From Bacteroidota bacterium (GTDB lineage Bacteria > Bacteroidota > Bacteroidia > Chitinophagales > Chitinophagaceae), in NCBI GenBank assembly GCA_013289065.1, contig JABDAP010000006.1, forward strand, positions 1-48,375: a stretch of 48,375 nt of DNA. The letters run 5' to 3'. The notes beneath the pieces are model-generated. The model was not told the DNA's origin. It made no database searches and worked only from the letters and a program-made list of their open reading frames with translations. Position numbers and translations under genes: made by a program. Within the stretch, counting starts at the first letter, position 1. Each line of letters begins with the position of its first letter. Shown in pieces: positions 1-48,375 of this stretch.

Positions 1-720
1 ATGGACTCGGTGCTCCGTGCGCGTAAGGTGGATATCATCGATGAACATTTTTATGCTTCTCCCGAATGGTTCTATGCCAACAGCAAGCGGTACGACCAGT
101 ATGACCGCAAGGGCCCAAAAATATTCGTAGGCGAATATGCGGCACAGTCGGACGGCGTGGGATCGCTAAAAAATACAAACAATTTACAGTCGGCTTTATC
201 GGAAGCTGCATTTATGACGGGCATCGAAAGAAATGCAGATATCGTTTCGATGGCATCTTATGCGCCGCTCTTTGCGCATGTAAGCGGCTGGCAGTGGACG
301 CCGAACCTGATCTGGTTTGATAATGCAAGCTCATACAATACACCGAATTATTATGTGCAGCAGTTGTTTTCTTTAAATAAGGGAACGGGGATGGCTTCGG
401 TTTTATCAAATGGTAAAGCAATAGAGGGACAGGACAGTGTATGGGCCAGTGCGGTCACCGATCAATCAACTCATGAGATTATCATTAAACTGGTAAATGG
501 ATCGTCTGTGGTAAAACAAAAGAAAATGGAGATACCAGGATTGGAGACAATTACCGGAACGATCACCGGGATCTGGGGCGATCCGAAAACTGTCAATAGT
601 CTTTCTTCGCCTGCAACCATCGAACCGAAAACAAAAAATATTTACACTGACGCGAAAAATTTTGTGCTTGATCTGCCTGCTTATTCTTTTTCAGTAGTGC
701 GAATTAAAAATCAGCCCTGA
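1..720 (+). CDS. GH51-like alpha-L-arabinofuranosidase, C-terminal part (5' cut by window edge)
   Basis: The reading frame is open at the left edge, so position 1 is probably not the true start and about 239 C-terminal residues are visible. Residues 14-17 (DEHF) and the KIFVGEYA segment near residues 40-47 match the end of the catalytic barrel of GH51 arabinofuranosidases, where the Glu of this strand is the nucleophile. A beta-sandwich C-terminal domain follows (ASVLSNG, FVLDLPAYSFSVVRI). GH51 enzymes release terminal arabinose from arabinan, arabinoxylan or arabinogalactan and are usually exported in this phylum. The stop codon overlaps the next start as TGATG, which suggests coupling to the LytTR gene downstream. 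Family assignment rests on motif recognition only. Confidence 0.82.
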   Translation: MDSVLRARKVDIIDEHFYASPEWFYANSKRYDQYDRKGPKIFVGEYAAQSDGVGSLKNTNNLQSALSEAAFMTGIERNADIVSMASYAPLFAHVSGWQWTPNLIWFDNASSYNTPNYYVQQLFSLNKGTGMASVLSNGKAIEGQDSVWASAVTDQSTHEIIIKLVNGSSVVKQKKMEIPGLETITGTITGIWGDPKTVNSLSSPATIEPKTKNIYTDAKNFVLDLPAYSFSVVRIKNQP

Positions 721-1175
721 TGCGTGTCAATCGTGTTAATTCCGACTACCTGTTTGTCCGGGTGGATAAACATTATGTGCAGGTGGCGGTCAGTGATATC
801 CTGTATTGCCAGGGACGCAGAGGCGGGCATTGCCTGATCGTGACCCTGGAGAATACTTTCCTGGTGACCAACCCTTTGTCCGAAATAGAGAAGTACCTGC
901 CTGCGCATTTGTTTACGAGAATTCATAACTCGTTTATCGTATCCATTGCACGGATCAAACAGTTCGACCGTCATAAGGTAACGCTGCATCCGCCCGAAAG
1001 CCACTGGCGCAAGGGATATGCGTGGGTTACCGAGTTTCCTGTCGGCAGCAGACGGATCCACACCATGCGTGAACCGTTGATCCTGCTGATGGCCAAACGT
1101 GGTGGTGGTATTCAACGTTTACAAAAAGAACAGATGAAATGTAAACTGGAAGAGATGGAAATGGATTATACTTAA
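720..1175 (+). CDS. Stand-alone LytTR DNA-binding domain protein
   Basis: This is a 151-residue protein made almost entirely of a LytTR domain (residues about 8-105). It shows the family pattern of an early beta strand (YLFVRVDKHYVQV), the DILYCQG segment, and the IHNSFIVSIARIKQFDRHKVTL segment of the DNA-contacting half. There is no receiver domain, so it is not a classical phosphorylated regulator. The C-terminal tail (about 115-151) is charged and may be helical. The ATG overlaps the stop of the upstream GH51 gene by one base, implying co-transcription. The target is unknown; autoregulation or control of the neighbouring arabinofuranosidase is an inference from position. Confidence 0.8.
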   Translation: MRVNRVNSDYLFVRVDKHYVQVAVSDILYCQGRRGGHCLIVTLENTFLVTNPLSEIEKYLPAHLFTRIHNSFIVSIARIKQFDRHKVTLHPPESHWRKGYAWVTEFPVGSRRIHTMREPLILLMAKRGGGIQRLQKEQMKCKLEEMEMDYT

Positions 1176-1189
1176 TATTTTTTACCTGC

Positions 1190-1223
1190 AACCCCTTATC
1201 AGCTTCTTTATCCGCGTCTTTAT
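1190..1223 (+). promoter_or_regulatory. ECF-type promoter-like element, class I (CCCCTTAT-N15-CGTCTTTAT)
   Basis: CCCCTTAT lies at 1192-1199 and CGTCTT at 1215-1220, 15 bases apart, and the ATG of the small lipoprotein follows at 1250. The same two boxes with the same 15-base gap recur at 24259-24287 (before the GH78 gene) and 39786-39814. A CGTC-type -10 box is typical of ECF sigma factors. Promoter activity is inferred from this repetition. Confidence 0.5.
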
Positions 1224-1249
1224 AGATAAGAGAACCAGGAACACGAGCT

Positions 1250-1384
1250 ATGAGAATTGCCTGCATATTATTGCTATTGATTGTGCTTGCTTCCTGCGGA
1301 AGCCCTCATCAAAGAGTGCAAAAAACCGCCCTGATCAGCGGTGTATCCGTATTGGATGCAATCAACAAAATTCAAAGTGCATGA
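1250..1384 (+). CDS. Small putative lipoprotein (44 aa)
   Basis: An ATG-started 44-codon frame encodes a lipoprotein signal peptide: MRIAC, a run of four leucines, then a clear lipobox LASC with Cys at residue 16, followed by GSPHQRVQKTA. The mature part is only about 29 residues. It sits 30 bases after a class I ECF-like promoter element, and its end overlaps the next ATG as ATGA (1381-1384). It could be a real small lipoprotein translationally coupled to the next ORF, or the N-terminal part of a gene split by a frameshift at about 1381. No function is recognisable. Confidence 0.55.
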   Translation: MRIACILLLLIVLASCGSPHQRVQKTALISGVSVLDAINKIQSA

Positions 1385-1713
1385 TGCCGGTATTTTTCAA
1401 AATATTCTTCCTGTTTTTTTTACAGCAGGGCAAAGAAATGGTTATGCAGCCGGTGGAAGGAGTAGCTACCCGGCAGGTGATGGCTGCAAAAGAGCAGACC
1501 GATATAATGCTATCGGTGCAGGCAGAACCTGAGATGATGGAAACGGTGCTGGGTATTTGTTTGATGAGCGATCCCCGGTGTGAAATTAAAAGAGGGGAGC
1601 AGAAGCGGGTGTCTGTTTTTTTCAGCGGGATCAATGCACAAGACAGGAAAAGGATGATGCAACAGGTGGGGGCTCTCAGAACCCGTGCAAACATCGAGTG
1701 GACAGAGCAGTAA
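1381..1713 (+). CDS. Hypothetical protein with hydrophobic N-terminus (110 aa)
   Basis: I do not recognise this protein. Residues 1-14 are strongly hydrophobic (MMPVFFKIFFLFFL), which may be a weak signal peptide; an internal ATG at 1438 would remove that segment. The remainder is predicted soluble and contains DPRCEIKRGEQKRV followed by a helical basic region (DRKRMMQQVGALRTRANIEW). The start overlaps the stop of the upstream 44-aa lipoprotein (ATGA), so the two may be coupled, or they may be two halves of one frameshifted gene. A terminator-like hairpin follows at 1752. The C-terminal half loosely resembles the lipoprotein at 5396-5728, but this is not secure. Confidence 0.5.
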   Translation: MMPVFFKIFFLFFLQQGKEMVMQPVEGVATRQVMAAKEQTDIMLSVQAEPEMMETVLGICLMSDPRCEIKRGEQKRVSVFFSGINAQDRKRMMQQVGALRTRANIEWTEQ

Positions 1714-1751
1714 TTTTTTCTCATAGCGCAGTTATTTAGAAATTAAGCCGC

Positions 1752-1785
1752 GGCCCTTTAGTTTTTACTTACGGGGCCTTTTTTT
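1752..1785 (+). terminator. Rho-independent terminator-like hairpin
   Basis: GGCCC at 1752-1756 can pair with GGGCC at 1774-1778 across a 17-base loop, and seven T residues follow (1779-1785). It lies about 40 bases after the 110-aa ORF and would end the transcript that starts near 1225. Confidence 0.55.
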
Positions 1786-1891
1786 AAAACTGAAATTGTT
1801 ATCATGCGACCCGATTTCGCACATAAAATATTTAACGATCAGCGCAGCCGCCACATCCTGCTGGTACTGGCAGTGACAGCATATGGCTATG

Positions 1892-1953
1892 GCTTTTGAT
1901 TTTATATTTCTCCTTTTCTTTTCCTTTTCCTCCTCCTTATTAAAATCAAAAGC
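1892..1953 (+). promoter_or_regulatory. 13-bp perfect inverted repeat with polypyrimidine loop before the threonine dehydrogenase start
   Basis: GCTTTTGATTTTA (1892-1904) is exactly complementary to TAAAATCAAAAGC (1941-1953). The 36-base loop contains an uninterrupted pyrimidine run of 32 bases (1907-1938). The right arm ends two bases before the ATG at 1956, so folding would place the start codon at the foot of a stem. A role in translation control is inferred; it could instead act at the DNA level. Confidence 0.55.
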
Positions 1954-1955
1954 GG

Positions 1956-2921
1956 ATGCAATCCCGCACAAAAAAAATACTGGTTATCGGCGCTTCCGGG
2001 CAGATCGGAATGGAGCTTACTATTGCGCTGCGCGTAAAGTTTGGTAATGACTGCGTGGTCGCTGCAGATGTAATGGCCGAGCCATCGCAGTTACAGGGAA
2101 CGGGCGTTTGGGAAGAATTAAATGTTTTATCTGCAAGCGGGCTGCAGAGGATGGCCATTAAACACGCCGTCACTGAAATTTACCTCCTGGTGGAAATGCT
2201 ATCTGTAACAGCAGAACGTGATGCGCAAAACGCATGGCAACTTAACATACAGGGCCTGCTGAATGTCCTGGAAGTGGCGCGTGAAGAACAAATCAAAGTT
2301 TTCTGGCCCAGCAGTATCGCAGCCAGGGCACCTGCTTCCACGGTGTATGGCCTTTCAAAATATACGGGTGAATGCTGGTGTCATCATTACCATGAAAAAT
2401 ATGGAGTTGATGTACGGTCTGTCCGTTATCCCGCATTCATTTCTCCTGCTGCCAAACCGGGCGGCGTGGGAATTGATTATGTAACAGGTATGTTTCACGC
2501 GGCACTCGACAAAAAAGTGTATGAATGTTTTTTACAGGCGGACACGATCCTCCCAATGATCTATATGCCGGATGCGGTACGCGCGGCTGTCATGCTGATG
2601 GAGGCGCCCGGTGAAAATATTCTTAGACAAACGAGTTATGCTATTGCGGCTCTACGTTTTACACCTGCCGAATTGTTTCAAAAGATCAGGGCCTGTTGCC
2701 CGGATTTTAGCATCACCTATCAACCGGACCATCGTCAAAAGATCGCGGATAGCTGGCAGGAATCAATAAGTGAAATTGAAAACGGGCAGGAAGCAGCGGG
2801 GGACTGGGGTTGGAAAGCCATGTATCAATTGCCGTGGATCGTAAAAGAGATGCTGGAAAAAATTAAAGGACAAAAGCTGAACACAAATATCCGTAAACTC
2901 GAAACCATGGGCATACTGTAA
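1956..2921 (+). CDS. tdh: L-threonine 3-dehydrogenase, short-chain/epimerase type
   Basis: This predicted cytoplasmic NAD-dependent enzyme would oxidise L-threonine to 2-amino-3-ketobutyrate. The N-terminal Rossmann motif is KILVIGASGQIGMEL (residues 7-21). The catalytic YxxxK lies in VYGLSKYTGE, with the preceding WPSSIA Ser region. The C-terminal half carries signatures specific to the SDR-type threonine dehydrogenases of Bacteroidota rather than general epimerases: GIDYVTGMFHAAL, CFLQADTILPMIYMPDA, FTPAELFQKI and the end segment IADSWQESI with DWGWK. The length of 321 residues fits that family. The start is preceded by a stem-loop (1892-1953), and there is no obvious purine-rich ribosome-binding site, as is common in this phylum. 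The next gene begins five bases after the stop. Confidence 0.88.
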   Translation: MQSRTKKILVIGASGQIGMELTIALRVKFGNDCVVAADVMAEPSQLQGTGVWEELNVLSASGLQRMAIKHAVTEIYLLVEMLSVTAERDAQNAWQLNIQGLLNVLEVAREEQIKVFWPSSIAARAPASTVYGLSKYTGECWCHHYHEKYGVDVRSVRYPAFISPAAKPGGVGIDYVTGMFHAALDKKVYECFLQADTILPMIYMPDAVRAAVMLMEAPGENILRQTSYAIAALRFTPAELFQKIRACCPDFSITYQPDHRQKIADSWQESISEIENGQEAAGDWGWKAMYQLPWIVKEMLEKIKGQKLNTNIRKLETMGIL

Positions 2922-2926
2922 TTACC

Positions 2927-3604
2927 ATGAACATCCTGATCATAGATGATAATACTAAGACGACCAATGCGCTTCAGCAGTTGCTGCAGGCGCACCAGGA
3001 TGTGGGGCAGGTGCATAAGGCATTGCTGCCTTACATGGTGCGTTCTTTACTGGCCTGTGAAAGGATTGATATTATATTCATCAGGATACGGCTTTGGGAC
3101 TACCGGCAATTTGAAAATACCGAACAAAGGCCCGTGATCGTTTTTTTAAGTGGCGGAAAGGATAAGCTTACCAGCCAGGCAGGCAGGACCGCTCATTATG
3201 CATTACGGGAACCATACGATGCGGTGCAGGTGTCTGAGCTGTTACAAAAAATAACTCGGGAAAAATTTATTGAACGCCCCCATTTTTTGTTCCTGCGTTA
3301 CGAGGGGCGGTTTCATAAAATACCATTTGATGATATCTGCCTGGTTGAAAAAAAAGAAAAAAATTACGTTAAGTTTTACTTCAAAGATTCCGCTCAATTG
3401 ATGCCGGGAACTTTAACTGCGTGGTTACAGAAATTACCGAAAGGCAAATTCATCCGCGTATCGGATACGCTTGTTTTGCCTGCGGAAGAAATGCAGAAGA
3501 TCAAGGGTGATGAATATGCATACAAAGGAAGAACGATCAAGCTGACGTTCCGGTTTGCAACCGGTGCAAGAAATGAAACAGACTATTGGCCCGATGGGCT
3601 ATGA
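2927..3604 (+). CDS. LytTR-family regulator with degenerate receiver domain
   Basis: The N-terminal receiver-like domain (about 1-110) keeps the acidic pair in LIIDDN (D7, D8). The phospho-acceptor position, normally Asp in a hydrophobic-D-x-x-x-P context, is Arg (R53 in IIFIRIRLWD). A LytTR DNA-binding domain follows (about 120-215: FLFLRYEGRFHKIPFDDICLV, FIRVSDTLVLP). It is therefore probably not controlled by ordinary phosphorylation. No histidine kinase is adjacent. It lies five bases after the threonine dehydrogenase gene and just before panD, and may share their transcript. Targets are unknown. Confidence 0.78.
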   Translation: MNILIIDDNTKTTNALQQLLQAHQDVGQVHKALLPYMVRSLLACERIDIIFIRIRLWDYRQFENTEQRPVIVFLSGGKDKLTSQAGRTAHYALREPYDAVQVSELLQKITREKFIERPHFLFLRYEGRFHKIPFDDICLVEKKEKNYVKFYFKDSAQLMPGTLTAWLQKLPKGKFIRVSDTLVLPAEEMQKIKGDEYAYKGRTIKLTFRFATGARNETDYWPDGL

Positions 3605-3714
3605 ATCGGTATAAATTTTTCTCATGTTCGTTGGTTTTTGAAAAAACGAATATCCCGGACTTGTTTTTACTCGACCGGTTTTTTTTAAAATCGATGAAAC
3701 AAAATGAACAAAGC

Positions 3715-4077
3715 ATGCAGGTTGAATTATTAAAAGCCAAGATCCATGGGATCAAAGTGACAGAAGCAAATGTTGCGTACCGCGGCAGTTTGACCATGGA
3801 TGAAATGCTGATGGATGCAGCGGATATGCTGGAGTATGAAAAAGTGCTGGTGGTGAATAACACCAATGGTGAAAGGCTGGAGACCTATCTCATCAGGGGT
3901 GCGAAGGACAGCGGTGTGTGCTGTTTGAACGGGGCTGCAGCGTACAAAGGAAAAGAGGGGGATGAGCTGATCGTGATGGCATTCACGCGGATGAGCACTG
4001 CGGCGGCGCAGGTGTATAAACCGAAGCGTGTGTTTATCAAACACGGAAATAAAATTGATCATATTCAACCGGATTAA
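3715..4077 (+). CDS. panD: Aspartate 1-decarboxylase precursor
   Basis: PanD converts L-aspartate to beta-alanine for pantothenate and CoA synthesis. The chosen start gives MQVELLKAKIHGIKVTEA and places the self-cleavage site Gly24-Ser25 (YRGSLTMDE) at the canonical position; the Ser becomes the catalytic pyruvoyl group. Further family motifs are NNTNGERLETYLIRG and GVCCLNGAAAYKGKEGDELIVM. The length of 120 residues is typical. The frame is open further upstream (ATGs at 3694 and 3586), but those add an unconserved hydrophobic leader. The C-terminal tail after KRVFIKHGNK is slightly long. The gene follows the REC-LytTR gene in the same direction. Confidence 0.92.
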   Translation: MQVELLKAKIHGIKVTEANVAYRGSLTMDEMLMDAADMLEYEKVLVVNNTNGERLETYLIRGAKDSGVCCLNGAAAYKGKEGDELIVMAFTRMSTAAAQVYKPKRVFIKHGNKIDHIQPD

Positions 4078-4113
4078 AGATGGTTTTTTCATGTACAGTT
4101 GACGGCAAAGCAA

Positions 4114-4180
4114 GCCGGTACCAATGCCTGCAGCAGCTCAGCCCTGTTGCAGGCGGGCCGGTAAAAAGAAGTTTTTTTTC
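4114..4180 (+). terminator. Terminator-like hairpin after panD
   Basis: GCCTGCA (4126-4132) pairs with TGCAGGC (4148-4154), with possible outer CCGG/CCGG pairing (4115-4118 with 4158-4161). A run of eight T residues begins about ten bases after the stem. The T-run offset makes this a moderate call. Confidence 0.35.
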
Positions 4181-4233
4181 ATCATGTATAGTTTTTAGTT
4201 ACTAAGCAATGGGAATTTTTTCTGATTTTCTCA

Positions 4234-4249
4234 TCCCGAGTAATCGGGA
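4234..4249 (+). repeat. Short perfect hairpin TCCCGA-GTAA-TCGGGA
   Basis: This is a six-base perfect stem with a four-base loop in the spacer before the RteC-like gene. Similar TCCCGA/TCGGGA palindromes are common between genes in this phylum. No specific role is evident, and the rest of the 4181-4312 spacer shows nothing else convincing. Confidence 0.35.
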
Positions 4250-4312
4250 CAAGTTGCTTGGCGGTGCATTTCTATGCACTGCATTTTTATAACATCAATA
4301 AACCCTTGCCTT

Positions 4313-4894
4313 ATGTCCCAGGAATTCCGCCCGGCCTGCGAACTTCTTCACCAGCAATTGCTGGCTGCGCTCAAAGATATTTGTGAGCAGGGGGTCAAGG
4401 ACCTGGACAAGCTGCTGACGGCCGCTGTCTTTACTATAGAAGAATACCTGGAAAAATTATATGCGCTTATTCCACCGGACGGTTTTACTGCCCCGGATGA
4501 AGAGATCTGGTTCTTCAAGCACATGAAACCTTTGTTCACCGCAGAACGTGAGTTCCACCAGCGGTTGTATCATGCGCATGTTTTTGAGAGTGATATTCAT
4601 TTCTGGCAACGCGAACAGGACCGGATGGAAAAAATATTATCGGAGCACCGTGATTTTGTGCATTATTATCACAACGGTGAAACGCTCTATGATTACCCTT
4701 GGTTCGCCAGGGGCAGGGCGCCCATGCCCACTTCACTTTGCGTTCATCCGTGGGAAACCAATCCATGGCATACGAGTGCAAAGGATAGCTGGGTCGGCGG
4801 GTTGATAGCGGTAGAAAGATACCGGGACTGGCTGAAGGAAAGAATAGCCAGGCGTGTTGCTAATAAAGAGACAGATGAAAATGGAGCATCTTAA
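4313..4894 (+). CDS. RteC-like protein
   Basis: This 193-residue protein carries the hallmarks of the RteC family. They are an acidic helical N-terminus, the segment EEIWFFKHMKPLFTAE about mid-protein, then FVHYYHNGETLYDYPWFARG, and a C-terminal TSAKDSWVGGLIAVERYRDWL block. RteC was first described as a regulator of tetracycline-inducible excision in Bacteroides conjugative transposons, but homologues are widespread outside such elements. The start ATG at 4313 (MSQEFRP) is preferred over an upstream ATG at 4274, whose extra 13 residues look unrelated. The end overlaps the next ORF by 20 bases. No integrase or mobilisation gene is nearby, so an active element is not supported. Confidence 0.68.
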   Translation: MSQEFRPACELLHQQLLAALKDICEQGVKDLDKLLTAAVFTIEEYLEKLYALIPPDGFTAPDEEIWFFKHMKPLFTAEREFHQRLYHAHVFESDIHFWQREQDRMEKILSEHRDFVHYYHNGETLYDYPWFARGRAPMPTSLCVHPWETNPWHTSAKDSWVGGLIAVERYRDWLKERIARRVANKETDENGAS

Positions 4895-5351
4895 AAAACA
4901 ATATCACTGGCTCTTTTCCACTAACGCGATGCTGAAAGTAGACGAGGGCTGGACCTGGCTGGTATCGGGGCTGTGCCAGGCACTGGAGGAACATGAAAAA
5001 GAGGACCTGAACGAACCGGTAAAAATAACCGGTGTGGGTCAAAGCTTTGGCGCCCTGTCCATCAAATTTACCGGCGGCGGCCATACGACAGAACTAATGA
5101 TCCATGCTGTGGAACTCATCAGCCACCAGGTCTGCCAGCTTTGTGCGTCAACCGAGGAAGCCGGCAGCACATTCGGCCCTTTTATTTTTACCGTATGCAA
5201 ACAATGCTGGAGCGAAGATGAAAAATACCATGTGCACCTGTTCAACCCGAACCGGTTCAGCGAAACGGCCGCGACCAAAATAGAAGCCGGGTTACTGGTG
5301 ATGCCGGAGGGATGGTTCAAAAAACGATTGGGCAGACTGGTCAATCAATAG
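4875..5351 (+). CDS. Hypothetical protein with two CxxC pairs (possible zinc ribbon)
   Basis: I do not recognise the family. The 158-residue soluble protein has two CxxC pairs, CQLC and CKQC, separated by about 20 residues, a spacing compatible with a zinc ribbon or other metal site. A glycine-rich region (KFTGGGHTTELMIHAVELI) precedes them, and the C-terminus is basic (WFKKRLGRL). The start at 4875 overlaps the end of the RteC-like gene by 20 bases, suggesting translational coupling and a shared role. The zinc-binding suggestion rests only on the cysteine spacing. Confidence 0.6.
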   Translation: MKMEHLKKQYHWLFSTNAMLKVDEGWTWLVSGLCQALEEHEKEDLNEPVKITGVGQSFGALSIKFTGGGHTTELMIHAVELISHQVCQLCASTEEAGSTFGPFIFTVCKQCWSEDEKYHVHLFNPNRFSETAATKIEAGLLVMPEGWFKKRLGRLVNQ

Positions 5352-5395
5352 CGCTTATCCTGTGAACAGCCTCATTAACCAATTCAATTGGCCCT

Positions 5396-5728
5396 ATGAG
5401 ACACTGTTTAATGTTTTTGTTGCCGGTGGTAGTGCTGCTGCTTGTGATAGGCAGTTGCCGGGCACCGTTACACAAAGAGTTCGTGCAGACAGGCCCGTTC
5501 ATGCTGCATGTATGGATCTATTACGGAGAGGACCCTGCTGCGTTGCGACGGGTGGTGGATTCATCGCATTGCAGGTACAGTGCCGCTTCGGTCCATGAAA
5601 ACGATGGATTTACCCGGATGGATTTTTGTTTCAGGCCCGATCCATCCAGCAAGCAACTGGAGATATTGTTTAAAAGACTGAACTGCTATAAAGGGATGCG
5701 CTCTTTTGCGACGACACGCGGGAGATAA
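5396..5728 (+). CDS. Small putative lipoprotein (110 aa)
   Basis: The N-terminus is a lipoprotein signal: MRHCLMFLLPVVVLLLVIGSC, with a lipobox ending at Cys21. The mature protein of about 90 residues contains two Cys (SSHCRYS, RMDFCFRP) and one near the end (LNCYKG). An alternative start is the ATG at 5411. There is no recognisable domain. It lies 44 bases after the CxxC protein and 20 bases before the next small ORF, so the group 4313-5952 could be one operon. Confidence 0.55.
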   Translation: MRHCLMFLLPVVVLLLVIGSCRAPLHKEFVQTGPFMLHVWIYYGEDPAALRRVVDSSHCRYSAASVHENDGFTRMDFCFRPDPSSKQLEILFKRLNCYKGMRSFATTRGR

Positions 5729-5748
5729 GAAATACAAATCAATTGAAC

Positions 5749-5952
5749 ATGGGCTTTGAACACATGCCAGGCGCAAAAGTCATTATCCTGAACGGTGATT
5801 TCCAACCCGTGGGGGAGGTGGAGATCTATTGTTACCATGATAAAGACAAAAGGTACAGCGTCTGGTGGACCTACCCGCAAACAGGTGGAAGAGAGCTGAT
5901 CAAAGTGCCCGAATGGCGCTTGATCAAAAAGAAAAAGCATGCCTTATTTTAA
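5749..5952 (+). CDS. Small hypothetical protein (67 aa)
   Basis: The frame starts at ATG 5749. The sequence KVIILNGDFQPVGEVEIYCYHDKDKRY followed by VWWTYPQTGGRELIKVPEWRLIKKKK reads like a small all-beta, KOW- or SH3-like fold ending in a basic tail. It has no signal peptide and may be cytoplasmic. No functional assignment is possible. It is the last gene before the 176-base spacer leading to the ECF sigma operon. Confidence 0.5.
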   Translation: MGFEHMPGAKVIILNGDFQPVGEVEIYCYHDKDKRYSVWWTYPQTGGRELIKVPEWRLIKKKKHALF

Positions 5953-6128
5953 CTAAGTTTCCAGGCCGTTTAGTTTAATATAAATTTAAACATCTATACA
6001 TCTTCCTGTCGTTTTTGCTATATAAAAATATGTAGTTTTACAGGTAACAGACTGTCCAAGGTAAAGCAGCAAAATATCCTGCCTGGGTGTCCATCAATCG
6101 TTTATCGTTTCATTAATCCCCCGGGCCC

Positions 6129-6752
6129 TTGCACCCTGAAACTGACCATACTACTGATCATATCACTGCTTATGACGAAGCAGCTGTGCTGTCTAAAACG
6201 GCCGCAGGCGATGAGGTGGCTTTCGGCAGGCTCATGCAACGCTACTGGCAGAATATCTACCTGCATGTTCTCACGTATTTAAAAAGATCGGAGACGGCCG
6301 AAGAGGTCACGCAAGACATTTTTATACAGGTCTGGAAGATTCGCGCGGAACTCACTAAACTCAACAGCTTCGAGAGTTATCTCTATACCATGACGCGCAA
6401 CCGCACGATCACGGAGCTGCGTAAAAAAAGAGAACTTGCCAAAGAAGAAACCACGGATGATATCGCCGCCGAATGGCTGGCACCTGATGGACAATTGACT
6501 TACAAAGAAATGTATGAGTCGCTGATGCGGGGTGTGGCGAAAATGCCGCAGCGCAGGCGTGAAGTGTTTACCTTGAGCCGGCTGGAAGGGTTTACCCACA
6601 ACGAGATTGCGGAGAAACTCGGAATCTCCAGGCATACGGTGAACGAATACATCATCGATGCCATGAATTTTCTGCGCACCTGGATGCGCAACCATACTAA
6701 CGATAGTTTTTTACTTTCCGCAATCATCGCGCTGATCCTGTATGAATCCTGA
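6129..6752 (+). CDS. ECF RNA polymerase sigma factor 1 of locus A
   Basis: Sigma-70 region 2 spans about residues 27-97 (AFGRLMQRYWQNIY, AEEVTQDIFIQVWKIR, FESYLYTMTRNRTITEL). Region 4 spans about 130-188 (MPQRRREVFTLSRLEGFTHNEIAEKLGISRHTVNEYI). The predicted start is TTG at 6129, because no ATG lies before the conserved core. The C-terminus ends in a hydrophobic stretch (SFLLSAIIALIL), a trait shared with two other sigma factors here. Its last 11 bases overlap the next sigma gene, a paralog. The cognate anti-sigma should be the FecR gene at 8931. A possible promoter (TTTG at 6014, TAGTTTTA at 6033) has short spacing and is not secure. Confidence 0.87.
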   Translation: MHPETDHTTDHITAYDEAAVLSKTAAGDEVAFGRLMQRYWQNIYLHVLTYLKRSETAEEVTQDIFIQVWKIRAELTKLNSFESYLYTMTRNRTITELRKKRELAKEETTDDIAAEWLAPDGQLTYKEMYESLMRGVAKMPQRRREVFTLSRLEGFTHNEIAEKLGISRHTVNEYIIDAMNFLRTWMRNHTNDSFLLSAIIALILYES

Positions 6753-7350
6753 GTTGTCTATACCAGGTGATGAAGTATTGGTCCTTGATATTATCAACGG
6801 AAAAGAAGCGGCGTTGGCACTGCTGATCAAAAAATACTGGAAGGATATTTATTATGTAAGCCTTACTTATTTAAACCGCGCAGAGCATGCAGAAGAAGCC
6901 ACGCAGGACGTGTTCACTAAAATATGGCTGATGCGTGACCGCTTAAGTGATGTTACCAATTTTAAAAATTACCTGTTTACCGTTACGCGCAATCATGTGA
7001 TCTCGGAACTGCGTAAATCACTCAATAAAGAGCCTGTTGATTTTGATTTGCTCCGTGCTGAGCAGTCGAGCAATAATGATCAATCCCCTGAGCAAAAACT
7101 GGAATACAAAGAGTACCGTGAACTAATCGAAAAAGCGATTTCGCTCTTGCCGGAAAAAAGAAGAATGATATTTCGCTTAAGCCGGTTTGAAGGGCTTAGT
7201 TATAGTGAGATCGGAGAACAGTTGAACATTAAGTCTTCTACGATCAACGACCATATTACGCAGGCGAATAATTTTATTAAAACCTATTTGAGGGCGAATC
7301 TGCCGGGGATTATTATCAGTTGGGTGGTGATTGCGGGGAATATGTTATAG
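6742..7350 (+). CDS. ECF RNA polymerase sigma factor 2 of locus A (tandem paralog)
   Basis: The domain layout matches sigma factor 1: region 2 (ALLIKKYWKDIYYVSLTYL, AEEATQDVFTKIW, FKNYLFTVTRNHVISELRK) and region 4 (LPEKRRMIFRLSRFEGLSYSEIGEQLNIKSSTINDHI). The shared LTYLxR, AEExTQD and YLxTxTRN blocks indicate a tandem duplication. The ATG lies 11 bases inside the upstream gene, so translation is probably coupled. The tail is hydrophobic (GIIISWVVIAGNML). Region 4 differs between the two copies in its recognition helix (SSTINDHI versus RHTVNEYI), so they may read different promoters. Only one FecR gene lies downstream. Confidence 0.9.
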   Translation: MNPELSIPGDEVLVLDIINGKEAALALLIKKYWKDIYYVSLTYLNRAEHAEEATQDVFTKIWLMRDRLSDVTNFKNYLFTVTRNHVISELRKSLNKEPVDFDLLRAEQSSNNDQSPEQKLEYKEYRELIEKAISLLPEKRRMIFRLSRFEGLSYSEIGEQLNIKSSTINDHITQANNFIKTYLRANLPGIIISWVVIAGNML

Positions 7351-7355
7351 TGATT

Positions 7356-7694
7356 TTATAGCGCTGGTTTTGGAACCGGAAAATGTTCCAGCTCATACTC
7401 TTTGATCATGAAAGATAACAGTTGCAATTCACCTGAACTTTTTGAACCGGGTTTGTTATTTTTCTGCATAAGTGCAGAAACGCGCAACAACGCGTTTTCG
7501 TATTGATCATTGGTTTTGATAGTGGGTAGTGCCGGTATTATATACCTGTCTTTTTCGTAAGCCTGTGCAGCTAAAATAAGTAAACTGAGTTTACTGTCCT
7601 CTTGTTCGTTTAAGTTTCCTTCTCCTTTGTTCATCAATCGAAGGATTTCTTTCATCGCTTTAGTATATGCCGCGCTTGCCTGAAATGTTTTCAT
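7356..7694 (-). CDS. Antitoxin-like protein: tandem HigA-N-type segments without HTH
   Basis: This 112-residue reverse-strand protein contains two similar segments. The first is AMKEILRLMNKGEGNLNEQEDSKL followed by SLLILAAQAYEKDRYIIP. The second is YENALLRVSALMQKNNKPGSKSSGEL followed by QLLSFMIKEYELEHFPVP. Both resemble the helical N-terminal segment of HigA-family antitoxins (typically an LMDKGE...LELLALLIEAYE pattern), but no helix-turn-helix follows. No toxin gene is adjacent. It converges on the second sigma gene, with only five bases between the stops. It may be a remnant or a stand-alone regulator; the antitoxin relation is inferred from motif resemblance. Confidence 0.55.
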   Translation of the reverse strand: MKTFQASAAYTKAMKEILRLMNKGEGNLNEQEDSKLSLLILAAQAYEKDRYIIPALPTIKTNDQYENALLRVSALMQKNNKPGSKSSGELQLLSFMIKEYELEHFPVPKPAL

Positions 7695-7864
7695 GATGTG
7701 ATTTTACTTATCTTTTTCTAAAAGAAAAAATTAAACATTTCGAAAAAAAATCCTCATTTCCACATTTTTCAAAAAATGATTCCAGGTAATCACGGGCGGA
7801 AATAAATCAGTATTGTAACAGTTGATAATTACAATAGTTTTATTATTAGATGCCGTCTAATTGC

Positions 7865-7872
7865 TAATTTTG
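7865..7872 (+). promoter_or_regulatory. TAATTTTG -7 box (TAnnTTTG type) before the DUF3800 gene
   Basis: TAATTTTG matches the Bacteroidota vegetative -7 consensus TAnnTTTG exactly, 18 bases before the ATG at 7890. A TTTT run near 7838-7841 is the nearest -33 candidate and is imperfect. Confidence 0.45.
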
Positions 7873-7889
7873 CATCTTATTTTTCCGCG

Positions 7890-8729
7890 ATGGCATATTT
7901 TCTTTTTATTGACGAAAGCGGCCAGGATCACCAGGACTCACCTTATGAGGTATTGGCTGGCTTTGCAATCGAGGACAAAGATCTTTGGCGATTTATACAA
8001 GACGTTCATGATATCGAAATGGACTGCTTTGGCAGACGCTATAGATTGGATGGTCGGGAAATTAAAGCTAAGAAGTTCCTTAATACTAAAACATTCAGGC
8101 TTGCCAACCAATTGGATCCCATTAATTTATTTGACAGGGTAAACCTTGCAAAAGCAGCACTGGATGAAGGTAATAATCCGGGACGGATAAAACTAACAGC
8201 ACTGGCACAGGCTAAGTTGGCCTATGTAAAAGAAGTGCTCAGGTTATGCGCCAAATACCGATGCAGGATATTTGCATCTATTGTAAAAGATCCTGCTTCT
8301 ATTCCGGCGGATAAAACCATGTTACGCCGCGATTATATTTACCTATTTGAAAGGTTTTATTATTTTCTGGAAGACAAGCCGAATGAGGCAAGAGGTGTCG
8401 TTGTATTTGATGAGTTGGAGAAGTCCCAAAGCCATATTCTGGTTACCCAAATGGATAGATATTTCAAACAGACCCATAAAGGCCGCAGTCGCTCAAGCCT
8501 GGTAATTCCAGAACCCTTCTTTGTGCACAGTGATCTGACAACAGGTATTCAGGTAGTAGACTTTATTGCTTATATTTTATCATGGAACTTCCGGCTTGAT
8601 AAACTTGATAAGCCTAAAAGAGAGGAATTAAATGGATATAACGAATTGGTAAAGTCGCTTCGATACAAAACCATCAGAGAAATCGGCGATATTCAGGATC
8701 ACGAAATATGGAGCGTCTGCGTGGTATAG
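7890..8729 (+). CDS. DUF3800 domain protein
   Basis: This 279-residue protein starts MAYFLFIDESGQ, the hallmark FIDESG strand of DUF3800. It later has GVVVFDELEKSQSH and SDLTTGIQVVDFIAYILSW, corresponding to the remaining conserved acidic positions (D8/E9; the Asp of VFDE; the Asp residues near the end). DUF3800 proteins have an RNase H-like fold, are suspected nucleases, and often sit in accessory or defence-rich regions. The gene lies between the sigma genes and FecR of locus A, where locus B has only a 71-base spacer, so it looks like inserted cargo. It has its own -7 box. The biochemical activity is unproven. Confidence 0.8.
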   Translation: MAYFLFIDESGQDHQDSPYEVLAGFAIEDKDLWRFIQDVHDIEMDCFGRRYRLDGREIKAKKFLNTKTFRLANQLDPINLFDRVNLAKAALDEGNNPGRIKLTALAQAKLAYVKEVLRLCAKYRCRIFASIVKDPASIPADKTMLRRDYIYLFERFYYFLEDKPNEARGVVVFDELEKSQSHILVTQMDRYFKQTHKGRSRSSLVIPEPFFVHSDLTTGIQVVDFIAYILSWNFRLDKLDKPKREELNGYNELVKSLRYKTIREIGDIQDHEIWSVCVV

Positions 8730-8881
8730 GCCTATTAATAGAAAAAGGCAATGCCGGTTTCCCAACAAAGCCTCCGGTGCAAAGATACTATATCTTAATT
8801 GATATAATCAAAATTTAAGTAAAAAGTGTCTTAATTAGACAATCCGTTTGACAAAACTTCAAAAATTTCTTTTTAACCGAG

Positions 8882-8912
8882 CCGTTACTCCTTTTATAAA
8901 CTGCGTCTTTAA
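8882..8912 (+). promoter_or_regulatory. ECF-type promoter-like element before FecR of locus A
   Basis: CCGT (8882-8885), CTCCTTTTATAA (8889-8900) and CGTCTT (8904-8909) precede the FecR ATG at 8931. The FecR gene of locus B has a closely similar arrangement (CCGT, CCCCTTTATAA, CGTCTT at 28467-28496). Conservation in front of two paralogous anti-sigma genes suggests that the locus ECF factors drive them. Confidence 0.5.
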
Positions 8913-8930
8913 CATTAATACGAGAATCAC

Positions 8931-10139
8931 ATGGCTGAAACACCTGAATTGGATGGATTGCTGGAACAATTGGTTTCAGAGCGGCTCGACCGAAAGGGAA
9001 GAGCGTTGTTGAATGAATTGCTGGATCAGCCGGAAATTGCTGAGCGGTTGAAAAACCGTATTGACCAGGACCTGGTATCGGGTAAATACACGCCGGAGGA
9101 ACACCATGCGATTCACGCGATATTGGAAGCAAAGATACTGGCAGGTGTCTCCAGAAAGATAGGAGAACAACAAGGAGTGATTCAACCAGCGATTATGGCA
9201 CCGGTTCGCAAGATCGGTTGGGTCCGGTATGCAGCAGCAGCGGCCATCCTGTTTGCCATTGTCACAACTTATTTATTGGTAAACAAAAAAGATGAGCCTG
9301 TTGAACTTGCTGCAAAAATTGATATTAAAGCACCACAATCGAATCGTGCGATGATCACACTTGCCAATGGCAAAACAGTTTACCTGGATAGCGCCGCTAA
9401 TGGTAAACTGGCGAGCCTGGGGAATGTAGAACTGGTGAAATTGGCAGATGGACAGATCGCTTATTCGGGGTCATCCGATAAAATAGAATATAACACGATT
9501 ACCAATCCAAAAGGAAGTAAAGTGATTGATATGGCTTTTGTTGATGGCAGCCATGTATGGCTGAATGCCGGATCCTCTATTACTTATCCTGTACCATTTG
9601 AAAAAGATGCGCGTAAAGTAACAATCAGTGGTGAAGCATATTTTGAAGTGGCGCATAATGCATCCAAACCATTCAAGGTAAGTAAAGGTGAAACGGAAGT
9701 AACTGTGCTGGGTACGCATTTTAATGTGAACGCATATGATAACGAGCCGAATATACAGGTGACGTTGTTGGAAGGATCTGTAAGCGTAACGCACTCTAAT
9801 GCGAATGGGGCCAAACGCCAAATGCTGAAACCTGGTGAACAAGCTGTCGTAAATGCAGGAGATATTCAATTAATCAAAGATGCAGATACCGAACAGGCGA
9901 TTGCGTGGAAAAATGGAAAGACAAGTTTTCATGGAACGGGTATCGAAGCTGCTTTGCGTGAACTGGAGAGATGGTATGATATATCTTTTGAGATCAGCGG
10001 GCAGGCACCAGCTAAGAGTTTGAATTCCGATATTAACAGGAGTGAGCCTTTGAAAGATGTGTTGAAGACGATACTGGAAGACAATAACGTTCATTACCGT
10101 TTCGATTCAGAAAAAAGAAAATTGACAGTATTACCGTAA
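8931..10139 (+). CDS. FecR-family anti-sigma factor of locus A
   Basis: This inner-membrane anti-sigma regulator has 402 residues. A cytoplasmic N-terminal sigma-binding region (about 1-95) is followed by one membrane segment (about 98-118, YAAAAAILFAIVTTYLLV). The periplasmic FecR domain is marked by PKGSKVIDMAFVDGSHVWLNAGSSI, GEAYFEVAHNASKPFKV and GTHFNVNAYDNEP. A C-terminal DUF4974-like domain follows (IEAALRELERWYDISFEI, LKDVLKTILEDNNVHYRF). In this family the periplasmic part contacts the STN domain of the partner SusC/TonB receptor. The gene is 1.6 kb from its likely sigma genes because two accessory genes intervene, but it keeps its own ECF-like promoter. SusC follows after 127 bases. 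Confidence 0.93.
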   Translation: MAETPELDGLLEQLVSERLDRKGRALLNELLDQPEIAERLKNRIDQDLVSGKYTPEEHHAIHAILEAKILAGVSRKIGEQQGVIQPAIMAPVRKIGWVRYAAAAAILFAIVTTYLLVNKKDEPVELAAKIDIKAPQSNRAMITLANGKTVYLDSAANGKLASLGNVELVKLADGQIAYSGSSDKIEYNTITNPKGSKVIDMAFVDGSHVWLNAGSSITYPVPFEKDARKVTISGEAYFEVAHNASKPFKVSKGETEVTVLGTHFNVNAYDNEPNIQVTLLEGSVSVTHSNANGAKRQMLKPGEQAVVNAGDIQLIKDADTEQAIAWKNGKTSFHGTGIEAALRELERWYDISFEISGQAPAKSLNSDINRSEPLKDVLKTILEDNNVHYRFDSEKRKLTVLP

Positions 10140-10167
10140 TCTGATATCCGCTGTACCGAATAAAAAA

Positions 10168-10191
10168 CCGTCACGCTTGCAGGCGTAACGG
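10168..10191 (+). promoter_or_regulatory. FecR-SusC intergenic hairpin with GCTTGCA loop, locus A
   Basis: CCGTCACGC (10168-10176) pairs with GCGTAACGG (10183-10191) with one mismatch. The loop region contains GCTTGCA (10175-10181). Locus B has a hairpin of different stem sequence but the same GCTTGCA at the loop (29684-29690). There is no T-run directly after it, so a strong terminator is unlikely; attenuation, mRNA processing or protein binding is possible. Confidence 0.5.
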
Positions 10192-10208
10192 CAATGATGT
10201 TCGGGTAC

Positions 10209-10254
10209 TTCAATAACCAAAACGTTCTAGGCATCGATCATTGTTAACCCAAAC
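10209..10254 (+). promoter_or_regulatory. Conserved susC leader, locus A
   Basis: TCAATAACCAAAAC (10210-10223) and GTTAACCCAAAC (10243-10254) recur before susC of locus B (29721-29734 and 29752-29763). In both loci the second block ends exactly 12 bases before the ATG. This position-conserved leader in otherwise divergent spacers suggests a translation or RNA-binding element. Confidence 0.5.
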
Positions 10255-10266
10255 AATTGCAAACCT

Positions 10267-13200
10267 ATGCAATCAACTGCTTTCGGCAAAATGCCGTTCA
10301 CCAAATTGCTGCGCATTATGAAAGTGTCAGCCCTTTTACTGTTACTCGCTTTGCAGACTCTCGCACGCCCCACGGCCTCTGCGCAGGTCACGCTGAAGGA
10401 AAAATCCGCCAGCCTGGAAAAGATCTTAAGATCAATCCAGAAACAAAGCAACTACTCCTTAAGCTTTGACGAAATACTGCTCAAAGAAAAAGGAAAACCT
10501 GTAGCTATCAGTGTAGACAATGTCCCGGTCGAAGAAGCCGTCGCCATCGTTACCAAAACGCAGGACCAACTGGAGGTGATTCTTAACGGCCACATTATAA
10601 GTGTCCGCGAAAAAAAGCCTGCTCCCCCGGCAGTTCTATCCCAAGGGTTAAATCCCATGTTACCTCCACCGCCACCCATTGATATTAGTGGTAAAATCAC
10701 CGATAAAGATGGTAATCCGTTGAATGGTGCTTCTGTCAAAGTGAAGGGAACCAACAGGGGAACAACTACTGCTTTGGATGGTGTGTTTGTTTTAAAAGGA
10801 ATAGAGGGAAATGCGGTACTGGAAATTTCTTTTGTGGGTTATGAAACAACCACTGTTGCGGTGAATAATAAGACTTCGATCATTGCGAGTTTGAACGCTG
10901 CGACGCAATCATTGCAGGATGTGGTGGTGAGCAAAGGGTATTATTCGACTACGCAGAGATTGAATACTGGAGATGTTACTAAGGTCAGCGGGGATGATAT
11001 ACGAAAGCAGCCTGTAACGGATTTTATTCAGGCTTTAGAAGGGAAGGTTGCCGGGTTAGATATTCAGCAGGCATCAGGCATACCAGGCGCCTATGGCGCT
11101 GTACGGATCCGGGGCCAGAATAGTATGGATAATGGGAACGATCCTTTATACATTATAGATGGAGTGCCATTCGGTTCTGCCTCAATGAGCAGTACTTTTT
11201 TTGCCACCTCATTGGGCCAACCTTCTTCGTTGGTTAGTAATGGTAAGGGCAACCCCGTGAACAGCAATGGCAAAAATGGCGGGGAGGGGATGAGCCCGTT
11301 TAATAGCTTAAACACGTCCGATATTGAAAGCATAGAAGTCTTAAAAGATGCCGATGCAACAGCCATTTACGGATCAAGGGGTGCTAATGGCGTGATCCTG
11401 ATCACAACTAAAAAAGGCAAGGCAGGAAAGTCCCAAGGTGAGTTGAACATGCAGCAAGGCTGGGGAAAGGTAACCCGGATGATGAACCTCCTAAACACAC
11501 AGCAATATCTTGTTATGAAACGCGAGGCTTTCAATAATGATGGTTTTTCATCATTTTTAGTTCCGCAATTTGCAAGCAACTTCCCTGATTTGTTGTTCTG
11601 GGATACCACCCGCTATACGGACTGGCAGAAGGTATTAATCGGTAATACCGCTAAATATTCAAATATCCAGGGAAGTTTGTCAGGCGGGACAGTTAACACT
11701 CAATTTCTTATTAGTGGGGGGTATAGCAACCAGGGAACCGTTTTTCCGGGTAATTATTCTGATCAGCATGCTTCGGCGCATTTCAACCTGACTCATGCTT
11801 CAGAAAACAAGCGGTTCCATGCGCTGTTTACTATGGACTATGGCTACGCTATCAGCAATCTGCCACACTTCGATTTTACTCAATATATTACTACGGCACC
11901 AGATGCTCCTGCTCCTTATAATAAAGACGGGAGCCTGAACTGGCAACCTTTGAATGGAGCGCAAACATGGAATAACCCGTTGGCCACTACCTTCGATCAA
12001 GATAAAGCCATTACTACTACATTGGTCAGTAACTTAAGTATAGGTTACGAGTTGGTGAAAGGATTAACCCTAAAAAGCAGCTTCGGTTATAGCCGGTCCC
12101 AAATGGATCAAAGCAACCTGCAACCGTCAAGCGCTGCAGCTCCGCCTAATAATAATAACCCTACTTCAAGGTCTACATCTTTCGCTGTTAATGAAGTAAG
12201 CACCTGGATCATCGAACCGCAAATAAATTATAAGGCAAAGCTTGGTAAAGGGCAACTGGATGCCCTCGTCGGCGGCACATTCCAGGAAAATGTCAGCAAT
12301 TCCTTATCGCAAAGAGCATCCGGTTTTTCCAGTGATGCTTTGATCAACAACCCTGTAGCGGCAACTACATCGGTTTTAATAGGGAAAGCATATGCTGACT
12401 ATCATTATGAGGCTATCTATGGCCGGGTAGGTTATAACTGGGAGGAGAAATATCTCCTGAATATAACAGCCCGGCGAGACGGCAGCAGCCGCTTCGGGCC
12501 GAGAAAACAATTCGGTAATTTCGGGGCAATCGGTGCCGGCTGGATTTTCTCCAAGGAGAGTTTTTTCCGGAACGTTTCTTTTATCAGTTTCGGAAAATTG
12601 CGAGTTAGTTACGGCACTACGGGTAGCGACCAGATACCCGATTACAGGTATTTAAGCCTTTATGCGCCCCAGTCTTCCAGTTATCTTGGCGTAACCGGTT
12701 TACAGCCAACGAGTTTAACCAATCCTGACTTTGCCTGGGAAATCAATAAGAAGCTTGAAGGCGGTTTGGATATCGGTTTGATGAAAGACCGGATCAATCT
12801 TTCGGTAAGTTATTACCAGAACAGAAGCAGTAATCAATTGCTCCCGTACTCATTGCCGTTCTTGACTGGTTTTTCAGGTGTTTATGAGAATTTACCTGCC
12901 ACTGTTCAAAATACGGGCTGGGAATTTACCATAACAACGAGAAATATTGAAACAAAAGACTTCAAATGGACCAGTTCTGCTAACCTGACCATTCTCAGGA
13001 ATAAACTAATAGCTTTCCCCGGTCTGGCAACCTCTTCATATGCCAGTGTATGGTATATAGGACAATCCATATCTACGAGGCACTTAAACTATTCTAATGG
13101 GCTTGATACGAAAACAACAGGAGTCTATACGTTTCAGACAGCAAATGCTAACGGAATCCCTTCCTTTAACGAAGCTACTTATCCGGAACCGATAACACGA

Positions 13201-13674
13201 AACTATTTCGGCGGTATTCAAAATTCGTTCAGCTTTAAACAATTTCAATTGGATGTATCCTTTCAGTTTGTCAAGCAAGATGCCTTCAACTATATGAATT
13301 ATTTCCCGGCACCCGGTACCGCTGGAAATGAACCGACTATCGTTATGGGCCGTTGGCAAAATCCGGGAGACAATACAAATATTGAAAAATTCACTATCAC
13401 CGCCGGGTCAGCAGCAGCGAAGGCTTACACTGCCCAGGCTCAAAGCAACCTTGGTATCACTGACGGCTCCTTTATACGGTTGAAAAATGTTGCATTTTCT
13501 TATGAGCTTCCTGCTAAATGGAATAGGAAGATAGGTCTCCAACATGCCCGGGTTTATCTAAATGCACAAAACCTATTTACCATTACTAAGTATTTGGGAT
13601 TAGATCCGGAAACCCAAGGCTTGAGCCTGCCGCCTTTGCGGATGATCACTATCGGTTTACAGGTGGGGCTTTAA
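10267..13674 (+). CDS. SusC/RagA-family TonB-linked outer-membrane receptor with STN domain, locus A
   Basis: This outer-membrane importer has 1135 residues. The signal peptide covers about 1-40. The STN (secretin/TonB N-terminal) domain at about 45-115 marks receptors that signal to FecR. A carboxypeptidase-regulatory-like domain starts near residue 139 (DISGKITDKDGNPLNGASVKV). The plug spans about 230-385, with VRIRGQNSM, PLYIIDGVPF, and DIESIEVLKDADATAIYGSRGANGVILITTKKG split across its end. A beta-barrel follows and ends in an aromatic/hydrophobic strand (MITIGLQVGL). SusD follows after 25 bases, forming the usual SusCD complex. From residue about 139 onward it is very similar to the locus B SusC, while the STN regions differ strongly. 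The substrate cannot be read from sequence. Confidence 0.95.
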   Translation: MQSTAFGKMPFTKLLRIMKVSALLLLLALQTLARPTASAQVTLKEKSASLEKILRSIQKQSNYSLSFDEILLKEKGKPVAISVDNVPVEEAVAIVTKTQDQLEVILNGHIISVREKKPAPPAVLSQGLNPMLPPPPPIDISGKITDKDGNPLNGASVKVKGTNRGTTTALDGVFVLKGIEGNAVLEISFVGYETTTVAVNNKTSIIASLNAATQSLQDVVVSKGYYSTTQRLNTGDVTKVSGDDIRKQPVTDFIQALEGKVAGLDIQQASGIPGAYGAVRIRGQNSMDNGNDPLYIIDGVPFGSASMSSTFFATSLGQPSSLVSNGKGNPVNSNGKNGGEGMSPFNSLNTSDIESIEVLKDADATAIYGSRGANGVILITTKKGKAGKSQGELNMQQGWGKVTRMMNLLNTQQYLVMKREAFNNDGFSSFLVPQFASNFPDLLFWDTTRYTDWQKVLIGNTAKYSNIQGSLSGGTVNTQFLISGGYSNQGTVFPGNYSDQHASAHFNLTHASENKRFHALFTMDYGYAISNLPHFDFTQYITTAPDAPAPYNKDGSLNWQPLNGAQTWNNPLATTFDQDKAITTTLVSNLSIGYELVKGLTLKSSFGYSRSQMDQSNLQPSSAAAPPNNNNPTSRSTSFAVNEVSTWIIEPQINYKAKLGKGQLDALVGGTFQENVSNSLSQRASGFSSDALINNPVAATTSVLIGKAYADYHYEAIYGRVGYNWEEKYLLNITARRDGSSRFGPRKQFGNFGAIGAGWIFSKESFFRNVSFISFGKLRVSYGTTGSDQIPDYRYLSLYAPQSSSYLGVTGLQPTSLTNPDFAWEINKKLEGGLDIGLMKDRINLSVSYYQNRSSNQLLPYSLPFLTGFSGVYENLPATVQNTGWEFTITTRNIETKDFKWTSSANLTILRNKLIAFPGLATSSYASVWYIGQSISTRHLNYSNGLDTKTTGVYTFQTANANGIPSFNEATYPEPITRNYFGGIQNSFSFKQFQLDVSFQFVKQDAFNYMNYFPAPGTAGNEPTIVMGRWQNPGDNTNIEKFTITAGSAAAKAYTAQAQSNLGITDGSFIRLKNVAFSYELPAKWNRKIGLQHARVYLNAQNLFTITKYLGLDPETQGLSLPPLRMITIGLQVGL

Positions 13675-13699
13675 AATATTCATACTTAAAAAGAAAAAA

Positions 13700-15166
13700 A
13701 TGAAAAATTTCAATCTATATAGGACCAAGCTGAGCCTGGCGGCGTTTTTAGTATTAGGTACTACAGGCTGTAAAAAATTTGTGGAGACCGATCCACCTCC
13801 TACACAACTGATTGCTACCAGCGTGTTTAATAACACGAGTACCGCCACATCGGCCCTGTTTACTATTTATCAAAATATGTATAACAATCAGGATTGTTAT
13901 AACCTGGAACTCTATACCGGCCTTTTATCTGACGAATTACAAGTATATGGTAATCAGGCATTTTTTAATACCCTTTATCACAATGCAATGGGGACGAGCA
14001 ACACTTCATCGGGGGCTATTAATACATGGCCCAATGCCTATAATTATATTTACCAGGCCAATGTGATAATTGCGGCAATGCAGAATAATAACTCAATTAG
14101 CAGTTCTATCGCTGGTCAATTGACCGGAGAAGCCAAATTTATCCGCGCTTTCTGGCATTTTTGCCAGGTCAACGCTTATGGGGACGTACCGTTAGCACTT
14201 ACCGCGGATTATGCAGTAACCAGTAAACTCAGCAAAACATCTAGGGTACAGGTATTACAGCAAGTAATTACAGACCTGAAGGATGCACAGAATTTACTCA
14301 ATGATAAGTACCTGGATGCCACGGATACAACCATTACTACAGAAAGGGTAAGACCAAACAAAGCGGCAGCAACGGCGCTTCTGGCAAGAGCCTATCTTTA
14401 TTTGGGCGATTATGCCAAAGATGCTACGCAATATGCCAACGCCGAAGCACAAGCCAGTTCAGTGATCAGCAATTCTTTGTATGGTTTGGTACCGATCACA
14501 CCCAATACGAGTAATGTATTTGCCAAAAACAGCAATGAAGCGATCTGGCAATTGCAAATACCGCTGCCTTCAGGCACGAGTGCAACCCCGGAGGGTAATA
14601 ATTTCATCCTGATCTCCGCACCCTCCATTTCGTCCATCAGTTCCCAGTTATATAACAGCTTTGAGCCGAATGACCTGCGGAAAGCCAACTGGATCGGAAC
14701 TTATCAAACCACCAGCACGCCGGCGCTTACCTATTATTATGCATATAAGTACAAAGTACGACAGGCCAGCAGTGTTACAGAATATGAGATGGTGCTTCGT
14801 TTAGGCGAACAATACCTGATACGTGCAGAAGCCAGGGCACAACAGGGCAGTACTTCTGGCGCCCTATCTGATTTGAATATCATCCGCAATCGGGCGGGCC
14901 TTCCCAATTATTCGGGGGCAACCGATAAGGCGTCATTGTTAACAGCGATTCTGCATGAACGCCAGGTCGAGTTGTTTTGCGAATGGGGACATCGGTGGTT
15001 CGACCTGAACAGGACAGGGGCCGTGGACGCGGTATTAGGTGCACCGGGCAATGTCTGCGCGGCAAAGGGAGGGGTTTGGAGTACGGATGGCCATCAAAAA
15101 CTTTCGCCTATTCCACTAAACGAAATACAAACAGATCCTAATCTGACCCAAAACCCAGGGTATTAA
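13700..15166 (+). CDS. SusD/RagB-family substrate-binding lipoprotein, locus A
   Basis: This surface lipoprotein caps the SusC barrel. The signal peptide ends in lipobox LGTTGC (Cys24). Family features include FIRAFWHFCQVNAYGDVPLAL, the TPR-like helices around AAATALLARAYLYLGDYA, AEARAQQGSTSGALSDLNIIRNRAGL and the terminal LHERQVELFCEWGHRWFDLNRTG block. The length of 488 residues is normal. The paralog in locus B shares all of these segments. The gene is 79 bases upstream of the first amidohydrolase, with a hairpin (15187-15219) between them that may separate expression levels. Confidence 0.95.
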   Translation: MKNFNLYRTKLSLAAFLVLGTTGCKKFVETDPPPTQLIATSVFNNTSTATSALFTIYQNMYNNQDCYNLELYTGLLSDELQVYGNQAFFNTLYHNAMGTSNTSSGAINTWPNAYNYIYQANVIIAAMQNNNSISSSIAGQLTGEAKFIRAFWHFCQVNAYGDVPLALTADYAVTSKLSKTSRVQVLQQVITDLKDAQNLLNDKYLDATDTTITTERVRPNKAAATALLARAYLYLGDYAKDATQYANAEAQASSVISNSLYGLVPITPNTSNVFAKNSNEAIWQLQIPLPSGTSATPEGNNFILISAPSISSISSQLYNSFEPNDLRKANWIGTYQTTSTPALTYYYAYKYKVRQASSVTEYEMVLRLGEQYLIRAEARAQQGSTSGALSDLNIIRNRAGLPNYSGATDKASLLTAILHERQVELFCEWGHRWFDLNRTGAVDAVLGAPGNVCAAKGGVWSTDGHQKLSPIPLNEIQTDPNLTQNPGY

Positions 15167-15186
15167 AATCTTATTTCTATCTCACA

Positions 15187-15219
15187 TTTCAGCGCGGGTT
15201 ATCAGGATCCGCTCTGAAA
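15187..15219 (+). promoter_or_regulatory. Intercistronic hairpin between SusD and amidohydrolase 1
   Basis: TTTCAG (15187-15192) plus GCGG (15194-15197) pairs with CCGC (15209-15212) plus CTGAAA (15214-15219), leaving one mismatch and an 11-base loop. No T-run follows. It may act in mRNA processing or stability rather than termination. Confidence 0.4.
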
Positions 15220-15245
15220 TAACACTTACCTGAAAATGTGATTAA

Positions 15246-18200
15246 ATGAACTTATTGAATCGCCTGGCGCTATTGCCAGCTGCCTTGGTATTGTATTTTT
15301 CTTGTTTTGGGAAGACTTTACCACTTAAATCAACTCGTACAATCTCTCTCGAAACGACCCAAGGGTCCTATATGGATGTAGATCTTTCACCGGACGGTAA
15401 AGAGATTGTTTTTACGCTGTTGGAAGAGATCTTTAAAATGCCCGTATCAGGAGGAACAGCGCTGCAGCTAACCCGCGGCATGGCTGTTAATTGTCACCCG
15501 GTATGGTCGCCTGATGGTAAAGAGATTGCTTACCTAAGCGACATCTCAGGGGGCCGTCGGCTTCAGGTAATGAATGCTGACGGCACAGGCCAGCGAATGC
15601 TCGGTTCCAACGGGCCTTCGATTGATGATCCTAATCTTTTGTTAGCAGCTATGCCTGTATGGCTGACTGATGGATCGGGTTTAGCTATAAAGGATCGCCT
15701 GATAAACCAAACGGGCAGGATTGACGTATTACCTGGGGGCGTTAAAAATGTTTTCGATATTTCTTCAAAGAATTGGTATTATCAAGTCGATAATAATAAT
15801 CTTCAAAGTTATGATCGCTCGACCGGCAAAATTTCCAAACTTATTAATAACCTGCAAAATGCGTCTGATCCACGGATTTCTCCCGATGGGAAATGGCTCA
15901 TTTATATAAAGAATCTAGCCATCAAAAGCAGCCTTATTGCCAGAGACCTTTCAACCGGAAATGAAAAGATATTGATTGATCAATTAGAAGCTAGTTATCG
16001 CCCGATTAAGGAACATTACTCGTTTTCTTCTGATTCTAAATTCCTCCTGATCGGCTATGGTGGTAAAATACATAAGATCAATATTGAAACAGAAGAAGAT
16101 CTCATTATACCTTTTAAGGCCACACCGAAAATCGACTGTGCCAATTTCAATTATCATACTTATAAGCTGTCATTGGATCCGCTGAAGGTCCGTTATACCC
16201 GTTCTGCCAATGCAAGTCCTGATAGTAAAAAACTGGTATTCTCGGCTTTGAACAAGGTTTATATTATGGACCTGCCGGATGGGAAGCCTCACGTGCTGAC
16301 AAACCAGCCATGGGAGCAGTTCCAACCCACGTTTTCTCCTGATGGCAAATGGATCGCGTATGTGACCAAAAGTGATACCAGCGGAGGCGCTGTATGGCGA
16401 ATCAAAACATCAGGCGGTAAACCAGAGCAGTTGACCACTGATCAAATGGTGATCTATACGAATCCTACCTGGTCGCCGGATGGCAACCAGATCGCTCTTA
16501 TAAAGGATTCGATTCGTAATGTATCTGCGCCATTTAGTATAGGTGGGGGGGTATTGGGACGTTTGCAACTTTTGAATATTTCGGATAGAACCATAAGCAA
16601 AGTTGCAGATAGCATTTCAACGATTAATATCCTTTCATTTTCTGCAGACGGCACAGAAATTATTTATATGCCGCTTCGAGATGATTTTCTAGGAAACCGC
16701 AAGACTACACATAATACGAGCTTGGTTTCTGTTAACATCAAGGATAAAAGTAAACAGGCGATAGCGATCCAGCCCAAAAGAAAAGCAGATCCATTAGTTG
16801 ATCCAGAGGAAGTTTCCGGCTTCTGGCAAATAACTATATCACCTGATAAAAGATATATTGTGTACGAGATCAACGAAGATCTGTATCTATTCCCGGTAGG
16901 CCTGTCCGCTGATACGATATTGATCAATTCTGCAAAAAATGCTCAACCCGCTATCCGCTTTGCGATAGGTGGCCTGGATCCGTACTGGAGCCCCGATGGG
17001 AAGATACTCAGCTGGTCCTATGGGAATAAATTTTATCAGATCAACCCGGATGAGATCATGCGGTCAGAGAGGCAGCAAAAAGATAAATCAACAAATAATA
17101 AGGATGAGGCACTCGTCAAAGTGCATATCCAGCCGAATACTGTAAATATTGACCTGGAAGCACAGAGAGCTTACGCCAAAGGAACCATTGCATTAACCAA
17201 CGTCAGAATTATCTCTATGAAAGGGGATGAAGTGATTGAAAAAGGGACAGTGATCATCGGCAACGGACGTTTCCTGTATACCGGCGAATCCTCAACAGTA
17301 AAAATCCCCAAAGAAGCGAAAGTGATAGATCTAAACGGTAAGACCGTTATGCCAGGCATCATTGATATGCATGACCACATAATGGAAAGCCAGTTGATTA
17401 CAGGACAGCAATCGTACAGATACCTGTCTACCCTGGCTTATGGGGTAACTACGTCGCGTGACCCTTCTTCTAATTACGACTCTTTTGGTGGTGCCGAGTG
17501 CCTTGAAACTGGCCAGATGACAGGCCCCCGATTATTTACTGTTGGTGATGCCGTTAGCTTTCAACTCAGAAGTTATGAGGAGGCACTTGCGACGGTTCAA
17601 AAACGGGCCGAACTGGGCGCCACCTATATCAAACAATATGTGCAGGAAACCCGTCAGCAAAGACAATGGCTCGCTATGGCCTCCCAACATTACGGCCTCA
17701 ATATGACTAACGAAGGCGGTTTTGTATTTCCAACCGAAAATATCGCTATGATCAAGGATGGCTCGACAGGTATAGAGCATGCACCTGAATGGGGTGATGT
17801 TTATGAAGACGTAATCAAACTATGGGCATTATCAGGAACATGGCATACACCCACCTTAGAAGTTGCCCATATTGGACCCTCTCAGGATTATTACCAGTAC
17901 CAGTTTATGCAGCACCCTGATAAAAAAGTATTTGAGAAGAAATTTGGATTCGAGCCGGAGGAAACCTACCAGATGTTTCTGCATAAATCTCTTCCCAAAG
18001 ACACCGTACCAATGAGTTTTGTCTATCCCTCTACTGTCGCAGCGCGGATATTTCATGCCGGGGGCCATGTTGCATTAGGTGCACATGGAAATGATCTGGG
18101 TATCGCGTCTCATTGGGAACTCTGGGCACTGCAATTGGGCGGGCTATCGAACCTGGAAGCCTTACAGGCAGCAACTATCGAAGGCGCGAAAGCTCTTGGT

Positions 18201-18422
18201 ATGCAGGCTGACCTTGGTTCGATCGAACCAAACAAACTGGCCGACCTGATTATCCTGGATAAAAGCCCGCTGGATGATATTCATAATACAAACTCGATCC
18301 GTTATGTTATGAAAAATGGGATCCTGTATGAAGGGAACACCCTGGATGAGATCTGGCCTGAGAAGAAAAAATTGCCTGAATGGCGATTTAAGGGATCGAA
18401 GGCTCCGATTATCGATAAGTAA
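15246..18422 (+). CDS. Exported beta-propeller amidohydrolase 1 (TolB-like/PD40 plus amidohydrolase), locus A
   Basis: This 1058-residue protein has a signal peptide (about 1-22). Roughly eight propeller blades of the PD40/TolB type follow, each marked by an SPDGK-like turn (DLSPDGKEIVF, VWSPDGKEIAY, ISPDGKWLIY, FSPDGKWIAY, WSPDGNQIAL, ISPDKRYIVY, WSPDGKILSW). A C-terminal amidohydrolase domain starts near residue 655. Metal-ligand candidates are H709 and H711 (IIDMHDHI), Lys in TYIKQY, His in GIEHA and the late GAHGNDLG segment. At that last segment many amidohydrolases have a GTD-type Asp; here His and Asp flank Gly-Asn. The domain end GKLADLIIL-type motif is KLADLIILDKSPLDD. Hydrolysis of a C-N bond in a periplasmic or surface substrate is the likely activity. 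A close paralog lies downstream. Confidence 0.85.
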   Translation: MNLLNRLALLPAALVLYFSCFGKTLPLKSTRTISLETTQGSYMDVDLSPDGKEIVFTLLEEIFKMPVSGGTALQLTRGMAVNCHPVWSPDGKEIAYLSDISGGRRLQVMNADGTGQRMLGSNGPSIDDPNLLLAAMPVWLTDGSGLAIKDRLINQTGRIDVLPGGVKNVFDISSKNWYYQVDNNNLQSYDRSTGKISKLINNLQNASDPRISPDGKWLIYIKNLAIKSSLIARDLSTGNEKILIDQLEASYRPIKEHYSFSSDSKFLLIGYGGKIHKINIETEEDLIIPFKATPKIDCANFNYHTYKLSLDPLKVRYTRSANASPDSKKLVFSALNKVYIMDLPDGKPHVLTNQPWEQFQPTFSPDGKWIAYVTKSDTSGGAVWRIKTSGGKPEQLTTDQMVIYTNPTWSPDGNQIALIKDSIRNVSAPFSIGGGVLGRLQLLNISDRTISKVADSISTINILSFSADGTEIIYMPLRDDFLGNRKTTHNTSLVSVNIKDKSKQAIAIQPKRKADPLVDPEEVSGFWQITISPDKRYIVYEINEDLYLFPVGLSADTILINSAKNAQPAIRFAIGGLDPYWSPDGKILSWSYGNKFYQINPDEIMRSERQQKDKSTNNKDEALVKVHIQPNTVNIDLEAQRAYAKGTIALTNVRIISMKGDEVIEKGTVIIGNGRFLYTGESSTVKIPKEAKVIDLNGKTVMPGIIDMHDHIMESQLITGQQSYRYLSTLAYGVTTSRDPSSNYDSFGGAECLETGQMTGPRLFTVGDAVSFQLRSYEEALATVQKRAELGATYIKQYVQETRQQRQWLAMASQHYGLNMTNEGGFVFPTENIAMIKDGSTGIEHAPEWGDVYEDVIKLWALSGTWHTPTLEVAHIGPSQDYYQYQFMQHPDKKVFEKKFGFEPEETYQMFLHKSLPKDTVPMSFVYPSTVAARIFHAGGHVALGAHGNDLGIASHWELWALQLGGLSNLEALQAATIEGAKALGMQADLGSIEPNKLADLIILDKSPLDDIHNTNSIRYVMKNGILYEGNTLDEIWPEKKKLPEWRFKGSKAPIIDK

Positions 18423-18473
18423 CAAACGCGTAGAAAAATCTGCAACTAAATCAATTAATAAAAAATAAAACAA

Positions 18474-18947
18474 ATGAATTATAAGAAATCAATCATCATC
18501 ATCGTCGCATTGCTGATCTATAGCATAGGCTCTTTTTCTCAAAAAATAAATTTTGCAGGTAACTGGGTCATTAATAAATCAAAAACTGATTTTGGGAATG
18601 CACCTGAATTTGTTTTGGAGAAAACAATTAAAGTAGAGCAAAGGAATGATAAAATGGATATAGCCCGCATAAGACTGGATCATCAATTAAATGAGTTACC
18701 ACCGATGATTCAAACTCTGGCTTTCGATGGTACATCTTTTACGGGCCCCCAACCAACAGGCCCGGATGTTACGAGTGAAATGCATTGGCAAAATGACCAA
18801 TCATTGATAATAAATCTGAAGGGGGCGAGCACTGCAGTTGAAACATGGACATTAGATGATGGAGGAAAGACTCTTATTATCAATCGTTCGGTTCAACAAA
18901 GTAATGGCATGAAATATTCGATTAAAGCAGTGTTTGATAAACAATAG
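18474..18947 (+). CDS. Small secreted protein, lipocalin-like (157 aa)
   Basis: The signal peptide is clear (NYKKSIIIIVALLIYSIGSFSQ). The mature part begins NFAGNWVINKSKTDFG, a pattern common in small secreted Bacteroidota beta-barrel proteins that resemble lipocalins. It alternates beta strands (EKTIKVEQRNDKMDIARI, TWTLDDGGKTLIINRSVQ) and ends KYSIKAVFDK. It sits between the two amidohydrolase paralogs, 51 bases after the first and 14 bases before the second, so it is very likely co-transcribed. A role in binding substrate or product is an inference from position. No catalytic motif is seen. Confidence 0.6.
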   Translation: MNYKKSIIIIVALLIYSIGSFSQKINFAGNWVINKSKTDFGNAPEFVLEKTIKVEQRNDKMDIARIRLDHQLNELPPMIQTLAFDGTSFTGPQPTGPDVTSEMHWQNDQSLIINLKGASTAVETWTLDDGGKTLIINRSVQQSNGMKYSIKAVFDKQ

Positions 18948-18961
18948 CTATATCAAAATAT

Positions 18962-21900
18962 ATGTATTTCAAAAATATGCGCATTAAGAAAAAATCATTG
19001 TATAGCCTATTGCTATTGCAAGCGATCCTGCTTGTGTATCTACCCAGCCTTGGGCAGAACTTGCCTCTTAAAGCAACTCATACAATCTCGCTTGAAACGA
19101 CCGAAGGATCCTATATGGATGTGGACCTTTCACCGGACGGCAAAGAGATCGTTTTTACGCTATTAGGAGAGATCTTTAAAATGCCTTCATCGGGAGGGAC
19201 AGCAGTACAACTTACCCGCGGCATGGCTATTAATTTTCACCCGGTATGGTCACCGGATGGTAACGGGTTCGTGTATGTGAGCGACATATCGGGAAGCCTG
19301 GAGCTGCAAGTGATGCATAAAGACGGCACCACCCAACGAGTACTCAATGCTACTGGCTCACAGCTTAGCCAGCATGATATGCCTTCTATACCGGTATGGC
19401 TGGCAAACGGAACCGGCTTAGCTGTAGATAAGCGCTTGATGAGTTTGGCTGGCGGTATCAATACTTTACCGAATGGCGTTGAAAATGTTTTTGATATTTC
19501 TGCAGACAGATACCTGTATTACCGGGAGGACCACTGGGCCGAGGTTTATATTGAACGTCACGACCTTTTGACCGGTGAGACTTCGAAATTTGCTAACCTT
19601 CCTGCGCATGCTTATAATCCAAGGCTATCTCCAGACGGCAAATGGCTCATTTATATTACGAATCCATGGTTTACCAAGAATCCGTGGGTCAAGAGCACCC
19701 TTATTGCCAGGGATCTTTCAACCGGAAATGAAAGGATATTGGTTAATCAGTTAGAACCTAATTATCGTGTCATTGAGGAACATTACTCATTTTCTTCCAA
19801 TTCTAAATTCCTCCTGATCGGCTATGGTGGTAAAATACATAAGATCAATATTGAAACAGAAGAAGATCTCATTATACCTTTTAAGGCCACGCCGAAAATA
19901 GATTGTGCCAATTTCAATTATCATACTTATAAACTGTCATTGGATCCGCTGAAAGTTCGTTATACGCGTTCTGCCAATGCAAGTCCCGACGGCAAAAAAC
20001 TGGTATTCTCGGCCTTGAACAAGGTTTATATTATGGACCTGTCGGATGGTAAGCCTCATGTGCTGACAAGCCAGCCATGGGAGCAGCTCCAACCCATGTT
20101 TTCACCTGATGGCAAATGGATCGCGTATGTGACCAAAAGTGACACCAGCGGGGGTGCTGTATGGCGAATCAAAACATCAGGCGGTAAACCAGAGCGGTTG
20201 ACCACTAATCAAATGGTGATCTATACGAATCCTACCTGGTCACCAGATGGCAGCCATATCGCTCTTATAAAGGATTCGATTCGTAATGTATCTGCGCCAT
20301 TTAGTATAGGTGGAGGGGCATTGGGATGTTTGCAACTTTTGAATATTCCGGATAGAATCATTAGCAAAATCGCAGACAGCATTTCAACGACCAATATCCT
20401 CTCATTTTCTTCGGACGGCAGAGAAATTATTTATATGCCGCTTCGAGACGAGTTTCTGAGGAACTATCAGACTACGCGTAATAAAAGCTTGATTTCCGCT
20501 AAAATCGAAGATAAAAGTAAACAGGTGATTGCGGTTCAGCCCAAAAAAGAGGCGGACCCTTTAGTTGATCCCGATGAAGGGCGCAGCGGCTACTCGCAGA
20601 TATCTATGTCTCCGGATAGAAAATATATTGTCTACGAGATCAACGAAGATCTATATCTATCCCCGGTAAGCCCGTCCACAGATACGATATTGATCAATTC
20701 TGCAAAAAGCGCTCAACCCGTTATCCGCTTTGCGATAGGGGGCCTGGATCCGTACTGGAGCCCTGATGGCAAGATGCTCAGTTGGTCCTATGGGAATAAA
20801 TTCTATCAGATCAACCCGGATAAGATCATGTGGGCAGTGACGCAGCAAAAAGATAAATCAACAAATAGTAAGGAGGAGGCACTCATCAAAGTGCATATCC
20901 AGCCGAAGACTGTAAACATTGACCTGGAAGCGCCGCGGGCTTATGCAAAAGGAGAGATTGCACTAACCAACGTCAGAATTATCTCGATGAAAGGGGATGA
21001 AGTGATTGAAAAGGGAACTGTGATCATCGGCAACGGACACTTTCTATTTGCAGGTAAATCTTCAATAGTAAAAATTCCCGAAGAAGCGAAAGTGGTAGAT
21101 CTAAGTGGTAAGACCGTTATGCCAGGCATTATTGATATTCATGATCACATAATGGAAAGCCATTTGATTACAGGACAGCAATCGTACCAGTACCTGTCCA
21201 CCCTGGCTTATGGTGTAACTACATCGCGTGACCCGTCTTCTAATGACGACTCCTTTGGAGGTGCCGAGTGCCTGGAAACCGGCCAGATGACTGGCCCCCG
21301 ATTATTTACCGTTGGTGTAGCTGTCAACTTCAAACTCAAAAGTTATGAGGAGGCACTTGCAACGGTTCAAAAACGGGCCGAACTGGGCGCCACTTATATC
21401 AAACAATATAGACAGGAGACCCGTCAGCAAAAGCAATGGCTTGCCATGGCCTCTCAACATTACGGCCTCAATATGACTAATGAAATAAGTTATGAATTCC
21501 CCGAGGATATTGCCATGATCAAGGATGGCTCGACAGGCATAGAGCATGCACTTAAATGGGGGGACGTACATGAGGATGTGATCAAGCTATGGGCATTATC
21601 CGGAACATGGCATACACCCACCTTAGAAGTTGCCGGTACAGGAGATTATAGAGCCGCTCAAGAGTATTATAAGTACCAGTTTATGCTACACCCTGATAAA
21701 AAAGTATTTGAGAAAAAATTTGGATTCGAGCCGGAAGAAACCTACCAGATGTTTCTGCATACACCTGTTCCCAGAGACACAGTGCCCATGAATTTCATCT
21801 ATCCCTCTACTGTCGCAGCGCGGATATTTCATGCCGGTGGCCATGTTGCACTGGGTGCCCATGGAAATGACCTGGGTATCGGTTCCCATTGGGAACTCTG

Positions 21901-22222
21901 GGCGCTGCAATTGGGTGGGCTAACGAACCTGGAAGCCTTACAAGAAGCAACCATTGAAGGAGCTAAAGCACTTGGTATGCAGGCTGACCTTGGTTCGATC
22001 GAGCCGGGAAAACTGGCTGACCTGATCATCCTGGATAAAAACCCGCTGGATGATATTCATAATACAAATTCGATTCGCTACGTCATGAAGAATGGGATTC
22101 TCTATGACGGGAACACCCTGAATGAGGTCTGGCCGGAGAAGAAAAAATTGCCGGAATGGCGATTTAAGGGATCGAAGGCTCCTGATATTGATAAATTAAT
22201 AAATACGCTGAAAAAATCTTAA
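18962..22222 (+). CDS. Exported beta-propeller amidohydrolase 2, locus A (tandem paralog)
   Basis: The architecture is the same as amidohydrolase 1: signal peptide, PD40-type propeller, amidohydrolase domain, with H727 and H729 (IIDIHDHI), TYIKQY, GIEHA and GAHGNDLG. Large parts from FLLIGYGGKIHKINIET to the end are near-identical to copy 1 even at DNA level (for example about 16041 onward compared with 19808 onward). Residues about 100-255, covering blades 2-4, differ strongly and carry an insertion (ITNPWFTKNPWVKST). The start could be ATG 18962 or 18977; both give a signal peptide. Divergence limited to one face of the propeller suggests altered recognition with conserved chemistry. Confidence 0.85.
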   Translation: MYFKNMRIKKKSLYSLLLLQAILLVYLPSLGQNLPLKATHTISLETTEGSYMDVDLSPDGKEIVFTLLGEIFKMPSSGGTAVQLTRGMAINFHPVWSPDGNGFVYVSDISGSLELQVMHKDGTTQRVLNATGSQLSQHDMPSIPVWLANGTGLAVDKRLMSLAGGINTLPNGVENVFDISADRYLYYREDHWAEVYIERHDLLTGETSKFANLPAHAYNPRLSPDGKWLIYITNPWFTKNPWVKSTLIARDLSTGNERILVNQLEPNYRVIEEHYSFSSNSKFLLIGYGGKIHKINIETEEDLIIPFKATPKIDCANFNYHTYKLSLDPLKVRYTRSANASPDGKKLVFSALNKVYIMDLSDGKPHVLTSQPWEQLQPMFSPDGKWIAYVTKSDTSGGAVWRIKTSGGKPERLTTNQMVIYTNPTWSPDGSHIALIKDSIRNVSAPFSIGGGALGCLQLLNIPDRIISKIADSISTTNILSFSSDGREIIYMPLRDEFLRNYQTTRNKSLISAKIEDKSKQVIAVQPKKEADPLVDPDEGRSGYSQISMSPDRKYIVYEINEDLYLSPVSPSTDTILINSAKSAQPVIRFAIGGLDPYWSPDGKMLSWSYGNKFYQINPDKIMWAVTQQKDKSTNSKEEALIKVHIQPKTVNIDLEAPRAYAKGEIALTNVRIISMKGDEVIEKGTVIIGNGHFLFAGKSSIVKIPEEAKVVDLSGKTVMPGIIDIHDHIMESHLITGQQSYQYLSTLAYGVTTSRDPSSNDDSFGGAECLETGQMTGPRLFTVGVAVNFKLKSYEEALATVQKRAELGATYIKQYRQETRQQKQWLAMASQHYGLNMTNEISYEFPEDIAMIKDGSTGIEHALKWGDVHEDVIKLWALSGTWHTPTLEVAGTGDYRAAQEYYKYQFMLHPDKKVFEKKFGFEPEETYQMFLHTPVPRDTVPMNFIYPSTVAARIFHAGGHVALGAHGNDLGIGSHWELWALQLGGLTNLEALQEATIEGAKALGMQADLGSIEPGKLADLIILDKNPLDDIHNTNSIRYVMKNGILYDGNTLNEVWPEKKKLPEWRFKGSKAPDIDKLINTLKKS

Positions 22223-22229
22223 ACCAAAG

Positions 22230-22244
22230 GCATCTCGGAGATGC
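22230..22244 (+). repeat. Short hairpin GCATCT-CGG-AGATGC
   Basis: A perfect six-base stem with a three-base loop lies in the 49-base spacer after amidohydrolase 2. It is too small and T-poor to call a terminator. Confidence 0.3.
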
Positions 22245-22271
22245 TGATTATTTAAACTTAAAATTATAGTT

Positions 22272-22841
22272 ATGAATCGTTTTAGAGGTTTATTTTTCCT
22301 GCTGTTGTGTATTCTGACCAATACTGCGTTTACCCAATCAACTGCAAAGACCCTGGCACAGGAGTACCAATTGAACAAAACTGATTACGCTAAACTCCCC
22401 GATCTATATTTCAGGGCTTCGGGGGTTCAAGATTGGGCATTAGCCGATACTATTGCTGTAGACTGCATGCACAATTACCTGGATAAACTCAGCCTGGATG
22501 AATTTGCAGAATTTATGACCAGGAACCCTTCTTTTTGCAGGGGCCCCCTGTTCTACCTGATGACCTCCAGGGACCCTATTTTCCAATGGTATTATAAACA
22601 TGGGAATAAACTGGATTCGGCCATGCCGGCTGATTTTCCTAAAAGCCATAGTATGGTGAATGCTGTTATATTCAGGGAAGAGATCGCTCCGAAAGTTGAA
22701 GCGGCCGAACAAAGCGGGAAAGAGCCCGATTGGGAACAGATCAGCCAGACCATTCAAAATAAGTACGGAAAGGATTATATAACCGACAATGACTATATGG
22801 TTTCCAGCAAAAGGGACTGGTCTTCGAAGCATAAGAACTAG
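22272..22841 (+). pseudogene. Truncated paralog of the secreted thioredoxin-TPR protein (no thioredoxin domain)
   Basis: The 189-residue frame has a signal peptide (MNRFRGLFFLLLCILTNTAFTQ) fused directly to the middle domain of the neighbouring thioredoxin protein. Shared blocks are HNYLDKLSLD, IFQWYYKHGNKLDS, PKVEAAEQSGKEPDWEQ, ISQTIQNKYGKDYIT and MVSSK. The CxxC thioredoxin domain and the C-terminal repeats are missing. The frame ends at TAG 22839-22841 exactly where the intact copy continues with Tyr, and reading through gives VQYYPSRAIA against VEYAHNLAAL. It therefore looks like a duplicate that lost its front domain by deletion and its end by a nonsense mutation. A functional short protein cannot be excluded, because the signal peptide is intact. 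Confidence 0.6.
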
Positions 22842-22926
22842 GTTCAGTATTACCCATCCCGCGCCATAGCCTTTGCAGCAACGGTGGGTACATACCATAC
22901 AAAAAAACTCCAATCAAATAATACAG

Positions 22927-24240
22927 ATGATGATCATGATAAAGGATAAAAGAATAACCGGTACTAAGTTGATGCTGGCGTTGCTAATTATGTTAGGTAC
23001 ATCGGTACTGCAGGCCCAGGACAAAGGAATCCAGTTTGAACATTTAAGCTGGGAACAGACAAAAACCAAAGCCAAAACAGAAAACAAATATATTTTCGTT
23101 GATTGCTATGCCAGCTGGTGTGCCCCCTGTAAGGCAATGGACAATTCTGTTTATTCCAAAGACGCAGTCGGCGAAACGGTAAACCCTCATTTTATTTCAT
23201 TGAAGCTTCAAATGGATATCTCAAAAGATGACGATGACGAAATCAAAAGTCATTACGGTGATGCAAAGCAACTCAACAAAACTTACGAGGTAACGGCTTA
23301 CCCTACCTTACTATTCTTTTCACCTAAAGGTGAACTGGTTTATAAAAGTATAGGTGCTATGATTCCCAATGATTTTATAACAATGGTAAAAAACGCACAG
23401 GATCCCAGCTATCAATATCCCGTCCTTGCAAAGGAATACCGGTCCATTCGTGGTAACTATGACAAGATCCCCGCATTACTGGATAAGGTTTTAAGGGCCA
23501 GGGACCAGGAATTAGCTAAAACTGTTGAAGAAGATTACCTGCACAATTACCTTGATAAATTAAGCCTTGATAAGTTTGCGACCAAAGAGCATATAGAATT
23601 TGGCGGTAAATATTTAGGAAATGTAATCACTTCAAAAGACCGCATTTTTCAATGGTTTTACAAGCATGGCGATAAGATAGATTCTGTTATGCATAATAAT
23701 GATTGTGCCAATCACATCCTGGTGAATTTTATTATCCGCAAAGAAGAAATCCTTCCCAAAGTTACCGCGGCAGAGCAAAGCGGGAGTGATCCGGATTGGG
23801 AACAGATCAGCCAAACTATTCAAAATAAATACGGGCAAGATTATATAACCTATAATATGGTGTCCAGTAAAATGAAATGGTATTTTAAGCAAAAGAAGTA
23901 TGTTGAATATGCGCATAACCTGGCAGCACTCATGGGACTTTCTGATATAAAAATTTCAAATGACTGGTATGGATTGAACCAGGCGGCCTGGGATATATTT
24001 TCATACAGTCAGCAAAAGGATGAATTGGAGCAAGCCATTACCTGGATCGAAAGGGCGCTGCAAATCCAACCTGAAGACTACAGGCTGATCGACACGAAAG
24101 CCAACCTGTTATATAAACTGGGAAGAAAAGAAAATGCCATAATTCTGGAACAAAAAGCCGCATTGCTATCCAGTGATAAACAAATGCAAGCAACACTTGA
24201 GAAAATGCAAAAAGGTGAACAGACCTGGGACAATCATTAG
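22927..24240 (+). CDS. Secreted thioredoxin-fold protein with C-terminal TPR-like repeats, locus A
   Basis: The start at 22927 (MMIMIKDKR) yields a signal peptide ending near LQAQ; the frame is open to 22873, but that adds an unlikely leader. A thioredoxin-like domain follows with FVDCYASWCAPCKAMD (redox CxxC = CAPC) and the cis-Pro loop AYPTLLFFSPKGELV. The middle domain (HNYLDKLSLDKF to DWEQISQTIQNKYG) has no name known to me. The C-terminal part looks like one or two TPR-type helical repeats (AITWIERALQIQPEDYRLIDTKANLLYKLGRKENAI). The protein is probably periplasmic. Locus B has a full-length homologue. Disulfide handling for exported partners, or a substrate-directed thiol step, are both possible. 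Confidence 0.83.
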   Translation: MMIMIKDKRITGTKLMLALLIMLGTSVLQAQDKGIQFEHLSWEQTKTKAKTENKYIFVDCYASWCAPCKAMDNSVYSKDAVGETVNPHFISLKLQMDISKDDDDEIKSHYGDAKQLNKTYEVTAYPTLLFFSPKGELVYKSIGAMIPNDFITMVKNAQDPSYQYPVLAKEYRSIRGNYDKIPALLDKVLRARDQELAKTVEEDYLHNYLDKLSLDKFATKEHIEFGGKYLGNVITSKDRIFQWFYKHGDKIDSVMHNNDCANHILVNFIIRKEEILPKVTAAEQSGSDPDWEQISQTIQNKYGQDYITYNMVSSKMKWYFKQKKYVEYAHNLAALMGLSDIKISNDWYGLNQAAWDIFSYSQQKDELEQAITWIERALQIQPEDYRLIDTKANLLYKLGRKENAIILEQKAALLSSDKQMQATLEKMQKGEQTWDNH

Positions 24241-24257
24241 GCTAATGAAGTGAAGAC

Positions 24258-24290
24258 ACCCCTTATCCGCAACTTTTATCGCGTCTTTAT
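24258..24290 (+). promoter_or_regulatory. ECF-type promoter-like element, class I, before GH78
   Basis: CCCCTTAT (24259-24266) and CGTCTTTAT (24282-24290) are separated by 15 bases, identical in boxes and spacing to the elements at 1192 and 39786. The GH78 ATG follows at 24323. This implies that the rhamnosidase has its own ECF-controlled promoter and is not only read through from locus A. Confidence 0.55.
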
Positions 24291-24322
24291 CATTACGGGC
24301 GTTCCATCACGGGCGGATATTC

Positions 24323-26995
24323 ATGAAGGCAAAAAAATTACAACTTCTTATAAGCGTGGGTTTCTTTTTTACCACGCTTAACCTTCATGCCCGAACGTGG
24401 ATAACGGATCTTGCCTGCGAACATTTGCGCTTTAGCTGGCGGATCGTTTCGGATCAACAAAATGTGCTGCAGGCTGCATATGAAATAAAAGTTTTTTCAG
24501 AAGCAAATGAAATGGTTTGGAGCACGGGCAGAATTAATTCCAATCAATCTGTACAGATAAATTATACCGGGCCTGCTTTGCTATCCAATAAAAAATATTA
24601 CTGGCAGTCAAGGGTATGGGATAATCAAAATAATATTTCTGCATGGAGTGAAACAGTTTCTTTTCAAACAACATTTTTTGATGCGCCGGAATGGAAAGCA
24701 AAATGGATCACGCCTGGATATAATGAAGATGCGCAGAGAGCCAGCCCGCTTTTCAGAAAAGAATTCAGCACAAGCAAAAAGAAAATTATTAATGCCTCAG
24801 TTTATATCACTGCGCATGGTTTATATGAAGCAAAGATCAATGGAAAAAAAATCGGCGATGCTTATTTAACGCCCGGTTGGACCTCTTATACAAAACGTTT
24901 GCAGTACCAGGTGTATGATGTAACGGATATGATCAAACAGGGAGCCAATGCAATTGGAGTTACGCTTGGCAACGGATGGTACAGGGGATACTTAGGCTGG
25001 GAAGGAAAAAAAGATACTTATGGAAAGGATATTGCTTTGCTATTTCAACTCAACATCAGGTATGCAGATGGCACAACAAAGATCATCAGGAGTGACAGCA
25101 GTTGGAAAACTTCAACAGGTTCCATTGTGTATTCAGAAATTTATAATGGTGAAATTATTGACGGACGAAAAGAAAAAAAAAGATGGGATCAACCCAACTA
25201 TATTGATAGAGATTGGGCGAATGCAAAGGAAGCGGGCTATTCAACAAATAATTTAATCGCAACAGAAAATGAACCAGTCAAAAGGCATGAAACGTTTAAA
25301 CCAATAAAAATTATCACTACACCGAAAGGAGAACAAGTGATTGATTTTGGACAGAACCTGGTTGGATGGGTGATGGTGAAACTAAGAGGACGGGCAGGTG
25401 ACACAATAAAAATATCACATGCGGAGGTACTGGACAAAAACGGGAATTTTTATACGGATAATTTAAGACTTGCAAAGGCGCAGGACATGTATATTTTAAA
25501 AGACGGCACGGAAGAAAATTTTGAACCGCATTTTACCTGGCACGGATTCCGGTTTATAAAAGTAGAAGGATGTAATGATAAATTAAACGCGGAAGATTTT
25601 ACAGCTGTGGCTTTGTATTCTGATATGAAAGAGACAGGATCTTTTTCCTGTTCCGATCCACTCATCAATCAATTACAACATAACATCGTGTGGGGACAGA
25701 AGGGAAACTTTTTGGATGTACCAACAGACTGCCCGCAAAGAGATGAAAGGCTTGGCTGGACAGGTGATGCGCAGGTGTTTGCCAGGACAGCGAGTTTTAA
25801 TATGAATGTAAATAAGTTCTTCTCAAAATGGATGAAGGATGTGGCGGCAGACCAGCGGGATGGTGTTGTTCCTTTTGTCGTGCCCAATATTCTTGGCGGT
25901 ACGCCCGGCAGCGCCGGCTGGGCGGATGTGGCAACTGTCGTACCATGGACCATGTACCTGGTGTATGGTAACAAAAAAATACTGGAGGATCAATATGAAA
26001 GTATGAAGGCGCATGTGGAAAGTATCCGCCAGGTTGCGGTGAACCATCTGTGGAACACAGGTTTTCATTTTGGCGACTGGTTATTTTACCGCCCTGATGA
26101 TGATAATGATGGCAGGTCCGCAGTAACGGATAAATACCTAATCGCACAATGTTTTTACGCGCATTCGACGCAGCTATTAATTAATGCCGCTAAAGTTTTA
26201 GATAGAGAAGATGATGTAAATAATTATTCAGCGCTGCTTCAAAAAATAAAAGATGCATTTGTAAAAGAGTATGTGACTGCAAATGGAAAGTTGATCTCAG
26301 GTACGCAGACCGCGTATGTATTGGCGCTTGGTTTTGACCTGCTGACGGAACGTTCACGAATCCAGGCGGCGCTGACGCTCGTGGACAATATTAAAAGTTA
26401 TGGCTATCATCTTACAACAGGTTTTTTGGGAACGCCTTATATCTGTGAAGTGCTGACGCGTTTTGGTTATATTGATATTGCTTATAAACTTTTATTGCAG
26501 GAAACTTATCCATCATGGTTGTACCCTATAAAAACGGGCGCTACTACTATCTGGGAAAGATGGGACGGCATCAAAGCTGACAGCAGTTTTGAAACACCCG
26601 AAATGAATTCATTTAACCATTATGCTTATGGTTCGGTAGGAGATTGGTTGTACCGGACAGTAGCAGGGATTGATACTTATGAAGATGAACCTGGTTATAA
26701 GCATAACCGGATCTGGCCGCATCCGGGAGGTGGGTTGACTTATGTGAATGCTGACCTGGAAACAGTGTATGGAAAATTAAGTTCGCATTGGCGGATAGAG
26801 AATAACCGGTTTTTACTGGATGTAGCAATACCGGTTAATACTTATTCGGAAGTATATATCCCAGCATCATCGGCGGAAGCTGTAAGGGAAAGCGGGCACA
26901 GAATACAGGCTGCAGAAATACTGAATGAAACATTTCCTGGGTGTGTGCATGTACACCTGGGATCGGGTACGTATCATTTTGCAGTTAGTAATTGA
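24323..26995 (+). CDS. GH78 alpha-L-rhamnosidase
   Basis: This exported 890-residue enzyme would remove terminal alpha-L-rhamnose. After a signal peptide (to about LHAR) come a fibronectin-like domain (AAYEIKVFS to WSETVSFQT), the beta-sandwich/carbohydrate-binding domains (KANGKKI-like EAKINGKKIGDAYLTPGW; NGWYRGYLGW) and the (alpha/alpha)6 catalytic barrel. Expected catalytic acids are in DCPQRDERLGWTGDAQ (general acid region) and ATTIWERWDG (base Glu). A C-terminal sandwich follows. The first domain looks about a dozen residues short: DLACEHL runs straight into RFSWRI, whereas homologues usually carry an NPLGI-type segment between. The gene has its own ECF-like promoter and overlaps the convergent sigma gene by 11 bases. 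Confidence 0.92.
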   Translation: MKAKKLQLLISVGFFFTTLNLHARTWITDLACEHLRFSWRIVSDQQNVLQAAYEIKVFSEANEMVWSTGRINSNQSVQINYTGPALLSNKKYYWQSRVWDNQNNISAWSETVSFQTTFFDAPEWKAKWITPGYNEDAQRASPLFRKEFSTSKKKIINASVYITAHGLYEAKINGKKIGDAYLTPGWTSYTKRLQYQVYDVTDMIKQGANAIGVTLGNGWYRGYLGWEGKKDTYGKDIALLFQLNIRYADGTTKIIRSDSSWKTSTGSIVYSEIYNGEIIDGRKEKKRWDQPNYIDRDWANAKEAGYSTNNLIATENEPVKRHETFKPIKIITTPKGEQVIDFGQNLVGWVMVKLRGRAGDTIKISHAEVLDKNGNFYTDNLRLAKAQDMYILKDGTEENFEPHFTWHGFRFIKVEGCNDKLNAEDFTAVALYSDMKETGSFSCSDPLINQLQHNIVWGQKGNFLDVPTDCPQRDERLGWTGDAQVFARTASFNMNVNKFFSKWMKDVAADQRDGVVPFVVPNILGGTPGSAGWADVATVVPWTMYLVYGNKKILEDQYESMKAHVESIRQVAVNHLWNTGFHFGDWLFYRPDDDNDGRSAVTDKYLIAQCFYAHSTQLLINAAKVLDREDDVNNYSALLQKIKDAFVKEYVTANGKLISGTQTAYVLALGFDLLTERSRIQAALTLVDNIKSYGYHLTTGFLGTPYICEVLTRFGYIDIAYKLLLQETYPSWLYPIKTGATTIWERWDGIKADSSFETPEMNSFNHYAYGSVGDWLYRTVAGIDTYEDEPGYKHNRIWPHPGGGLTYVNADLETVYGKLSSHWRIENNRFLLDVAIPVNTYSEVYIPASSAEAVRESGHRIQAAEILNETFPGCVHVHLGSGTYHFAVSN

Positions 26996-27605
26996 ACTGC
27001 TCTTTTAAATCACTCACTGCTTCCATCACATGTTCTGATACTGTGATTTTGGCGATGCCTAACTGATCAGCAATTTGCTGATGGCTCATGTTTTCTAAAC
27101 GGCTCATGCGGAAAACCTGCTGACGTCTGCGGGGCAGTGAAGAGATTGTTTTTTCAATCAGCGCGGAAGTCATTTTATAGATGAGTAAATCATCAGCGCT
27201 GTTTGCATCTGCAAAATTTCCATCCAATAATTCTTCGGCCAGCCATTTTTTTTGTTGGCGCTTATGACTTACCAGGCGATTGCGTACACAGAGAAATAAA
27301 TAATTGGAGAACGATTCAATGTGTTTTAATTTATCTCTTTGCTGAAAAAGTTTCATGAAAATATCCTGTACAAGATCTTCTGCGCACGCACAATTTTTAT
27401 CCAACAGGAAAATCATTTGCAATGCCTGTGCGTAATGTTTTTGATATAGCTGCGTAAAAAAGATGTCATGCTTATCGTTGGGAACATCTAACCTGTCTTC
27501 AAGACGGACGCGGGCAATTTTGTGCGTGGCTAATGTGTGGGAACAGGTATGTTTTGTTATTGCGTTCATGAATTGTTTTGCAGTCTGCATTGTATATTTG
27601 AACAA
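26985..27605 (-). CDS. Orphan ECF RNA polymerase sigma factor
   Basis: This is a 206-residue reverse-strand sigma factor. Region 2 is FFTQLYQKHYAQALQMIFLL, AEDLVQDIFMKLFQQRDKL and FSNYLFLCVRNRLVSHKRQ. Region 4 is SSLPRRRQQVFRMSRLENMSHQQIADQLGIAKITVSEHV. The N-terminal 45 residues are unconserved, and a start at 27569 (MNAITKH) is an alternative. It has no hydrophobic C-tail, unlike the other three sigma factors here. No FecR gene is adjacent on this strand. Its 3' end overlaps the GH78 3' end by 11 bases, and it is divergent from the locus B sigma gene. It may read the class I CGTCTT promoters, including the one before GH78 (inference). Confidence 0.88.
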   Translation of the reverse strand: MFKYTMQTAKQFMNAITKHTCSHTLATHKIARVRLEDRLDVPNDKHDIFFTQLYQKHYAQALQMIFLLDKNCACAEDLVQDIFMKLFQQRDKLKHIESFSNYLFLCVRNRLVSHKRQQKKWLAEELLDGNFADANSADDLLIYKMTSALIEKTISSLPRRRQQVFRMSRLENMSHQQIADQLGIAKITVSEHVMEAVSDLKEQFNY

Positions 27606-27827
27606 CCCGGTAGTTACCAGCAGCTTTTTGATAACTGCTCTTGTCTTTGAAAAAGACGATCCTCGGAAATCAGAGTGGACGACCGGAAATAAAAAGAAGT
27701 GAAAGAATCTCTGAATTGATATTTACAATAGGTTTGACATTATCCTGCCTGAAAACCTGCACAAATTTTCTGTTATTTTATTATCTACTTTGTACCCGAG
27801 TTCGTAACGCGATAATTCAAAATCAAC

Positions 27828-28442
27828 TTGTCTGCCAATCATTCATATAACTCCCCGTCATCACCCGATGATATTGCCCTTGTCCGTCAGTTGACAGAGG
27901 GTGACCAGGATGCTTTCCGCCAGTTGTACGAAAGATACCAGCCCAAACTGTCCCGTTATTTATTCCCTTTTGTTTCGGGCCAGCCTGATCTTGCGGACGA
28001 TATTATCCAGGAAGTTTTTATAAAGGTCTGGACGAAAAGAGACATGCTTACAGGCATATCCGTTTTTGAATATTACCTGCAGCGCATGGCGCGCAATCAA
28101 CTGCTTGATCATATAAAACTTAAAAAGATCCAGCAAAAGCATGAGACCAATTATGCTGTCAGTAAAGATCAACAGCAAAGCGACACGGTAGATTTTCTGC
28201 AGTTTAAAGAATATCACCAGATCGCCCAGCGTGCCATGGCCTCACTCCCTGAACGCCGCAAATACCTGTTACGTTTGAGTCTGGTGGATGGGTACTCCCT
28301 TGATGAGATAGCTGACATGACAAGACTTTCCAAGGCGGTTGTTAAAAAGCAACTCTTCAAAGCAAACCGCTTTATGCGGGATTACATAAAAGAGCATGGA
28401 GACCTGCTGCTCCTGATCTTCTTTTTAGCTGAACTACCATAA
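27828..28442 (+). CDS. ECF RNA polymerase sigma factor of locus B
   Basis: Region 2 is AFRQLYERYQPKLSRYLFPF, ADDIIQEVFIKVWTKRDML and FEYYLQRMARNQLLDHIK. Region 4 is SLPERRKYLLRLSLVDGYSLDEIADMTRLSKAVVKKQL. The start is TTG at 27828, since no ATG precedes the conserved core. The C-terminus is hydrophobic (GDLLLLIFFLAELP). A TACTTTG sequence at about 27785 resembles a -7 box but lacks a clear -33 partner. FecR follows after 71 bases with an ECF-like promoter between them, the standard cell-surface signalling arrangement. The 222-base divergent spacer to the orphan sigma gene shows no other confident element. Confidence 0.9.
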   Translation: MSANHSYNSPSSPDDIALVRQLTEGDQDAFRQLYERYQPKLSRYLFPFVSGQPDLADDIIQEVFIKVWTKRDMLTGISVFEYYLQRMARNQLLDHIKLKKIQQKHETNYAVSKDQQQSDTVDFLQFKEYHQIAQRAMASLPERRKYLLRLSLVDGYSLDEIADMTRLSKAVVKKQLFKANRFMRDYIKEHGDLLLLIFFLAELP

Positions 28443-28466
28443 ACCACAAAACAATTTCTAACCCAC

Positions 28467-28498
28467 CCGTCCCCTTTATAATTTACGATTCGTCTTAC
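28467..28498 (+). promoter_or_regulatory. ECF-type promoter-like element before FecR of locus B
   Basis: CCGT (28467-28470), CCCCTTTATAA (28471-28481) and CGTCTT (28491-28496) precede the FecR ATG at 28514. The same arrangement, with slightly shorter spacing, lies before FecR of locus A (8882-8909). Confidence 0.5.
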
Positions 28499-28513
28499 TA
28501 ATAATCAACTGCT

Positions 28514-29668
28514 ATGAACATACCCGAACTCTTATATAAGTTTGCTCATAACCAGGCTTCGCCGGAAGAGTTACGTGAGTTTGCCATATACCTTGAGTCC
28601 TTAGATGCGGACCAGTATCGATCCATGCTGGAACAATACGGCGATGTTATTCATTCAATAACAATTGACGAGCCGGCAAATATGGAACTGTTCGAAGTTA
28701 TTTCAGCAAGAATAAAAGCTATCGAGGCTGAAGAAATGCCGCGGATAGATCCTGTACATACAATTCCTTTTATCCGCCGCTTCCGGATTGCTGCCGCTGC
28801 AATCCTGTTGCTGATAGCCGGGGCCACCTACTTAATTATTGCTGACAAAAATAATAAGCAAACAATAGCTGTTGCTAAATACAAAGGCGATATAGCACCG
28901 GGCAAAGAGGGTGCAAGATTAAAGTTACTCGATGGCAGAATAATCCTGATTGATACCGTGAAAGATGGGCTGATCGCCTACCAGGGGAAAATTAAGGTGT
29001 ATAAAGAAAACGGGAAAATTGTTTACAAAGGAACAACTGATGAGATCATCTATAACGAGATCATTACCGATAAAGGGCAACAAACTTCAGCCATATTACC
29101 CGATGGTTCTGCCGCCTGGCTCAATGCCGCTTCAAGCATACGTTATCCGCTGCATTTTGCTAGCGATGAAAGACTGGTGACAATGACCGGTGAAGCCTCT
29201 TTTCGTGCGGTACACAATACTGCGCAACCTTTTCGTGTAAAAGTAAAGGACCAGGTTACTGAAGATGTAGGAACCGAGTTTAATATTAATGCTTACGATG
29301 ATGAAGCCGTCATTAAAACAACGGTGATTGAAGGAACCGTAAAAACAGCGGGCGGTTTTGTACATGCAGGAGAGGAGGCAAGTATCAATTCAGCAGGCAT
29401 AAAAATAAGTAAAGCAGATGTAGATGCTGCCATTGCCTGGCGCAAGGGACTATTCAGTTTTAAAGATGCAGATATTCAAACCGTCATGAAGCAGTTAAGC
29501 CGCTGGTATGATGTGGAAGTAAGGTACGAAGGAGAGGCGAATCCTGTTCATGATATAACCGGTGAAATGGGGCGCGGGCTCACACTTTCGCAGGCGCTGA
29601 ACGTGCTTGGGAACATGCGTATTCATTACCGGATAGAAGAAGACAAAAGAATTGTGATCATGCCCTGA
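28514..29668 (+). CDS. FecR-family anti-sigma factor of locus B
   Basis: This 384-residue protein has the same plan as the locus A protein. The cytoplasmic N-terminus (about 1-88) differs in sequence and begins MNIPELLYKFAHNQAS. One membrane helix (about 91-110, RIAAAAILLLIAGATYLIIA) is followed by the FecR domain (DKGQQTSAILPDGSAAWLNAA, GEASFRAVHNTAQPFRVKV, GTEFNINAYDDEA) and a DUF4974-like C-terminus (DIQTVMKQLSRWYDVEVRY, LSQALNVLGNMRIHYRIEED). It should hold the sigma factor encoded just upstream and respond to the STN domain of the SusC encoded downstream. Divergent N-termini between the two FecR proteins fit insulated pathways. Confidence 0.93.
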   Translation: MNIPELLYKFAHNQASPEELREFAIYLESLDADQYRSMLEQYGDVIHSITIDEPANMELFEVISARIKAIEAEEMPRIDPVHTIPFIRRFRIAAAAILLLIAGATYLIIADKNNKQTIAVAKYKGDIAPGKEGARLKLLDGRIILIDTVKDGLIAYQGKIKVYKENGKIVYKGTTDEIIYNEIITDKGQQTSAILPDGSAAWLNAASSIRYPLHFASDERLVTMTGEASFRAVHNTAQPFRVKVKDQVTEDVGTEFNINAYDDEAVIKTTVIEGTVKTAGGFVHAGEEASINSAGIKISKADVDAAIAWRKGLFSFKDADIQTVMKQLSRWYDVEVRYEGEANPVHDITGEMGRGLTLSQALNVLGNMRIHYRIEEDKRIVIMP

Positions 29669-29675
29669 ATAAAAG

Positions 29676-29700
29676 CCGGTAGTGCTTGCAACACTACCGG
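29676..29700 (+). promoter_or_regulatory. FecR-SusC intergenic hairpin with GCTTGCA loop, locus B
   Basis: CCGGTAGTG (29676-29684) pairs perfectly with CACTACCGG (29692-29700) around loop CTTGCAA. The stem differs in sequence from the locus A hairpin while the loop-side GCTTGCA is kept, which supports a conserved RNA structure. A short T-run appears a few bases later (29705-29708), so attenuation remains possible. Confidence 0.55.
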
Positions 29701-29709
29701 GGAATTTTG

Positions 29710-29763
29710 TTCGGGGTTTATCAATAACCAAAACTTCAGGGATCAATTATCGTTAACCCAAAC
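29710..29763 (+). promoter_or_regulatory. Conserved susC leader, locus B
   Basis: TCAATAACCAAAAC (29721-29734) and GTTAACCCAAAC (29752-29763) match the leader of locus A susC. The second block lies exactly 12 bases before the ATG at 29776 in both loci. Confidence 0.5.
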
Positions 29764-29775
29764 ACTCACAAAAGT

Positions 29776-32700
29776 ATGAAAATTACTGATCGCAGGCCTC
29801 ACGCCCAGATGCGTGGCCTCGCCCAAAACTGGCTGGCTATGAAACTCACCATCGTTTTACTGACCGCGGCCGTCTTCCAGGTAAACGCCCGCATCGTAGC
29901 GCAGAAAATAAATTACTCTGCCAAAAACGTGAGCCTTGAAAAACTATTTGCTGTAATCAAACAACAGACAGGGTATGTTTTTATTTACCGCAGCCAGGAT
30001 ATAGCTGCTGCCAAACCCATTACGGTTGAATTGAAAGATGCATCAGTTGAAACCGCGCTGCATGAGAGCCTTAAGAATCAGGCGTTAAGTTTTATGATTC
30101 AAGGCAATACTGTTTCTATCAGTAAAATGGACAACCACCTACCGGCTAATGAAACGGTTATCCCAAACGAAAACGCACCGCCACCCATTGACATCTCAGG
30201 TAAGATCACCGATAAAGATGGGAATCCATTGAACGGTGCCTCGGTAAAAGTAAAAGGAACCAATAAAGGAACGACAACTGCTGCGGATGGGGTGTTTGTG
30301 TTGAAAGGTGTAGAGGGCAATGCAACGCTTGAGATTTCTTTTATTGGGTATGAGACAACGAATGTTGCTGTGAATAACAAGACTTCTATTATTGCGAGTT
30401 TGAATGCTGCAATACAATCGTTACAGGATGTGGTGGTGAGTAAGGGATATTATACTACTACGCAGAGATTGAATACGGGGGATGTGTCGACGGTCAAAGG
30501 TGCAGATATACAGAAACAGCCGGTGACGGATTTTATACTGGCCCTGGAAGGCAGAGTAGCGGGATTATATATTCAACAGGCATCAGGCACTCCCGGAGCG
30601 TATAGTAACATTACCATACGAGGGCAAAACAGTATTGCGAATGGCAATGACCCACTGTATATTATTGATGGCGTCCCATTTAGTTCCGTTTCTTTAACAA
30701 GTACTAATATCGGGGGTGGTGCCATTGGCAGACCTAGCGGAATTACAAGTAATGGAACTGGTGTTGCCAGTGGTGGCGCCGGTATGAGCCCATTCAATAG
30801 TCTCAATCCTTCCGATATCGAAAGCATCGACATCCTAAAAGATGCAGATGCCACGGCTATTTATGGTTCTAGGGGCGCCAATGGAGTTATCCTGATCACT
30901 ACTAAAAAAGGGAAAGTTGGAAAGACTCAAGGTAATCTGAACATTGAGCAGGGCTGGGGGAAAGTAACTCGTGAGTTGAATCTGTTGAATACACAGCAAT
31001 ACCTGGCAATGCGCCGGGAAGCCTATAAAAATGACGGCCTAACGGTTCCTTCCTTCACTACTACGCCGACAAATACCATCTACGACATCAATGGCGTATG
31101 GGATTCGACCCGATATACCAACTGGGAAAAGACTTTGATCGGGAATACCGCCCAATTTACCAATATACATGGGGAAGTATCCGGCGGTACTGCCAATACG
31201 CAATTTTTGATTGGTGGCGGATATAGTAACCAGGGCACTGTATTTCCTGGAAGCTATTCCGATCAAAAAATTTCAACACATTTCAACCTGACACATGCTT
31301 CAGATGATGGGCGTTTTCATGTCCAATTTACTGCCAGCTATGTTTACGACAATAGTAATTTACCTCAAAGCGATCTCACCAGCAACATTACATTAGCCCC
31401 GGATGCTCCAGCCATATACGATGCAAACGGCAAAATTAACTGGCAGATCCTGAATGGGAAGGCTACTTGGGCGAATCCTCTTGCAGGTACTGTTGCGCAG
31501 GCGAAAGCCATTACAAACAATCTAACCAGCAATTTGGGTGCAAGCTACCGGGTTTTAGATGGATTAGAAGTGAAAAGTAGTTTTGGGTATACGCATACAC
31601 AGATGAATCAAAATATCCTGGTGCCAGCAACTGCATCCGCACCTCCTAATGATTTCAATCCTGCCAACCGGAGCAATAATTTTGCCACTACAGATTTTCA
31701 GACATGGATCATTGAACCGCAGGTGAATTATCAAAAAAAGATTTCGAAGGGACAGTTAAACGTTACTTTCGGAGCCACCCTTCAGCAGAATACCAAAAAG
31801 TCGATCGCTGAAAGAACGTCCGGGTATGCCAGCGATGCATTAATTTCCAATCCCTTGGCTGCAAGTACTATACAGCTATCTTCTAATGCTGATGTCCTAT
31901 ACCGATATAGCGCCCTTTTTGGAAGGATCGGGTATAATTGGATGGAAAAATATCTTATCAATATTACCGCCCGTCGGGATGGCAGCAGCCGGTTTGGACC
32001 TGGCAAGCAGTTTGGCAATTTTGGGGCGGTTGGAGCGGGATGGATATTTTCCAAGGAAAGTTTTTTTCAAAATAATCTCTCTTTTCTGAGTTTCGGTAAA
32101 TTGAAAGGCAGTTATGGGAGTAGCGGTAACGATCAAATACCTGATTACCAGTATCTCAGTTCCTATTCCTCACTTTCTTCTACCTATCAAGGCATTACAG
32201 GACTCTATCCAGCGCAATTGGCTAATCCCTATTTTGGTTGGGAATTGGTAAAGAAAATTGAAGGCAGCCTAGAGCTTGGATTATTGAAGGACCGGATTTT
32301 AATTTCCGCCAATTACTATCGGGACCGAACAGGCAATCAATTGGTCGGCTATCCATTATCGGCCATAACCGGCTTCCCGAGTATTCAATTCAACCTTCCT
32401 GCGGTTGTGCAAAATAGCGGTTGGGAATTTTCAATTAATGCCGTGAATATCCGGAACAAAAATTTTACCTGGATGAGTTCGGTAAACTTAACACTTCCCG
32501 CAAACAAGCTGATCGCATATCCAAATTTGGCACTATCAAGTTACAGCAGTGCTTATATAATCGGGCAACCCATTTCTGGGAGAAGGTCTTATCAATATAC
32601 CGGAGTAGACCCGCAAAAAGGGGTGTATACGTTTGCTACGAAAAATTCTAACGGCATTCCATCCAGCCCTCAAGATCTTGTCTCCTTCTTACCCTTCACA

Positions 32701-33177
32701 CAGAAATTTTATGGTGGCCTTCAAAACAGCTTTACGTACAAAGGGTTTCAACTTGACATTCTTGTGCAGTTCACCAAACAACTAACCCGTAATTATTTAA
32801 ATAACTTCGCCTTGCCGGGAGCATTTAACACTAATCAACCAGTTTCAGTATTAGGTCGTTGGCAGAATCCCGGGGATAACAGCAGTATTCAAAAGTTCTC
32901 AACAGGCACCAGCCAAAACAGCGCACTATATAATGCAGGTAAGTCAAGCAATCTGGGGGTTTCAGATGGTTCATTCATTCGTTTAAAAAACCTATCGCTT
33001 TCTTACCACATACCTGACGGTTTACAGAAAAGGCTGCATCTGCATGGTGCCAGGATATATCTACAGGCACAGAACCTTTTCACAATTACCAATTATTTAG
33101 GGCTTGATCCTGAAACCGGTGGGTTGAATTTGCCTCCGTTGAGAATGATCACGGCTGGTGTTCAACTTGCCTTATAG
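29776..33177 (+). CDS. SusC/RagA-family TonB-linked outer-membrane receptor with STN domain, locus B
   Basis: This 1133-residue protein has a long signal peptide region (to about residue 43), an STN domain (about 50-110, VSLEKLFAVIKQQTGYVFIY), a carboxypeptidase-regulatory-like domain from DISGKITDKDGNPLNGASVKV, a plug (ITIRGQNSIANGNDPLYIIDG; DIESIDILKDADATAIYGSRG) and a beta-barrel ending MITAGVQLAL. The STN part is clearly different from locus A, while the regulatory-like and early plug domains are near-identical in protein sequence. Sigma specificity is thus likely to have diverged while the transport core stayed alike. SusD begins 31 bases after the stop. Confidence 0.95.
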   Translation: MKITDRRPHAQMRGLAQNWLAMKLTIVLLTAAVFQVNARIVAQKINYSAKNVSLEKLFAVIKQQTGYVFIYRSQDIAAAKPITVELKDASVETALHESLKNQALSFMIQGNTVSISKMDNHLPANETVIPNENAPPPIDISGKITDKDGNPLNGASVKVKGTNKGTTTAADGVFVLKGVEGNATLEISFIGYETTNVAVNNKTSIIASLNAAIQSLQDVVVSKGYYTTTQRLNTGDVSTVKGADIQKQPVTDFILALEGRVAGLYIQQASGTPGAYSNITIRGQNSIANGNDPLYIIDGVPFSSVSLTSTNIGGGAIGRPSGITSNGTGVASGGAGMSPFNSLNPSDIESIDILKDADATAIYGSRGANGVILITTKKGKVGKTQGNLNIEQGWGKVTRELNLLNTQQYLAMRREAYKNDGLTVPSFTTTPTNTIYDINGVWDSTRYTNWEKTLIGNTAQFTNIHGEVSGGTANTQFLIGGGYSNQGTVFPGSYSDQKISTHFNLTHASDDGRFHVQFTASYVYDNSNLPQSDLTSNITLAPDAPAIYDANGKINWQILNGKATWANPLAGTVAQAKAITNNLTSNLGASYRVLDGLEVKSSFGYTHTQMNQNILVPATASAPPNDFNPANRSNNFATTDFQTWIIEPQVNYQKKISKGQLNVTFGATLQQNTKKSIAERTSGYASDALISNPLAASTIQLSSNADVLYRYSALFGRIGYNWMEKYLINITARRDGSSRFGPGKQFGNFGAVGAGWIFSKESFFQNNLSFLSFGKLKGSYGSSGNDQIPDYQYLSSYSSLSSTYQGITGLYPAQLANPYFGWELVKKIEGSLELGLLKDRILISANYYRDRTGNQLVGYPLSAITGFPSIQFNLPAVVQNSGWEFSINAVNIRNKNFTWMSSVNLTLPANKLIAYPNLALSSYSSAYIIGQPISGRRSYQYTGVDPQKGVYTFATKNSNGIPSSPQDLVSFLPFTQKFYGGLQNSFTYKGFQLDILVQFTKQLTRNYLNNFALPGAFNTNQPVSVLGRWQNPGDNSSIQKFSTGTSQNSALYNAGKSSNLGVSDGSFIRLKNLSLSYHIPDGLQKRLHLHGARIYLQAQNLFTITNYLGLDPETGGLNLPPLRMITAGVQLAL

Positions 33178-33208
33178 AATTAATATTAATAAAATTAAAA
33201 CGAAGAAT

Positions 33209-34609
33209 ATGAATCCCTTATTTAAAAGTTGTATTCTGGCTCTCTTTATTTTCCTTTTATTTCCAGGTTGCCAGAAATTTGTACAGATAGGACCGCCCAA
33301 TACTCAATTAGTTACTTCCAACGTATTTACCAGTTCTCCCACCGCGACAGCAGCACAAACGGTCATCTATACCAATATGAGCAATAATTTGGAATCTTAT
33401 TTGCTGTCCTTGGATAATGGCTTGTTGGCTGATGAATTAACCAACTATACGACAGACAATTTTCAAACAGCAATCTATCATGATGCTTTGAATGTAGGAT
33501 TAGGGGGAATCGGCCCCTGGACAAACGCTTATAATTATATTTATCAATCCAATGCCATTATAGCCGGGCTTCGCAATAATAATTTTATTCCTGCAAAGGT
33601 TTCCAACCAACTATCGGGTGAATCAAAATTCGTTCGTGCTTTTTGGTATTTTTACCTAATAAATCTCTACGGAGATGTACCGTTAATAACCGGTACAGAC
33701 TACACTGTAAATTCAACCGCCCCCCGTATGCCGAAGGCACAGGTTTATCAACAGGTTATTGCCGATCTTACAGATGCAGAAGGATTGTTAAACAATAACT
33801 ATGTAGACATAAGTGACACTACTATCACCTCAGAAAGAGTTAGGCCTAACAAATCTGCTGCGGCAGCAATGCTAGCTAGAACTTATCTATATCTAAAAAA
33901 ATATGATAGCGCCGAAGCCAAGGCCACCGAAGTTATTAATAATAATATTTACGTGCTTAACTCCAATTTGGACAACGTTTTTCTAAAAAACAGTAGCGAA
34001 GCTATCTGGCAGCTGATGATACCATTGCCTACTTCATTCAATACATGGGATGGCTTTTTATATATATTGACATCTGCCCCAAACAATGTTGCGATCAGCC
34101 CTGACCTTATGAGCAATTTCGAAGCCGGTGACAATCGAAAAAGCCATTGGATAGGTACCTATAATACTACTAATCCTCAAACATCTTATTATTTTGTCAA
34201 TAAATACAAAAACATTTCATCCACGGTTACAGAGTATAACATGGTATTGAGATTGGCCGAGCAATATCTTATCCGAGCAGAGGCCCGGGCACAACAGGGG
34301 AATCTTAGTGGTGCGATCTCTGACCTAAATATTATTCGTAACCGGGCAGGGCTCGCTAACACTTCCGCCAGCACGCAAAGTGCATTGCTGATTGCTATAT
34401 TGCATGAACGTCAATCAGAGCTTTTTGTGGAATGGGGGCATCGCTGGTTCGATTTGATCAGGACCGGTACAATCAATTCGGTGATGGGTAGCCCGGGAAA
34501 TGCCTGCCAATCCAAAGGGGGAATCTGGAATCCCAATAGCCAGCTTTACCCCATACCACAAGCTGAAATAAACGTTAATCCAAATCTCACACAAAATCCC
34601 GGGTACTGA
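33209..34609 (+). CDS. SusD/RagB-family substrate-binding lipoprotein, locus B
   Basis: The start at 33209 (MNPLFKSCILALFIFLLFPGC) gives a proper lipoprotein signal with the lipobox before Cys; the frame extends upstream to 33158 inside susC but adds no signal. Family segments are FVRAFWYFYLINLYGDVPLI, AAAAMLARTYLYLKKYDSAE, IRAEARAQQGNLSGAISDLN and LHERQSELFVEWGHRWFDLI. It is a clear paralog of the locus A SusD. Numerous small differences lie in the N-terminal half, where ligand contacts would be expected. The thioredoxin gene follows after 37 bases. Confidence 0.95.
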   Translation: MNPLFKSCILALFIFLLFPGCQKFVQIGPPNTQLVTSNVFTSSPTATAAQTVIYTNMSNNLESYLLSLDNGLLADELTNYTTDNFQTAIYHDALNVGLGGIGPWTNAYNYIYQSNAIIAGLRNNNFIPAKVSNQLSGESKFVRAFWYFYLINLYGDVPLITGTDYTVNSTAPRMPKAQVYQQVIADLTDAEGLLNNNYVDISDTTITSERVRPNKSAAAAMLARTYLYLKKYDSAEAKATEVINNNIYVLNSNLDNVFLKNSSEAIWQLMIPLPTSFNTWDGFLYILTSAPNNVAISPDLMSNFEAGDNRKSHWIGTYNTTNPQTSYYFVNKYKNISSTVTEYNMVLRLAEQYLIRAEARAQQGNLSGAISDLNIIRNRAGLANTSASTQSALLIAILHERQSELFVEWGHRWFDLIRTGTINSVMGSPGNACQSKGGIWNPNSQLYPIPQAEINVNPNLTQNPGY

Positions 34610-34646
34610 TTTTTGATTACTTGTTTTAAAGTTTAAAAATTATCGT

Positions 34647-36026
34647 ATGATTCGTTGTAACTATTTGTTTTTCTTTTTCCCATTGTTGAGTCTTTTGACC
34701 AACAAGCTGTCGGCGCAAACTAATGGTCCTTCTGATCTGAGTTCAGGATCCCGCAATAAGTCCTGGACGACAACGCATTCCGATAGTTCTTACCGGGGGA
34801 TCAGGTTTGAGCAAAATCTCAACTGGCAAGAAGTACAGAATAAGGCTAAAGCAGAAAATAAGTATGTTTTCGTTGATTGTTATGCGACCTGGTGCGCTCC
34901 CTGCAAGAAAATGGATAAGGATGTATATCCAAAGGATTCCGTAGGCGAGCATATGAATGCCAGGTTTATTTCTATCAAGGTCCAAATGGATTCGTCAGAA
35001 AAGGATGATGAAAGTATAAAGAATATGTACGGGACTGCACATATTCTTGCCGACCAATATAAAGTTAACAGCTATCCAACTTTTCTTTTCTTTTCTCCGG
35101 AGGGAGAACTCGTTCATAAAGGTATCGGTGCTATAAGTGCCGAAAAATTTATTTTACTGGCAACCAATGCGACCCTTCCCAGTCAACAGTATTTTGTCTT
35201 AGTCAAATCTTATCAACAAGGTAAGAAGGATTACACGAAAATGCCCTATTTGGCTAATGCGGCCAGGGATCTTAAGGACGATAGCTTATCGAAGCAGATA
35301 GCCAATGATTATATTCATAACTATCTTGAAAAGATCGATACCAACAATTTATTAAAAAAAGAAAATATACAGTTTATCAACTCTTTTTACACCTTAATAA
35401 AATCAAAGGACAAGATCTTCGATTTATATTATCATTCTCCTCAAAAGATAGATTCTATTTGCGGGGACAAGGGGGCTTCAAAAAAATATATACGCTCCAT
35501 TATTTACAATGAGGAAATGCTTCCTTTGCTGGCAACAGGGGTTAATGAAAACCGGGCCCCAGATTGGGAAAAGAGTACACATGCTATCCAAAAAAAATAT
35601 GAAAGAATATACGCAGATTATGACCTGAATCAGGCTAGGATCCGGTGGTATTCTTATAAAAAAGATTGGAAAAACTATGCCAAATACCTTGTTCAGCAAA
35701 TCGAAATACAGATTGTCGAAAAAGAGCTGCCACCCGCACCATGGGCTATGTATTATCTGAACAACAATGCTTTTGACGTATTTAAGTATAGTAATAACAA
35801 AAAAGAATTGGAGAAAGCACTTTCGTGGTTTAATCAAGAGTTGCCGAATAGTGACAAGCCCTTTGCCGAGTACGTAGATACCAAGGCGAACCTACTCTAC
35901 AAATTAGGCCGAAAGAGAGAAGCTGTTGAACTGGAGGGCCAGGCAACCGCACTTGCGCCAGATGATAAGGAAATCCGGGCAAATTTCGAAAAGATGAAAA
36001 AAGGCCTCCCCACATGGGCTAACTGA
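34647..36026 (+). CDS. Secreted thioredoxin-fold protein with TPR-like C-terminus, locus B
   Basis: This 459-residue homologue of the protein at 22927 has a signal peptide (MIRCNYLFFFFPLLSLLTNKLSAQ), an extra Ser-rich linker, then the thioredoxin-like domain (FVDCYATWCAPCKKMD with redox CAPC; SYPTFLFFSPEGELV). The same unnamed middle domain follows (IHNYLEKIDTNNLL, ILPxL-like EEMLPLLATG, PDWEKSTHAIQKKYERIY), then TPR-like helices (ALSWFNQELPNSDKPFAEYVDTKANLLYKLGRKREAV, split). In locus B it precedes the amidohydrolase, whereas in locus A it follows it, so the order was rearranged while the content was kept. Confidence 0.83.
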   Translation: MIRCNYLFFFFPLLSLLTNKLSAQTNGPSDLSSGSRNKSWTTTHSDSSYRGIRFEQNLNWQEVQNKAKAENKYVFVDCYATWCAPCKKMDKDVYPKDSVGEHMNARFISIKVQMDSSEKDDESIKNMYGTAHILADQYKVNSYPTFLFFSPEGELVHKGIGAISAEKFILLATNATLPSQQYFVLVKSYQQGKKDYTKMPYLANAARDLKDDSLSKQIANDYIHNYLEKIDTNNLLKKENIQFINSFYTLIKSKDKIFDLYYHSPQKIDSICGDKGASKKYIRSIIYNEEMLPLLATGVNENRAPDWEKSTHAIQKKYERIYADYDLNQARIRWYSYKKDWKNYAKYLVQQIEIQIVEKELPPAPWAMYYLNNNAFDVFKYSNNKKELEKALSWFNQELPNSDKPFAEYVDTKANLLYKLGRKREAVELEGQATALAPDDKEIRANFEKMKKGLPTWAN

Positions 36027-36101
36027 ATAGGGCTCTCTTATGTGCGTCCCGTACCTGTATGCCGAGTACTTTATCTCCAATTATTTTTTTAATTGATTGT
36101 T

Positions 36102-39100
36102 GTGAATATAAAAAAAATAATACCGCCATTATTGTGTCTTCTGACCAACAATCTCAATTTCATTAGTGCTACCGCTCAAAGCCAGATTCCCATCCAGCCT
36201 GCACGCACTATCTCTTTTCAAACAACAGAAGGATCGTACATGGATGTCGATATCTCTGCGGATGGGAGCAAAATAGTTTTTGATCTTTTAGGAGATATCT
36301 ATACGCTGCCGTCAAGTGGTGGAAAAGCTAAGCAAATTACAAAGGGCTTGGCGTGGAACAGGTATCCAATTTGGTCGCCAGATGGAAAAGAGATTGCATT
36401 TATCAGCGATGTTACCGGTGCCAACCATATAAATATCATAGGTGGTGACGGTACTTTTAAACGAACAGTGGATAAATCTGAACCTCAAATAGTGTTTCTG
36501 CCTCAATCTAATGATGAGGGTACCCCCTTGTGGACGCCAGATGGCAATTATATCATTGAACATAGCCGCCTACATCATATGGCCGGAGGCTCTTTATCAC
36601 TACCTCTACCTGCATCGATTAAGAAAATCATCGGATTTTCCCGGGATGAACAGTTGATTTACTACTGCGATAGTGACACCGTGAAACAATATGACAGGCG
36701 GACACGAGGAATTAATCAAGTTATGAGACTTCCAGAAAATTATTGCAATGTGCAGATATCTCCAGACCTGAAATGGCTGACTTATATTACGGGGCCGGCT
36801 TTAGAAAGTAATATGGTAATCCGTAACCTTGTTACTTCCAAAGAAAAAATCCTGGTCCGAAGCATTGAACACCATTACCGTAGAATGGAAGAGCATTATG
36901 CCTTTACTAATAATTCTAAATACGTAATAGTTGGCTTTAACGGCAAAATACATAAAATAGAAGTGGAGAGTGGTGCCGACCACGAAATCCCGTTTGTGGC
37001 ACATGTGAATGTAGAGATGGGGCCATTTAACTACAACTTATTTAGAATACCACGCGATTCCTTACAAGTTCGCTATACTCGTTCCGCCAATGAAAGCCCT
37101 GATGGCCATAGCCTTGTATTTTCGGCCCTAAATCGTTTGTATGTCATGTCACTCCCTGGTGGAGAACCGCATGTATTAGCCGAACAGCCTTTTGGACAGT
37201 TTCAACCCGCTTACTCACCTGATGGGAAATGGATTGCTTACGCAACCCGGGATGATACCGAGGGGGGGGCTCTCTGGCGTATACCTTCCATTGGTGGTAA
37301 GCCAGAAAAGATCACCAGTAGTGATACACCTTTTATCTATTCTGCACCAACATGGTCTCCCGATTGCGAGCATTTGGTTTATATAAAACAAAATCGAACA
37401 ACAATGGGCATCTTCGGATTCATAGGGAAAGGCATATTGGGGGAAATGGAGATTGTTTCACTTAACGATAAGGCTATCCAAAAAGTGGCGGATAATATTC
37501 CTGTACAAAATACCCTTGCATTTTCGCCTGACGGCCGCCACCTTCTATTTAAGCCGCGAGAAACCCATAAGTGGCGTCAAGCATTATTGGTTTCTTTGAA
37601 TATAGACGATAAAAAAAACCAAGTTTTGAGCGTCCAATCTGACACAATCGATCATTTAGTTTCACCGGATTTTACGCAACAAGAAAAAATAGTTATTTCA
37701 CCGGATAATCGGTACGAGGTGATGGTGATAAATGAAAATTTATATTTATTACCGCTCTTTTCCAAACCCATGATAAGCAACCCATCAATGAGCGGTGCCC
37801 TTCGCTTAATTCAATTTGCCGATCGCTGTATGGATCTCAATTGGGAGAACGAAGGAAAAACATTCTGTTGGTCCTATGGTAATCAATTTTACCGCATCAA
37901 TCCAGATAAGATCGTTGCAAAAGCTGTACAGGTTACCAAGGATATCGGACGCTTTGGTTTAGGTGATAGTGGAGTTTTAAAAGTACAGGTTATGCCTGAT
38001 GAAACGATCACTATGAATATAAAAGTTCCTAAGCATTACGCTCACGGAACTATGGCGCTTCGTAATGTGAGAATTATTTCTATGAAAGATGATCAGGTTA
38101 TTGAACATGGCGTCATTATTATTACCAACGGAAGATTTACCGCTGTGGGCCCGGTAAATAAAGTTCATATACCCTTTGGAGCAAAGACAATGGACCTAAA
38201 GGGCAGGACTATTATTCCAGGATTAATTGATTTGCACAATCATATCTCCGCGAGCGATGATATTTATCAACAACAATCTTGGAAATTTCTTGCTAATCTT
38301 GCTTATGGCGTTACTACGGTTCGTGACCCTTCATCCAATTCCGATTCATTCGGGTATACAGAGTTACTCGAAACGGGGCAAATGACCGGACCCCGGTTAT
38401 TTTCAGTTGGCTTTTCAGTGCGGCAACCCTTACTGAGCTTTGATGACGCACGTTCATTCGTACAAAAAAGATCCGCATTAGGCGCTATTGCTATAAAACA
38501 GTATACGCAGCCTACGAGATTACAGAAGCAATGGCTACTAATGGCATGCCGTGAGGCCAAACTAAACATGACCAACGAAGGTGATTATGATCTCAAAAGC
38601 AGCCTGGCGATGATGAAGGATGGTTCAACAGGAGTGGAGCATACCGCTATTTATGGAAATATTTTCGAAGATGTAATCAGATTCATCTCCGAAGCTGGAA
38701 CCTGGCATACACCGACGTTGCAAGTATCACGTGGAGGCGAGGAAGGAGCAACTTATTTCAGAAATTTATTTCAACAACACCCTGATACGAAAGTGTACAA
38801 CTATTGGCCACAAGATTCTTATTCCGCGAAAATTACTTCCAAAAAAATTTCTACCACCGATACACTTGGTCGTGATTTTGTGTATAGTTCCAGTATCGAA
38901 GCTAAGATCTTTAAGCATGGAGGACACATAGCCATGGGCGCACATGGTGAAGACCAGGGGATCGGGTCTCATTGGGAGTTATGGGCGTTACAAATGGGGG
39001 GCCTTACTAATCTTGAGGCCTTGCAGACAGCAACCATTGAAGGAGCCAAAGCATTGGGTATACAACAGGATTTGGGTTCCATAGAAGTCGGCAAACTAGC

Positions 39101-39266
39101 TGACCTTATTGTTCTCGACAAAAACCCGCTGGATGATATTCATTATACTACTTCGATCCGTTACGTGATGAAAGGCGGGGAGCTTTTTGACGGAGATACG
39201 CTTGATACCCTCTGGCCGGTAGCAAAAAAAATACCTGAATGGAAACTAAAGAAGCCAGTTAATTAA
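36102..39266 (+). CDS. Exported beta-propeller amidohydrolase, locus B
   Basis: The architecture matches the two locus A enzymes: signal peptide, PD40/TolB-like propeller (DISADGSKIVF, IWSPDGKEIAF, YSPDGKWIAY, FSPDGRHLLF, ISPDNRYEVM) and amidohydrolase domain. The metal-ligand region is LIDLHNHI, HxH at about H712/H714 from this start, with later IKQYTQ, GVEHTA, GTWHTPT and GAHGEDQG. The tail KLADLIVLDKNPLDDIHYT is conserved. There is no ATG near the signal peptide; GTG at 36102 (MNIKKIIPP) is chosen, and TTG at 36093 is an alternative. The protein is more divergent from the locus A pair than they are from each other, so the tandem duplication in locus A is probably later than the split between loci. 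Confidence 0.85.
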   Translation: MNIKKIIPPLLCLLTNNLNFISATAQSQIPIQPARTISFQTTEGSYMDVDISADGSKIVFDLLGDIYTLPSSGGKAKQITKGLAWNRYPIWSPDGKEIAFISDVTGANHINIIGGDGTFKRTVDKSEPQIVFLPQSNDEGTPLWTPDGNYIIEHSRLHHMAGGSLSLPLPASIKKIIGFSRDEQLIYYCDSDTVKQYDRRTRGINQVMRLPENYCNVQISPDLKWLTYITGPALESNMVIRNLVTSKEKILVRSIEHHYRRMEEHYAFTNNSKYVIVGFNGKIHKIEVESGADHEIPFVAHVNVEMGPFNYNLFRIPRDSLQVRYTRSANESPDGHSLVFSALNRLYVMSLPGGEPHVLAEQPFGQFQPAYSPDGKWIAYATRDDTEGGALWRIPSIGGKPEKITSSDTPFIYSAPTWSPDCEHLVYIKQNRTTMGIFGFIGKGILGEMEIVSLNDKAIQKVADNIPVQNTLAFSPDGRHLLFKPRETHKWRQALLVSLNIDDKKNQVLSVQSDTIDHLVSPDFTQQEKIVISPDNRYEVMVINENLYLLPLFSKPMISNPSMSGALRLIQFADRCMDLNWENEGKTFCWSYGNQFYRINPDKIVAKAVQVTKDIGRFGLGDSGVLKVQVMPDETITMNIKVPKHYAHGTMALRNVRIISMKDDQVIEHGVIIITNGRFTAVGPVNKVHIPFGAKTMDLKGRTIIPGLIDLHNHISASDDIYQQQSWKFLANLAYGVTTVRDPSSNSDSFGYTELLETGQMTGPRLFSVGFSVRQPLLSFDDARSFVQKRSALGAIAIKQYTQPTRLQKQWLLMACREAKLNMTNEGDYDLKSSLAMMKDGSTGVEHTAIYGNIFEDVIRFISEAGTWHTPTLQVSRGGEEGATYFRNLFQQHPDTKVYNYWPQDSYSAKITSKKISTTDTLGRDFVYSSSIEAKIFKHGGHIAMGAHGEDQGIGSHWELWALQMGGLTNLEALQTATIEGAKALGIQQDLGSIEVGKLADLIVLDKNPLDDIHYTTSIRYVMKGGELFDGDTLDTLWPVAKKIPEWKLKKPVN

Positions 39267-39294
39267 TTAATGTCAGCAACGGAATAAAATAAAG

Positions 39295-39675
39295 GTGAAA
39301 ACTTTACTTCTCATTTTATGTACAGCCTTCTTGTTAAGTTATTTTTTAACGGAGAGCAAATCTCAAACGACTGCAAGTGTCGCCCAGAGGGATATAGATA
39401 CTGTTGCTACAAAAACACTTGTTACCATTCTGGTTTATGATAATAATGCGGTCATTAAGCAGGTAACCGATCTATGCGAAGTATTTCATTCCACGGACCA
39501 TGAAACAGAAGACAGCAAAGAACAAGCAGGTATGGTGCTTATAAGGGCATACTTTCTGAATATTCAAAAAAAACAGGAAAAGGAATTGGTGGAAAAACTG
39601 GAAGCGATTTCAGGAGTAGCGGCAGTTAAAACCAAAACAGAAAAGAATGCAGAAAGACAGCTTCGTTGCGCATAA
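39295..39675 (+). CDS. Small secreted protein (126 aa), locus B end
   Basis: The start codon is GTG at 39295, giving signal peptide MKTLLLILCTAFLLSYFLTE. The mature part has a beta-alpha-beta-like pattern (TKTLVTILVYDNNAVIKQVTDL, MVLIRAYFLNIQKKQEKELVEKLEAISGVAAVKTK), recalling ferredoxin-like ACT or NIL folds, but no family is certain. It lies 28 bases after the amidohydrolase gene and is probably the last gene of the locus B operon. It may play the same positional role as the 157-aa secreted protein in locus A, although the sequences are unrelated. Confidence 0.55.
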   Translation: MKTLLLILCTAFLLSYFLTESKSQTTASVAQRDIDTVATKTLVTILVYDNNAVIKQVTDLCEVFHSTDHETEDSKEQAGMVLIRAYFLNIQKKQEKELVEKLEAISGVAAVKTKTEKNAERQLRCA

Positions 39676-39784
39676 ACAGCTGTATAACGTTAGTCAGAAA
39701 GTGTTGATCGGAAAAAAATGATTTCGTGTGAAACCTACATTGAATATTTCGGAGTAAAGTGAAACCCGACAAAAAGATATCCAG

Positions 39785-39817
39785 ACCCCTTATGTTCTTA
39801 ACATAAAGCGTCTTTAT
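39785..39817 (+). promoter_or_regulatory. ECF-type promoter-like element, class I, without an adjacent gene
   Basis: CCCCTTAT (39786-39793) and CGTCTTTAT (39809-39817) lie 15 bases apart, as at 1192 and 24259. No substantial reading frame follows within 200 bases; a terminator-like hairpin at 39948 does. This is the promoter half of a putative small-RNA unit. Confidence 0.5.
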
Positions 39818-39819
39818 AA

Positions 39820-39975
39820 ATGATGGCTGTGCTATGTGCCACCGGTAACTTTTTTTGAAATATGTTTTAGGCTTTTATTATAAAGTGGTAGTTGCGCGAT
39901 TACCATCACCGGCACTTGACGAAGCTGCCGGGCAAGGCAAAAGCCGAGGGCGGGTAGTAGACTATCCGCCCTTTT
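39820..39975 (+). ncRNA. Putative ECF-controlled small RNA
   Basis: The roughly 155 bases between the class I ECF-like promoter and a strong terminator-like hairpin contain no convincing gene; a 12-codon frame at 39820 is the only ATG-started one of note. Internal structure includes CCGGCA/TGCCGG pairing around 39909-39931. A leader or attenuator for the small ORFs at 40066 onward is the main alternative. The rest of the 39676-40065 spacer shows nothing further. Confidence 0.35.
39948..39975 (+). terminator. Rho-independent terminator-like hairpin
   Basis: GGGCGGGTAG (39948-39957) pairs with CTATCCGCCC (39962-39971) using one G-U pair, with loop TAGA, followed directly by TTTT. This is the best terminator-like structure seen in the window. 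Confidence 0.6.
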
Positions 39976-40065
39976 AGAACCAATTCCTTCCGCATGGCTC
40001 TTCCGCCAGCAGAATACGGAGGCGGTTTTCACGGTAACGTGCATCATCAAACCACTCTGAATACC

Positions 40066-40176
40066 ATGAAACAAACACTACTTATTGTGATTGTATTATG
40101 CAGCTTAATGGCCTGCAGGAAAACAGAACACCCTCGGAAACCTGGTAACAAATTGAATTTCTTATGCTGCTCATAA
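40066..40176 (+). CDS. Very small putative lipoprotein (36 aa)
   Basis: The frame MKQTLLIVIVLCSLMAC carries a lipoprotein signal with Cys at 17, followed by about 19 residues ending LNFLCCS. It is too short for family recognition. Its end overlaps the next ORF (40164) by 13 bases in another frame, so the two may be one gene broken by a frameshift or two coupled small genes. Confidence 0.35.
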   Translation: MKQTLLIVIVLCSLMACRKTEHPRKPGNKLNFLCCS

Positions 40177-40421
40177 CTCACAAACAAGGAAATGGAAAAC
40201 GCCTGGCATTCCTCATCGGCAACAAAATATATGATTGTCATCATGTACACCCGGCATTGCCGGAAACGGGGGAGGCCTTTGTCGCGCAATGGGAAAAATA
40301 TAAATCACTGGCTTTGCTGATGCACAATGCGATTCAGACAAATACTATTAAGGTGCCATTGAAACATGTGGAGATTGGTTCTGCAGAAGATGTACAGGCA
40401 CTGCAATGGCCGGGAATGTAA
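40164..40421 (+). CDS. Small hypothetical protein (85 aa)
   Basis: An ATG-started frame gives MLLITHKQGNGKRLAFLIGNKIYDCHHVHP, followed by an acidic/helical stretch and KVPLKHVEIGSAEDVQALQWPGM. No signal peptide or known domain is seen. It may be the downstream part of the lipoprotein at 40066 after a frameshift. It precedes the LytTR/kinase pair in the same direction. Confidence 0.4.
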   Translation: MLLITHKQGNGKRLAFLIGNKIYDCHHVHPALPETGEAFVAQWEKYKSLALLMHNAIQTNTIKVPLKHVEIGSAEDVQALQWPGM

Positions 40422-40448
40422 GGCACTAAAATTTTTAAGAAGAAAGTC

Positions 40449-40514
40449 ATGAAGAACAACAACGGATGGTATTTATACTGGCCTTATTTTAAACATGAAC
40501 TTACTATAGAATGA
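40449..40514 (+). CDS. Aromatic-rich 21-aa leader ORF overlapping the response regulator start
   Basis: ATG 40449 opens a 21-residue frame, MKNNNGWYLYWPYFKHELTI plus Glu, containing two Trp, three Tyr and one Phe. Its stop overlaps the regulator start as ATGA (40511-40514). The overlap and composition suggest a translated leader that couples to the regulator. It may also be a chance frame. Confidence 0.35.
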   Translation: MKNNNGWYLYWPYFKHELTIE

Positions 40515-41263
40515 GAGCAGTTATTATTGATGATCAAAAAAATGCAAGAGACCAGTTACGAAAACTACTTGCAGAACATTGCAGGCAAATTGTCATCGTG
40601 GGTGAAGCAGCGAATGCCGGTGATGGAGCCACTTTGATTCTTGCGACCAAACCTGAACTGGTGCTGCTTGATGTACAGATGCCAAAGCAGACAGGTTTCG
40701 ATATGCTGCAATCGCTTGGTGATTATGAATTCGTGGTGATATTTATTACCGGCTATGATCAGTATGCCATACAGGCGATCCGATACTCGGCACTCGATTA
40801 TCTTTTAAAACCTATTGATGTGCAAGACATGGTCGCAGCGGTCAGCAAAGCAGAAAGAAAAATCAAAGGCACCAATATTTCAAAGCAAATAGAAAATCTC
40901 CTCGATATCGTCAGCCATCCTGAGCGGCAGCATCATCCTATCGCGCTGCCGGTTGCCAAAGGCCACCGGTTCGTGCATGCAACGGATATCATCTTTCTTG
41001 AAGCGATGAATAATTATACGAATTTTGTGATGGCTGATAAAGAAAAAATACTGATATCAAAAGGAATGTATCATTTTGAAGCGATGCTGGTCGCCGCTGG
41101 ATTTATCCGGTGTCATACCGGTTATATCGTCAATCCAAACTATATCAACAAATTTGTAAAAGGTGTTGCAGGTCACGAACTATTGCTAAAAGGCGGCGAG
41201 AGTATTCCTGTTACCTATAAATATGTTTCTATTGTCAGAGAGGCTTTACGGATAGCTAAATAA
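40511..41263 (+). CDS. LytTR-family response regulator
   Basis: This 250-residue regulator has an intact receiver domain (about 1-118): acidic pair D7/D8 (VIIDDQ), phospho-acceptor D54 (LVLLDVQMP), Thr in FITGYDQ and Lys in DYLLKPID. The LytTR DNA-binding domain follows (about 142-246, IALPVAKGHRFVHATDIIFLEA; FIRCHTGYIVNPNYI). It is a two-component partner of the sensor kinase 24 bases downstream. Its start overlaps a 21-codon aromatic-rich ORF. Targets are unknown; LytTR regulators of this type often control nearby surface or transport genes. Confidence 0.93.
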   Translation: MRAVIIDDQKNARDQLRKLLAEHCRQIVIVGEAANAGDGATLILATKPELVLLDVQMPKQTGFDMLQSLGDYEFVVIFITGYDQYAIQAIRYSALDYLLKPIDVQDMVAAVSKAERKIKGTNISKQIENLLDIVSHPERQHHPIALPVAKGHRFVHATDIIFLEAMNNYTNFVMADKEKILISKGMYHFEAMLVAAGFIRCHTGYIVNPNYINKFVKGVAGHELLLKGGESIPVTYKYVSIVREALRIAK

Positions 41264-41287
41264 AATTATCAACAGGCAGGATCTATT

Positions 41288-42808
41288 ATGAAGGGGTTCG
41301 GGTTTTTATCGGGATGTATCCTGCTTGCAGGTTATGCAGATGCGCAGCAGCAACCGGGAAGAGGAGCTGCTTACGGTGACACTGTTCCTTTGTTTATTCA
41401 TACAAAGGTGTTCGAGAACCTGACGCACACGAAGAATACTTTTGTTTTTCTTTCGCCAGCGATCAGCGTGTCAATAGCGGAATCAAAGGATTCTGTTGTA
41501 ACCGATGCACTGATGTCGGTGGCGGCGAAGAGCATGAATCCTGCACAACTTTTAAAAGTAGAATTTGGTGTAGCCCCGACAGGTCATACCCACCTATTAT
41601 GGAAATCAATTGCAGCAGGTAAGTTACTTCTCGATACGGTATTGTCAGAGAATGATAGTATTCAATTGTTGTTCAGGTTGAAAGGGCATAAAAGATTGTT
41701 GCAACAAACGATTCTAAAAAGAGTTGCGTGGATCCCGGAAATTGCCATGATCAGGACAAGCCCCAATCCTGATTCTACAAACAGGAAACTTGTTGCAAAA
41801 GCAGTCTATGAAAACAGGAACCTTCCAAAAGGATTTCGTGCTGTCAATGATAATACGATTCAAATTTCGGCAGGTAATACACTGGAACTCGGTTTACGCC
41901 TTCGATCTTTAAATAAAGATTCCAGCATTGAATATAATATAACGGACGTTGCTCGCAACGATATGGACAAGTGGATACATGCAGGACATCTGATCACGAT
42001 CAGTAGATTATCTGCCGGCCATGCTTACCGTCTTTTATTGCGGTATCCTGCGAACGGCCGGATCAAACCATATTCTGTTATCATTGATTCCTGGTGGTGG
42101 GAGCGCTGGTGGGCTATCGCATTATTTTTTGTTGCTTTTGCTGCGATCGCGATCATTGTTATGCTTATCATCAAAGAAATCAAAAGAAAGAGAACCGGGC
42201 GCGCTATCGAACTTGCGATGGAGAAATCGAAGAAGGAACAAAACAAGTTAGATACGCATTGGCTGGATAATACTTTACATGCCGTGCTTGGCTTTATCCG
42301 CAACAATGAAAATGAATTGGCTGATGAATATTTAGGAAAGATATCGAAAGTGCTGCGCGATAAATTGATCCATGGAGAAAGGTTATTGATTCCATTTAAG
42401 GATGATCTAAAAATTCTTACTGATTATATTTCCAGCGAACAATTAAAACATTCTTTTCAATATCATATCAACGTCGATCCATTACTGAATATTGATTCGA
42501 TCCAATTGCCGCCACTGTTGTGGCAACCGTGCCTTGAAAATGCTGTTAAGCATGGTGAGTATAATGGTGGCGGAGCGATCGTGATCAAGATTTACGCAAA
42601 GGAAAAGGGACTGATTATGGAAATCCGGAACCCAGGAAAACTTATGGTGCCATCATTTGATGCGGGCAGAAAATTCGGTATCAGCATCACACAGGAAAGG
42701 GTAAGAGGCTGGAATATGGCTAATCCGGGCAGCCCAATCCATTTTGACTTGAAATGGGTTGATAATGAGGTGCTTACAGAATTTGTTTTTGAGAGATGGT
42801 TGGAATAA
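41288..42808 (+). CDS. Sensor histidine kinase of the LytS/YehU type
   Basis: This 506-residue membrane kinase has a signal peptide (to about YADAQQ), a periplasmic sensor region of about 245 residues without a recognised domain, and one membrane helix near residues 274-296 (AIALFFVAFAAIAIIVMLII). The His-kinase segment follows with the presumed phospho-acceptor H324 in THWLDNTLHAVL. The usual family motif is PHFxxNxL; here Pro and Phe are replaced by Thr and Trp, but His, Asn and Leu are kept. The ATP-binding part has LPPLLWQPCLENAVKHG and FGISITQERV. It pairs with the LytTR regulator upstream. Confidence 0.9.
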   Translation: MKGFGFLSGCILLAGYADAQQQPGRGAAYGDTVPLFIHTKVFENLTHTKNTFVFLSPAISVSIAESKDSVVTDALMSVAAKSMNPAQLLKVEFGVAPTGHTHLLWKSIAAGKLLLDTVLSENDSIQLLFRLKGHKRLLQQTILKRVAWIPEIAMIRTSPNPDSTNRKLVAKAVYENRNLPKGFRAVNDNTIQISAGNTLELGLRLRSLNKDSSIEYNITDVARNDMDKWIHAGHLITISRLSAGHAYRLLLRYPANGRIKPYSVIIDSWWWERWWAIALFFVAFAAIAIIVMLIIKEIKRKRTGRAIELAMEKSKKEQNKLDTHWLDNTLHAVLGFIRNNENELADEYLGKISKVLRDKLIHGERLLIPFKDDLKILTDYISSEQLKHSFQYHINVDPLLNIDSIQLPPLLWQPCLENAVKHGEYNGGGAIVIKIYAKEKGLIMEIRNPGKLMVPSFDAGRKFGISITQERVRGWNMANPGSPIHFDLKWVDNEVLTEFVFERWLE

Positions 42809-42922
42809 ATCAGTTATTTTTGAAACGATCAAAATGGAACTATTGAAATAATATTTGCTTAACATAACCAGCAGCGTTTAGCTTTTCTTGTACCCAAAAT
42901 CGCAAAATTTTTATCATACAGG

Positions 42923-42966
42923 GAATTGCAAAGCGCCGCGCCGTCAAGGCGTGGGCTTTTGCATTC
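42923..42966 (+). terminator. Long imperfect hairpin after the kinase gene
   Basis: GAATTGCAAAGC and GCTTTTGCATTC form an almost complete outer stem, with inner CGCC/GGCG around a GTCAA loop. It lies 115 bases after the kinase stop and 70 bases before the next gene. The 3' strand contains the only T-rich stretch, so it may be a bidirectional terminator. Nothing else is recognisable in the 42809-43037 spacer. Confidence 0.45.
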
Positions 42967-43037
42967 TTGTATGAAGGCTTTTGCGAGCCATGGGTACGGA
43001 GTGTGAAATCACCCACGCTGTTTTTTTATACATCATC

Positions 43038-43370
43038 ATGAAAACGGCGCAAACAAATCTTAAAAGAGAGATCGTCCAACGGAAAGAAATCTACCAAGCT
43101 GGTCTTGAACGTACTGAAATACTTATTGCTGCAGAAAAAATAAATGAAGCACTTGTATTTGGACTGCAAACGGTCGTTTATTCTAATACAGGTTTGATCT
43201 GTGAAGAGACCCATATCAACATTCTAATAAACTGCTGCAATAAATTTATCGATGGATTTCCGGAAATAGATTTTTCTGAAATGAGCATTGCAAATGCAGT
43301 TGAAAGAATCAGGGGAGTTCTTATCGAAAGAATAAGTTTTTACAAGCAGTTAGAAAATCTCACACATTGA
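43038..43370 (+). CDS. Hypothetical helical protein (110 aa)
   Basis: The start ATG at 43038 (MKTAQTNLKREIVQRKE) is preferred over an upstream frame extension to 42981. The protein is predicted mainly alpha-helical, with no signal peptide and with a CCNKF segment in the middle. No family is recognised. It stands alone, 230 bases after the kinase gene and 93 bases before the lipoprotein. Confidence 0.5.
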   Translation: MKTAQTNLKREIVQRKEIYQAGLERTEILIAAEKINEALVFGLQTVVYSNTGLICEETHINILINCCNKFIDGFPEIDFSEMSIANAVERIRGVLIERISFYKQLENLTH

Positions 43371-43463
43371 GTTAGCCTATACCCCACATCCGTCCAGGTT
43401 TAAGCCACACATTGCACCAAAGTACAGCACCATAACGCATGCAGTTTTGACAAAAATTAGTCA

Positions 43464-43886
43464 ATGAAAAAACTGTTTGTCATTTTAGTTATGGTTTCTG
43501 CTGCAGCTTGCAGCAAAGTTTCCAACCACCAGGTTCATGCGAGACCTGTTCCATTTTTCAATAGCTCGCAGGAAGCTGATGCGCTTGTTAAAAGTGCTAT
43601 TCAAAAGCTTCACCTGAAAGGAGGATTCACGAGCATCGAGCATGTGTCCTATCTCCGGTCGGGAAAAGATGCTTATGCTTTTATCTTCTACCATTCCACT
43701 TGCGGAAGCAAAAGTATGGTTGCGCAAAAAACAATGCAGGACGATGAATCGATTGACAATCCAACAGTCACTGTTTGCCAGGACGGTTCCTGCGATTGCA
43801 GTGTCAAAGCTATTCTGAATGGTGACGGGACCATCGGGATCGGGTGTTCGTGTAATGACTGCAAAAAAGTTACGAGTGGTTTATGA
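43464..43886 (+). CDS. Cysteine-rich putative lipoprotein (140 aa)
   Basis: The signal peptide MKKLFVILVMVSAAAC has a lipobox and Cys16. The mature part is soluble and ends in a Cys-rich block: TVCQDGSCDCSVKAI, then GIGCSCNDCKK, six Cys within about 35 residues plus a CGS earlier. This could bind a metal cofactor or form disulfides. No known family is recognised. The stop overlaps the next start as ATGA, so it is probably coupled with the beta-barrel gene. Confidence 0.65.
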   Translation: MKKLFVILVMVSAAACSKVSNHQVHARPVPFFNSSQEADALVKSAIQKLHLKGGFTSIEHVSYLRSGKDAYAFIFYHSTCGSKSMVAQKTMQDDESIDNPTVTVCQDGSCDCSVKAILNGDGTIGIGCSCNDCKKVTSGL

Positions 43887-44389
43887 GAGCCAGCATGATT
43901 TGTTTTTTGTTCAGTGCCTGTCTTGCGTGCGCTGCGCAGTCTATCGAGATCCGCGCGGGATTGAGCGGGATACCTGGCAATTACCTGTCGATCGGCTATG
44001 AGCACTATTCCAATTATGTATTCAATTTTTCCGGCCGCGTATTCGCAGAAGGATCTATGGTGAATCAATTGCGATACAAAGCATACGGCCTGGACCTGCT
44101 CATGGAGTATGGAAGCAACCAGGATGATAATGGGGCAAGCATTTTCGCTTTCCGTATTGGTCTTGGTGCTACGGGACAAATTGAAAATGAACCATGGATA
44201 TATGGCGCCTTGAAGGGAAATCAAAAAATGAATTATGGATTTGTGGGCGTGCTTTCCGGAGAGTGGTGGATGAGCGAGAACTTCTGCTTATCTGCTTTCG
44301 TGCAACAAAAATATTTGTTCAATTCTTCGCTTGGAAACACGCGTTTAGCATTTGGGGGTGGTTTAAAATTTCGATTGCACAACTATTAA
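43883..44389 (+). CDS. Outer-membrane beta-barrel protein, resembling conjugal-transfer TraO
   Basis: The signal peptide (MRASMICFLFSACLACAAQS) is followed by about 145 residues of alternating aromatic beta strands (YLSIGYEHYSNYVFNFSGRV, LLMEYGSN, GLGATGQIENE) and a closing half: MNYGFVGVLSGEWWMSENFC, FVQQKYLFNSS, FGGGLKFRLHNY. The last part resembles the end of TraO proteins of Bacteroidota conjugative elements, but no other tra gene is near. It may simply be an outer-membrane partner for the surface protein encoded next. The gene is coupled (ATGA) to the Cys-rich lipoprotein. Confidence 0.55.
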   Translation: MRASMICFLFSACLACAAQSIEIRAGLSGIPGNYLSIGYEHYSNYVFNFSGRVFAEGSMVNQLRYKAYGLDLLMEYGSNQDDNGASIFAFRIGLGATGQIENEPWIYGALKGNQKMNYGFVGVLSGEWWMSENFCLSAFVQQKYLFNSSLGNTRLAFGGGLKFRLHNY

Positions 44390-44398
44390 AAATTATTT

Positions 44399-47300
44399 AT
44401 GAAAAATTGGTTACTGGTATTATTTGGTTTTTGTTTCAGTGTGTTTGCAGATGCACAGAGTAACTCTATTTCTATTGTGCTCAATTCAGAATCTTATGAC
44501 TGTTCAACGGGACAGGTAACATTTAGTTTTCACATCAGCAATACAGATGCACTTGGTAACTCGGGTAACTTTCATACGGTGTATGATGTGAATGCAGGTA
44601 TCAGCAGTATCACTAATCAAAGTGTGCCGGCGGGTGAACCTGATTTAAGTTTTACGGGCGCCTATCATTTGGGTGATAATATTTCGATCACTGCGCATGG
44701 TATCAGTAATAATGGTGCGCCGCTGACAGAATATGATTTTGTTGCGACGTCGCCTGCTCCGCCTGCTATGCCAACGATCAGTTCATCCGCTGCTATGCCA
44801 TTATGCAATGGTGCTTCAACGATATTGACGGCAAGTGGATCAAATGGAAATTACACGTGGTCAACAGGATCAACTTCTTCTTCCGTCACTGTATCGGCAT
44901 CCGGTACTTATTCTGTTCATGCATCTGATAATTGTGGCGTTTCGCCGGATGCGGGTTATACAGTGGTTGCAGCATCCTCGCCATCTGCTCCAGTGATCAG
45001 TAACAATAGTGAGGCTGTTTTGTGCAATGGTGCATCTGCGTTATTAACGAGTTCTGTTTCGGCAGGTGGGATAATTAACTGGAGCAATGGCGCGAGTGGA
45101 GTTAATATTTCAGTTAATGCGGCGGGTTCTTATTACGCGAGTGAATCGAATGTTTGCGGAACAAGTGGTAACAGTAATGTGATCGTGATCACAACAAATA
45201 ATTCTCCTTCTGCTCCAACTGTCAGCAGCAGTGCAGGGAATTTTTTATGCGATGGGCAAAGCACTATTCTTTCTGCTTCACCATCCGCAGGCGGAACGAT
45301 CAACTGGAGTACGGGGGCAAGCGGTAACTCAATTACGGTAAGTTCTGCCGGAAATTATTATGCGTATGAATCGAATAATTGCGGTGCAGGTGCGAATAGT
45401 AACATCATTAGTATTGCAATAGGTGCAACACCTGCCGCACCGACGGTTTCACCATCTGGCAATCAAACATTGTGCAATGGTGCAAGCATTAATTTAAGTG
45501 CGACCGGTACTAATATCACCTGGTCGAATGGTGCAACCGGTAATTCCATTTCGGTAAGTGCTGCCGGAAATTATTTTGCGTATGATCACAACAGTTGCGG
45601 CAATAGTGTGAACAGTAATGCGGTTACCGTTTCAACAGTTGTCTGTCCTATTCCTTCACCCGGTTCTAATTTTAGTGTATGTCCAGGTACACTGAAAATG
45701 CTCGACGCAGGCGCTGGCTACGATAGTTATGCCTGGTCGGATGGGGAGACTACGCGAACGATCAATGTGGGGCCGGGAACTTATTCGGTGACAGTTACCA
45801 GACAAGGATGTTCTGCAACATCTGCTGCGGTGACGGTGAGTTATTATACCGTGGTTACGCCGACGATCAGTGTATCGGGTGCGACCACATTCTGTTCAGG
45901 TGGGTCAGTAGTATTGACAGCAAGCAGTGGTAGTGGCTATGCATGGAGCAATGGTGCAACAAGTAATCCCATTACTGTAAGTTCTTCCGGCGCTTATTAT
46001 GTAACCGTAACAGATGGCAATGGTTGCCAGGCCACTTCTGCGGCAACAAATATTACGGTGAATGCTTTGCCTGCCGCAACGATTGCAGGTAATGCAGCGG
46101 TTTGTCAGAATAGTGCAGCGCCATCTGTAACATTTACGGGCAGTGGCGGAGTTGCGCCTTATGCGTTTGTTTATAAAGTAAACGGCGGGGCGAATCAATC
46201 TGTTTCAACAACGAGTGGTAACAGTGTTTCCATTTCTGTTCCGACAAATACTACTGGAAGTCTTAGTTATTCTTTAGTCAGTGTGCAGGAAAGCAGTAGC
46301 ACATCCTGTGTTGGTTCTGCAAGTGGAACGGCTACAATCGTTGTGAATCCGTTGCCATCGGCTGTGATTTCGGGAAGCACTACTGTTTGCCAAAACAGTT
46401 CTTCTCCTGCCATCACGTTTACAGGCAGTGGTGGAACAGCACCGCATGTATTCACGTATTCTATTAATGGTGGTGCAAATCAAATTGTTTCCACAACAAG
46501 CGGGAACAGTGTTACGGTTGCCGTGCCAACAAATGTTCCGGGAACATTTGTGTATTCATTGCAGAGTGTGCAGGAAAGCAGCGGCACTTCCTGTAATGGT
46601 GTTGCGAGCGGAACTGCCACAGTTGTTGTGAATCCGTCACCATCGGCTGTGATTTCGGGATCTTCTACCGTGTGTCAGAATTCTGCTACACCGGTGATTA
46701 CGTTTACCGGCAGCGGTGGAATAGCGCCCTACCATTTTGTTTATAAAATCAATGGGGGTGCGGACCAGAGTATATCAACGACCAGCGGCAATAGCGTAAC
46801 GCTTGCCGTGCCGACCAATAGCGCGGGAACATTCGTGTACTCATTGGTGAGCGTTAGCGAAAGCAGTGGCGTGTCCTGTAGTGGTGTTGCGAGCGGAACT
46901 GCCACAGTTGTTGTGAATCCGTTACCATCGGCTGTGATTTCGGGAACATCTACTGTGTGTCAGAATAGCGGCCCACGTACTATCACCTTTAGCGGTATTG
47001 GTGGTACAGCGCCTTATACATTTACCTATACGATCAATGGCGGCGCTGTTCAAACTATTACTACCAATAGTGGTAATAGTATTGGGGTAAGCGTACCGAC
47101 AAATGTTGCCGGAACCTTCACCTATTCGCTGGTTAGTGTGCAGGATGGAAGCAGCACGTCATGTAATAATTCTGTGAGCGGCACAGCTACGGTTGTTGTG
47201 AATCCATTGCCATCGGCTGTGATTTCGGGAAATACAACCATCTGTCAGAATGGGATTTCACCTGTTGTAACATTTAGCGGCAGTAACGGTACTGCACCTT

Positions 47301-48375
47301 ACACGTTTATTTATTCGATCAATGGCGGTACTAATCAAAGAGTCACTACCGCGAGTGGTAACAGCGCTAGTATATCTGTGCCAACAACAAACACCGGAAA
47401 CTTTACTTATGATCTGGTGAGTGTGCAGGATGCGAGCAACACCGCATGTATTAACGCAGCTAGTGGAAGTATAACGGTTACCATTAATCCTGCGCCTGCA
47501 AATGCGGCGATCACGGCAGGCAGCAATCATTTGTGCAATGGCGAGAGTGCGATACTTACGATCACCAATTATACTGCCGGATTTACTTACACCTGGTATA
47601 AAGATGGCGTGTTGCTTACTACAACAACTACGAATACTATTTCTGTTACACAGGCAGGCAGTTATACAGTCATGGTAACATCTGATAAAGGATGTAATGC
47701 TGCTGCTGTTTCCAACGCAATCATTATTACGACCGGTTCTGTTTCTACTCCGGTGATCACGGGATACTTACATGTCTGCCCACAGGGAAAAACAAAATTG
47801 TTTGTTCAGCCATCGGATAGCTCCCTGCCTTACGAGGCCTGGAGATGGACGGACACGCGGGACACGTCTCCGGGGCGTGTCCTTTTGGGGGACAGCAGTT
47901 TTTCGGCTTTTGCCGGGCAGTATCGCGTAGTGGTTTTACGTGAAGGATGTGCGGATAGCGCCTTTGTCGCTATTACGCCTGACGATACTGAGTTCCCGGC
48001 AGGACAATTAATTATTTCTCCGAATGCTGTTGCTTATGGCGGACAAGTGAAACTCTTTGCTGATGTAACGGGTTCGGTACAATACTCTTGGGATCTTGGT
48101 GATGGCAATACCATTGCTGATACTTCCCGTACCATTTTTGAAAATTATTATATAGGCCAAGACAGTGTTAGGATCAAAGTGAAAGCTATCAGCGAGAGAA
48201 ACTGCCAGACAACATTTACAGGAACATTGAAAGTTTCTGCGATTCAAACGCAAAGTATTCCTAACCGTTCTTTTGCGGGAAACCTGAAAGACTGGAACGT
48301 TTTCCCGACACCATTCCACGATCATTTAAAAGTTTCTGTGATACTGATAAGAAATGAAACAGTTCGGCTCGACCT
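44399..48375 (+). CDS. Giant repeat-rich surface protein with PKD domain and T9SS sorting domain (3' end cut)
   Basis: The frame starts ATG 44399 with signal peptide MKNWLLVLFGFCFSVFADAQ and stays open to the window end (over 1325 residues). After an N-terminal domain come about six Ig-like modules of 69-75 residues, each with a Cys at the start (LCNGAS) and one near the end (NCG). Five modules of exactly 95 residues follow (SAVISG...VCQNS...). Then come another module (LCNGESAILTITNYTAG), a PKD domain (SWDLGDGNTIADTS to IKVKA) and the start of a type A T9SS sorting domain (DWNVFPTPFHDHLKVSV). Such proteins are exported by T9SS and either anchored or released. An adhesin or structural role is an inference. 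Confidence 0.85.
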   Translation, partial: MKNWLLVLFGFCFSVFADAQSNSISIVLNSESYDCSTGQVTFSFHISNTDALGNSGNFHTVYDVNAGISSITNQSVPAGEPDLSFTGAYHLGDNISITAHGISNNGAPLTEYDFVATSPAPPAMPTISSSAAMPLCNGASTILTASGSNGNYTWSTGSTSSSVTVSASGTYSVHASDNCGVSPDAGYTVVAASSPSAPVISNNSEAVLCNGASALLTSSVSAGGIINWSNGASGVNISVNAAGSYYASESNVCGTSGNSNVIVITTNNSPSAPTVSSSAGNFLCDGQSTILSASPSAGGTINWSTGASGNSITVSSAGNYYAYESNNCGAGANSNIISIAIGATPAAPTVSPSGNQTLCNGASINLSATGTNITWSNGATGNSISVSAAGNYFAYDHNSCGNSVNSNAVTVSTVVCPIPSPGSNFSVCPGTLKMLDAGAGYDSYAWSDGETTRTINVGPGTYSVTVTRQGCSATSAAVTVSYYTVVTPTISVSGATTFCSGGSVVLTASSGSGYAWSNGATSNPITVSSSGAYYVTVTDGNGCQATSAATNITVNALPAATIAGNAAVCQNSAAPSVTFTGSGGVAPYAFVYKVNGGANQSVSTTSGNSVSISVPTNTTGSLSYSLVSVQESSSTSCVGSASGTATIVVNPLPSAVISGSTTVCQNSSSPAITFTGSGGTAPHVFTYSINGGANQIVSTTSGNSVTVAVPTNVPGTFVYSLQSVQESSGTSCNGVASGTATVVVNPSPSAVISGSSTVCQNSATPVITFTGSGGIAPYHFVYKINGGADQSISTTSGNSVTLAVPTNSAGTFVYSLVSVSESSGVSCSGVASGTATVVVNPLPSAVISGTSTVCQNSGPRTITFSGIGGTAPYTFTYTINGGAVQTITTNSGNSIGVSVPTNVAGTFTYSLVSVQDGSSTSCNNSVSGTATVVVNPLPSAVISGNTTICQNGISPVVTFSGSNGTAPYTFIYSINGGTNQRVTTASGNSASISVPTTNTGNFTYDLVSVQDASNTACINAASGSITVTINPAPANAAITAGSNHLCNGESAILTITNYTAGFTYTWYKDGVLLTTTTTNTISVTQAGSYTVMVTSDKGCNAAAVSNAIIITTGSVSTPVITGYLHVCPQGKTKLFVQPSDSSLPYEAWRWTDTRDTSPGRVLLGDSSFSAFAGQYRVVVLREGCADSAFVAITPDDTEFPAGQLIISPNAVAYGGQVKLFADVTGSVQYSWDLGDGNTIADTSRTIFENYYIGQDSVRIKVKAISERNCQTTFTGTLKVSAIQTQSIPNRSFAGNLKDWNVFPTPFHDHLKVSVILIRNETVRLD
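44770..46075 (+). repeat. Six Ig-like module repeats, 69-75 codons each
   Basis: The leading Cys codons lie at 44804, 45023, 45248, 45473, 45680 and 45893, giving spacings of 219, 225, 225, 207 and 213 bases. The modules share CNGAS, WSNGA or WSTGA, ITVSxxG and YYA or YxV blocks. They encode part of the giant surface protein. Confidence 0.7.
46076..47500 (+). repeat. Five tandem 285-bp coding repeats
   Basis: The repeat junctions (GCTGTGATTTCGGGA-like) start at 46076, 46361, 46646, 46931 and 47216, exactly 285 bases apart each time, and the fifth unit ends at 47500. Units encode SAVISG, VCQNS, FTGSGG, APYxFxYxINGG, TTSGNSV, VPTNxxGxFxYSLVSVQ, and SGTATVVVNPLP in order. DNA identity is high in the NPLPSAVISG region, indicating recent expansion or homogenisation. 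Confidence 0.85.

Follow-up and report, generated by a model that had tools for sequence, protein, structure and literature searches.

Each of two neighbouring loci in the window (the whole 48,375-nucleotide stretch of DNA analysed) is proposed to be an uptake cassette for oligopeptides or glycopeptides, controlled by an ECF sigma factor and a FecR-type anti-sigma factor and furnished with an exchangeable hydrolase; the probability of this reading is put at about one half. Going by what is known of the protein families, on which everything said about transport and signalling, the chemistry, the periplasmic location and peptides as the substrate is based, SusC and SusD would import the substrate across the outer membrane, and substrate in SusC would signal through the SusC N-terminal domain to FecR, which would then free the ECF sigma factor and turn the operon on. 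A periplasmic PD40-amidohydrolase (AH), a prolidase- or carboxypeptidase-like metal hydrolase behind size-selecting beta-propellers, would cut the imported peptide, while a thioredoxin-solenoid protein (TRX) would keep thiols of the substrate or of partner proteins reduced. The hydrolase would be the exchangeable part, an S9 prolyl-oligopeptidase-like enzyme standing beside TRX in many relatives, AH in the window, and both in genome G035.

Locus A begins with two plus-strand ECF sigma factors, A1 (6129-6752; Pfam Sigma70_r2 and r4_2) and A2 (6742-7350; Pfam, and above the cut-off of NCBIfam TIGR02985). A DUF3800 gene (7890-8729; Pfam) is also present, and a small minus-strand ORF sits between sigma and FecR. 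The remaining genes lie on the plus strand: FecR (8931-10139; Pfam FecR and FecR_C), the SusC-type TonB-dependent transporter (10267-13674; Pfam Plug and CarbopepD_reg_2), the SusD lipoprotein (13700-15166; Pfam SusD_RagB and SusD-like_3), the PD40-amidohydrolase AH_A1 (15246-18422; Pfam PD40 and Amidohydro_1, signal peptide by inspection), a small protein with a signal peptide by inspection and no Pfam match (18474-18947), a weak relative of which adjoins TRX in G028 (31%, 38 bits), and AH_A2 (18962-22222; Pfam), a tandem copy 79% identical to AH_A1. By sequence alignment, the next product (22272-22841) is a TRX relative without the Trx domain and without the solenoid's C-terminal part, 53% identical to residues 184-341 of TRX_A. 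TRX_A itself (22873-24240) has a thioredoxin domain (WCAPC; Pfam Thioredoxin_7) and a C-terminal part homologous to the solenoid of TRX_B. The locus ends with the GH78 alpha-L-rhamnosidase (24323-26995) already named by the sequence-only reading and upheld by Pfam (Bac_rhamnosid6H, E 3.2e-125). A further ECF sigma factor lies between the loci on the minus strand (26985-27605) and has relatives of 49-50% identity at two places on contig C48 of the same genome. Locus B, on the plus strand throughout, consists of an ECF sigma factor (27828-28442; Pfam), FecR (28514-29668; Pfam), SusC (29776-33177; Pfam), SusD (33158-34609; Pfam), a lipoprotein whose assigned GTG start overlaps SusC, TRX_B (34647-36026) and AH_B (36093-39266; Pfam). 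A small plus-strand protein with a signal peptide by inspection and no Pfam match follows (39295-39675).

Judged from their sequences, the two loci are paralogous, as first supposed: identities reach 59% for SusC, 55% for SusD, 48-49% for AH, 43% for TRX and 36% for FecR, and only 26-28% for the sigma factors. The shared set that had been described holds for sigma factor, FecR, SusC, SusD, TRX and AH, all found in both loci by Pfam; of the STN domain included in that description there is a match in SusC_B only, at 24.3 bits against a curated cut-off of 28.4. The source genome (53% complete) contains at least five SusC matches of the window's clade (six candidates scored), and expansion of the cassette there to at least five SusC copies is the best reading. 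Additional AH genes occur on contig C48, on C62, where the end of the contig truncates the gene, and on C87, where it is split between two ORFs. Such per-genome copy counts are lower bounds, because only some of the candidates in each genome were scored (for example 2 of 26 or 4 of 26). A hairpin in the FecR-SusC gap seemed conserved by eye among the copies of this genome; in 44 such gaps of other loci the mean longest stem was 7.7 bp versus 6.9 bp after shuffling.

Among the nearest solved relatives of AH, AH_B included, are the Arg carboxypeptidase 3mtw (Cc2672), the Xaa-Pro dipeptidase 2qs8 and other amide hydrolases. All three AHs of the window have the HxH, KQY, EH and WHTPT motifs, whose HxH, Lys, His and His are presumably the amidohydrolase metal ligands. 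The amidohydrolase-fold domain is common to AH, 3mtw and 2qs8, but the latter two are chains of about 400 residues without the propeller part, and their GTD motif aligns to GAH in AH. The chemistry of AH may therefore differ, a His standing in place of the usual Asp. A G[AS]HG motif was read in each AH of the window and in all of the other PD40-AH ORFs inspected (29 of 29), one match (L116) being doubtfully placed. The common PD40-amidohydrolases have the same domains and motif; they differ in being only about 30-33% identical to the window AHs, and SusCD was nearby in none of eight hand-picked loci of theirs. The subfamily of the window is rare (5 of 394 genomes of the family, with some of the candidates per genome scored), and a class sample of 395 contained none besides the window's own. 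Among the titles and abstracts listed by searches of an open-access library, none deals with SusCD beside a PD40-amidohydrolase.

Conservation of the gene content across genera is directly observed. Members of the window's AH subfamily stand close to both SusCD and TRX in four of five loci from three other genera, with AH and SusC 40-45% identical to those of the window and the gene order rearranged; in the exception, G317:C12, AH is without TRX, and the sole SusC/SusD is a distant one some 8 kb off. A set private to the source genome, which would have counted against a common function, was looked for and is ruled out by these loci. That the parts go together, as suggested earlier, is supported both by this retention and by the TRX tree, on which SusCD-linked proteins cluster (5 label changes versus a shuffled mean of 16.6, with 0 of 500 shuffles as low). 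The alternative that one chance neighbourhood was merely copied within a lineage has in its favour that all copies in the source genome are paralogues and that AH_A1 and AH_A2 are recent tandem copies; the reordered set in three other genera at 40-45% identity and the clustering on the tree largely refute it, and it is regarded as very improbable.

TRX_B combines a thioredoxin domain with a helical solenoid of about 280 residues (Pfam, AlphaFold2, Foldseek); its AlphaFold2 model has a mean pLDDT of 89.7, and its Foldseek matches are 2ju5, 2kuc and 1uc7. With secreted thioredoxins of the DsbD-gamma/DsbH-like kind TRX shares the Trx fold, the CxxC and, by inspection only, a signal peptide. From the thiol protein, the sequence-only reading had suggested that the substrate might carry disulfides. 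In the window's SusC clade, however, a Trx-fold gene usually stands behind SusD: among 36 loci, the gene behind SusD matched AhpC/TSA in 23 and Thioredoxin_7 in 4, two counts that may overlap. As controls, 20 SusDs were hand-picked from one genome, G018 (82 matches); among the best 25 of 26 Pfam families, no Trx match was found behind 14 of them, which were followed by glycosidases and other genes. Since such a gene is a general feature of this clade, TRX is no pointer to a disulfide substrate, and that inference is ruled out. The idea that the loci take up one particular compound, be it disulfide-bearing, a lactam or a cyclic peptide, would find some encouragement in the joint presence of AH and TRX beside SusCD in other genera and in ochratoxinase 4c5y, which is among the superfamily kin of AH. 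It is nonetheless improbable, as Trx-fold genes follow SusD in most loci read of the clade and no lactamase or cyclic-peptide enzyme is among the Pfam matches of either locus; nothing specific to the lactam or cyclic-peptide substrates once suggested was found.

A more serious alternative, compatible with the other readings and given somewhat less than an even chance, is that TRX serves the cassette and not the substrate, by maturing or repairing cysteines of SusD or of the secreted hydrolases, or by passing a redox signal to the regulators. The occurrence of Trx-fold genes behind SusD whatever the other content would fit this, as would the cysteine counts of five in SusD_A, three in SusD_B (that of the lipobox counted) and three to seven in the AHs, with none in SusC and FecR. 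These counts come from window proteins only, and a conserved disulfide is not among the findings. A role of TRX in SusC disulfides can be discarded, as SusC_A and SusC_B are without Cys.

For the nature of the substrate, the enzymes of related loci are the main guide. Forty of 53 TRX places were taken, leaving out four of the source genome, three others (G085 and, twice, G035:C2) and the six lowest. SusD was present in 19 of these 40 neighbourhoods, and 13 of the 19 had a relative of S9 peptidases, in every case on the TRX strand and in 8 of 13 directly adjoining TRX. Genes in neighbourhoods were labelled by BLAST against proteins of the window, G035 and G085, so that other families remain unlabelled. 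A Pfam scan of 27 ORFs in the runs that follow SusD, the sole family scan covering such genes of TRX loci, gave Peptidase_S9 as the commonest family (9 ORFs), followed by GH2 (2), pectate-lyase-like (2) and GH28 (1), among the best 25 of 29 families. G035 has in a single run SusCD, two TRX, AH, three S9, a DPPIV and an S10 carboxypeptidase, with GH2, GH116 and L-fucose isomerase further downstream; GH2 also lies near G085. Different enzymes are thus seen in otherwise like loci: sigma-FecR-SusC-SusD-TRX-S9 loci of other genera of the family share the SusC clade, TRX clade and order of the window, and differ in that S9 adjoins TRX where the window has the PD40-amidohydrolase. The window's own loci have no peptidase family, only AH. 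A peptidase so often beside the thiol protein suggests that the window clusters may handle peptides or glycopeptides and not plain sugars. Glycosidases near some copies count against the peptide reading, as does another set of 40 SusC loci from the clade (hand-picked, weighted to high scores and excluding TRX loci already taken): just 4 of them have the S9 marker, 8 the TRX marker and none AH. Further points against it are the His-for-Asp difference of AH, the rarity of its subfamily, the arrangement at G317:C12, the SusC homologs that outscore RagA and the unspecified nature of the best solved SusD matches.

The same material bears on a glycan or glycoside locus, in which rhamnosylated plant oligosaccharides or glycosides would be taken up, GH78 would be the main enzyme and AH would remove an acyl or amide decoration. 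GH78 adjoins AH twice in the source genome, in locus A and on contig C87, the latter also with a GDSL esterase, and the GH2, GH116 and L-fucose isomerase of G035 and the GH2, GH28 and pectate-lyase-like matches of some TRX loci point the same way. Set against these are the Pfam scan of locus B, which revealed no glycosidase, the prevalence of S9 behind SusD, and a GH78 marker in just 1 of 40 TRX loci; this explanation is considered unlikely, yet deserving of some weight. The earlier view that these are not plain glycan loci gains from the S9 peptidases in 13 of 19 SusD-bearing TRX loci and loses from the GH2, GH28 and pectate-lyase-like genes there. Rhamnosylation as a general property of the substrate was not borne out: within the source genome GH78 adjoins AH in locus A and on C87 but not in locus B, and no GH78 marker turned up in the stretches covering the five AH loci from other genera.

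Polysaccharide utilisation loci under ECF sigma/FecR control have the order sigma, FecR, SusC, SusD, with presumed trans-envelope signalling. The window loci have this order in common, with sigma and FecR adjoining SusC/SusD in both, as in other genera; they add a Trx-fold gene behind SusD, plus AH or S9. The best solved matches of SusC_B are 8aa4 (274 bits), 5t3r (211) and RagA (6sli; 204), and those of SusD_B are unspecified SusD homologs. RagAB of Porphyromonas gingivalis is a SusCD-type pair reported to import protease-made peptides (PMC11817032). The window pair is of the same type and SusC_B matches RagA; RagA is, however, only its third-best solved match, and an ECF/FecR-TRX-hydrolase cassette is not named for RagAB in the available portion of that source (PMC11817032).

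As a narrower form of the peptide or glycopeptide cassette, a putative class of glycopeptide utilisation loci may be imagined, speculative and with a rather small chance of being right: a modular Bacteroidota cassette whose targets would be glycoproteins rich in proline or hydroxyproline, for instance the arabinogalactan proteins or extensins of plants. SusCD would import the glycopeptides, GH78 and other glycosidases would strip rhamnose or arabinose, exchangeable periplasmic propeller-hydrolases (S9, or the His-for-Asp amidohydrolase) would cut prolyl amides, and a dedicated thioredoxin-solenoid protein would be the third core component. SusC/SusD pairs are habitually read as sugar importers. 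In this SusC clade a Trx-fold gene usually stands behind SusD, and in the thioredoxin-solenoid branch there is often also a propeller peptidase or, as in the window, an amidohydrolase. Should the peptide reading prove true, this would provide a sequence mark for SusCD loci devoted to substrates other than glycans, and the PD40-amidohydrolases and thioredoxin-solenoid proteins would gain a testable function.

Pfam matches bore out both loci, A and B, where the sequence-only reading had placed them in the window, and their content of ECF sigma, FecR, SusC, SusD, a secreted thioredoxin-solenoid protein (TRX_A, TRX_B) and a secreted PD40 propeller-amidohydrolase (AH; AH_A1 and AH_A2 in locus A, AH_B in locus B) is real and paralogous. 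Identity between the loci is 59% for SusC, 55% for SusD, 48–49% for AH and 43% for TRX, and the greatest divergence is found in the regulators (FecR 36%, sigmas 26–28%). The AH pair of locus A is 79% identical, and alignment revealed a TRX relative without the Trx domain at 22272–22841. Between the sigma and FecR genes of locus A lie a small minus-strand ORF (7356–7694) and a DUF3800 gene (7890–8729). Two ECF sigmas per FecR-SusCD unit are seen in the window (6129–7350; 26985–28442) and in other stretches read (L016 5913–7562; L249 9511–11451; L167; L183), the second often being of another type or divergent. Pfam matches to RteC (4274–4894) and, below cut-off, to TraO (43883–44389) may be remnants of a conjugative element surrounding the two loci. 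The window also holds a LytTR response regulator with a histidine kinase (40511–42808) and a large protein with Ig-like matches that runs past the window end (44399–48373).

A search of the assembly (2.44 Mb, 129 contigs, completeness rated 53%) gave five matches to SusC of this clade, with the window and contig C48 holding two each and C62 one. The C62 copy reads sigma-FecR-SusC-SusD-AH up to the contig end, and the first C48 unit has the same order with SusC split across two ORFs; the second C48 unit (sigma-FecR-SusC-SusD) is truncated at the contig start, and the opposite end of C48 carries a TRX gene. All four units in which the gene behind SusD is readable (A, B, one on C48, C62) carry AH after SusD, directly or behind TRX. 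On a further contig, C87, genes for a GH78 and a GDSL esterase accompany a solenoid protein lacking the Trx domain and an AH divided between two ORFs; an N-terminal fragment there (L250 8512–9084) has no Pfam match but resembles an arabinofuranosidase by a motif seen by eye. Beside the C48 sigma genes are two small ORFs (L249 10235–10917) that by eye look like a HigBA toxin-antitoxin pair. An inverted repeat (CCG...CGG) lies between FecR and SusC in the window (10139–10266; 29668–29775), C62 and C48, its sequence varying among these copies with the stem kept by eye; GTTAACCCAAAC stands just upstream of the SusC start in four of the five. Similar CCGG hairpins occur in some loci of other genera, with stems overall barely longer than in shuffles.

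The cassette is conserved across genera. With a profile built from four AHs, members of the AH subfamily (at least 858 bits, E up to 1e-220) were detected in five of 394 family genomes, representing four genera including the window's own; an order sample yielded three of 396, all within those five, and a class sample of 395 the window's genome only. Database names add members in Mucilaginibacter, Niastella and Puia at 43–44% identity. The co-occurrence of SusCD, TRX and AH proposed from sequence holds beyond this genome in four of five AH-bearing loci: G035 (FecR-SusC-SusD-S9-DUF4397-TRX-S9-TRX-AH-DPPIV-S10-S9, S9 being a prolyl-oligopeptidase-like relative), G085 (a divergent TRX, then sigma-FecR-SusC-SusD and AH), contig C8 of G317 (SusC-SusD-DUF4397-TRX, other genes, AH, a long TRX relative and sigma-FecR-TRX-SusC-SusD) and G365 (FecR and sigma, SusC-SusD-TRX, ORFs resembling insertion-sequence genes by eye, AH). 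The fifth, on contig C12 of G317, has AH but no TRX, and its only SusC/SusD is a distant one (24%) some 8 kb away. As a control, eight stretches of 11 to 20 kb around common PD40-amidohydrolases (30–33% identical to the window AHs) gave no match to SusC or SusD. When the top 120 TRX database clusters were compared with 119 of the top 120 for AH, 12 contig sizes coincided exactly, one being the window itself (sizes include 6,989, 9,116 and 9,424 bases), against a mean of 0.26 and a maximum of 2 when sizes were offset by 1 to 200. Near the G085 locus (L143 7439–11238) a protein of ~1,080–1,090 aa matching NAD_binding_8/Amino_oxidase adjoins a small Trx-like protein, a pair with by-eye look-alikes at G317 C8 (L159/L160); several proteins of ~90–120 aa with an N-terminus like MKKVKIMLxAI, which we take to be DUF6520-like, occur near L143, L159/L160 and L161.

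TRX itself (E up to 1e-50) is present in 36 of 195 family genomes. In 40 neighbourhoods read in addition to the AH-bearing ones above, SusD was found in 19 (a distant relative only in three: L174, L197, L202), SusC in 18, FecR in 17, sigma in 15, DUF4397 in 6, GH78 in 1 and AH in none. An S9 relative occurs in 13, every one among the 19 with SusD, always on the TRX strand and adjoining TRX in 8; five loci (L167, L191, L199, L204, L205) show exactly sigma-FecR-SusC-SusD-TRX-S9. Pfam was run on the 27 ORFs that follow SusD without a break in these 19 loci, not counting TRX or the extra sigma-FecR-SusCD set in L202. Peptidases come foremost and glycosidases are present too: Peptidase_S9 9, DUF4397 3, GH2 2, pectate-lyase-like 2, GH28, DUF2961, GxGYxYP and AhpC-TSA once each, and other families besides. 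On a quickly built tree of 50 TRX proteins, 28 rows bore the label of SusCD linkage (SusC/SusD in the same locus or no more than 4 kb off). This label required 5 changes against a shuffled mean of 16.6, with none of 500 shuffles as low; one group of 21 rows, every one of them linked, contains the two window proteins (SH-aLRT 86), and eight linked rows (the window's, C48, G085, G035, G194, G365, G162) group at 98. The window loci are a variant of this ECF/FecR-SusCD-Trx class: many relatives carry an S9 peptidase at the place where the window has a PD40-amidohydrolase.

A Trx-fold gene behind SusD is usual across this SusC clade. SusC_B matches (E 1e-150 or better) occur in 42 of 117 family genomes, and 40 chosen neighbourhoods contained SusD in 39, FecR in 31, sigma in 30, and markers for TRX in 8, S9 in 4 and AH in 0. 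A same-strand ORF follows SusD within 500 bases in 36; by Pfam 23 of these are AhpC-TSA and 4 Thioredoxin_7, and 28 carry an aromatic-near CxxC, one (L212) probably within the signal peptide. The next ORF onward, read in 16 of 17 cases, gave AhpC-TSA 4, S9 2, and GH97 and GH38 once each. As a control, 20 SusDs of genome G018 were chosen outside known clade loci; 14 of them had a following ORF of this kind, none of which bears the CxxC motif, and no Trx-like family is among the 25 Pfam families displayed for them. Because the Trx fold is usual in the clade and was not seen in these controls, the gene is characteristic of this type of SusCD pair and tells little of the substrate here. The disulfide-bearing or lactam substrate of the sequence-only reading finds no support. 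The association with peptidases is a feature of the TRX branch and does not extend to the SusC clade as a whole.

The model of TRX_B (mean pLDDT 89.7) comprises a thioredoxin domain and ~280 helical residues; by Foldseek the former matched DsbH, a Bacteroides disulfide isomerase and DsbD-gamma, and TPR superhelices were matched weakly. The AH C-terminal domain matches an Arg carboxypeptidase (3mtw), an Xaa-Pro dipeptidase (2qs8) as well as other amide hydrolases, with the HxH, Lys, His and His motifs retained. At the GTD position of 3mtw and 2qs8, PD40-AHs have G[AS]HG, found in the three window AHs and in 29 of 29 other ORFs read (27 common PD40-AHs and two subfamily members), its place being doubtful in one. 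By inspection, AH, TRX and GH78 have signal peptides without a clear lipobox, and SusD has a lipobox. SusCD transport, FecR/ECF signalling and periplasmic placement are known for these families; here SusCD would transport the substrate, FecR/ECF would signal, and the enzymes would act in the periplasm. The peptidases in like cassettes and the nearest solved kin of AH suggest a peptide substrate, to which we give a probability of about one half; with glycosidases close to some copies, glycopeptides or glycosides may also come into question.
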